Shown here in pieces: positions 1-34,126 of a DNA stretch of 34,126 bases. The number at the start of each line of letters is the position of its first letter. Position 1 is the first letter of the stretch. The stretch spans positions 1-34,126 of the forward strand of contig CALHNI010000024.1 in the NCBI GenBank assembly GCA_938034975.1, written 5' to 3'. The notes beneath the pieces were generated by a model. That model saw nothing but the letters and a program-made list of their open reading frames with translations, searched no databases and was not told the DNA's origin. Source of the DNA: Candidatus Goldiibacteriota bacterium (lineage in GTDB: Bacteria; Oederibacteriota; PGYV01; DYJU01). The position numbers were made by a program, and so were the translations under genes.

Positions 1-172
1 AAATATATAAAAAGGTTTATAAACAAATAAGAATTTTAAGAGTGTATTTGTTTTTAAAATTAAAAAACAGGTGAATTAAAGTAATTTACTATAAAAATAA
101 AAAATTATTAAGCAAAAAAGCCAAAAATATTTTATATTTCCGTAAAAACGAATTTTCTATGCTTTTTTACGG
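1..172 (+). repeat. Dispersed hairpin-ended repeat, copy 1 (left end cut by window edge)
   Basis: Bases 1-110 match 34014-34126 with about four differences by eye, and match the reverse complement of about 24270-24385. The copy ends at 140-172 with an imperfect palindrome whose arms are CCGTAAAAA and TTTTTACGG, the 'hairpin B' seen in other copies. The other terminal hairpin (CCTGAAAAACGC type) would lie left of base 1. There is no coding potential. The shared borders with the other copies are direct observation; a mobile origin is inference. Confidence 0.85.
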
Positions 173-186
173 ACGGGTAAATTCAA

Positions 187-215
187 TTGCGTTTTTAAAT
201 TTAGTTTTATATAAT
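187..215 (+). promoter_or_regulatory. Predicted sigma-70-type promoter for the 254-14211 gene run
   Basis: TTGCGT (187-192) and a perfect TATAAT (210-215) are separated by exactly 17 bases. They lie just downstream of the repeat's hairpin and 38 bases before the first ATG. The -10 box is perfect and the -35 matches only at TTG. In such AT-rich DNA a chance TATAAT is not rare, so spacing and position carry most of the weight. Confidence 0.5.
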
Positions 216-253
216 AATTAAAAATTTATCATTAACCAAATTTAAGGATATTT

Positions 254-1438
254 ATGAAAATTAAGGATAATTTAATAATATATACACTAATATTATATGC
301 TTTATTTTCGGTTGTTTCAATTACTATATCTGAAATTTTTTTTATATTAGCGATAATTCTATTCTTTTATGAGATAATAACTAAAAGAATTCATATTAAA
401 AAAATTTTTTTATCACCTGTTAGTCTGCCTATAATAATTTTTACTTTATTTCATTTTATATCAGCGGCCACAGGTATTGATCCATTAAATAGTTTAAAAG
501 ACGCAAAGAAAATTTACTTAATTCTTATGTTTTTTTTATGTGCATATTGTTTAAATAATAAGGAAAAAATAAAAACGGTTTTAAATGCTTTTTCTTTAGG
601 TGCAGGATTTATAGGTTTTTATGCTTTATTAACTGGTATTTATTTTAAACACATTAAAGGGATTTATGATTTCAGAGCAAGTTCTTTTTCCGGCAATTAT
701 ATGCATTTAGGTGGTATGCTGATGATGGCTTTAATTGTAGTTTTTGTTTTAATGCTTTATTCAATAAAAGAAAGAGAAAAAACAAAAATTTGTTTTTATA
801 CAATAAATTTTATTCTTATACTTTTTGGACTTTTATATACCTACACGCGTGGTTCATGGCTTGCGTCATTTACAGGCATACTTTTAATTTTATTTCTTAT
901 TGATAAAAAATGGTTTGCCTGGTCAATTTTTATCTCTATTATAATTTTTATTATATTCATAAATACTTCATTTGCCCAGCGTATTATCAGGACTTTTACA
1001 TATTTTTCCGGGGATTCAGGAACCGAAAGAATATATATGTGGAAAAGCGGGCTTAAAATAATTAAAGATTATCCTTTGTTTGGCATAGGAACAGCAAATC
1101 TTGAAAAAATTTATCCACTTTATATTCATAAAGATGCAAAGGAAAAAAATCAGGGACATCTGCATAATAATATTTTACAGATAGCGGTAATTGATGGATT
1201 GTTCGGGCTTTCTGCATTTTTATGGATTTTTATTACTTTTTTTATATATATTTATAAAAGTTTTAAAAATACAGAGGATTTATACTTAAAATATGTTTTA
1301 CTAGCTGTTTTTTCTGTGCTAATTTCTTTTTTTGTAAATGGCTTATTTGAGTATAATTTTTTTTCTTCCCAGGTTGTTTTGATTTTCTGGTTTTTAACCG
1401 GAATCGGGGAAGCGGCAAGGAGACAAGTTTTCTTATGA
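254..1438 (+). CDS. O-antigen ligase / polymerase family membrane protein (Wzy_C, WaaL-like)
   Basis: A 394-aa polytopic inner-membrane protein with about ten or more hydrophobic segments. The signature YTRGSWLA at about residues 197-204 and the later periplasmic-loop region with GIGTANLEKIYP and HLHNNILQ (about 275-310) are typical of the Wzy_C/O-antigen ligase superfamily. Members either ligate O-antigen from undecaprenyl diphosphate onto lipid A-core or polymerise repeat units; sequence alone does not separate WaaL from Wzy. The ATG at 254 follows AAGGAT at 243-248. The stop overlaps the next start (ATGA at 1435-1438), so it is translationally coupled to the GT9 gene. Family assignment is secure; substrate is unknown. 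Confidence 0.8.
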   Translation: MKIKDNLIIYTLILYALFSVVSITISEIFFILAIILFFYEIITKRIHIKKIFLSPVSLPIIIFTLFHFISAATGIDPLNSLKDAKKIYLILMFFLCAYCLNNKEKIKTVLNAFSLGAGFIGFYALLTGIYFKHIKGIYDFRASSFSGNYMHLGGMLMMALIVVFVLMLYSIKEREKTKICFYTINFILILFGLLYTYTRGSWLASFTGILLILFLIDKKWFAWSIFISIIIFIIFINTSFAQRIIRTFTYFSGDSGTERIYMWKSGLKIIKDYPLFGIGTANLEKIYPLYIHKDAKEKNQGHLHNNILQIAVIDGLFGLSAFLWIFITFFIYIYKSFKNTEDLYLKYVLLAVFSVLISFFVNGLFEYNFFSSQVVLIFWFLTGIGEAARRQVFL

Positions 1439-2544
1439 TAAAAAGAATTGAAAAAAGTAAAATAAAAAAAATTTTAATTATAAGACCAAGAGCAATAGGA
1501 GATGTTATACTAACGACACCATTTATAAGAACATTAAGAAAAGAATTTTCCGATGCAAAAATTGATTATTTAGCTGAAGAATTTGTAAGACCGGTACTTG
1601 AAGGCAATCCTAATATTTCTGAAATTAAAATACTAAAAAGATATAGTTTAAACAAAGAACCTGAAAACATAAAAGCCATAAAAAATAGGTTGAAAAAGTC
1701 AATACCTTTTGTCAAAATATTGGAAAGCATAAGATTTTATATCAATCTTATAAATGAAAGATATGATCTGGTTTTTGACCTATGGGGCAATTTAAGGACA
1801 GCCCTTATAAGTTTTTTGACAGGAGCAAAATATAGAGTTGGTTTTACCTTTCGTTTTAGAAAATTTTTTTACAATATCAGGGTAAAACCTGATATTGTCC
1901 CTAAGTATAACGCTAATTATCATCTGGACCTTTTAAGAGCAATAGGAATAATCCCTGATTCTGATAAAACAGAATTTTTTTTGGAGAAAAAAGATGAGGA
2001 TTTTATAAAAAACTTTTTTAAAAGTGCAGGCATTATGAATAATGATTTAATTGTGGGATTGAGTGGTTCGGGTTCCTGGATAACCAAAAGGTGGTTTGAA
2101 GAAAAATTTTCAAAATTAGCTGATATTATACTTAAAGAGATAAAAAATTCAAAAATTGTTATTTTATGGGGACCAGGAGAAAGAGTGATAGCAGAAAAAA
2201 TAAAAAGCGGGATAAAAGCAGAACAAGAAAGAGTTTTTCTTGCTCCTGAAACAAATTTAAAACAATTAGGAGCATTGATAAAAAATCTAAATTTATTAAT
2301 AACCAATGACGGGGCAGCGAGTCATATTGCAGTTGCTCTTTCAACAAAATCAATAACAATATATGGTCCTACGAATCCAAAATCATGGTCACCTGAAAAC
2401 AGTAAAATACATAAGACGGTTGCCCCTTTAATTAAATGTGCCCCATGTGATAAAACTATTTGTCCTTATGGAACAATAGAATGTATGCAAAAAATAGATG
2501 AAAAAGAAGTTTTTAAAAAAGTAAAAGAAATTCTAGAATTTTAA
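1435..2544 (+). CDS. Glycosyltransferase family 9 (ADP-heptose:LPS heptosyltransferase-like)
   Basis: A 369-aa GT-B fold enzyme. The N-terminal motif ILIIRPRAIGDVILTTP (about residues 13-29) and the C-terminal nucleotide-binding stretch ITNDGAASHIAVAL followed by YGPTNPKSW (about 287-318) are characteristic of GT9/WaaF-WaaC proteins that build the LPS inner core on the cytoplasmic face. A four-cysteine patch near the C-terminus (KCAPCDK...CPYGTIEC) is common in this family outside proteobacteria. AGGAG at 1418-1422 precedes the ATG, which overlaps the ligase stop by four bases. With the upstream ligase this indicates an LPS/O-antigen function. The sugar transferred is not certain. Confidence 0.85.
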   Translation: MIKRIEKSKIKKILIIRPRAIGDVILTTPFIRTLRKEFSDAKIDYLAEEFVRPVLEGNPNISEIKILKRYSLNKEPENIKAIKNRLKKSIPFVKILESIRFYINLINERYDLVFDLWGNLRTALISFLTGAKYRVGFTFRFRKFFYNIRVKPDIVPKYNANYHLDLLRAIGIIPDSDKTEFFLEKKDEDFIKNFFKSAGIMNNDLIVGLSGSGSWITKRWFEEKFSKLADIILKEIKNSKIVILWGPGERVIAEKIKSGIKAEQERVFLAPETNLKQLGALIKNLNLLITNDGAASHIAVALSTKSITIYGPTNPKSWSPENSKIHKTVAPLIKCAPCDKTICPYGTIECMQKIDEKEVFKKVKEILEF

Positions 2545-2561
2545 CAGGAGGTTGTTTAATT

Positions 2562-3227
2562 ATGGTAGATATTGACATAGATAAAATACTTGAAAAAACA
2601 GAAAAAGCCGAGGCAGAAAAGAAAAAAAAGCAAAAATTAATAATAAATATAATATCTGTTTTTTTAAAAGTATTATTAATAATTTCTGTGTATTTTATTA
2701 TAAATATAATTATTGGAGAAAAATGTATAACTTATTTTCCGTTAAAAAGCGGGATTAAGTTTATTTATAATAAAAAAAATATGAGTCCTGAAGAATGGGA
2801 AATTCTAAATATATTGGCTAATATTAATAATTTTCAATGTAAAATTCTAAATATTGTTGATAAAGGTAATTTCTTTTCAAAACAGGAATATTATTATATA
2901 GATAAAAAAGAAGGCATAATAAGATTGGCTGTTTCATATGATTACGGGAAAAAGACAAAAGATGGTTTCAGACTGCTTCCGGCGAGGATAAAAAAAGGTA
3001 AAGAATTCAAAGCGGGAAAAATAAAAAATAAAATTATAAATGCAAAAATAGAAGAAAAAGAAACTATGTCTTTACCTATAGGTGAGTTAACTGCTTATAG
3101 AGTTCATTATATTGCTGATCCATATTTTAATGAAATTATATGGTTTGCAAAAAATACAGGAATAGTAAAGAAGGTTGATAATGTTGCTAAAATTGAATTG
3201 AATATTATAAATATGGAAAAAAAATGA
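2562..3227 (+). CDS. Single-pass membrane protein of unknown function
   Basis: 221 aa. A charged cytoplasmic N-terminus rich in Lys and Glu (residues 1-25) precedes one transmembrane helix at about 27-50, leaving about 170 residues outside. The exported part opens with [12 protein letters not shown], a pattern seen at the start of many uncharacterised periplasmic beta domains, but I do not recognise a named family. A strong AGGAGG (2547-2552) sits 9 bases before the ATG. The stop overlaps the chemoreceptor start by four bases (ATGA, 3224-3227), so it belongs to the same transcript. It may be an accessory to the neighbouring envelope genes; function not assigned. Confidence 0.6.
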
Positions 3228-4870
3228 ATTTAAAAAAAATTATTTTAAAAAAAGATTTCTTATTATATTTATCTGCGGGTATTTTTTTGTTTGCAATTAT
3301 ATTATTTGCCGTTGTAAATTCAAATATAAAAAAGAAAATTGCAATTCATAATGAAATTATAGAAAAAAATTTATCTGATATTTTAATTCTTTCATCAGTA
3401 CATACGAACTTAAAAAGTTATAATGACAATCTTGTCTATGTGAGGAATTTAAAATGGAACAATGGTACAAAAATAAAATATGTGCGATTAAAGATAAATA
3501 AACCAAAAGAAGATATTCAGAAAATAAACAAAGAAAATATAAAAATGCAACTTATATCTTTTTATGATAATTTAAAAGAGTTAGATTTGAATGATACTAC
3601 AACAAAAGTTCTTACAGAAGAAATAAATAAAAATCAGGAATTTTTAAAAAAAACAGATGCGTCAATTTTATTGTTAAAGTCAGAAATATTAAAAAGCAGG
3701 GAATATATAAAAAAAATACAATCCTTCTCAGGAATTATTTTTATAATTGTTGTTTTTTTTGTATTAATAATCAGCTCATGGGGTTTTTATTATAATCATG
3801 TTGCATCGGGTTCAATAAAATCATTTATTGAAAACTTGCAGACTGATAATTCGGTAATTGAAAATTTAGCAGAACTTTTTGATATAAAAGATAAATTAAA
3901 TGAATTTTTATTGGAAATTAAAAAATCAAAATTAATAGAAAAAAATGCTGAGGAAAAAATAAAAGTTATAAAAGATGCCTTAAAAAATGTAATTACTTCT
4001 TTTTCTGAAATTTCGCTTGCGGCTGATTCTATATCAGTTGCTTCACAGGAACTTGCAAAAAAAATAACAGGATATTCTGAAAGTATAAAAAATACAAAAG
4101 ATTTAACAACTAACATGGTAAATGATACTGAAAAAATAAGAACAGAAACAAATAAAGGGTCTATATATTCCCAGAAAATGAATGAAACAGCAAAAGCCGG
4201 TGAAGAATCAATTGTTTCAACAATAAAGGAAATAGAATCAATGCATGGAGTTATTAATGATTTAAACAATGTGATTGGCAATATGAATACAAAAGCAATT
4301 GAAATAAGTAAAGTTGCATCTTTAATAAAAGAAATTGCTGAACAGACAAATCTCCTTGCTTTAAATGCTTCCATAGAAGCGGCAAGGGCGGGAGAGGCAG
4401 GCAGGGGATTTGCTGTTGTCGCAGAGGAAATAAGACAACTTGCTGAATCAACAGGTAATGCTTCAAAAAAAATATCCGAAGAAGTCAAAGAAATAAACAG
4501 GATAACTAATTTGACAGTTGAAAAAATAAGTGGAGCAGCCAAAAGAATAAACACCAGTGTTAATATTGCAAATGATGCAGCGGTTTCCTTCCAAAAAATA
4601 AAAAATTCAATAGAAGAAACGATGAATATAACGGCGAATATTTATAATTTAACAAATGATGAAGTAAGTAAAATAGAAAGTATAATAAAAATAATTAAAG
4701 AGGTTGAAAACATAATAGATGAGATGGCTTCAAACATAGAGGGAATATCTGCTTCAATTGAACAGGAGACAGCTAGTATTGAAAATCTTCGTTCATCCAT
4801 TGAAGAAATTTATCAGAAAACTGAAAATATACGAAATGATATAGAGAAAATCAGGAAATCCCAAGATTAA
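3224..4870 (+). CDS. Methyl-accepting chemotaxis protein
   Basis: 548 aa. Transmembrane helices lie at about 12-32 and 170-190 and enclose a helical periplasmic sensor of about 135 residues. No convincing HAMP follows TM2; a long helical linker leads to the MCP signalling domain. The conserved hairpin tip that binds CheA/CheW is clear at about 369-402 ([20 protein letters not shown], then [15 protein letters not shown]). Upstream and downstream helices form the methylated bundle. The stop codon abuts the ATG of the SprA-like gene with no gap, suggesting co-expression of a chemoreceptor with an outer-membrane translocon protein. No other che gene is in the window, and the ligand is unknown. 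Confidence 0.92.
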
Positions 4871-7800
4871 ATGCATAGCATATTTTTTTTTATTTCAATT
4901 TTATTTTTTAATTTATCTTTGTTTGCTGTTCAGGATTTAAAAGATAATACAATTAATACCAGGTTAACTATTGAAAATTATGTTTTTAAAGGACCTGAAA
5001 ATTTAAAAGCAGAGGTAAATGGAATAAAGGTAAAATTAAAATGGGATCCGATTAATTTGCCCAATATAAAATATAATATATACAGAAGCACAGAAGAACA
5101 AGGAGAATATTTAAAAATAAATAAAGATGAAATAAGTGGAAATGAATATCTTGATACAAAGAAAAACAGTATATTTCCATTATTAAGTGGTATTAAATAT
5201 TTTTATAAAGTATCTGCTGTTGATTCGGAAAAGGAAATAGGAGAATCAAATATAGTATTTGCCATACCAACAGGTAAACTTTCTCCTCCTGAAGAAGTAA
5301 ATGTAATACCATTTACTGATAAAATTTTAATAAAATGGATAGAACCGGATTCAAGTGGTGAGTATGAAATTGCAGGTTATAATATTTTCAGATCAATAGA
5401 TGAAAAAGATTCAGGAATAAAAATAAATGATGAATTAATAAAGGAATATGAATATGAAGATAAAAATATTGAACAGGGATTAAAATATTTTTACAGATTA
5501 CAAAGTGTTGATGTTAAGGGTAATACTTCTGAACTATCCAATGTATATGAAACAATGCCTTTTGTGCCGGTTTCTGAGCCGCTTGATATTACAGTGCAGG
5601 CAAAATCAAGTGAGAGCATAAAAATCAGTTGGTTAGAACCTGATATAAAGGGTTCTTATGGTATAGCAGGTTATAATATATTCAGGAGTGAAAATCCTGA
5701 TTCTTTTCCTGAAAAACCAATCAATATAAAATTAATAAAACAGTATTATGATGAAGCCGGACGTATTTTTTATTATGATAATATAATAAACAGTATTGAA
5801 CCGCCACAACCAGGAAAAAATTACTATTATAAAATTGTGCCAATTGATACCAATGGCAATACAGGAGTTGCAAGTAAAGTAGTTAGTGGCACTATAGAAC
5901 TTTTAAAATTAAAAAAAACAGGAATAATATCCGGGGAAATTTCTGAATTTGGGTTACCACCGGAATCTAATTTAACAATAACAGGAAGTAAACAAATACA
6001 GCTTTCATATAAACATATATTTTCAGATAATGCCATAGAACAATCAAGATTTGATATAACACAACCTTTAAAAGTCAGAGTAATAGGGAATATAGGAAAA
6101 AAAATAACGGTAGAAGTTGACCATGATGATAGCAGAACCCAGGACGAACAAAGAAAAATATCAATAAAATATCAGGGAGAAAAAGAAGAAACAGTTCAGG
6201 AAGTTAATTTTGGAGATATAACTCTTGATATTCCGGCAACGAGATTTGTTAGTTTTTCCCAATCACTGTTTGGTATAAATGCAAAAATAAAATTGGGTGA
6301 GAAATTTACACTTTCTGCTATAGCAGCACAGACAAAAGGTATAACAGCAATCCAGACATTTAAAGGGAATTTGCGGGAAAAAGAAGTAAATGGTAAAAAA
6401 GGAATTTACATCTCTGATATTGATTTCATTAAAAATACTTATTATTACATAACAAAAGAAAACGTTGAAATAAAACCTGGCTCAGTTGTTGTTTACATGG
6501 ATAATGCAAATATAAATGATTATAATATAAATACAAAAAAGTCATATCCTACAGGAAAATTTGATTTTGACCTTTTAATTTTAGGTACTGATTATACGGT
6601 TGATTATAAAAATAAAATAATTAAATTTAATATCCCGATTTATGATCATTATATAATTGCGGTTGCTTTTGAAACTTTAGATGGCAGAAAAATCGGGTTT
6701 GACGCAAGTGGTGCTTTTGATTTTAATGAAGCAAATTTGATTTCTGAGCAAAATGGCATAACATCTGAATATATGCATTTAATTCAGGATGGAACAATGC
6801 AAAATCCAAAAGACATTTCTCATAAGGTTTTAAGTTTTTATTATCTTGGTGATACACAGATTTATAATCCAAAGATTGACAAGGATTTTGTGATAAAAAT
6901 ATATGATATGTCAAATAAAGAATATTACATCCCGTATCCAACGCATCCTGATGCAGATAAATGGTATGAGATAGATACAGATTTTGGGTTATTAAAATTT
7001 AAAAGTTATTTTCCGTTTAAATATCCAAATAATTCGCCTTGCGATCCGGCAACAAGCAATACAAGGATAGGCACAGAAGATGACGCATATAATACCCAGC
7101 CACCGGTAAATTCAAGGTTTAAAATTTATTTAGAATACAAATATTATGTTTCTTCTTTTAAACTTGATTATCCAAGTGTTGTTTATGGCAGTGAAAAGAT
7201 TTTTTTAAATGGCCGGCTTTTAAGAAAAGACATAGATTATTATATATTATATGAAACAGGGGAAGTTACTTTTATTGACAAAAATTTAATTCAGCCGGAT
7301 TCTGAAATTGTAATTGTTTATGAGTATTTCCCTTTTTTTCAGGCGTTTCCAAGTAATTTATATGGTGCCAGGGCAGAATATAAACTTTTTGATAATTTAT
7401 CTATGGGTACAACTTTTCTTTACAAAAGCGCTAATTCAAGCAGTCAGATTATACCTGATGCGCGCTCTACTTATCAGGGTCTTTCAACTCCTTACAGAAT
7501 GTATATATTGGATGGTGATATAAAATTTGATTTAAAAAAAGAACAGATAAATAAGATTCTGGATGTTTTGCCTTTTATTGAAGATTCAAAAATTCCTGTT
7601 GATTTTTCTTTTCAGGCAGAAATGGCGCATAGCAATTTTAACCCTAATATATTTGATAAGCATAATGAACATGGGGTTGCAATGATAGATAATATAGAAG
7701 GCGCTGATAATATAATAAGCACATCAATGGATAAAAATTACTGGTTCCCTGCAAGCAGACCACAGGCATCTGATATTTCATCAGGGGAAAGAATACAGAT

Positions 7801-10800
7801 AAGTAAATCAAATATAACTGATATTGATCCTGCACCAAGCGCCGGTTCGGATATTTACGGAACTTCAAGCAGGAAAATAATGTTGCAGTTTAATTATAAC
7901 AATTTAACAAGTTCAAAATGGGATGCTTACAGGTATTTAATCTCATCTTATGGTGAAAATTTAAATAATTATTCATATATTGATATGTGGGTGTATACAA
8001 CCCAGCCAATTGAGATCGGGGTTGACCTTGGTGTAATTAGTGAAGATTCAAATGGTAATTCGGTGCTTGATACAGAAGACAAACATGGTGGCAGACCAAA
8101 TGGTATTTTAGAAAGTGACGAAGATACAGGCATAAACCAGTCAAATGATGAATATTGGGGGGCAAGAAATACCTATTTGGATACAGAGGATATGAATAAT
8201 AATGGTATACTTGATACACTTGATGCTTATTATCAATACAGAAAACAAATTACAGAAACAGGTAGATGGATAAATTTAAAAATAGATTTGAAGAAAATAG
8301 GTGAATTTACAGGATATAATGTTTCTTTAGACCCGGCTTCAAAAAATTTTTTATCACTGGTAAAACATGCAAGATTGGTTATAAGGGGAGTTTCGGGAAG
8401 TCCTGTAAACGGATATGTAAAAATAGCGTCCATTGATTTTACAGGAAATTCATGGGTTTTAAAAGTTATGCCAAATTCTTATGACAGGGTGGGAAACAGA
8501 ATTGATTCGCCTGATGTTAATAAATTTAACCTGTCAACAGTAAATAAATATACAGATTCTTCTTATGTCCCAAATGTGAATTTTTTTGAGTATCAAAGAG
8601 AAGAAGATAAAAAATCTGAAAAAGCCTTGAAAATAACTTATAATCAGTCTAATTACGATTTAAGTGCTGATGGAAAAGCAATTTACTTTGCAACTAAAGA
8701 TTTAAGCAGAAGTATTGGTTTTGATTATCAGCCATTTAAAAAATTAAGGTTTGATATCTTTTATTCAAAAAAAGATGGTAGTTCTGGTTCGGGCAAGATA
8801 TTTTTTATAAGATTAGGGACAGGAACATCGGATGATAATAATTATTATCAGTATAATGTTCAGTTAGATGATGTTCCTTCTGATGGAGTGTGGCATACTG
8901 TAGAATTAAAATTAGATGGTTCTGATAAAAAAAGAAGTGCACCTTACGGTAATCCCAATTTGCGTCAGATAAATTATATAACAATAGGTGTTATAAATCC
9001 AAATTCAATGCCGGCAAATGAAATTTTTTATGTTAATAATTTTAGATTAACTGATCCAGATGAAAAGTTAGGATTGGGAAAATACACAAATGCTGTAATT
9101 AATTATTCTGGTTTTGGAAGTGTTTCGCATTCATATCAAGAAATAGAAAGTGATTTTATAACAATTGCCGATGTTGGCAGAACAATGGTAAAGCAACATT
9201 CCAGGAAAAATACAATTAATTTTAATTATAACCAGATTTCATTTTTACCTGTAAGGAATTCATTTAGAAGAGAAGAATTATTTACAGAGGAAAAATATCG
9301 TGAAGATCCTGAATATACAAGTAATTATATTATACCTGATACGGTTATTGAAGAATTTTTAAATTCGGGCTCGTTTAATTTGATTCCAAATTTTACATTA
9401 TCAAATAATATTACTTTAAATAAAACCAAAAACAGATATATAAAAATTTATACCTATCAGGATTATGATTATGAAAAATTCAGAATTGCTCCTTATGCCC
9501 GTTATTCTGTCCCGGATCAGATACAATTACCTGCTGATTTGAAAATACCGCTTGGAAATAATACTGTAGAAAGCAACCTTGCTGTAGTTAATGAAAAATG
9601 GGATTATATTCAGCCTGAATCAATAATATCTAACTTTAACTATAACTATTATGATAAATGGGAAATGACAAGGGAGCAAAATTATAAATGGACAGGCAAT
9701 TATACAATTGACAGAATAAATTTAACAACCGACTATCAATACGGCTTATATGAGAAAAAGGGGAATTTATTAGGCAGATATATTTATTACCTTGATAGAA
9801 TAAGTCCTGATAAATATTATACAAGTGATTATATCTTATTAAAGCGTTCCATAATGCCTTCTTTATCTTTATCTTTGGGAGAGATTTTACTTTTTAATCC
9901 GCAAATATCTTATAAATCAAATTATACAATGGATTATTCAACGATGAGTTTATTGACATCCGGAGATTTTTCTTTTATGACAAAGATAGAGTTAAAAAAG
10001 ATTCTGGATATATTGCCGAATATAAGCACTTATAATGTAAGTATCAGTTTAAATGAAAATTATAACGATACTTATTATTCAGATTCTATAGAAGGATATA
10101 ACAAATTGCCATTTGAATCAAAATGGTTTTTAAATTCCTGGGAAAACATATTCAACAGCAGCAAAATAGAAGAATTAGAAAAATTATCTTATAATGGTTC
10201 TTTCAGATTAAGTCATGACCTTAATTTTTCTGAAATAAAATTTTTTGATAGATTTTCTTTTACGCCACGTGGTAGTTTGAGTATTTACAGAAGTTCTTAT
10301 TCAAGGATTTTAAATACATTTACCAATACGATAAATTTAAGTATTTTTAATATGCAGGTTCTTAATGTCAGTATTCCCGGACTTGAGAGATTTTTCAGAA
10401 ATGAAACATTAACAGGGAACTATATTTATTCTGACACAAAAACAATAGATCCGGTTAATAAAAAGGATGTAATTAATGAAACCATAAGTCACAGTGCAGA
10501 TATTACATTAAATTTCAAGGATAATGATGCATTGGAAAATCCTTTAACAGGGAGACTTGGTATTTCTTATAGTAAAAAGGATACACAAAACAGACAAATT
10601 TTTATATGGATGTATACACTGGAACCAAGATTCCAGTTAAATTACTTTTTTAAATTTAATGAACCAATGCTGATTCCTTCATGGATGCCATGGATTGGAG
10701 GGAAAGCATTTAAATTGGAACAAGTATTACAATGGAAAAATATTTTATCTGTTTTTATAACGAGAGGCGATGATGTGGGTGGAGTGCGAGCAAATAAGCA

Positions 10801-10966
10801 ATCAAATGAAAAATACAAAGCAGAAACAGGATTTACATATAATTTTTTGGAAAATGTTGAATCCAATTTTTCACTAATTTATGAAAATAATGTTGATAGA
10901 GTGCGGGATGTGAAATATAATTATAGTTCGCTACAGATAGTCCTTTCAGTAACTGCATATTTTTAA
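4871..10966 (+). CDS. SprA/Sov-like giant outer-membrane protein with N-terminal FN3 domains (T9SS translocon family)
   Basis: 2031 aa with a signal peptide (about 1-19). Residues about 40-340 hold three fibronectin-III-like domains (repeated YNIFRS...YFYK.....V patterns). From about 350 the sequence follows the surface SprA/Sov family: SGEISEFGLPPES; a beta-rich stretch with VNFGDITLDIPATRF and SQSLFGINAKIKLG (about 445-475); the VDYKNKIIKF and ILYETGEVTFID elements; and GARAEYKLFDNLSMGTTFLY (about 832-851). Two Asp/Asn-rich motifs (DSNGNSVLD, about 1059; DMNNNGILD, about 1107) resemble calcium-binding loops. The C-terminal part is strand-rich and ends in aromatic F, as outer-membrane barrels do. 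In Bacteroidota SprA forms the T9SS export pore. Length is close to the family's 2000-2400. FN3 domains at the N-terminus are unexpected there. Translation probably couples to the preceding stop; only a weak AGGAAA (4853-4858) is present. Confidence 0.78.
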   Translation: MHSIFFFISILFFNLSLFAVQDLKDNTINTRLTIENYVFKGPENLKAEVNGIKVKLKWDPINLPNIKYNIYRSTEEQGEYLKINKDEISGNEYLDTKKNSIFPLLSGIKYFYKVSAVDSEKEIGESNIVFAIPTGKLSPPEEVNVIPFTDKILIKWIEPDSSGEYEIAGYNIFRSIDEKDSGIKINDELIKEYEYEDKNIEQGLKYFYRLQSVDVKGNTSELSNVYETMPFVPVSEPLDITVQAKSSESIKISWLEPDIKGSYGIAGYNIFRSENPDSFPEKPINIKLIKQYYDEAGRIFYYDNIINSIEPPQPGKNYYYKIVPIDTNGNTGVASKVVSGTIELLKLKKTGIISGEISEFGLPPESNLTITGSKQIQLSYKHIFSDNAIEQSRFDITQPLKVRVIGNIGKKITVEVDHDDSRTQDEQRKISIKYQGEKEETVQEVNFGDITLDIPATRFVSFSQSLFGINAKIKLGEKFTLSAIAAQTKGITAIQTFKGNLREKEVNGKKGIYISDIDFIKNTYYYITKENVEIKPGSVVVYMDNANINDYNINTKKSYPTGKFDFDLLILGTDYTVDYKNKIIKFNIPIYDHYIIAVAFETLDGRKIGFDASGAFDFNEANLISEQNGITSEYMHLIQDGTMQNPKDISHKVLSFYYLGDTQIYNPKIDKDFVIKIYDMSNKEYYIPYPTHPDADKWYEIDTDFGLLKFKSYFPFKYPNNSPCDPATSNTRIGTEDDAYNTQPPVNSRFKIYLEYKYYVSSFKLDYPSVVYGSEKIFLNGRLLRKDIDYYILYETGEVTFIDKNLIQPDSEIVIVYEYFPFFQAFPSNLYGARAEYKLFDNLSMGTTFLYKSANSSSQIIPDARSTYQGLSTPYRMYILDGDIKFDLKKEQINKILDVLPFIEDSKIPVDFSFQAEMAHSNFNPNIFDKHNEHGVAMIDNIEGADNIISTSMDKNYWFPASRPQASDISSGERIQISKSNITDIDPAPSAGSDIYGTSSRKIMLQFNYNNLTSSKWDAYRYLISSYGENLNNYSYIDMWVYTTQPIEIGVDLGVISEDSNGNSVLDTEDKHGGRPNGILESDEDTGINQSNDEYWGARNTYLDTEDMNNNGILDTLDAYYQYRKQITETGRWINLKIDLKKIGEFTGYNVSLDPASKNFLSLVKHARLVIRGVSGSPVNGYVKIASIDFTGNSWVLKVMPNSYDRVGNRIDSPDVNKFNLSTVNKYTDSSYVPNVNFFEYQREEDKKSEKALKITYNQSNYDLSADGKAIYFATKDLSRSIGFDYQPFKKLRFDIFYSKKDGSSGSGKIFFIRLGTGTSDDNNYYQYNVQLDDVPSDGVWHTVELKLDGSDKKRSAPYGNPNLRQINYITIGVINPNSMPANEIFYVNNFRLTDPDEKLGLGKYTNAVINYSGFGSVSHSYQEIESDFITIADVGRTMVKQHSRKNTINFNYNQISFLPVRNSFRREELFTEEKYREDPEYTSNYIIPDTVIEEFLNSGSFNLIPNFTLSNNITLNKTKNRYIKIYTYQDYDYEKFRIAPYARYSVPDQIQLPADLKIPLGNNTVESNLAVVNEKWDYIQPESIISNFNYNYYDKWEMTREQNYKWTGNYTIDRINLTTDYQYGLYEKKGNLLGRYIYYLDRISPDKYYTSDYILLKRSIMPSLSLSLGEILLFNPQISYKSNYTMDYSTMSLLTSGDFSFMTKIELKKILDILPNISTYNVSISLNENYNDTYYSDSIEGYNKLPFESKWFLNSWENIFNSSKIEELEKLSYNGSFRLSHDLNFSEIKFFDRFSFTPRGSLSIYRSSYSRILNTFTNTINLSIFNMQVLNVSIPGLERFFRNETLTGNYIYSDTKTIDPVNKKDVINETISHSADITLNFKDNDALENPLTGRLGISYSKKDTQNRQIFIWMYTLEPRFQLNYFFKFNEPMLIPSWMPWIGGKAFKLEQVLQWKNILSVFITRGDDVGGVRANKQSNEKYKAETGFTYNFLENVESNFSLIYENNVDRVRDVKYNYSSLQIVLSVTAYF

Positions 10967-10980
10967 TAAATGGAGGATTT

Positions 10981-13900
10981 ATGAAGTTGTTTAAAAAATT
11001 TGTCTATACAGCGATTATATGTTTTATACCAATTTTTTTATTTTCTGAAATTTTACCGCCGTCTTCTGTTATTCCTGTAAGATGGAATGATGGGGTTGAA
11101 ATTATTTGGAAAGATGCCATATCTACAACGACAGTTGCAAATTATATTATTTATAGAGCAACATGGGAAAATTTGAGTGAAACCTATTATGGCATTACTT
11201 TTTCTACAGGGACAAATGTGACCCGCTATGTGGACAGTTTAATAAACACCTATGAAACTTATTTTTACGCTGTTCAGACAGCTGATATTTTAGGAAATAC
11301 AAGTGTCTTATCAGGTATAGTTCCTTGTTTTCCTTACAACCTTACTATTACTGCGTTTAATTCAAAAAATTTTTTAAAATGGAACAGTCAGATTATAAAT
11401 GTGAGTGGTTTTAATATTTATCGGAGCACAGCAACTAATGGAAATTTTTCAGCAATTGCTTTAACAAAAACATCAAATGAATATTTAGACAGCGAAGTTG
11501 TAAATGGCTTTACCTATTATTATAAAATAGGAGCAATATACAATTCTTCTGAAGCACCTTTATCATCAACAAAATCTGCAACACCATTTGTGCATCCTTT
11601 TAAACCTGAAAAATTATCCTATACAGTATCTGTTGATATTTCAGGAAATACAAATGTAATAATTACCTGGTCTGCTGAAAATATAACAGGAACTTATCCT
11701 GTGAATGGTTTTAAAATATACAGGTCATTGATTTATGATGATGAAAGTGATTTTTCTGGTTTTTCAACTTCAACTGGTTATATTAATACAATACCAGATT
11801 CTGGTTATAAATACTACTATAAGATAAAAACAGTGGATATAAAGGGTAATACATCAATTCCTGCATATTTTTCAGTTTATATAAGTGGAAAACCATCTTC
11901 GCCTTTAAATCTTACAATTACATCAATTGCCCTTGATTCTGTAAACCTTTCCTGGTCAGCAAATTCAAGTTATGAAAATGTAACTGCTTATGTTGTTTAC
12001 AGGTCAACTTATGAGCAAATTGGAATTACATCTTTTAATTTTTTTACCGATAATATAACTTTAACCCCAGGGGCAACAATCAATTATCATATAAGAGCAC
12101 TTAATGCTTATGGTTTAAGCGATTTTTCAAACGCGGTAACCTGCACAATAAAACCAAAACAACCGGTAAATTTTAGTATAACCCAGGGCGAACCAGATAA
12201 AGTAAAATTAAAATGGGATGCAAATGGTATAAATGAAAATATAAACATATATAATATTTACAGAGTTGAACCGCCTTCATCAATTGATCTTAACAATCCT
12301 TATTATATTTTGATAACAGATACAGTATCTGGAAACATAGAATTTACTGATGTTTCTGTGAATACCAGCACATTTTATTGTTATGCTGTAGCAGCAGTAA
12401 CTTTTAGTTCATCGCCTGAATATGTGACAGGAAATGCATCATCACCTTTTTATATAACACCTGTTTCAATACCATCAATACCACAAAATTTAACAGTGAC
12501 CGCATTTAACTCTTATGTTTTACTATCATGGGATAAAAATAATGAAAAAGAAAAAATTATAGCATATAATATTTTTAGGAGCACAGATGAAATTTTTTAT
12601 TCTAATATTACACGCGTATCTCAAAATTATCATTATGATTCAGGGCTTAATACGTATACATGTTATTTTTATAAAATAAATGCGGAAAATTACCTTGGCT
12701 GGTCATCAACTTTAACTGCCTATATTTCTGTAACGCCATATGCAGTAAATTTTATAGACAGACCAAAAAACATAACATTATCATCAAAAGGTGATGGAAA
12801 TTTATTTTTGCAATGGAATGCTTCAAGACCAGAGGATAATGTTATACAGTATAATATTTACAGGTCAACCGTATCTGGTATTTATGGTTCTACTCCATAT
12901 TCATATACAAGTGTAACTTATTATGTGGATGTATCTGTTACTGCGGGTAATCAGTATTACTATATATTAACAGCTTTAGGTTTAACTGAAAGTGCAGCAT
13001 CAGATGAAATAGTTGGAGTTCCATTTATAAAACCATATCCGCCAACTAATATAAATTTAAGTAACATTCATAATAAAGTTTTAATTACATGGAATAACCC
13101 TGTTGCCAAAGGGACTTATCAAAATATAAATCAATTTAATATTTACAAAAGCACATCCCCAGCTAATTTTATTTTACAAAAATCAAAAACAACGGATAAT
13201 TATTATATTGACAGTTCTGTAAACACTAATTTTTCATATTATTATAAAATAAAATCTGTTGATAACAATGATAATGAGGATTCTTCAGAAACATATTATA
13301 CTATAAATTTGATTAATACTTCTTCACCACCCAAAACACTTATTGCTTATGCTGGTGAAAACTGGGTAACTATAAACTGGCAACGGGTTACTTTAACAGC
13401 TGATTCTTATAATATTTATAAAAGCACAGTATCAAATTATTATATAGAACCATATATTTATTCCTTAAACGTTAATACTTATAAAGAATACACTGATTAT
13501 AATGTTCAAAGAGGGGTAACATATTATTATGTCATAACTGCTGTAAATTCAGCTGGAGAAGGCCCAAAATCAAATGAAGTAGAAATTACACCTTATATGA
13601 CAGTAAAATTGCCTGACAACCCTTATATAAGATATACAATAGAAAATAAAAAAGATATTCATCTTTTCTGGGATAAAGCCAAAGATGGTGATTATGCAGT
13701 TATTGGTTATAATGTTTTAAGAAGTAAAGACGGCGGAGCGTATTATGAAACACTTGGTTTTGTAACAGCCACGGCATCACCGGATTTTTTAGATGATAAA
13801 ACAGAATGGAATAATATTTATTATTACATGATAAAGACCGTTGATTCTAAATTAAATCAGGATACAACCTATCCAATTTTAAAAGTTGAGTTACCCAGAC

Positions 13901-14211
13901 CAGAAAATAAAATAAGGATTTTTTCCAATCTTTTTGATTTAAGTAAAAATGAAAAATTAAAATTAAAATATCAGGTAATAAAAAGCGGAAAAATAAGAGT
14001 AAAAGTTTATACATTGAGCGGTATTTTTGTTAAGACGTTATTAGAAGAAGATGTTCCAGAAGGTATTTCTTATGAAAATCCTTTTGAAAGTCAGGATTTT
14101 TACTGGGACGGGAAAAATGAATCTGGTGAAAAAGTAGCAGCCGGAGTTTATATTATTTTACTTGAAACCAATGATAAAAAAGTTTTAGCAAAAGTTGCAG
14201 TTGTAAAATAA
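10981..14211 (+). CDS. Secreted multi-fibronectin-III protein with FlgD-like / T9SS type-A-like C-terminal domain
   Basis: 1076 aa. A signal peptide (about 1-23) is followed by about ten tandem FN3-like domains of 85-105 residues. Each shows a core W, then YNIYRS or a variant, and ends in YYYKI.....D..GN (boundaries near 24, 118, 205, 300, 391, 500, 592, 685, 785, 880). The last 100 residues (about 975-1076) form a FlgD-Ig-like domain: VKVYTLSGIFVKTL, then FYWDGKNESGEKVAAGVYII and a final AKVAVVK strand. That layout matches type-A C-terminal sorting domains of T9SS cargo. TGGAGG (10972-10977) precedes the ATG. It lies 14 bases after the SprA-like gene, and I infer it is a surface protein exported by that pathway. 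No catalytic domain is visible; an adhesin or sheath role is a guess. Confidence 0.75.
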   Translation: MKLFKKFVYTAIICFIPIFLFSEILPPSSVIPVRWNDGVEIIWKDAISTTTVANYIIYRATWENLSETYYGITFSTGTNVTRYVDSLINTYETYFYAVQTADILGNTSVLSGIVPCFPYNLTITAFNSKNFLKWNSQIINVSGFNIYRSTATNGNFSAIALTKTSNEYLDSEVVNGFTYYYKIGAIYNSSEAPLSSTKSATPFVHPFKPEKLSYTVSVDISGNTNVIITWSAENITGTYPVNGFKIYRSLIYDDESDFSGFSTSTGYINTIPDSGYKYYYKIKTVDIKGNTSIPAYFSVYISGKPSSPLNLTITSIALDSVNLSWSANSSYENVTAYVVYRSTYEQIGITSFNFFTDNITLTPGATINYHIRALNAYGLSDFSNAVTCTIKPKQPVNFSITQGEPDKVKLKWDANGINENINIYNIYRVEPPSSIDLNNPYYILITDTVSGNIEFTDVSVNTSTFYCYAVAAVTFSSSPEYVTGNASSPFYITPVSIPSIPQNLTVTAFNSYVLLSWDKNNEKEKIIAYNIFRSTDEIFYSNITRVSQNYHYDSGLNTYTCYFYKINAENYLGWSSTLTAYISVTPYAVNFIDRPKNITLSSKGDGNLFLQWNASRPEDNVIQYNIYRSTVSGIYGSTPYSYTSVTYYVDVSVTAGNQYYYILTALGLTESAASDEIVGVPFIKPYPPTNINLSNIHNKVLITWNNPVAKGTYQNINQFNIYKSTSPANFILQKSKTTDNYYIDSSVNTNFSYYYKIKSVDNNDNEDSSETYYTINLINTSSPPKTLIAYAGENWVTINWQRVTLTADSYNIYKSTVSNYYIEPYIYSLNVNTYKEYTDYNVQRGVTYYYVITAVNSAGEGPKSNEVEITPYMTVKLPDNPYIRYTIENKKDIHLFWDKAKDGDYAVIGYNVLRSKDGGAYYETLGFVTATASPDFLDDKTEWNNIYYYMIKTVDSKLNQDTTYPILKVELPRPENKIRIFSNLFDLSKNEKLKLKYQVIKSGKIRVKVYTLSGIFVKTLLEEDVPEGISYENPFESQDFYWDGKNESGEKVAAGVYIILLETNDKKVLAKVAVVK

Positions 14212-14251
14212 AATATATTTATCAAGCAGTTATTTATAGGAGTTTTTATTT

Positions 14252-15982
14252 ATGAATAAAATAAAAATATTACCGGAAAATGTTGCAAATCAGATAGCAG
14301 CCGGAGAAGTAATTGTAAGACCAGCATCGTGTGTAAAGGAACTTATTGAAAATTCAATTGATGCAGGAGCAAAAAATATCAGAATAGATATCAAAAAGGC
14401 AGGCAGAAAATTAATAGAAGTTGCTGATGATGGTATAGGCATGGGATATGAAGATGCAAAAATTGCTTTTCTAAGGCATGCAACGAGTAAAATAAGCAAA
14501 ATAGATGATCTTAATAATATAATGACTTATGGTTTCAGAGGTGAAGCTTTAGCGGCAATTGCCGCAGTTTCAAGAGTAGAAGTTTTAAGTAAAAATGAAG
14601 ATGAAAGCGAAGGCGTTTTTTTATATCTTGAAGCAGGCAAAATAAAAAAAGAAGAAAAAAAAGCTTTAAACAAGGGAACCATAATAAGAGTAAAAGACCT
14701 TTTTTTTAATACACCTGCACGACTTAAATTTTTAAAATCAGATTATACAGAAGAAAATCATATAATAGAAACAGTTACATTGGCTGGAATGGCAAACGAA
14801 AGAATTTCTTTTAATTTAAAAATTGATGAAAAAGAAATAATTTATTTCCCTGCAAATTTTAAATTAAAAGAAAGAATTAAAGTTATACATGGTTCAAAAA
14901 TTTTTGATGCCCTTTTGGAAATAAAAAATTATTCAGATGATATAAAAATTTTTGGATATATTGTAAAACCGGAAATAACAAAAACAACGAGAAATTTTAT
15001 TAATATTTTTGTAAATCAAAGACCTGTTGCAGCAAAAAGTTTATTATATGCCGTATATGAAGGATATGGAACAACTCTTATGAAAGGAACCTATCCTGTT
15101 ACTTTTATTTTTATTGATATTAATCCTGCCTTAATTGATGTAAATGTTCATCCAGCAAAGGCAGAAATTAAATTTAAAAACGAAAGAGAAGTTTTTAATA
15201 AAATTAAATATGCAATAAGCGATGTTTTAAAAAAATCTGAACTTACACCAAATATAAATATAGAACAAAAAGAAAGAAAGGAAGCTGTTGAAAACGCAGT
15301 AAAAGAATATTTTGTAAATGAAACACCGGAATTATTTACTGATAAAAAAAATATTTTTGAAAAAATAAAAGAAAAAAAGGAAATTATTTCAAAAAAAAGA
15401 AAATTTTTTGATTGCAGAATATTAGGGCAATTGCATAATACTTATATAATAGGTGAAGATGATGGAAATTTGATAATCATAGATCAGCATGCTGCACATG
15501 AAAAAATACTTTTTGAACAGTTTCTTTCTGATGTGGAAAATAAAAATGTTAAAATCCAGGAATTACTAATTCCTGAAATAGTAGAATTAAGTCTTAAAGA
15601 AAAGAAAATTTTAGAAAATAATCTGAAATTATTTGAAGAACTTGGTTTTTATTTTGAACAATTTGGAGAAACACAATATAAAATTACAGCCCATCCGGTT
15701 ATTATTAAAGAAAAATTAAATAAGGAACTAATAAAAGAACTTCTTGCTGATTTAATGGAAAAAGAAGGTATAGATAAAAAGCAAATATTAAAAGATATAA
15801 TTGCAACTGCTGCATGCAGAGCAGCAATTAAAGCCGGGGATATTTTAAGAGAAGAAGAAATAGAAAATTTGATATCAGAATATTTTGAAATAGAAGAACC
15901 ATTCAGCTGTCCTCATGGAAGGCCACCTATGATAAAAATTTCATTTGCCGAAATTGAGAAAATGTTTAAAAGGAAAAAATAA
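14252..15982 (+). CDS. mutL: DNA mismatch repair protein MutL (endonuclease type)
   Basis: 576 aa. The GHKL ATPase is at the N-terminus (NQIAAGEVIVRPASCVKEL; ENSIDAGA; DDGIGM; GFRGEAL at about 94-100). The C-terminal dimerisation/endonuclease domain carries all metal-site motifs: DQHAAHEKILFE (D411 onward, fitting DQHA-x2-E-x4-E), ACRAAIKAGD (about 521-530) and CPHGRP (about 553-558). This is therefore a nicking MutL, as in organisms lacking MutH, rather than the E. coli type. AGGAG (14238-14242) sets the start. It lies 40 bases after the FN3 gene and 3 bases before miaA. mutL-miaA adjacency is common in bacteria. Confidence 0.97.
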   Translation: MNKIKILPENVANQIAAGEVIVRPASCVKELIENSIDAGAKNIRIDIKKAGRKLIEVADDGIGMGYEDAKIAFLRHATSKISKIDDLNNIMTYGFRGEALAAIAAVSRVEVLSKNEDESEGVFLYLEAGKIKKEEKKALNKGTIIRVKDLFFNTPARLKFLKSDYTEENHIIETVTLAGMANERISFNLKIDEKEIIYFPANFKLKERIKVIHGSKIFDALLEIKNYSDDIKIFGYIVKPEITKTTRNFINIFVNQRPVAAKSLLYAVYEGYGTTLMKGTYPVTFIFIDINPALIDVNVHPAKAEIKFKNEREVFNKIKYAISDVLKKSELTPNINIEQKERKEAVENAVKEYFVNETPELFTDKKNIFEKIKEKKEIISKKRKFFDCRILGQLHNTYIIGEDDGNLIIIDQHAAHEKILFEQFLSDVENKNVKIQELLIPEIVELSLKEKKILENNLKLFEELGFYFEQFGETQYKITAHPVIIKEKLNKELIKELLADLMEKEGIDKKQILKDIIATAACRAAIKAGDILREEEIENLISEYFEIEEPFSCPHGRPPMIKISFAEIEKMFKRKK

Positions 15983-15985
15983 ATT

Positions 15986-16933
15986 ATGTTTATTATAATT
16001 GCAGGTCCAACCGGAGTTGGTAAATCAAAAATTGCAGTTGAGCTTGCGTTACAATTAAATGGAGAAATAATATCAGCGGATTCCATGCAAATTTATAAGG
16101 GTATGGATATAGGAACTTTTAAAATAAAAAAAGAAGAAATGAAAGGAATAAAACATCATATGCTTGATATTGTTCTGCCTTTTGAAAAATTCACAGTCGC
16201 TGATTTTAAAAAAAAAACAGAAAAATTACTAAATAATATAAAAAATAAAAAAAAATTGCCAATAATTGTTGGTGGAACAGGTTTATATATTGAAGCGATA
16301 ATAAGGGGGTTGGCTGAATTAAAAAAAACAGATTTAAAGTTAAGAGAAAAGTTAAATAGACTTTATAAGGAAAAAGGAATTGAATTTTTAGTGAATATGT
16401 TAAAAGAAAAAGATAAAGAAGCGATAAAAATAATTGATATTAAAAATCCAAGAAGAGTAATAAGAACCCTGGAAATTATAATGTCAGATAATATTAAATT
16501 TTCAGAATTAAAACAAAAAACAGAAGAAACAAAATATAAAGACGATTATTTTTTATTTATATTAAATATAAATAGAGAAGAATTATATAAAAGAATTGAA
16601 GAAAGAGTTGAAAAAATGTTTGATTCGGGGCTTATTGATGAAGTTAATAAAATTGTTAAAAAAGGGGTTGACTTTAATGTTCCTTCTATGCAGGCAATAG
16701 GATACAAAGAGATACTTGATATTTTTTATGAAAAAAATGAAAATATAAATTTAAAAGAAAAAATTGAAAGAGCAAAGGAAAAAATAAAAAAAGCAACAAA
16801 AAATTATGCAAAAAGACAAATAACGTGGTTTAAAAGATATAAAGAAGCAATTTGGATAGATGTCACTGGTAAATCAGACAAACAGACAGTTGATGAAATA
16901 ATAAAAATCATAAAAAGGCAGGATAAAAAGTGA
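15986..16933 (+). CDS. miaA: tRNA dimethylallyltransferase
   Basis: 315 aa. It transfers a dimethylallyl group to N6 of A37 in tRNAs reading UNN codons. Diagnostic motifs are the P-loop GPTGVGKS (7-14), ADSMQIYKGMDIGT (about 32-45), HHMLDIV (about 58-64), VGGTGLYIEAIIRG (about 94-107) and the C-terminal KNYAKRQITWFKR. Length is normal. It starts 3 bases after mutL and its TGA overlaps the GTG start of the transporter gene (GTGA, 16930-16933). Confidence 0.97.
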   Translation: MFIIIAGPTGVGKSKIAVELALQLNGEIISADSMQIYKGMDIGTFKIKKEEMKGIKHHMLDIVLPFEKFTVADFKKKTEKLLNNIKNKKKLPIIVGGTGLYIEAIIRGLAELKKTDLKLREKLNRLYKEKGIEFLVNMLKEKDKEAIKIIDIKNPRRVIRTLEIIMSDNIKFSELKQKTEETKYKDDYFLFILNINREELYKRIEERVEKMFDSGLIDEVNKIVKKGVDFNVPSMQAIGYKEILDIFYEKNENINLKEKIERAKEKIKKATKNYAKRQITWFKRYKEAIWIDVTGKSDKQTVDEIIKIIKRQDKK

Positions 16934-18204
16934 AAAAATTATTATTAAATAAAAATTTTTTTCTTTTATGGGCTGGACAGATTTTTGAGCAATTTGGTGA
17001 TAGTTTAAATTTAATGGCTTTAATTGCGTGGGTTATAAATTTTCATTCAAAAGAAGGAAACAGTGCGATTTATATGTCAATTTTAATGTTCTGGTTGGGT
17101 GTTCCTATAATTATATTAGGTCCTTTTGCTGGTGTTTTTGTTGACCGTATCAAAAGAAAAACAATGCTTCTTTTTGCTGCGGCTACCCGTGGTATTTTGG
17201 TTTTTATTATGTTTTTAATAATTTCAGGTAAGGAAAATATATGGAGTGTTTATATTATTGTATTTTTGATTTCTGTGGTAACTCAATTCTTTATACCAGC
17301 CAAATCATCTTTTATACCTGTAATTGTTGAAAAAGAAAAACTTCTTCTTGCCAATTCTTTATCTGCAACAACCACAATAATTATCCAGATATTCAGTTAT
17401 GCTTTGGGTGGTATAATTGTTGCTGAAATTGGAGTTGAAAAAACACTTTTAATAAATGTTTTTACATATATTATATCTTTAACAACACTTTCATTTATAA
17501 ATTCAAAAGAAAATATTAACAAGGGAATAAAAATAAAAATTGAGCAAATTTTTAATGAATTAAAAGAAGGTTTTAATTTTATAAAAAGTCAAGAAGATAT
17601 TTTATTTATTGTAAGGAGAGTTTTTATATTAATGATAGTTGCCGGATTTTTTTATGTGTCTTTTACTAGTTCGTTTGCCAAAGACGTGATCAATGCTACA
17701 GGTATTAAAATGCAGGAGATAAAAGCAATAGGTTTTATGCAGGGTTTTTTAGGTTTAGGACTTATCGTTGGTATTTTTTTTGTAGAAAAGGTGGTAAAAA
17801 ATTTTTCATCTTTTAATTTAATACGTTTTTTGTTTCCTTTAATCGGATTTTTAATTTTAATTTTTTATTTTTTTAAAAATTTTTATTATATGCTAGTTAT
17901 GGCTTTTTTTTCAGGAATTGCTGCTGTTATGATATTAAGTATCGCTGAAACATTATTGCAAAATAAAACCCCTGATGATCTTCGTGGAAGGATTTTTGCT
18001 GCATATTATGTTTTAAGGAATGTTGGTACAGTTATTGCATCTGTTCTTACCGGGCCACTTACAATTATAATAAAGGAATCAACCATTATTTTACTTTCTG
18101 GCTTGACATTGATTATTTATGGGATTATAAATTTATTTGTGAAATTTAGAGATATAAAGACAGAATTAAAAGTAATTTTTAAAGGTGCTCCATGGGTGAA
18201 GTAA
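16930..18204 (+). CDS. Major facilitator superfamily transporter
   Basis: 424 aa with about 12 transmembrane helices. The start FFLLWAGQIFEQFGDSLNLMAL, the loop GPFAGVFVDRIKRKTML (MFS motif A, about 62-78) and DLRGRIFAAYYVLRNVG in the second half resemble the enterobactin-exporter-like / MFS_3 drug-efflux branch. The start is GTG at 16930, forced by the GTGA overlap with the miaA stop; no ATG near it fits the conserved N-terminus better. It overlaps the following DUF4416 gene by 13 bases. Substrate is not predictable from sequence. Confidence 0.88.
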   Translation: MKKLLLNKNFFLLWAGQIFEQFGDSLNLMALIAWVINFHSKEGNSAIYMSILMFWLGVPIIILGPFAGVFVDRIKRKTMLLFAAATRGILVFIMFLIISGKENIWSVYIIVFLISVVTQFFIPAKSSFIPVIVEKEKLLLANSLSATTTIIIQIFSYALGGIIVAEIGVEKTLLINVFTYIISLTTLSFINSKENINKGIKIKIEQIFNELKEGFNFIKSQEDILFIVRRVFILMIVAGFFYVSFTSSFAKDVINATGIKMQEIKAIGFMQGFLGLGLIVGIFFVEKVVKNFSSFNLIRFLFPLIGFLILIFYFFKNFYYMLVMAFFSGIAAVMILSIAETLLQNKTPDDLRGRIFAAYYVLRNVGTVIASVLTGPLTIIIKESTIILLSGLTLIIYGIINLFVKFRDIKTELKVIFKGAPWVK

Positions 18205-18734
18205 AAAAGGTTCAAAAAGAAAAACTAGTTATTGGATTTATATATAAAGAAAATGAAATTTTTTTAAAAGCAAAAGAAGAACTTGTTAAAAAGTTTGGTG
18301 CGATTGATTTTGAAAGCATGGAATTGTCATTTATTCATACCGATTATTATAACGAAGAAATGGGAAAAGGACTTTTTAAAAAATTTATTTCATTTTCAGA
18401 ATTGGTTGAGCCGGATTTTTTGGCTGATATAAAAATTTTTACAAATACTATTGAAAAATTTTTACTTTATGAAGGAACCCAAAAAAGGAAAATTAACATT
18501 GATCCCGGCTTGCTTTCACTTTCTAAATTTGTTCTTGCCACTACAAAAAACTATGATCATAGGATATATATCGGTAAAGGTATTTATGCAGAAGTAACTT
18601 TAAAATTTACACATAAAGATTTTAAAGAATTTGAATGGACTTATCCAGATTTTAAAACAAACGAATATAAAGAAATACTTAAAAAAATAAGAGAAATTTA
18701 TAAAAAACAGTTAAGTGAAATAAAGGAAAAATGA
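18192..18734 (+). CDS. DUF4416 family protein
   Basis: 180 aa, soluble. It matches the uncharacterised DUF4416 family: VIGFIYKE near the N-terminus, HTDYYNEEMG (about 50-59), KRKINIDPGLLSLSKFVLATTK (about 98-119), then the conserved HRIYIGKGIYAEVTL (about 124-138) and WTYPDFKT. No catalytic mechanism is established for the family that I know of. The ATG lies inside the transporter gene (13-base overlap), and the stop overlaps the epimerase-family start by four bases (ATGA, 18731-18734), implying tight co-translation. Confidence 0.85.
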   Translation: MGEVKKVQKEKLVIGFIYKENEIFLKAKEELVKKFGAIDFESMELSFIHTDYYNEEMGKGLFKKFISFSELVEPDFLADIKIFTNTIEKFLLYEGTQKRKINIDPGLLSLSKFVLATTKNYDHRIYIGKGIYAEVTLKFTHKDFKEFEWTYPDFKTNEYKEILKKIREIYKKQLSEIKEK

Positions 18735-19945
18735 TAGAGAAAAAATTAAAATTATTAAAGAATGAAATTTTCCAGGAATTCAATAATGTGATTTCTTTCT
18801 GGATAAATAATGTGATAGATTATGAAAATAATGATTTTATAGGGAAAATAAAATCAGATGGGAAAAAATCAAAAGAAAGTGAAAAATCACTTATTTTGGC
18901 AACCAGAATATTATGGACATTTTCAAAATGTTATCTAAAATTTAAAGAAAAAGTATATTTAAAAACAGCTGATATTTTATATAAATATATTATCAATCAT
19001 TTTATAGACAAAAAATACGGCGGATTTTACTGGATATTGGATTTTAAAGGGAACCCGATTGATACATCAAAAAAATTTTATGGGCAAAGTTTTGGTATAT
19101 ATTCTTTTACTGAATATACAAAAGCATCAGGAAATAAAGATGCACTTGCAAAAGCATTTGAAATTTTTGAAATAATTGAAAAATACGGCAAAGATAAAAA
19201 AAATAAAGGTTATTTTGAAACAGCCGCGGAGGATTTTTCTCCTGTTGAAGACATGCGTCTTTCAGAAAAAGATTTAAATGCGCCTAAAAGTATGAATGCG
19301 CATCTTCATATAATGGAAGCATATTCTAATTTAGCTGATTATTCCAAAGAAAGTAAGGTAATTAAAGTACTTGAAGAACTTATAAATATATTTATCTATA
19401 AGATAATACAATCCAATTGGCATTTGGGATTATTTTTTGATTTAAATTGGAATTTACTTTCTGATTTGATATCTTATGGTCATGATATAGAATGCAGCTG
19501 GCTTTTAATTGAGGCGGCTAAGGTTACGGGTAATAATGAATTGATTGAAAAAGTAAAAAAGGTTTCTGTGAGTTTAGCAGAGGTTTCATTAAAAGAAGCA
19601 ATTGATACTGATAATGGAATATTTTATGAAGGTGATAAAAAAGGACCTTTTAAAACAAAAAAAGAATGGTGGATGCAGGTTGAAGCAATGGTTGGATATA
19701 TGCAAGCATATCAATTGACTAAAAAAGAATTATTCATAGATAAAATAATTAATATCTGGAATTTTTGCAAGGAAAAATTTAAAACTCCTTATGGTGAGTG
19801 GTACTATTTTATTGATGAAAAAGGAAATCCTGATAAAAACAAAGAAATAGCAGGGCCTTGGAAATGTCCATATCACAGTATAAGGGCATTTATTGAAATA
19901 ATGGACAGGATTGATGAAATTTTATTTATGGGAAAAAACATTTAA
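18731..19945 (+). CDS. AGE / cellobiose 2-epimerase family protein
   Basis: 404 aa with an (alpha/alpha)6-barrel pattern. Conserved stretches are RILWTFSKCY, GQSFGIYSFTEY, MNAHLHIMEAY, GHDIECSWLLIEA, KEWWMQVEAMVGYMQAY and GPWKCPYHSIRA. Histidines at 193, 251 and 382 fall at almost the spacing of the three catalytic histidines known in cellobiose 2-epimerases (about 59 and 131 residues apart), favouring that subgroup over N-acylglucosamine 2-epimerase. The reaction would convert the reducing-end glucose of a beta-1,4 disaccharide to mannose. It ends the 14252-19945 run; repeat-derived DNA follows at once. Confidence 0.85.
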   Translation: MIEKKLKLLKNEIFQEFNNVISFWINNVIDYENNDFIGKIKSDGKKSKESEKSLILATRILWTFSKCYLKFKEKVYLKTADILYKYIINHFIDKKYGGFYWILDFKGNPIDTSKKFYGQSFGIYSFTEYTKASGNKDALAKAFEIFEIIEKYGKDKKNKGYFETAAEDFSPVEDMRLSEKDLNAPKSMNAHLHIMEAYSNLADYSKESKVIKVLEELINIFIYKIIQSNWHLGLFFDLNWNLLSDLISYGHDIECSWLLIEAAKVTGNNELIEKVKKVSVSLAEVSLKEAIDTDNGIFYEGDKKGPFKTKKEWWMQVEAMVGYMQAYQLTKKELFIDKIINIWNFCKEKFKTPYGEWYYFIDEKGNPDKNKEIAGPWKCPYHSIRAFIEIMDRIDEILFMGKNI

Positions 19946-19948
19946 ATT

Positions 19949-20065
19949 GTAAAAACTCTTTCACACAAATTTTTTACTGGAAAACAAAATATTTTTATTT
20001 TCTTAGGGCACTTATTTTAGCCAGTTTTTAAATTAAAATAAAAAATAAGCGTTGTTTAAAAATTT
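19949..20065 (-). repeat. Degenerate copy of the hairpin-ended repeat (upstream of the MoxR/VWA module)
   Basis: GTAAAAA (19949-19955) and TTTTTAC (19971-19977) form a decayed hairpin B directly after the epimerase-family gene. It is followed by GGAAAACAAAATATTTTTAT, like the GGAAACAAAAT stretch after hairpin B at 33611. Bases about 20010-20060 then align with 33670-33717 (the CCAGTTTTTAAATTAAAATAAA versus CCCGTTTTTTTATTTAAAATAAA block, then GTTGTTT). The middle appears deleted. A 22-base stretch at 19981-20002 recurs exactly at 24148-24169. Alignment is by eye. Confidence 0.5.
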
Positions 20066-20068
20066 GCC

Positions 20069-20083
20069 TGTCAAAATTTGACA
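20069..20083. promoter_or_regulatory. Operator-like palindrome upstream of the MoxR gene
   Basis: TGTCAAA and TTTGACA are perfect inverted 7-base arms around one central base. The right arm contains TTGACA, a consensus -35 box, but no good -10 hexamer lies 16-18 bases downstream. It is the most ordered element in the 244-base gap before the module. A repressor site is a reasonable reading, unproven. Confidence 0.35.
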
Positions 20084-20133
20084 TTTTAATAAAAAAATAT
20101 CCATTAAAAGATAACAAATATAGCATTTTTTTT

Positions 20134-20154
20134 TGGTATGAAATATGCTAAGAT
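20134..20154 (+). promoter_or_regulatory. Possible promoter of the MoxR/VWA module (sigma-54-like or extended -10)
   Basis: TGGTATGAAATATGCT (20134-20149) has the exact GG-to-GC spacing of a sigma-54 -24/-12 element (TGGCAYR-N4-TTGCW) with two departures. The same bases also give an extended -10 (TGC then TAAGAT, 20146-20154) for a sigma-70 promoter whose -35 region is just poly-T. Both would start transcription about 30 bases before the ATG at 20190. I cannot choose between them. Confidence 0.35.
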
Positions 20155-20189
20155 ATTAATATTTAATGATTTAAGAAAGGAGAGAAAAA

Positions 20190-21617
20190 ATGTGGTTTGA
20201 AAAAATGGGAATATATGGTATGCAGGATATAGAAGATATAATAATAGCAGGGATTGCCATAGGCGATCCTGTTTTACTTATTGGTTCGCATGGCACTGCC
20301 AAGACAACTTTGTGCAGAAAACTTGCAGAATCTTTAAATCTTAAATTTCATGCTTATGATGCATCAAAAGCATTATTTGAAGATATAATAGGTTTTCCTA
20401 ATCCTGATTCTATATCAAAAGGTAAAATTGAATATGTCCCAACTACACTTTCAATCTGGGATAAAGAATTTATTTTAATAGATGAAATATCCCGTGCAAG
20501 GGCTGAATCACAGAACAAATGGTTGGAAGTTATAAGAAGCAGAAAGATTATGGGCTTAAAAATAGAGTGTTTAAAATATGTATTTGCTGCAATGAATCCT
20601 CCTTCTTATCTGGGGGCAAACCCACTTGATGAAGCGCTTGCAGGAAGATTTACTTTTATAGTCAAAATACCTACTGTTGTTGAAATGAAAGTAAATGACG
20701 TATGTGAAATAATAAATAACATAAATGAAGATGATGGCAGAGCTTTAGCACAAGGTAATGAAAAAAAATTGAATAAAAAAGATAAAGAAGAATTTAATAA
20801 ATTCATAGTTGCTATAAGAAGTAAAATAAAAGAGTTAAATAAGGATAAAGACTTAAATTTGGATATTGATAGTTATTTAATAAAATTCATGCGTTTTGCT
20901 GATACAAAAGGACTTACAATTGATGGCAGGCGACTTAATATGGCGAAACGTAATATTTTAGCGTATATTTCAATATTACTTTTAAAAGATAAAAATTTGA
21001 AACTTGATTTTAAAAATTTAAGCGATCATATATTTTATGCAATGAAACATACAATGCCTTTTAATGCTTTTGATGCTGATTTTACAGATATAAAAATAAG
21101 ATATTTGCATGATATATCTTTTGATTTCGTTGATGATAAAATAATCGGAGGTGTATTTAACATAAAAACCGTTGAAGATGTAATGCAGTTAGATAATTAT
21201 GCAATTTCCAGGAACTACCCGGCTATTAAATCAGTGATTACAAAAATAATTAGCAATATAAAAGGCCCGGATAATATGGAAAAAAAGCCATTATATATTA
21301 AAATTTTAAGATCATTGATAAAGAGAATATGTGATGGTGAAATAAAACTTGAAAATAATGATATTGAAAGGTTATTTGAAACTTATAAATATTTATTTGA
21401 TATGTCATTTATTAATGATTATAAATATTCTGGATTACAATTTTATGCTGAAAATCTAATCCAGGGGAATATTGAAAATGATAAAAATGATATTGATATA
21501 TTTAAAATAGTCTATAACTTATTAAGAAATGAAAGACAGGATATAATTGATGAATTTAAATTAAAAAAATCTTTAAAAATATTTAAAGATTTTTTTTATA
21601 AAGAAAAGGAGGATTAA
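20190..21617 (+). CDS. MoxR-family AAA+ ATPase
   Basis: 475 aa. The Walker A is GSHGTAKTT (32-40), the Walker B FILIDEIS (about 94-101, D98/E99), followed by the MoxR-type sensor stretch AAMNPPSYLGANPLDEALAGRF. The region after about 270 is a helical extension without a domain I recognise. MoxR ATPases usually act as chaperone-like partners of VWA proteins, and a VWA gene lies two genes downstream. GAAAGGAGAG (20175-20184) precedes the ATG. It opens a compact three-gene unit whose next ATG follows this stop directly. The gene is preceded by its own candidate promoter and operator. Confidence 0.9.
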   Translation: MWFEKMGIYGMQDIEDIIIAGIAIGDPVLLIGSHGTAKTTLCRKLAESLNLKFHAYDASKALFEDIIGFPNPDSISKGKIEYVPTTLSIWDKEFILIDEISRARAESQNKWLEVIRSRKIMGLKIECLKYVFAAMNPPSYLGANPLDEALAGRFTFIVKIPTVVEMKVNDVCEIINNINEDDGRALAQGNEKKLNKKDKEEFNKFIVAIRSKIKELNKDKDLNLDIDSYLIKFMRFADTKGLTIDGRRLNMAKRNILAYISILLLKDKNLKLDFKNLSDHIFYAMKHTMPFNAFDADFTDIKIRYLHDISFDFVDDKIIGGVFNIKTVEDVMQLDNYAISRNYPAIKSVITKIISNIKGPDNMEKKPLYIKILRSLIKRICDGEIKLENNDIERLFETYKYLFDMSFINDYKYSGLQFYAENLIQGNIENDKNDIDIFKIVYNLLRNERQDIIDEFKLKKSLKIFKDFFYKEKED

Positions 21618-22727
21618 ATGAAAGTTGCGGCATTTAAAAAAATTTTAGAATACAAAGGAACTACTGCATATGAGTGTGTTGAAATTTCGCTTCAAATTTA
21701 TGAAGTTGTTGATAAGTTTTATGTTGGACATTCAATTCTTGGTGGTGAACATTTTTTTTATAAAAAATTAAAGGGAAGAGAATATACAATAATTGATGAA
21801 GAATATAATTTTGGATATAGATTCAGAAGGAAATTAATTGCGAAAGATAAAATGGTAATTCCACTAAAAATAAATAATAAAACGAGAATGATAAAAGGGA
21901 TTATTTTATATGAATCAAAAAAATCAATGATAAAATTTTTAAAAAAATATATTGATTTTTCAAAAAATTGTTATTTTAATGAATTAATTAAAGAGTGTAA
22001 AGGGATTAATGGGAAACCAAATTTAGAACTATTTTTTGAAAGAATAGAAGAATATAGATATTTTGAGTGGAGAGATACATTTATTGAAATAGAAAAAAAA
22101 GATAGAACAGAAATGTATAATTATTATTTCGAAAATAATAATACTTATATTATGAATAAATCCGGATTAGAAAATACGCAAAGGATTTTTGCAATTGAAA
22201 CAAAAAGAGAAATAGATGGTTATAATGTGCCAGAAATTAATTATATTTATCAAGGAATAAAAGATAAAAAAGAATATATAGTAACTTATTTTAATGGTCA
22301 AATAAAAACATATGAAAATTTTTATAATATAAATCCTGTAATCTTAAAAAATATTGACCAATCAGGAAAAATTTATAATACTTCATATGTTGACCTTTTG
22401 CCCGATAATTCAAGAGAAGTATTTGCAATATTAAGAATACCGACAAAAAAAGAATATGCCAAATATAAAAGTAAAAGTAAAAGTAAAAGTAAAAAAACAA
22501 ACAATGATAATTATCAAATACTAAATAAGATTTTTTATGTTTCTCCATCATTAAAAGCATGTAACATTAAACCGGGTGTTAGAGTAATAGATGATATAGA
22601 TATATTTCGCCAAATAATATCAAAAATTAGTTCGGATATCTATATTCCTGGGAATATGAGTATAGAATTTAATGAGGAATTATTACCGGATGATGAGCAA
22701 TTTTTGTTATTGGAAAAACCGGTTTGA
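21618..22727 (+). CDS. Unknown protein of the MoxR/VWA module
   Basis: 369 aa, soluble, no signal peptide or transmembrane helix, rich in Lys, Asn, Tyr and Ile. I do not recognise any domain. It begins directly after the MoxR stop with AAGGAGG (21606-21612) inside the end of that gene, and lies 12 bases before the DUF2201-type gene, so the three are surely co-translated. Residues about 284-292 form a K-S dipeptide run encoded by a perfect (AAAAGT)x4 repeat. Its position suggests an adaptor, substrate or effector for the ATPase/VWA pair. The composition is even more AT-biased than the flanking housekeeping genes. Confidence 0.6.
   Translation: MKVAAFKKILEYKGTTAYECVEISLQIYEVVDKFYVGHSILGGEHFFYKKLKGREYTIIDEEYNFGYRFRRKLIAKDKMVIPLKINNKTRMIKGIILYESKKSMIKFLKKYIDFSKNCYFNELIKECKGINGKPNLELFFERIEEYRYFEWRDTFIEIEKKDRTEMYNYYFENNNTYIMNKSGLENTQRIFAIETKREIDGYNVPEINYIYQGIKDKKEYIVTYFNGQIKTYENFYNINPVILKNIDQSGKIYNTSYVDLLPDNSREVFAILRIPTKKEYAKYKSKSKSKSKKTNNDNYQILNKIFYVSPSLKACNIKPGVRVIDDIDIFRQIISKISSDIYIPGNMSIEFNEELLPDDEQFLLLEKPV
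22467..22490 (+). repeat. Hexanucleotide tandem repeat (AAAAGT)x4
   Basis: Four perfect AAAAGT units inside the 21618-22727 gene encode alternating Lys-Ser. The unit length is a multiple of three, so slippage would change protein length and not reading frame. Probably a flexible linker. Confidence 0.85.
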
Positions 22728-22739
22728 CAGGAATTTAAA

Positions 22740-24089
22740 ATGGATATTAAACATCCTGATGAAATACAGATGTATATAAATCAATTTATCTTAGAAACCA
22801 AAATACCTTTTCTTATTGAACAAATTTATAAAATAAAATCAAACTGGTATTTTCATTTTACGGAATATGACTCCAATATAAAAACAGCTGCGGTGATAAG
22901 ACGTGATTATTATGTATACGATATTTTTTTTAACCGGAATTTTTTAAAAGAACACGTAAAGAATAAAAACGATCTGGTTTTTGTCTTTTTGCATGAATTT
23001 TTCCATATAATAAACGGGGATCTTTTAAGGGATATGAAGTATTGGAAAGCAAGAAAAGTAATAACAAATATTATTTTTGACATAAAGATAAACAGTGAAA
23101 TCTTAAAAAATTATTCAAAAAATGGTTATCATTTTTTAAGGAGATTTTACAAAAATACAAAAAATGTATTTAATTTACTTCTTTACCCTTTATTTGAATA
23201 TTCTGATCTTGAAGATAATTCAATATTTGAAAATGGAGAAAAACAATTAGAGATTGTAAAAAAAATAGAAAATATGAAATTTGAAAATGAAGATATTATA
23301 AAAGATAAAAAGAAATTGGCAATGTGGTATATAAATGCCTGGTTTAAGAATTTTTCATTAGATATGCTTTTAAAAAGCATTGAAGAAATTTTAAAAATAA
23401 ATACTGTTTTTATTGACGTGGTTTTAATAGGTAATCATAATAATTATTTTAAAAAAGATGAAGTTAAAAAAGAAAAAATCATTATTGACGAATTTGTAGA
23501 AAAAGACAATAGAAATGCAATAATAAATATAGTAAAAAAAATACTTGAAGAAGATGGTGAAAAGTTAATAATTGATAAGTTTATAACAACACGAAGAGGT
23601 GTCCTCCCTAATTTGGGCAGGCGTGAAACTTTTTTTATTGCAGGAGGTGTTTATCCTTTTTTTTTCAAAAATTTGGTTGTTGATGATGATGAATTTTATA
23701 AAAACACACACATTTATATTGATGTTTCAGGATCGGTATTAGAAGAATTACCTTTTATATATAAACTGATAGAATCAATAAAGTTATATATAAGCGAACC
23801 TATATATCTTTTTTCTACTAAGATAGAAGAGATAAGTATTGAAGAATTAAAAAATGGCGAAATAAAAACAACCTATGGCACAGATTTTAATTGTGTTATT
23901 TTACACGCTATAAATAATAATTTTAAAAAAATATTAATAATAACAGATGGGCGGGGAAGTATATCAGATGATAATATCGTATTTGCAAAAGAAAAGAATA
24001 TAGAAATATTCGTTATATTAACTACAAATAAATATAAAAATCCGTTTGAAATAATTGCTAAAAAAACCTGGTTAATAATAGATAATTAA
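22740..24089 (+). CDS. DUF2201-type protein: putative HExxH metallopeptidase domain plus VWA-like domain
   Basis: 449 aa. The N-terminal half carries a zinc-protease-like HEFFH (H85, E86, H89) within FVFLHEFFHIINGD. The C-terminal half (from about 320) is a VWA-like domain with a MIDAS motif DVSGS (D328-S332), a downstream YGTDFN threonine and ITDGRGS. This arrangement matches the DUF2201_N/DUF2201 family, whose genes commonly sit beside MoxR ATPases. CAGGAA (22728-22733) precedes the ATG. Whether the HExxH is active is unknown; no clear third zinc ligand can be assigned by eye. It is the last gene of the module and is followed by repeat DNA. Confidence 0.8.
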   Translation: MDIKHPDEIQMYINQFILETKIPFLIEQIYKIKSNWYFHFTEYDSNIKTAAVIRRDYYVYDIFFNRNFLKEHVKNKNDLVFVFLHEFFHIINGDLLRDMKYWKARKVITNIIFDIKINSEILKNYSKNGYHFLRRFYKNTKNVFNLLLYPLFEYSDLEDNSIFENGEKQLEIVKKIENMKFENEDIIKDKKKLAMWYINAWFKNFSLDMLLKSIEEILKINTVFIDVVLIGNHNNYFKKDEVKKEKIIIDEFVEKDNRNAIINIVKKILEEDGEKLIIDKFITTRRGVLPNLGRRETFFIAGGVYPFFFKNLVVDDDEFYKNTHIYIDVSGSVLEELPFIYKLIESIKLYISEPIYLFSTKIEEISIEELKNGEIKTTYGTDFNCVILHAINNNFKKILIITDGRGSISDDNIVFAKEKNIEIFVILTTNKYKNPFEIIAKKTWLIIDN

Positions 24090-24147
24090 AATACATAAAT
24101 ATTATTATATACAAAAAAAGGCGTTATAAAAAACACATCTTTAATTT

Positions 24148-24210
24148 AAAACAAAATATTTTTATTTTCCTGACGAATACCTATATTAGCAAGTTTTTAA
24201 ATAAAATAAA
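24148..24210. repeat. Second copy of the sequence flanking the MoxR/VWA module
   Basis: Twenty-two bases (24148-24169) are identical to 19981-20002. A further block at about 24182-24210 (TTAGCAAGTTTTTAAATAAA) matches about 20017-20046 with small gaps. The two copies are in the same orientation and enclose exactly the three module genes. Both AT-rich copies look like eroded parts of the dispersed element. Confidence 0.6.
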
Positions 24211-24213
24211 CGA

Positions 24214-24426
24214 TTCGTAAAAACGCATTAGAAAATGCGTTTTTACGAAAATATAAAATATTTTTGTTTTTTTTGTTTAATAATTTTTTATTTTTATAGT
24301 ACATTACTTTAATTCGCCTGTTTTTAATTTTAAAAACAAGGACACTCTTAAAATTCTTATTTGTTTATAAACCTTTTTTTATATTTTCTCTTTTCCCCTG
24401 AAAAACGCTAATGCGCGTTTTTCAGG
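24214..24426 (-). repeat. Dispersed hairpin-ended repeat, complete copy
   Basis: The best-preserved copy, 213 bases, in reverse orientation. Hairpin B (24214-24249) is a perfect 16-base stem, TTCGTAAAAACGCATT with loop AGAA. Hairpin A (24397-24426) is a perfect 12-base stem, CCTGAAAAACGC with a six-base loop. The reverse complement of the interior contains GGTTTATAAACAAATAAGAA and AAAACAGGCGAATTAAAGTA, matching copies at 1-172 and 33976-34126. There is no ORF. The hairpins share the core AAAAACGC, so the two ends look related to one another. Confidence 0.88.
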
Positions 24427-24514
24427 TTATAAAAATAAATTTATTTATAATTGTAAAAAATAAAAAATTATGTTATATATAATTTTATACTACATATCTA
24501 TATGGAGGATTTTA
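24427..24514. other. Leader region before the UDP-sugar dehydrogenase
   Basis: Between the repeat and the gene lie about 90 very AT-rich bases with two TATAAT matches (24446-24451, 24478-24483), neither with a convincing -35 at proper spacing. GGAGG at 24504-24508 is the ribosome binding site and fixes the start at 24515, not the in-frame upstream ATG at 24470. Confidence 0.5.
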
Positions 24515-25801
24515 ATGAAAATATGTGTTGTTGGTGTTGGTTATGTAGGTCTTGTTACCGGGGTTTGCCTTGCAGATCTTGGCAATGATATTATTTGTGT
24601 AGATATAGACAAAGAAAAAATAAATAATTTAAAAAAAGGTATTCTTCCAATATTTGAACCTGGACTTGAGGAACTTCTAAAAAGAAATAAAAAAAGAATA
24701 AAATTTACAACACTTTTAAAAGAAGGGGTTCAGAAATCAGAAATAATTTTTATTGCTGTTGGGACTCCGCCAAAAGAAAATGGCGAGGCGGATCTTACTT
24801 TTGTAAAAGATGTTGCAAAAGGAATAGGGAAATATATAAATGGATATAAGATTATAGTTGATAAAAGCACTGTTCCGGTTGGAATGGGTGATATAATATC
24901 AAGTATAATTAATTTAAATATGAAAAAAAAATATTCATTTGATGTTGTTTCCTGTCCGGAATTTTTGAGGGAAGGATCAGCCATTCATGATTTTATGAAT
25001 CCTGACAGAATAGTGATTGGAACATCAAAAAAAGAAGTTGGGAATAAAGTAGCTGAAATCTTCAGACCAATAAGTACTAAAATAATAATTACAGATATAA
25101 GAAGTGCAGAGATGATAAAATATGCATCAAATTCTTTTTTAGCTACAAAAATTTCTTTTATCAATGAAATAGCAAATATATGTGAAAGAGTTGGTGCAGA
25201 CGTAAAAGTAGTTGCAGAAGCAATGGGTATGGACAAAAGAATTGGGGGGTTATTTTTAGAAGCTGGTGCTGGTTTTGGTGGTTCTTGTTTTCCAAAAGAT
25301 GTTTCAGCTCTTATAAATATTGCAAGACATGAAGATTATGAGCCAATGATTTTGAATGCTGTTATGGAAACAAATAAATTACAACGGAAAGTTATTTTTA
25401 ACAAAATAAAAAAAGTATTAGGGACCATAGAAGGCAGGCAGATTGGAATTTTAGGAATAGCATTTAAACCTAATACTGATGATATAAGAGATTCTGTTGC
25501 AATTGAAATAATAAATTTGCTTTTACAAAAAGGTTGCAACATAAAAGTGTTTGACCCTGCTGCTATGGAAAATGCCAAAAAAGTTTTAAAAGGAATTCAT
25601 TTTTGTAAAAATATTTATTCGGTTGCTGAAAACAGTGAATGTTTAGTCATATTAACTGAATGGAATGAATTTAAAGAAGCGGATTTAAATAAAATAAAAA
25701 AACTTATGAAAAGGCCATCTATTGTAGATGGCAGAAATATATATGACCCTAAATTTGTGAAAAAATTAGGATTTGAGTATCAGGGTGTTGGAAGGAATTA
25801 A
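24515..25801 (+). CDS. ugd: UDP-glucose / nucleotide-sugar 6-dehydrogenase
   Basis: 428 aa from ATG 24515. The Rossmann motif VGVGYVGLVTG (6-16) begins right at this start; the upstream ATG at 24470 would add an unconserved 15-residue tail and lacks a ribosome site. It oxidises a UDP-hexose (classically UDP-glucose to UDP-glucuronate) using two NAD+. The catalytic cysteine is C258 in GFGGSCFPKD, and the conserved KYASNSFLATKISFINE and FKPNTDDIRDS elements are present. UDP-ManNAc or GDP-mannose dehydrogenases are relatives, but the sequence looks most like Ugd/TuaD. It supplies uronic acid for surface polysaccharide, in keeping with the glycosyltransferases at both ends of the window. Confidence 0.9.
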   Translation: MKICVVGVGYVGLVTGVCLADLGNDIICVDIDKEKINNLKKGILPIFEPGLEELLKRNKKRIKFTTLLKEGVQKSEIIFIAVGTPPKENGEADLTFVKDVAKGIGKYINGYKIIVDKSTVPVGMGDIISSIINLNMKKKYSFDVVSCPEFLREGSAIHDFMNPDRIVIGTSKKEVGNKVAEIFRPISTKIIITDIRSAEMIKYASNSFLATKISFINEIANICERVGADVKVVAEAMGMDKRIGGLFLEAGAGFGGSCFPKDVSALINIARHEDYEPMILNAVMETNKLQRKVIFNKIKKVLGTIEGRQIGILGIAFKPNTDDIRDSVAIEIINLLLQKGCNIKVFDPAAMENAKKVLKGIHFCKNIYSVAENSECLVILTEWNEFKEADLNKIKKLMKRPSIVDGRNIYDPKFVKKLGFEYQGVGRN

Positions 25802-25822
25802 AAAATCAAAAAGGAGGATAAA

Positions 25823-26095
25823 ATGGGAAAGAAAGATAAAATAAGAAAACCTATTCAAAATATTGAGAAAGAAGAATTTACTTTAAAGGATTATTTTTAT
25901 ATTAATTTGATTTTCTGGGCATTTTTATTTGTGCTTGCAATATTGGTTTTTTTTACAACCGGTGGACAATGGGATCCGGTAATGAAAAATGTTTTTACTT
26001 TCATATTTCTTGTATTTGGTGGCGGTTTTACTGTTGTTTCAATTTTTGATTATATATATGAAAGGGTAGCAGGAAAAGATGCAACGAATAATTAA
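25823..26095 (+). CDS. Small membrane protein of unknown function
   Basis: 90 aa: a charged N-terminus (about 1-25), then two hydrophobic helices (about 29-48 and 55-75) with a GGQWDP turn between, and a short charged tail. I recognise no family. AAAGGAGG (25810-25817) precedes the ATG, 21 bases after the dehydrogenase gene. Its last 17 bases overlap the next gene, so the two are likely made together. Confidence 0.65.
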   Translation: MGKKDKIRKPIQNIEKEEFTLKDYFYINLIFWAFLFVLAILVFFTTGGQWDPVMKNVFTFIFLVFGGGFTVVSIFDYIYERVAGKDATNN

Positions 26096-26741
26096 AAAAA
26101 ATTTTTTAATAATAATTTTATTTTTTTGCCTTGTTTTTATTACCGATGGAGAGGAAATAAAAATATCAGAAGAAATGTCTTTACCACAAAAGACAACTGT
26201 AAAATCAGAAGTTAAAACTGTTTATACTGCTGATTTAACTGTTGAAATAAAAGAAATGCAGATAAAATATGAAAAATTAAAAAATTCAATTGATGATTTA
26301 AAGTTGAAAATATCAGATATTTCAGATTCAATAAGCAAAATTCAAAATGACATAAGAAAATTGGATGAAAAAAATATTGAAATAAAGAATTTGATAGAAG
26401 ATGTTGATGCCCAAAAAGAAAAATTAAAATTACTGGAAAATGATTATCAAAAAAATTTTAAAGATTTTAAAAAAGTTCTTGATGATTATAATATAACAAA
26501 AGGGTCATTAAAAGAGCAGATAGATAAAATACAAAGCTGGGATGATATTTTACAGATTTTAAAAAAAGAGATTAATAATAACGAACTTGCTATTGCTCAA
26601 CTTAAAAAAAATATAAATGAACTTAAAGCACAATATGGACAGGGTGATAATATCATGGATACCATAGCAAAATGGCCCTATCTTAGTTTGACTGCTGCTT
26701 TAATATCTATAGTTGCTTTTTTTATTGCAGTAGCAAAATGA
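26079..26741 (+). CDS. Exported coiled-coil protein with C-terminal membrane anchor
   Basis: 220 aa. A signal-like N-terminus (about 1-24, hydrophobic IIILFFCLVFI) is followed by a long heptad-rich coiled coil (about 55-190, rich in K, E, L, I, D) and a hydrophobic C-terminal helix (about 200-219). The topology suggests a periplasmic coiled coil anchored at one or both ends. No family recognised. It overlaps the preceding small membrane protein gene by 17 bases; AGGAAAAG just upstream serves as ribosome site. The pair may form one complex. Confidence 0.65.
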   Translation: MQRIIKKNFLIIILFFCLVFITDGEEIKISEEMSLPQKTTVKSEVKTVYTADLTVEIKEMQIKYEKLKNSIDDLKLKISDISDSISKIQNDIRKLDEKNIEIKNLIEDVDAQKEKLKLLENDYQKNFKDFKKVLDDYNITKGSLKEQIDKIQSWDDILQILKKEINNNELAIAQLKKNINELKAQYGQGDNIMDTIAKWPYLSLTAALISIVAFFIAVAK

Positions 26742-26757
26742 AAAGGGTAAAATAAAA

Positions 26758-27612
26758 ATGCCTTTAAGTATGACTGCATGGGGTTTTAGCAAAGATAAAT
26801 ACTATTCAATAAATATAAGAAGTTTAAATTCAAAATACAAAGAAATAAATTTGCATCTTCCTCAGGAATTTTTTTCTTTAGAGCCACTTGTCTATTCTCT
26901 TATCAACAGCAAAATAACACGGGGGAAAATAGATGTTTTTATTAATGTTAATGAGGAAAAAAACACAACAATTAAAATAAATGAAAAATTATTTAAAAAT
27001 GCTTACATAAAGTTTAAAAATCTTTTTAAAAAAACAGGGATAAAAGATGAGATTCCACTGGATGTTTTAATACAAAATATAGATGGAATTATAAATAAAC
27101 AGCAAACTGAAACTAAAGAAATTTATAACTGGCAAAAGATTAAAAATTTATTTTTAAAAGCACTTAATAATCTATTTTTAATGAAAAAAATAGAGGGTGA
27201 AAAACTGGCAAGCGATATTAAAAGTAAAGCAAAAAAAATAGAGAAAGAATTAAAAAAAATTTCAAAAGATTATATAATGTTTAAAAAAGAATACACAAAT
27301 TCAATTAAACAAAAAATAAAGGAAATTTTCAATCAGGATGAATTGGTAATTAATAAAGAAGTAATCCAGATACTTGATAAATTTGATATAAATGAGGAAC
27401 TGGTAAGGTTATCATCACATATATCACAGATTATTCAGTTAATAAAAGGAAAAGGTGTAATAGGTAAAAAAATTGATTTTTTAACCCAGGAAATAAACAG
27501 AGAATCCAATACAATATTATCTAAAATATCTTATTTAGAGATAACAAAAAGCGTAATTAATATAAAAGAATTAAATGATAAAATAAGAGAACAGATTCAA
27601 AATTTAGAATAA
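26758..27612 (+). CDS. yicC: YicC family protein (endoribonuclease-type)
   Basis: 284 aa. The N-terminal SMTAWGFSK, RSLNSKYKEINLHLP (about 21-35) and RGKIDVFINV, plus the C-terminal KKIDFLTQEINRESNTILSK (about 237-256), define the YicC/DUF1732 family, which has been linked to RNA degradation in E. coli and B. subtilis. Length is normal. It lies upstream of gmk, the common bacterial order; the small remA-like gene often found between them is absent, replaced by 160 bases with a hairpin. Confidence 0.9.
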   Translation: MPLSMTAWGFSKDKYYSINIRSLNSKYKEINLHLPQEFFSLEPLVYSLINSKITRGKIDVFINVNEEKNTTIKINEKLFKNAYIKFKNLFKKTGIKDEIPLDVLIQNIDGIINKQQTETKEIYNWQKIKNLFLKALNNLFLMKKIEGEKLASDIKSKAKKIEKELKKISKDYIMFKKEYTNSIKQKIKEIFNQDELVINKEVIQILDKFDINEELVRLSSHISQIIQLIKGKGVIGKKIDFLTQEINRESNTILSKISYLEITKSVINIKELNDKIREQIQNLE

Positions 27613-27772
27613 ATAATTTGAAAAATGCAATATGGTTTGGGTTTTTCAGATGAGAAAAAATATATTTCTTTAATTAAAAAAGGTGAAAAAATTGATGAGT
27701 AATAAAAATAAAAATGTTTTGTTTATCCGTAAAAAAGTGTTTACTAACGCGTTTTTACGGGAGGATTCTTAA
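27613..27772. other. yicC-gmk intergenic region with one hairpin
   Basis: 160 bases without a supported gene. A 25-codon frame (27625-27702, starting MQYGLGF) lacks a ribosome site and any resemblance to RemA/DUF370. The only ordered feature is the palindrome at 27727-27760. Confidence 0.6.
27727..27760. promoter_or_regulatory. Solo hairpin B abutting the gmk ribosome binding site
   Basis: The arms CCGTAAAAA and TTTTTACGG, with an imperfect inner stem, form the same palindrome type that ends the dispersed repeats. The last G of the right arm starts GGAGGAT, the gmk Shine-Dalgarno. Folding in mRNA could limit ribosome access or end transcription early; alternatively it is only the remnant of a repeat copy. 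Confidence 0.55.
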
Positions 27773-28351
27773 ATGGAAAAAGGAATTATTTTTGTAATTT
27801 CCGGACCTTCTGGTTCAGGAAAAAGCACTATTATAAACAGATTTATGGAAAAACATAAAAAAGATTTTTTTCTTTCTATATCAGCAACAACACGCCAGCC
27901 AAGAAAAGGAGAAGTAAATGGTAAAGATTATTTTTTTTATGAAAAAAATAAATTTATATTGGATATGAAAAAAAATAAATTTATTGAATATGCAAAAATA
28001 CTTGATAATTTTTATGGAACACCAAAAGGGCCAATATTTAATAATATAAATAAAGGAAAAAATGTTATAATGGATATTGATGTTCAGGGCGCAAGAAAGA
28101 TAAAAGAAAAATTAAAAAATTGTGTTACAATTTTTATTATGCCGCCTGATTTTGATGAACTTGAAAATCGTTTGAGAAAAAGAAAAACAGATTCGGAAAA
28201 AAGTATTCAAAAAAGATTAAAACTGGCAAAAAAAGAATTGAAAGAAAGAAAAAATTATGATTATATAATAATAAATAATGATATAGAAGAAACAGTTAAT
28301 ATCATTGAAAATATTGTTAAACTGGAAAAATTTAAAAGGTATAAAATTTAA
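27773..28351 (+). CDS. gmk: Guanylate kinase
   Basis: 192 aa, phosphorylating GMP to GDP with ATP. The P-loop is GPSGSGKST (11-19). The GMP-binding region SATTRQPRKGEVNGKDYFF (about 37-55), IEYAKILDNFYGTP and MDIDVQGARKI (about 101-111) are all present. GGAGGA at 27760-27765 sets the start. It sits between yicC and rpoZ, a widespread arrangement, and rpoZ follows after 15 bases. Confidence 0.97.
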   Translation: MEKGIIFVISGPSGSGKSTIINRFMEKHKKDFFLSISATTRQPRKGEVNGKDYFFYEKNKFILDMKKNKFIEYAKILDNFYGTPKGPIFNNINKGKNVIMDIDVQGARKIKEKLKNCVTIFIMPPDFDELENRLRKRKTDSEKSIQKRLKLAKKELKERKNYDYIIINNDIEETVNIIENIVKLEKFKRYKI

Positions 28352-28366
28352 AGGAGGTAGTATAAA

Positions 28367-28594
28367 ATGAAAAAAATTGATTACGGGATTGATGATTTAG
28401 AACAAAGAATACCCAATAAATATGCCGCAATTATTGCAATAGCAAGCAGAGCCAAAAAAATACTTGATAATCCTGGAGATGTAGATGAAAGTTTAAGAAA
28501 AAATAAACCTGTGGTAGCAGCTATATTGGAATTTATGCAGGATAAATTAAAATATCCTGAATTTAATATTAAAAAAATAAATGAAGAGGATTAA
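28367..28594 (+). CDS. rpoZ: RNA polymerase omega subunit
   Basis: 75 aa. It has the omega signature: DDLEQRIPNKYAAIIAIASRAKKI (about 9-32) and KPVVAAILEFMQDKL (about 46-60). Omega aids assembly of the beta-prime subunit. A strong AAAGGAGG (28350-28357) precedes the ATG. The position between gmk and coaBC supports the call. Confidence 0.9.
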   Translation: MKKIDYGIDDLEQRIPNKYAAIIAIASRAKKILDNPGDVDESLRKNKPVVAAILEFMQDKLKYPEFNIKKINEED

Positions 28595-28600
28595 TTAAAA

Positions 28601-29767
28601 TTGGCAAAAATTTTACTAGGTATAACCGGGAGTATTGCCGCATATAAAGCATGCGATATCATTCGTGAGTTAAAAAAAAAAGATAATGAAATAATTTGTG
28701 TTTTAACTGCTTCAGCGAAAGAATTTATAACTCCTTTAACTCTTGCAACTTTAAGTGAAAATCCTGTTTATGATGATATGTTTTATTTAAGTAAAAATTA
28801 TTCATTAAAAATCCAGCATATTGACCTTTCGCGTAATAGTGACTTAATTTTAATTGCTCCAGCTACAGCAAATATAATAGGTAAAATTGCATCTGGAATT
28901 GCAGATGATCTGTTAACAACTATTATAATGGCAAGCAAAAAACCTGTTTTATTTGCACCAGCTATGAATGAAAATATGTGGAATAATCCAATTGTTAAAG
29001 AAAATGTGGAAAAATTAAAAAAACTTGGTTATAAATTTATAGAACCTAAAAAAGGGTTGCTCGCTTGTGGTGATTACGGTGAAGGGCATATAGAGGATAC
29101 AGAAAAAATTGTAAGAGAGACACTTTTTTTATTAAAAAAAAAAACATTAAAAAATAAAAACGTTCTTATTCTTTCAGGTCCGACAATAGAAAAAATAGAT
29201 GATGTTCGTTATATAACCAATGCTTCTTCAGGTAAGACAGGTTATTTTCTAGCTAATGAAGCAAAAGCACGGGGAGCCAAAGTAACTTTTATAACCGGTA
29301 AAACAGTTTTTTTTCCGGATGTTGATATTTTGGAAAAGGTAGAATCAGCAGAAGATATGTTTAAAGCAGCAGTTAAAAATTTTGATTGGGCTGATATAAT
29401 AATAGGTGCTGCAGCGGTCGGGGATTTTACTGTGAAAAAAATTTCAGGAAAAATTTCAAGAAAAAAAGAAATAAAACTGGATTTAAAACCAACAAAAGAT
29501 ATTTTGGAATTTTTAGGGAAAAACAAACAAAATAAAAAAATTATTGGGTTTTCAGCAGAGGTTGGAAATAATTTAAATAGAGCAAGAGAAAAATTAAAAA
29601 GAAAAAATCTGGATTTTATTGTGATTAATGATATTAGCAGAAAAAATTATGGCTTTGAGTCAGATTATAATAATATAACTATTTTAAATAATAAAGGCAA
29701 AGTAATTTTTAAGGGTGGTGGAACAAAAGAAAATTTAGCATGTAAAATTTTAGATTGTATTGAATAA
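28601..29767 (+). CDS. coaBC: Bifunctional phosphopantothenoylcysteine decarboxylase / phosphopantothenate-cysteine ligase
   Basis: 388 aa covering two steps of coenzyme A synthesis. CoaC domain (1 to about 185): ITGSIAAYKACDIIRELK, catalytic H73 in KIQHIDLS, PAMNENMW, and C156 in LACGDYGEGH. CoaB domain: SGPTIEKIDDVRYITNASSGKTG, AAAVGDFTVK and LKPTKDIL. The start is TTG at 28601, six bases after the rpoZ stop; it is the codon directly before the conserved AKILLGITGS, with GAAGAGGA (28583-28590) upstream. No ATG exists at a plausible place. Confidence 0.95.
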   Translation: MAKILLGITGSIAAYKACDIIRELKKKDNEIICVLTASAKEFITPLTLATLSENPVYDDMFYLSKNYSLKIQHIDLSRNSDLILIAPATANIIGKIASGIADDLLTTIIMASKKPVLFAPAMNENMWNNPIVKENVEKLKKLGYKFIEPKKGLLACGDYGEGHIEDTEKIVRETLFLLKKKTLKNKNVLILSGPTIEKIDDVRYITNASSGKTGYFLANEAKARGAKVTFITGKTVFFPDVDILEKVESAEDMFKAAVKNFDWADIIIGAAAVGDFTVKKISGKISRKKEIKLDLKPTKDILEFLGKNKQNKKIIGFSAEVGNNLNRAREKLKRKNLDFIVINDISRKNYGFESDYNNITILNNKGKVIFKGGGTKENLACKILDCIE

Positions 29768-29782
29768 AAAAAGGGACTTTAA

Positions 29783-31384
29783 ATGAAAAAATTTTTTACT
29801 TTTATGATTATTTTAAAAGTGAGTTTTTTATACCTTTATGCTGAAGTTGTGGATATTAAAAAAATGCCTTTGTATAAAGATGAGATTATTGTCAAATATA
29901 AAGATAATTTAGAAAATGACACACTTGATAAATTAGGGGAAAAATATAAAAAAAAATTTGCCACAAAAGAAGAAGCTGTTTATTTTATAGAAAAAAAATA
30001 CGGACTTTTGATTAAAAAAAATTATTTAAAGAATATTCCTTTTGTATGCTATAAAATACCTAATATTAATTTAATGGAAAGTTTAATAAAGGAAATTTCA
30101 GGGGAAGAAATAGTAGAATATGCAGAACCTAATTATTTAAGATATGCTTTATATACTCCGCTTTCAAAACCTGATGATCCATATTATCAGTCAGGCAATT
30201 TGTGGGGATTCAACAGGATTAAGGCAGATTATGCTTTGAATAATATGGTTTTTGATGTCTCTAAGAATAAAAAAATTATAGTAGCAGTTATTGATACGGG
30301 AATTGGATGCGGAAATAATTGCTTTCATGAAGATTTACAGGGAAGAACAGTAAATGGTATTAATATGCTTAATCTTGCGGAAGCGCCATATGACGATGGT
30401 ATAGATTTAGGGCATGGAACTTTTGTTGCAGGGATTATTGCAGCAAATATAAACAACACAGCTGGCGTTGCAGGAGTTACTTTGTGTAATTTAACTTATA
30501 CGGCAAATGTTTTAGTTATGCCAGTAAAAGTATTAAATTCAGAAGGTGAAGGTAATGATGATATTGTGTATTCAGGTATTGTATGGGCAGCAGATAATGG
30601 GGCACATGTATTAAATTTAAGTTTTGGTGGGAAAGAAGACAGTATAACTTTAAGAAATGCAATAAATTATGCTTATTCTAAAGGTTGTGTAATTGTTGCG
30701 GCTGCTGGTAATTCAGATACATATACATTTTATCCGGCTGCATACTCAAATGTAATAAGTGTTGGCGCATCCGGAATATTAGATAAAAAAGTAAATTTTT
30801 CAAATACAGGTAAAATAGATGTTTGTGCACCCGGAGAAAATATATATAGCACTGATAATAAACTTTCATGTTATAAATATTCTCTATCAAGTGGAACATC
30901 ATTTGCAGCACCATTTGTAAGTGGACTTGCTGCTTTACTTTTGTTACTTAATGAAAATTTAACTCAGCAACAGGTAAGAAATTTAATAGAACAAACCTGC
31001 GATGATATTGAAGAACCAGGGTTTGATAATAAAACAGGATGGGGGAGAATAAATGTATATAGAGCATTACAAAGGGATTTAAGTAAAGTTTCTGGTATAA
31101 AAACATATAATTGGCCAAATCCTTTTTCACCAGAAAAAGATTTAAATACAAATATAGAAATAATATTAAATGAAATTATTGATATAATAATTGAAATTTA
31201 TGATGCCGGAGGAGATCTTGTCTGGAAAAGAGAAATAAAAAAAAATGAGTTAAACTATGGTCATAATACTATTTTATGGAATGGTAAAAATATGTCCGGC
31301 AAAAGGGTAAATAACGGAATCTATTTTTATGTAATAAAAAGTTCAAAAGTAATAGGTAAAAATAAAATAGCTGTGCTTTATTAA
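29783..31384 (+). CDS. Secreted subtilisin-family (S8) protease with FlgD-like / T9SS type-A-like C-terminal domain
   Basis: 533 aa: signal peptide (about 1-20), I9-type propeptide (about 30-115; DEIIVKYKD ... VEYAEPNYL), then the S8 catalytic domain with D171 (AVIDTGIG), H211 (GHGTFVAG), oxyanion N310 (AAAGNS) and S373 (GTSFAAPFVSG). Residues about 439-533 form a FlgD-Ig-like/type-A sorting-like domain: YNWPNPFSP, then ILWNGKNMSGKRVNNGIYFYVI and a last KIAVLY strand. The complete triad predicts an active protease. The C-terminal domain and the PorV-like gene 14 bases downstream suggest export by a T9SS-like route. It lies 15 bases after coaBC. Confidence 0.92.
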   Translation: MKKFFTFMIILKVSFLYLYAEVVDIKKMPLYKDEIIVKYKDNLENDTLDKLGEKYKKKFATKEEAVYFIEKKYGLLIKKNYLKNIPFVCYKIPNINLMESLIKEISGEEIVEYAEPNYLRYALYTPLSKPDDPYYQSGNLWGFNRIKADYALNNMVFDVSKNKKIIVAVIDTGIGCGNNCFHEDLQGRTVNGINMLNLAEAPYDDGIDLGHGTFVAGIIAANINNTAGVAGVTLCNLTYTANVLVMPVKVLNSEGEGNDDIVYSGIVWAADNGAHVLNLSFGGKEDSITLRNAINYAYSKGCVIVAAAGNSDTYTFYPAAYSNVISVGASGILDKKVNFSNTGKIDVCAPGENIYSTDNKLSCYKYSLSSGTSFAAPFVSGLAALLLLLNENLTQQQVRNLIEQTCDDIEEPGFDNKTGWGRINVYRALQRDLSKVSGIKTYNWPNPFSPEKDLNTNIEIILNEIIDIIIEIYDAGGDLVWKREIKKNELNYGHNTILWNGKNMSGKRVNNGIYFYVIKSSKVIGKNKIAVLY

Positions 31385-31397
31385 AAATGGAGAAACG

Positions 31398-32384
31398 ATG
31401 AGGTCTTTCGTAAATTTATTATTATTTATTTTAATCGCTATAAATTTAATGGGATATGGGGGACAATCATTTGCTTTTTTAAAAAATGATTTTGGAGTAA
31501 GGGCAGTAAGTATGGGAGGCAGTTTTGTGTCTTTGGCGGATGATGTTTCGTGCATTTATTATAATCCCGCAGGGCTTTTAAAATTATATGATTTGGAACT
31601 TTCAGCAGAAACACATATTTTAAGTTTTGGCAGAAATTTAAATTTTATAGCACTTGGCAGACCATTTGAAATAAATAAATTATATTATGCCACAGGTTTT
31701 TCCTGGATAAATTTTTCATCAGGTTCTGATATAGAAGAAAGAAGAACAAATTCTCCTGAACCTATAAGTACATTTTCAAATAATGCCAATGTTTTTATTT
31801 TTTCAACAGCAACCAGTATTATGAAAAATTTTTATATAGGTGGTAATTTTAAATTCTTATTTCAAAATATAAAAGATACCAAAGGCAGAGGAATTGGTTT
31901 TGATTTAGGTGTTTATTTTAGGATTTTTAATAATTTAAATGCAGGCTTTGCGTTACATAATATAAGCACGAATATAAATTGGGACAATTCATCACGTATT
32001 GAAACAGTTCCGCAATATTTTTTATGCGGATTTTCTTATGAGTTTAAAAATTTATCAGAATTAAAAGTTTTTGATTTGATAACAGGAATTGATTTTGTTT
32101 ATGAAGGTCCTGATTATTTTAAAATAAAAACAGGAAGTGAATTATTTATAAATAAATTTATCGCATTAAGAGCAGGGTATAATGGGGCATTAACTTTTGG
32201 ATTTGGAGTAAAACTTTTTATAACTGAAATTTTTACTATGGAAATTGATTATTCTTTTTTTAAGGATTTTATTTTGGAAGATGAATTTAATCACAGAATA
32301 GGTATTACTTTTGATTACATTTTCCCACATTGGGGAACCATAGACATGAATAAAAATGAAAAAGAAAATGCCAAAAAAAGTTGA
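31398..32384 (+). CDS. PorV/PorQ family outer-membrane protein
   Basis: 328 aa with a signal peptide (about 1-20) and a beta-barrel composition. The N-terminal GVRAVSMGGSFVSLADDVSC then IYYNPAGLL (about 35-63) is the hallmark of PorV/PorQ (UPF0164) proteins; a FadL-like barrel follows. In Bacteroidota PorV shuttles T9SS cargo from the SprA/Sov pore to the PorU attachment complex. It cannot be split from PorQ or orphan paralogues by eye. TGGAGAAA (31388-31395) precedes the ATG. It directly follows a protease with a sorting-like domain. Confidence 0.8.
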   Translation: MRSFVNLLLFILIAINLMGYGGQSFAFLKNDFGVRAVSMGGSFVSLADDVSCIYYNPAGLLKLYDLELSAETHILSFGRNLNFIALGRPFEINKLYYATGFSWINFSSGSDIEERRTNSPEPISTFSNNANVFIFSTATSIMKNFYIGGNFKFLFQNIKDTKGRGIGFDLGVYFRIFNNLNAGFALHNISTNINWDNSSRIETVPQYFLCGFSYEFKNLSELKVFDLITGIDFVYEGPDYFKIKTGSELFINKFIALRAGYNGALTFGFGVKLFITEIFTMEIDYSFFKDFILEDEFNHRIGITFDYIFPHWGTIDMNKNEKENAKKS

Positions 32385-32403
32385 AAAAAATTTAAGGGGA
32401 ACA

Positions 32404-33543
32404 ATGGAAAAAAAGAAAAGAATACTTTTTGTTGAATATTTTTCATTTATAGGCGGCGGTCAGATTGTATTGTTAAATTTAATAAAAAGTTTAAAAAAAT
32501 ATTATGATATTAAGGTGCTTCTGTTAAACGAAGGGCAGCTAAGCAAAGAATTACAAAAACTAAAAATTGATTACCACTTAATACAGGCGCCACAAAAAAT
32601 AAAGTATAGATATTTCTGGCAGATGTTTCCTGCTATATTTAAAATATATAGATACATAAAAGAAATGAAGCCTGATTTAATTTATGCCAATTGTTTTTTT
32701 GCTATAAAACTTTTATCGCCTGCAATAAGGTTATTAAAAATAAAAACAATATGGCATAAACATGTTATTATAGAAAAAAAATATAATTCCTATCTTGCAG
32801 GACAGATAAGAAAATATTCAAAAATTGCTGATGTAATTATTTGTGTTTCCAATGCTGTAAAAAAATCGCTCGTGGATATAGGTGTTGATAAAGATAAATT
32901 AAAAGTTATTTATAATGGAATAAAAATGCCTGATATAAATATGATAAAGGTAAGAAAAGAAATAAGAAAAAAATATAAAATAGGGGATAAATTTTTAATA
33001 GGTTCCATAGGATTTTTCAGAGAAAATAAGGGTTTTGATATTTTTATTAAATGTGCAGGAGAATTAAAGAAACTAATAAAAAATTTAAAATTTATGTTGG
33101 TGGGTAAATCAGATATGACTCAGAATTCAACTGAAAAAAACTTAAAGCAATTAGCAAAAGATTCTGGATTGGAAAAAGATTTTATTTTTGCCGGCTATAT
33201 AGAAAAATATAAAATTTTACCAGCTTTTGATTTATTTGTGCTTCCGTCTCATGCTGAACCATTTGGACTTGTAACTCTTGAGGCTTTATCACTTGGAATT
33301 CCTGTTGTTGCTTTTGCAACAGGTGGAACAAAAGAAATAATAAAAAATGGATATAATGGCTTTTTGGTAAAAAAGTTAGATTACAAAGATTTGAGTAAAA
33401 AAATTGTAAATATATTACAAAATAGAAAAAAATTAAAAACAATCAGAAGCAATGCAAAAAAAACAATAATTGAAAAGTTTAATATAAAAAATCAAATACT
33501 CAAAATGGTTAAAATAATAGATAAATATTCATGTAAAACTTAA
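32404..33543 (+). CDS. Glycosyltransferase family 4
   Basis: 379 aa from ATG 32404, GT-B fold. The N-terminal ILFVEYFSFIGGGQIVLLNL contains the glycine-rich acceptor-side loop. The donor-site motif HAEPFGLVTLEALSLGIPVV shows the E-x7-E pair (E285, E293), followed by ATGGTKEII. AAGGGGA (32394-32400) marks this start; an in-frame ATG at 32356 lies inside the PorV-family gene, adds a Lys-rich unconserved tail and has no good ribosome site. Likely a cytoplasmic enzyme for LPS or surface polysaccharide. It is the last gene in the window. Confidence 0.88.
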   Translation: MEKKKRILFVEYFSFIGGGQIVLLNLIKSLKKYYDIKVLLLNEGQLSKELQKLKIDYHLIQAPQKIKYRYFWQMFPAIFKIYRYIKEMKPDLIYANCFFAIKLLSPAIRLLKIKTIWHKHVIIEKKYNSYLAGQIRKYSKIADVIICVSNAVKKSLVDIGVDKDKLKVIYNGIKMPDINMIKVRKEIRKKYKIGDKFLIGSIGFFRENKGFDIFIKCAGELKKLIKNLKFMLVGKSDMTQNSTEKNLKQLAKDSGLEKDFIFAGYIEKYKILPAFDLFVLPSHAEPFGLVTLEALSLGIPVVAFATGGTKEIIKNGYNGFLVKKLDYKDLSKKIVNILQNRKKLKTIRSNAKKTIIEKFNIKNQILKMVKIIDKYSCKT

Positions 33544-33576
33544 ATATAAAATTGGCGTCAAATAAAAAAATAAAAA

Positions 33577-33800
33577 CCGTAAAAACGCATTAGAAAATGC
33601 GTTTCTATGGGGAAACAAAATTTTTTTTATTATATTTATTTAATAAATTTTTATTTTTTATAATGCATTACTTTTATTCGCCCGTTTTTTTATTTAAAAT
33701 AAAGGGCATGTGTTGTTTTAAATATTGTATTTTTTAGATAATATATTATTTTTGTGTTTTTTCTCCTGAAAATCGCAATCTTGTAATAATGATTTTTAGG
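33577..33800 (-). repeat. Dispersed hairpin-ended repeat, diverged complete copy
   Basis: About 224 bases in reverse orientation. Hairpin B (33577-33610; CCGTAAAAACGCATT, loop AGAA, right arm with two changes) begins 33 bases after the GT4 stop. Hairpin A (33765-33800) has arms CCTGAAAATC and GATTTTTAGG with one wobble. The interior keeps the AATGCATTACTTTTATTCGC block but has drifted elsewhere. Confidence 0.8.
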
Positions 33801-33845
33801 TATAAAAAAATATACCTGGAAAATAGAAATATTCGGCAAAATTTT

Positions 33846-33975
33846 CCTGAAAATATAAATTCTATTGCTTTTTAAGGAGAGGAGAGAAAATAAAAAAATG
33901 TTAATAAAAAAAAATTTTTAAGGAAAACTTACATTTTATTTTAAATTTAAAAAACAAGTAAATTAAAATGATGCA
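33846..33975 (+). repeat. Degenerate copy of the dispersed repeat
   Basis: A decayed hairpin A (CCTGAAAA at 33846 to TTTTTAAGG ending 33877) is followed by GAGAAAATAAAA, a poly-A/T stretch, and TTTAAAAAACAAGTAAATTA ending GATGCAC, aligning in order with the copy right after it. It stops where the next hairpin A begins, so one copy seems inserted into or joined to another. Confidence 0.6.
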
Positions 33976-34126
33976 CCTGAAAAACGCATTAGCGTTTTTC
34001 AGGGGAAAAGAGAAAATATAAAAAAAAGGTTTATAAACAAATAAGAATTTTAAGATTGTACTTGTTTTTAAAATTAAAAAACAGGTGAATTAAAGTAATG
34101 CACTATAAAAATAAAAAATTATTAAA
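33976..34126 (+). repeat. Dispersed hairpin-ended repeat (right end cut by window edge)
   Basis: A perfect hairpin A (33976-34003, 12-base stem CCTGAAAAACGC, loop ATTA), then GGGAAAAGAGAAAATATAAA and an interior nearly identical to bases 1-110. Hairpin B would lie beyond the window. Confidence 0.88.

Follow-up and report, generated by a model that had tools for sequence, protein, structure and literature searches.

A divergent SprA/Sov protein and numerous, often cargo-paired PorV-type carriers suggest T9SS-like export in Goldbacteria, outside the FCB group

In the Goldbacteria lineage (Candidatus Goldiibacteriota/FCPU426), which sits outside FCB and beyond the groups with accepted type 9 secretion, an uncultured bacterium encodes a single divergent SprA/Sov-type outer-membrane protein, 27 PorV-like proteins and proteins that end in T9SS-type C-terminal domains (CTDs). 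We consider it probable (about 0.7), from sequence comparison, that this divergent SprA exports surface proteins and that each cargo, or small set of cargoes, has its own PorV-type barrel. Analysed as a whole, the predicted working is T9SS-like and most like the Type B branch. The sprA gene lies in a window of 34,126 nucleotides, the whole stretch of DNA that was analysed; this stretch corresponds to contig C24 in a MAG of 1.93 Mb and 84% completeness. The comparison set comprised 59 genomes, 45 from the same phylum and the remainder from other phyla. The features of the window are collected in Table 1, and the coordinates and lengths given in an earlier note for four of its genes (sprA, the two CTD protein genes and the PorV-type gene) are correct.

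Table 1. Features of the analysed window, with positions counted from its first nucleotide.
Feature	Position	Strand	Basis
O-antigen ligase-like protein (Wzy_C/WaaL)	254..1438	+	Pfam PF04932 3.1e-25
Glycosyltransferase family 9 (heptosyltransferase type)	1435..2544	+	Pfam PF01075 1.4e-37; conserved neighbour
221-aa protein, N-terminal helix and periplasmic LolA/YmcC-like beta domain	2562..3227	+	AF2, homologues
Methyl-accepting chemotaxis-type protein, directly upstream of sprA	3224..4870	+	Pfam MCPsignal 3.7e-36
SprA/Sov-type outer-membrane translocon, 2031 aa, single copy	4871..10966	+	TIGR04189, profile comparisons
Three fibronectin type III (FN3) domains, SprA N-terminus (about residues 42-340)	4994..5890	+	Pfam fn3 6.5e-10
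Canonical SprA homology region (about residues 365-1550)	5963..9520	+	hhalign, 1101 aligned columns
FN3-repeat secreted protein (putative cargo), terminal T9SS-type CTD (13927-14208)	10981..14211	+	Pfam fn3, FlgD_ig
S8 subtilase (putative cargo) with prodomain, C-terminal T9SS-type CTD (31118-31381)	29783..31384	+	Pfam Peptidase_S8 1.1e-48
PorV/PorQ-family carrier, 328 aa, 13 bp downstream of subtilase	31398..32384	+	NF033709, AF2 fold
GT4 glycosyltransferase overlapping carrier gene end	32356..33543	+	NCBIfam GT4 matches

The SprA/Sov pore proposed in the earlier note is borne out, and its homology and fold link it to canonical SprA: judged by its sequence, the product is a real but divergent SprA/Sov. 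It scores above the curated cut-off of TIGR04189 (211.9 bits against 200, E=1.1e-62, in four stretches), a profile built from 25 SprA homologues of the phylum matches Flavobacterium johnsoniae SprA (PDB 6h3i) at 9.6e-54, and, when aligned by hhalign with five canonical SprAs from other phyla, the phylum profile reaches a probability of 100 and E=5e-113. The C-terminal Phe is invariant across the 25 homologues. When single window proteins were searched against the PDB with phmmer, SprA and PorV were both missed, whereas alignment profiles recovered the two. The three N-terminal FN3 domains, which had been overlooked in the first reading of this DNA, match titin FN3 in phmmer; in families f8 and f16, without the FN3 part, SprA is shorter (about 1764-1809 aa), and the matches of Firestonebacteria to the window SprA begin at residue 360.

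This type of SprA is present in 40 of the 45 same-phylum genomes, mostly at scores below the cut-off, and canonical-level scores with the SprA model are reached in only five of the 59 genomes (G045, G047, G050, G051 and G053). Its named relatives come from Candidatus Goldiibacteriota/FCPU426 and Firestonebacteria, and the nearest of all, at 75% identity, is encoded by a MAG labelled Candidatus Methylomirabilis (L078, DYJU01000001.1), a label that looks wrong. In a SprA tree made by a quick method, with some long branches, the phylum forms one clade within which its families group together, indicating that SprA was inherited in this phylum and not recently acquired.

The surroundings of sprA vary across these genomes. 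In several families of the phylum, sprA adjoins lptF-lptG in divergent orientation (L065, L072, L069, L070, L073 and L076), an arrangement also seen in two genomes of other phyla (L045 and L048). In other phyla, the gene after canonical sprA belongs to the M28 peptidase family (L045, L047 and L048), an assignment made by Pfam in L045 only, with the L047 and L048 genes clustering with that of L045; this gene is possibly a glutaminyl cyclase. In the order to which the window belongs, a counterpart of the O-antigen ligase-like gene is found upstream of sprA in eight genomes, and the 221-aa protein represents an unnamed, order-specific family with eight homologues, found in as many genomes ahead of sprA or of the MCP gene beside it. 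Its AF2 model (pLDDT 88.5) has one long N-terminal helix, a membrane anchor, and matches YmcC/LolA-like folds of the PDB weakly (best E=3.7e-5); with this fold, the protein was ruled out as a motor part. Only part of the order has the MCP-type gene directly before sprA (G000, G001, G002 and G012), and a chemotaxis gene cluster is found elsewhere in this genome (G000:C6, L055). Further into the window, a MoxR-type AAA ATPase gene is followed by genes for two proteins (369 and 449 aa) without a Pfam match (20190-24089). The GT4 gene downstream of the carrier has no match above its own cut-off among the NCBIfam matches listed.

The carrier encoded towards the end of the window exceeds the cut-off of NF033709 (93.4 bits against 90, 1.9e-26) and matches both the PorV_fam and PorQ models; no PorP/SprF match is present among the matches listed up to E=1. 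Its AF2 model (pLDDT 85.4) has as top fold match the PorV of the substrate-bound F. johnsoniae translocon (8gl6_F, E=2e-14), with TbuX and FadL ranking lower (FadL/TodX-type about 2e-9). Likewise, a PorV-family profile, which has four canonical PorVs among its members, finds PorV at 4.8e-38 and FadL/TodX-type proteins at 2.5e-8. Thus the carrier shares its barrel fold family with the FadL/TodX transporters, but is closer to PorV. The earlier note's assignment of this protein as PorV-like therefore holds, as does its reading as a PorV-type carrier, but not as a single shuttle, since it is one of 27 PorV-like proteins, many of them paired with a cargo. The PorV family occurs in all 45 phylum genomes, with 7 to over 30 matches in each, and every SprA-positive genome is also PorV-positive (45/45; Fisher p=1.6e-7 over the 59 genomes). 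Some PorV-type barrels are fused to FlgD-Ig (FlgD_ig) and OmpA domains (L149, L159 and L166) and are likely to combine carrier and peptidoglycan anchor in one protein; other carriers have TPRs or TPR-like tails (L161, L164, L167 and L151).

Both putative cargoes of the window have a CTD match at the extreme C-terminus (2.4e-27 for the FN3-repeat protein and 1.5e-23 for the subtilase), in agreement with the sorting-like C-termini noted earlier, and their export is predicted. The C-terminus of the subtilase is a CHU_C/Por_Secre_tail/FlgD_ig domain (CHU_C 4e-7) that reaches 22.6 bits with TIGR04183, slightly below the cut-off of 23. A counterpart of the FN3-repeat protein is encoded directly after sprA in genomes of the order and in families f9, f11, f12 and f15, as judged by synteny and C-termini. 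The CTD profile was built from 19 rows, which match TIGR04183 (15/19), Por_Secre_tail (12/19) and FlgD_ig (17/19), and it gives 66 matches genome-wide. Its alignments with PorU (PDB 6za2), RgpB and a CTD solved with the translocon (8glk_D) reach the last strand at profile positions 84-85, while those with flagellar FlgD Ig domains end at positions 72-76; alignment through the last strand therefore favours T9SS-type tails, with export remaining a prediction. Matches of the profile to WD40 proteins in the PDB were dropped, as no stretch passes by itself. Carrying a terminal CTD does not always mean export, because one such domain ends a membrane anti-sigma-like protein, encoded beside an ECF sigma factor and next to a PorV gene (L151:3048-4669, minus strand); this pair is possibly a sensor of export.

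Carrier and cargo genes are paired well above chance. In this genome, a terminal-CTD gene on the same strand immediately precedes 11 of the 27 PorV genes, at distances of -25 to +61 bp, and the partner of the PorV gene on contig C4 was confirmed as a terminal-CTD gene. Fewer than one such pair is expected (p between 1e-13 and 3e-10) for 35-66 CTD genes among about 1900, the gene number being an estimate. The same is seen in distant families of the phylum, where 11 of 20 sampled PorV genes are so paired; among the other genes of those stretches, the figure is 3 of 101 (p=3.8e-8). For about half of the PorV genes, no CTD partner was detected. In the Type B system of F. johnsoniae, the cargo gene is followed by the gene of its own SprF-like shuttle (PMC12618676), and the many one-to-one pairs therefore point to a Type-B-like scheme, the downstream position of the carrier suggesting stoichiometric, dedicated carrier-cargo pairs. 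In contrast to the SprF/PorP-like shuttles of Type B, the Goldbacteria carriers belong to the PorV/PorQ family, the CTDs resemble type A/FlgD_ig, and some carriers bear OmpA or TPR domains of their own.

From these components we infer a transport cycle, with its retention step and energetics. Sec would deliver the cargo to the periplasm, the C-terminal domain would enter the SprA pore, at whose lateral opening the docked cognate PorV-like barrel would bind it; the carrier-cargo pair would then pass laterally into the outer membrane. With the PorU sortase absent, the cargo would probably stay on its barrel. In F. johnsoniae, cargo is bound inside SprA by loops of the carrier, and freeing the pair takes energy and a motor (PMC10994853). 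Counting against the export model, a release motor of this type was not found with the GldL, GldM and GldN models in this genome, the CTD profile also matches the FlgD Ig domain, and the genome is an incomplete MAG.

The PorU sortase (C25) is absent: PF01364 has no match in this genome, and the positive controls were good. The model finds C25 proteins in 11 of the 59 genomes, including 4 of the 45 in the phylum, none of which is a full PorU; full PorU is confined to G045, G047, G051 and G053, all of other phyla. Matches of this genome to the NF033707 'PorU' model cover only the CTD part, and were rejected as PorU. Since PorU was searched for and is absent, the system cannot be filed as a complete T9SS; the refuting condition set in the earlier note, applied to the missing PorU and the undetected GldL/M/N, gives the same outcome. 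Of the T9SS-like export that the earlier note had claimed, SprA, PorV-type carriers and CTD cargo are retained, whereas a complete T9SS is not, and canonical Type A fixing of cargo to A-LPS is unsupported, LPS-type neighbour genes being all that was observed in this respect.

The distribution of C25 also weighs against an ordinary T9SS that cleaves its cargo and attaches it to A-LPS, its motor, ring and PorU-like sortase having escaped detection through divergence or by lying outside the recovered part of the MAG. This reading, which we regard as unlikely, draws on the WaaL and glycosyltransferase genes that flank sprA, on the position of sprA next to lptFG in other families and on the silence of the motor models: GldL, GldM and GldN give nothing over cut-off here, and their equal silence in relatives that have a canonical SprA and PorU may mean that the models do not reach beyond Bacteroidota. 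The GldM positive control in a related phylum gave no match, the GldN model is silent in all genomes searched, and a weak GldL match of this genome was discarded, as it falls among clustered chemotaxis genes and resembles a chemoreceptor-type coiled coil. Because the models are silent in the canonical relatives too, and no positive control matched, we make no claim of motor loss. The absence of PorU cannot be put down to MAG incompleteness, since completeness reaches 90% or more in many genomes of the phylum, and the carriers are numerous and paired, as opposed to the one PorV of Type A.

A further reading, that the SprA homologue and PorV proteins serve another outer-membrane task (e.g. lipid or LPS handling) and that the FlgD-like domains are only structural, would accommodate the divergent lptF-lptG neighbours of sprA, the FlgD_ig matches of most CTDs and the CTD on the anti-sigma-like protein, but is very unlikely given that the profile alignment runs along the channel region, that the carrier fold is closest to translocon-bound PorV and that the strong PorV-CTD gene pairing fits export.

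Two MotA/ExbB loci are present in this genome. One of them lies in an operon (L176, G000:C5:53500-72500, positions 1-13382) headed by a CTD cargo and a PorV-Ig carrier, which are followed by a 1032-aa TPR protein, ExbB, two ExbD, a TonB-like protein and an Ig protein. All nine genomes of the order that were examined share this arrangement of carrier, TPR protein and motor, the ExbB frame having been missed by the ORF caller in two, and the CTD cargo gene falls within the retrieved stretch in seven of the nine. FtsE/FtsX-type genes and an M23 peptidase gene lie downstream, for which reason the ExbB/ExbD/TonB operon may equally be the Tol-Pal system of this lineage. Within the preferred reading of SprA-dependent export on dedicated carriers, it is a tentative and on balance doubtful proposition that pore-carrier-CTD export runs outside FCB without the GldKLMN energy chain or PorU, perhaps energised by TolQR/ExbBD-TonB. 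If so, SprA-PorV-CTD transport would be older than Bacteroidota gliding, and the gliding motor would have been recruited later.

Compared with the Bacteroidota T9SS (SprA/Sov, PorV, PorU and GldKLMN), Goldbacteria share an SprA-type channel, a PorV-type carrier and putative cargo with a Sec signal and T9SS-type CTD, but differ in a divergent SprA with added FN3 domains, in about 27 carriers per pore, in lacking PorU/C25, in GldL/M/N being undetected and in lying outside FCB. The canonical sets of SprA, PorU and PorV in G045, G047, G051 and G053 likewise combine SprA with several PorV genes, many CTDs and silent GldM/N models; they differ in a full-length PorU (575-776 bits) and in a summed SprA model score of 625-775 bits where a sum is given. 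A 2024 paper describes T9SS as confined to FCB phyla, and a 2025 paper derives T9SS from Bacteroidota gliding; no report of T9SS in Goldbacteria was found in the literature searched, which did not extend to subscription papers. The Goldbacteria case bears on the FCB confinement, on the gliding origin and on the rise of type 9 secretion. With a vertically inherited, phylum-wide SprA, many paired PorV proteins, no PorU and no recognisable motor, it becomes testable which parts form the core of the system, what powers carrier release and whether one carrier per cargo preceded a general PorV.

Follow-up and report, generated by a model that had tools for sequence, protein, structure and literature searches.

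The SprA/Sov-type outer-membrane translocon encoded in the window (the whole stretch of 34,126 nucleotides that was analysed) carries three fibronectin type III (FN3) domains at its N-terminus, an arm which, in the sample examined, is confined to a single phylum, Goldiibacteriota (the NCBI phylum, also called candidate division FCPU426). A search of titles and abstract openings in the open-licence literature found no mention of FN3 domains in SprA, nor any of type IX secretion in Goldiibacteriota, and within that scope the FN3-armed SprA is an unrecorded variant of a known pore. We infer, with moderate confidence, that the domains serve as a lineage-specific periplasmic docking arm.

Identity of the SprA gene and its N-terminal domains

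The SprA gene, its parts and the adjacent gene are located as follows.

4871..10966, + strand: SprA/Sov-type outer-membrane translocon (P0001), 2031 aa (translation; TIGR04189, 211.9 bits)
Residues 1-20 of SprA: hydrophobic, leader-like N-terminus (judged by eye)
4994..5248, + strand: FN3 domain 1, residues 42-126 (Pfam, HMM, AlphaFold2, Foldseek)
5288..5539, + strand: FN3 domain 2, residues 140-223 (strongest Pfam fn3 stretch)
5579..5875, + strand: FN3 domain 3, residues 237-335, barrel-proximal (HMM, AlphaFold2, conservation)
5906..5986, + strand: conserved junction with the SprA region (residues ~346-372), the end of which aligns with residues 140-141 of 6h3i (profile)
10981..14211, + strand: protein of 1076 aa with ten FN3 domains and a C-terminal Ig-like domain (HMM/Pfam), the tail resembling type IX sorting domains and FlgD (models and Foldseek)

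The preliminary description of this DNA had called the product SprA-like, and the TIGR04189 score bears this out, as it exceeds the curated NCBIfam cut-off of 200 bits. Four relatives fell on either side of that value (186.3, 206.0, 186.4 and 216.1 bits), and a six-frame search with the same model, scored piecewise, passed the cut-off in 10 of 79 genomes, with the window's genome below it. SprA_N (PF14349) gave a partial match of 17.8 bits, below its cut-off of 27, and P0001 used as a single query against the PDB (phmmer, E 1) retrieved titin and other FN3-type chains and not SprA. A profile of 19 SprAs, four rows of which come from outside Goldiibacteriota, found SprA 6h3i at E 9.5e-129. Since SprA_N stays below its cut-off and the single query does not reach SprA in the PDB, the protein is a divergent member of its family; judging from these comparisons, it is nonetheless a true SprA/Sov translocon.

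The SprA start codon stands directly after the stop of an upstream chemoreceptor-like gene (3224-4870; named by eye), and 14 bases separate SprA from the downstream 1076-aa gene. Given this spacing, the three genes are probably co-transcribed. A homologue of the chemoreceptor-like gene adjoins SprA in some, not all, loci of the order. An assembly artefact was ruled out, as the layout is common to 12 other genomes of the order.

Three FN3 domains had been proposed for the region 4871-5900, and the sequence and structure searches agree with both the domains and the coordinates. Pfam fn3 (PF00041) matched P0001 in 3 stretches with 39.5 bits (cut-off 25). A further HMM, derived solely from the downstream neighbour's ten FN3s (a number that the preliminary description also had right), recognised SprA residues 42-125, 140-222 and 237-334 with 35.2, 42.7 and 25.1 bits, respectively, while the best of 1000 shuffles of SprA residues 38-346 reached 8.2 bits. 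AlphaFold2, run with 13 related N-termini, modelled beta-strand domains over residues 41-340 with a mean pLDDT of 83-95 per ten-residue block and low confidence on either side. When the modelled N-terminus was compared with the PDB by Foldseek, FN3 tandems came out on top (titin A84-A86, 8bnq, E 2.3e-14), contactin-4 FN1-3 taking rank 4. The whole-model TM-scores (by query) were low, 0.23-0.39 in the best 50 rows listed, maybe because the interdomain hinges are free and the ends disordered. By sequence and by model, the SprA N-terminal domains carry the FN3 fold. The third of them ends ~12 residues before the conserved junction. DNA repeats within 4871-5905 are only short and diverged (60-88% identity), and no recent duplication was seen there.

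Distribution and descent of the FN3 domains

SprA was detected (TIGR04189, E 1e-5) in 40 of the 45 Goldiibacteriota genomes searched, the window's genome included. With an HMM iterated from the three domains of the window SprA, three FN3s were counted ahead of the core in 21 of these proteins, one in 10 and none in 9, i.e. 31 of the 40 bear the domain. All 13 SprAs of the window's order, which belong to six families, possess three, as do 8 more outside the order. The Pfam fn3 model was positive in the same 13 and in only 7 of the 27 others of the phylum. As a guard against circularity, a first-pass HMM made from the window's three domains only found at least one domain (E <=6e-8) in each of 14 FN3-bearing SprAs outside the order; this covers 14 of 18, and the other four (L044, L049, L052 and L088) were assigned by the iterated model only.

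A TIGR04189 sweep of 384 genomes, the outside part of which is not spread evenly over phyla, revealed SprA in 154 genomes, 114 of them from outside Goldiibacteriota. Their N-termini were readable in 109 cases (9/9, 65/67 and 35/38), which together with two Neomarinimicrobiota contigs makes 111, and Pfam fn3 (E 0.01) matched in none of these (0/11, 0/65 and 0/35). Our own FN3 HMM also found no domain in the two larger outside frame sets or in ten further outside frames. The two Bacteroidota-looking genomes of the sweep (G247 and G377) have a near full-length SprA together with GldL and GldM over cut-off. The rows L032, L033 and L034 were left out of the counts as duplicates (contigs of G002, G006 and G009), as were L037 (a Bacteroidetes contig without the N-terminus), L038 (a KSB1 contig with an FN3-only match), G143, and four rows cut by contig ends (L134, L145, L168 and L182); L114, L131 and L139, whose frames reach the DNA edge, were kept. 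The long apparent N-termini of L130 and L143 were rejected as domains, being upstream reading frame (by eye). The preliminary description had regarded FN3 domains at this position as unfamiliar in Bacteroidota SprA. The search across phyla agrees that the arrangement is unusual, for it was not found in many typical SprAs outside the phylum (0/111), yet it is not a one-off either (31/40 within it).

A tree was computed from 45 SprA cores, 36 of them belonging to the phylum and nine from elsewhere (the incomplete L067, L072, L076 and L088 were omitted). In it, Goldiibacteriota fall together (100), the FN3-less families f8 and f16 form one group (100) and all FN3-bearing SprAs another (95). The tree was built by a quick method with SH-aLRT support only, contains several long branches and has a midpoint root between the outside and inside rows. 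This topology fits a single FN3 gain within the phylum followed by vertical descent with the pore; it is equally compatible with a gain after the FN3-less lineage split off and with an earlier gain and one loss. L086, which has three FN3s, stands among the single-FN3 rows, so that the tree is compatible with either order of one and three domains.

The FN3 domains themselves were compared in a tree of 133 domains, computed from 90 columns, in which 49 of 130 inner branches are open and the bootstrap is not settled. In it, FN3-2 (99/86) and FN3-3 (92/97) of the order form single groups and FN3-1 requires two changes, and each FN3 of the window SprA clusters with its positional counterparts in the relatives and not with the FN3s of the neighbour. 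The idea that the two genes had exchanged domains, which the preliminary description had raised, thus finds no support as far as recent exchange is concerned. The neighbour's 60 domains require 4 changes. An old shared origin of FN3-2 and the neighbour's FN3s is nevertheless possible: the FN3-2 group of the order shares a weakly supported open fork (81/87) with these 60 domains, and L085 and L086 each have one FN3 that falls within them on a long branch.

The three positions differ in conservation. The 13 SprAs of the order show a mean pairwise identity of 0.40 in FN3-1, 0.45 in FN3-2 and 0.54 in FN3-3; the core, divided into four consecutive parts, gives 0.53, 0.52, 0.51 and 0.37 (13, 11, 11 and 8 rows, respectively). 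In families f7 and f13 (six rows, without L085 and L086) the corresponding domain values are 0.47, 0.44 and 0.57, and the single FN3s have a mean identity of 0.51. FN3-3 is conserved like most of the core, whereas FN3-1 and FN3-2 are less so.

The adjacent FN3 gene and probable type IX components

Two further genes of the window belong to this context.

29783..31384, + strand: S8 protease, C-terminal tail of type IX type (CHU_C, 30.5 bits, cut-off 27; Peptidase_S8, 166.5 bits)
31398..32384, + strand: PorV/PorQ family protein (NF033709, 93.4 bits, cut-off 90); PorV is the SprA partner in Flavobacterium johnsoniae

Of the 24 FN3-bearing loci whose downstream DNA is readable, 20 have a gene with one to ten FN3s after SprA, as against none of the 9 FN3-less loci. 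The exceptions are the four loci of family f13 (4/4), which have three FN3s in SprA and no FN3 neighbour, a single downstream frame being visible in two of them. In G009 and G022 the SprA N-terminus lies on a separate contig, and the FN3 gene of G022 is present as two short frames. In L044, L039, L042 and other loci without an FN3 neighbour, the gene immediately after SprA looks by eye like a ComF-like phosphoribosyltransferase gene. All 8 Goldiibacteriota genomes examined for fn3 gave matches, 7 of them over cut-off, including 2 of the 3 with an FN3-less SprA. Since the domain is so widespread in the phylum, the repeat style common to SprA and its neighbour is not in itself evidence of interaction, and both family f13 and the FN3 proteins encoded elsewhere weaken the idea that an FN3-bearing SprA is strictly tied to an FN3 neighbour.

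The tails of the FN3 genes resemble type IX sorting domains. The PorZ model matched 14 of 14 and TIGR04183 10 of 14, the window copy lying below the curated cut-off for each, and FlgD_ig matched all 14. A profile of the tails found FlgD first in the PDB (E 3.3e-4), with PorZ at E 0.031. The modelled tail (pLDDT 94.1, from five models that spread from 48.5 to 94.1) retrieved PorZ and PorU first with Foldseek (E 1.7e-4 to 6.7e-4, TM by query 0.52-0.57), followed by unrelated Ig-like domains. In a single BLASTP comparison the tail matched that of the S8 protease with E 3e-6. From sequence and model, the FN3 neighbour likely belongs to the same system, as cargo or as a surface protein; the S8 protease, by its domain matches, is likely type IX cargo as well. 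The genome contains both a PorV-family partner and type IX-type C-terminal domains on likely cargo.

Models of the motor proteins GldL and GldM found nothing in any of the 79 genomes, the window's included, and may be too narrow: in a control of 7 genomes they were positive in G247 and G377 only and negative in four others with a strong SprA. The 79 genomes without a GldL/GldM match comprise 49 with SprA matches and at least 6 with PorU over cut-off. The motor may be highly diverged, or the energy coupling may differ. The PorU model NF033707, applied to at most 8 candidates per genome, exceeded its cut-off in at least 6 of the 79 genomes, all of which lie outside the phylum, and in none of the 45 Goldiibacteriota genomes among the matches listed on the same basis. 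Partial matches to its peptidase part occur in G006, G028 and G014. The window's genome has at least 8 NF033707 matches, all of which, among those listed, fall in the tail part. Similarly, the matches listed for G000 and other Goldiibacteriota lie mostly in the C-terminal part (columns ~955-1094), which corresponds to a type IX-like tail on other proteins. Elsewhere in the window (20190-24089), three genes stand in a row (by eye): one for a MoxR-like AAA ATPase, one of unknown kind and one whose product has a VWA-like C-terminus.

Place and possible role of the N-terminal arm

The F. johnsoniae structural study (PMC10994853) describes the SprA N-terminus as periplasmic, folded inside a SkpA trimer, in contact with SprE and needed for secretion; the grip of SkpA on SprA is described there for F. 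johnsoniae. The 19-SprA profile aligns with residues 140-2047 of the F. johnsoniae protein, whose residue 140 corresponds to residues 371-372 of the window SprA, ~36 residues past FN3-3. A profile of seven outside SprAs aligns with F. johnsoniae SprA already from residue 56. When a match starting at column 150 or earlier of this seven-SprA profile is taken as a canonical N-terminus, it is present in 59 of the 65 stronger outside SprAs, in 5 of the 35 more divergent ones and in none of the 40 from Goldiibacteriota, with or without FN3, where the first matching column is 168 or higher. This result weakens the idea that FN3 domains directly replaced the segment gripped by SkpA, since no match is seen in the FN3-less sister lineage or in most of the divergent outside SprAs either. 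The FN3 domains sit where that segment would be, probably without having displaced it directly. By homology to the periplasmic N-terminus of F. johnsoniae SprA, the FN3 rod of the window SprA would lie in the periplasm. A Skp-family protein (PF03938) is encoded in 43 of the 45 Goldiibacteriota genomes.

Based on our observations, we suggest that the three-domain rod was gained within Goldiibacteriota and has since been inherited with the pore, and that it most likely serves as a docking arm on the periplasmic side of the pore rim. By virtue of its conservation, FN3-3 would be packed against the rim or against an invariant partner, while FN3-1 and FN3-2 would extend into the periplasm and hold an accessory protein or position incoming cargo; the arm may in this way take the job of the SkpA-gripped, SprE-contacting N-terminus of F. 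johnsoniae. In favour of docking are the three domains in every SprA of the order (13/13), their absence from the 111 outside N-termini and the identity of FN3-3 (0.54). Against it stand the nine FN3-less SprAs of the phylum, which indicate that the arm is not required for SprA function in general, and the lower conservation of FN3-1 and FN3-2 compared with most of the core. The fit to F. johnsoniae comes from the profile alignment, and the partner is putative.

The same data can be read in other ways. The FN3s might be a spacer or an envelope anchor, for instance through peptidoglycan or lipoprotein contact, with no role in cargo handling; a domain number of none, one or three, as for a length-setting element, and the weaker conservation of FN3-1 and FN3-2 agree with such a role, which we nevertheless regard as unlikely, as FN3-3 is conserved like most of the core and this suggests a specific contact. 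That constraint on FN3-3, together with the retention of three domains in 13 of 13 SprAs across six families, also speaks against dispensable passengers, i.e. a module common in the phylum that was fused once and kept without specific function. The passenger explanation draws on the fn3 matches found throughout the phylum (8/8 genomes, 7 over cut-off, including 2/3 with an FN3-less SprA) and on the nine SprAs that manage without the domain, and seems quite improbable to us.

A dedicated cargo receptor, in which the arm recognises the FN3 stretches of the adjacent ten-FN3 protein, had been the second of two functional ideas in the preliminary description. It is favoured by the co-occurrence at the locus (20/24 versus 0/9) and by the sorting-like tail of the neighbour (PorZ 14/14, TIGR04183 10/14; PorZ and PorU first in Foldseek). 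However, the four f13 loci keep three FN3s without such a neighbour, the co-occurrence pattern amounts to few events on the core tree, the FN3s of the window's own SprA and neighbour do not pair in the FN3 tree, and fn3 matches are also found in genomes with an FN3-less SprA. Two published observations were counted against it as well: type IX cargoes require a C-terminal domain for transport (abstract of PMC11285876), and in the F. johnsoniae structures the passenger domains, although non-randomly positioned, make no tight or specific contact with the SprA cavity (PMC10994853). Binding of FN3 cargo is therefore a weak proposition and the most improbable of these readings, and a receptor dedicated to the FN3 neighbour is less likely than a docking arm. 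Docking in the periplasm, the first of the two ideas, is the better one and stands as the best reading by analogy with the F. johnsoniae N-terminus, its function being deduced from that comparison.

A broader and more tentative proposal, which we consider possible without favouring it, is that the SprA N-terminus is a general swappable adaptor slot, into which each lineage plugs its own periplasmic partner on a common pore. The slot would hold the SkpA/SprE-contacting segment in F. johnsoniae-like systems, the FN3 arm in one Goldiibacteriota clade and other modules, including helical repeat-like ones, in other phyla. This proposal arises from the divergent SprAs L179 (G252) and L184 (G111), both outside the phylum, in each of which the barrel is preceded, in place of FN3 domains, by ~400 residues judged by eye to be helical and repeat-like; a weak TPR_2 match was found in L179 only (E 6e-4, 20.1 bits, cut-off 27).

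For F. johnsoniae, the attachment of the type IX pore to periplasmic components has been described in structural detail (PMC10994853). That the SkpA/SprE segment is unseen in a phylum where most SprAs bear an FN3 arm suggests that this contact is not universal in type IX pores, and that the inner end of the SprA pore is a docking site changeable between lineages. The FN3 arm might also be helpful as a compact, soluble bait for a periplasmic partner in bacteria in which the models used find no Bacteroidota-type motor and no PorU above its cut-off.

Compared with known systems, the domains of the window SprA are alike to fibronectin type III domains (PF00041) in sequence and fold, but they sit at the N-terminus of an outer-membrane pore, whereas the FN3 matches in the PDB are eukaryotic proteins. 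The divergent SprAs from outside the phylum (L179, L184 and others) share with the window SprA a divergent core and a mostly unmatched canonical N-terminus, and differ in the absence of FN3. As in the type IX system of F. johnsoniae, a PorV-family gene is found here, in the same window as SprA. To F. johnsoniae SprA itself (6h3i), the window SprA is similar at profile level over residues 140-2047 of the former; where the former has a short N-terminus gripped by SkpA, the latter has ~300 residues of FN3 domains.
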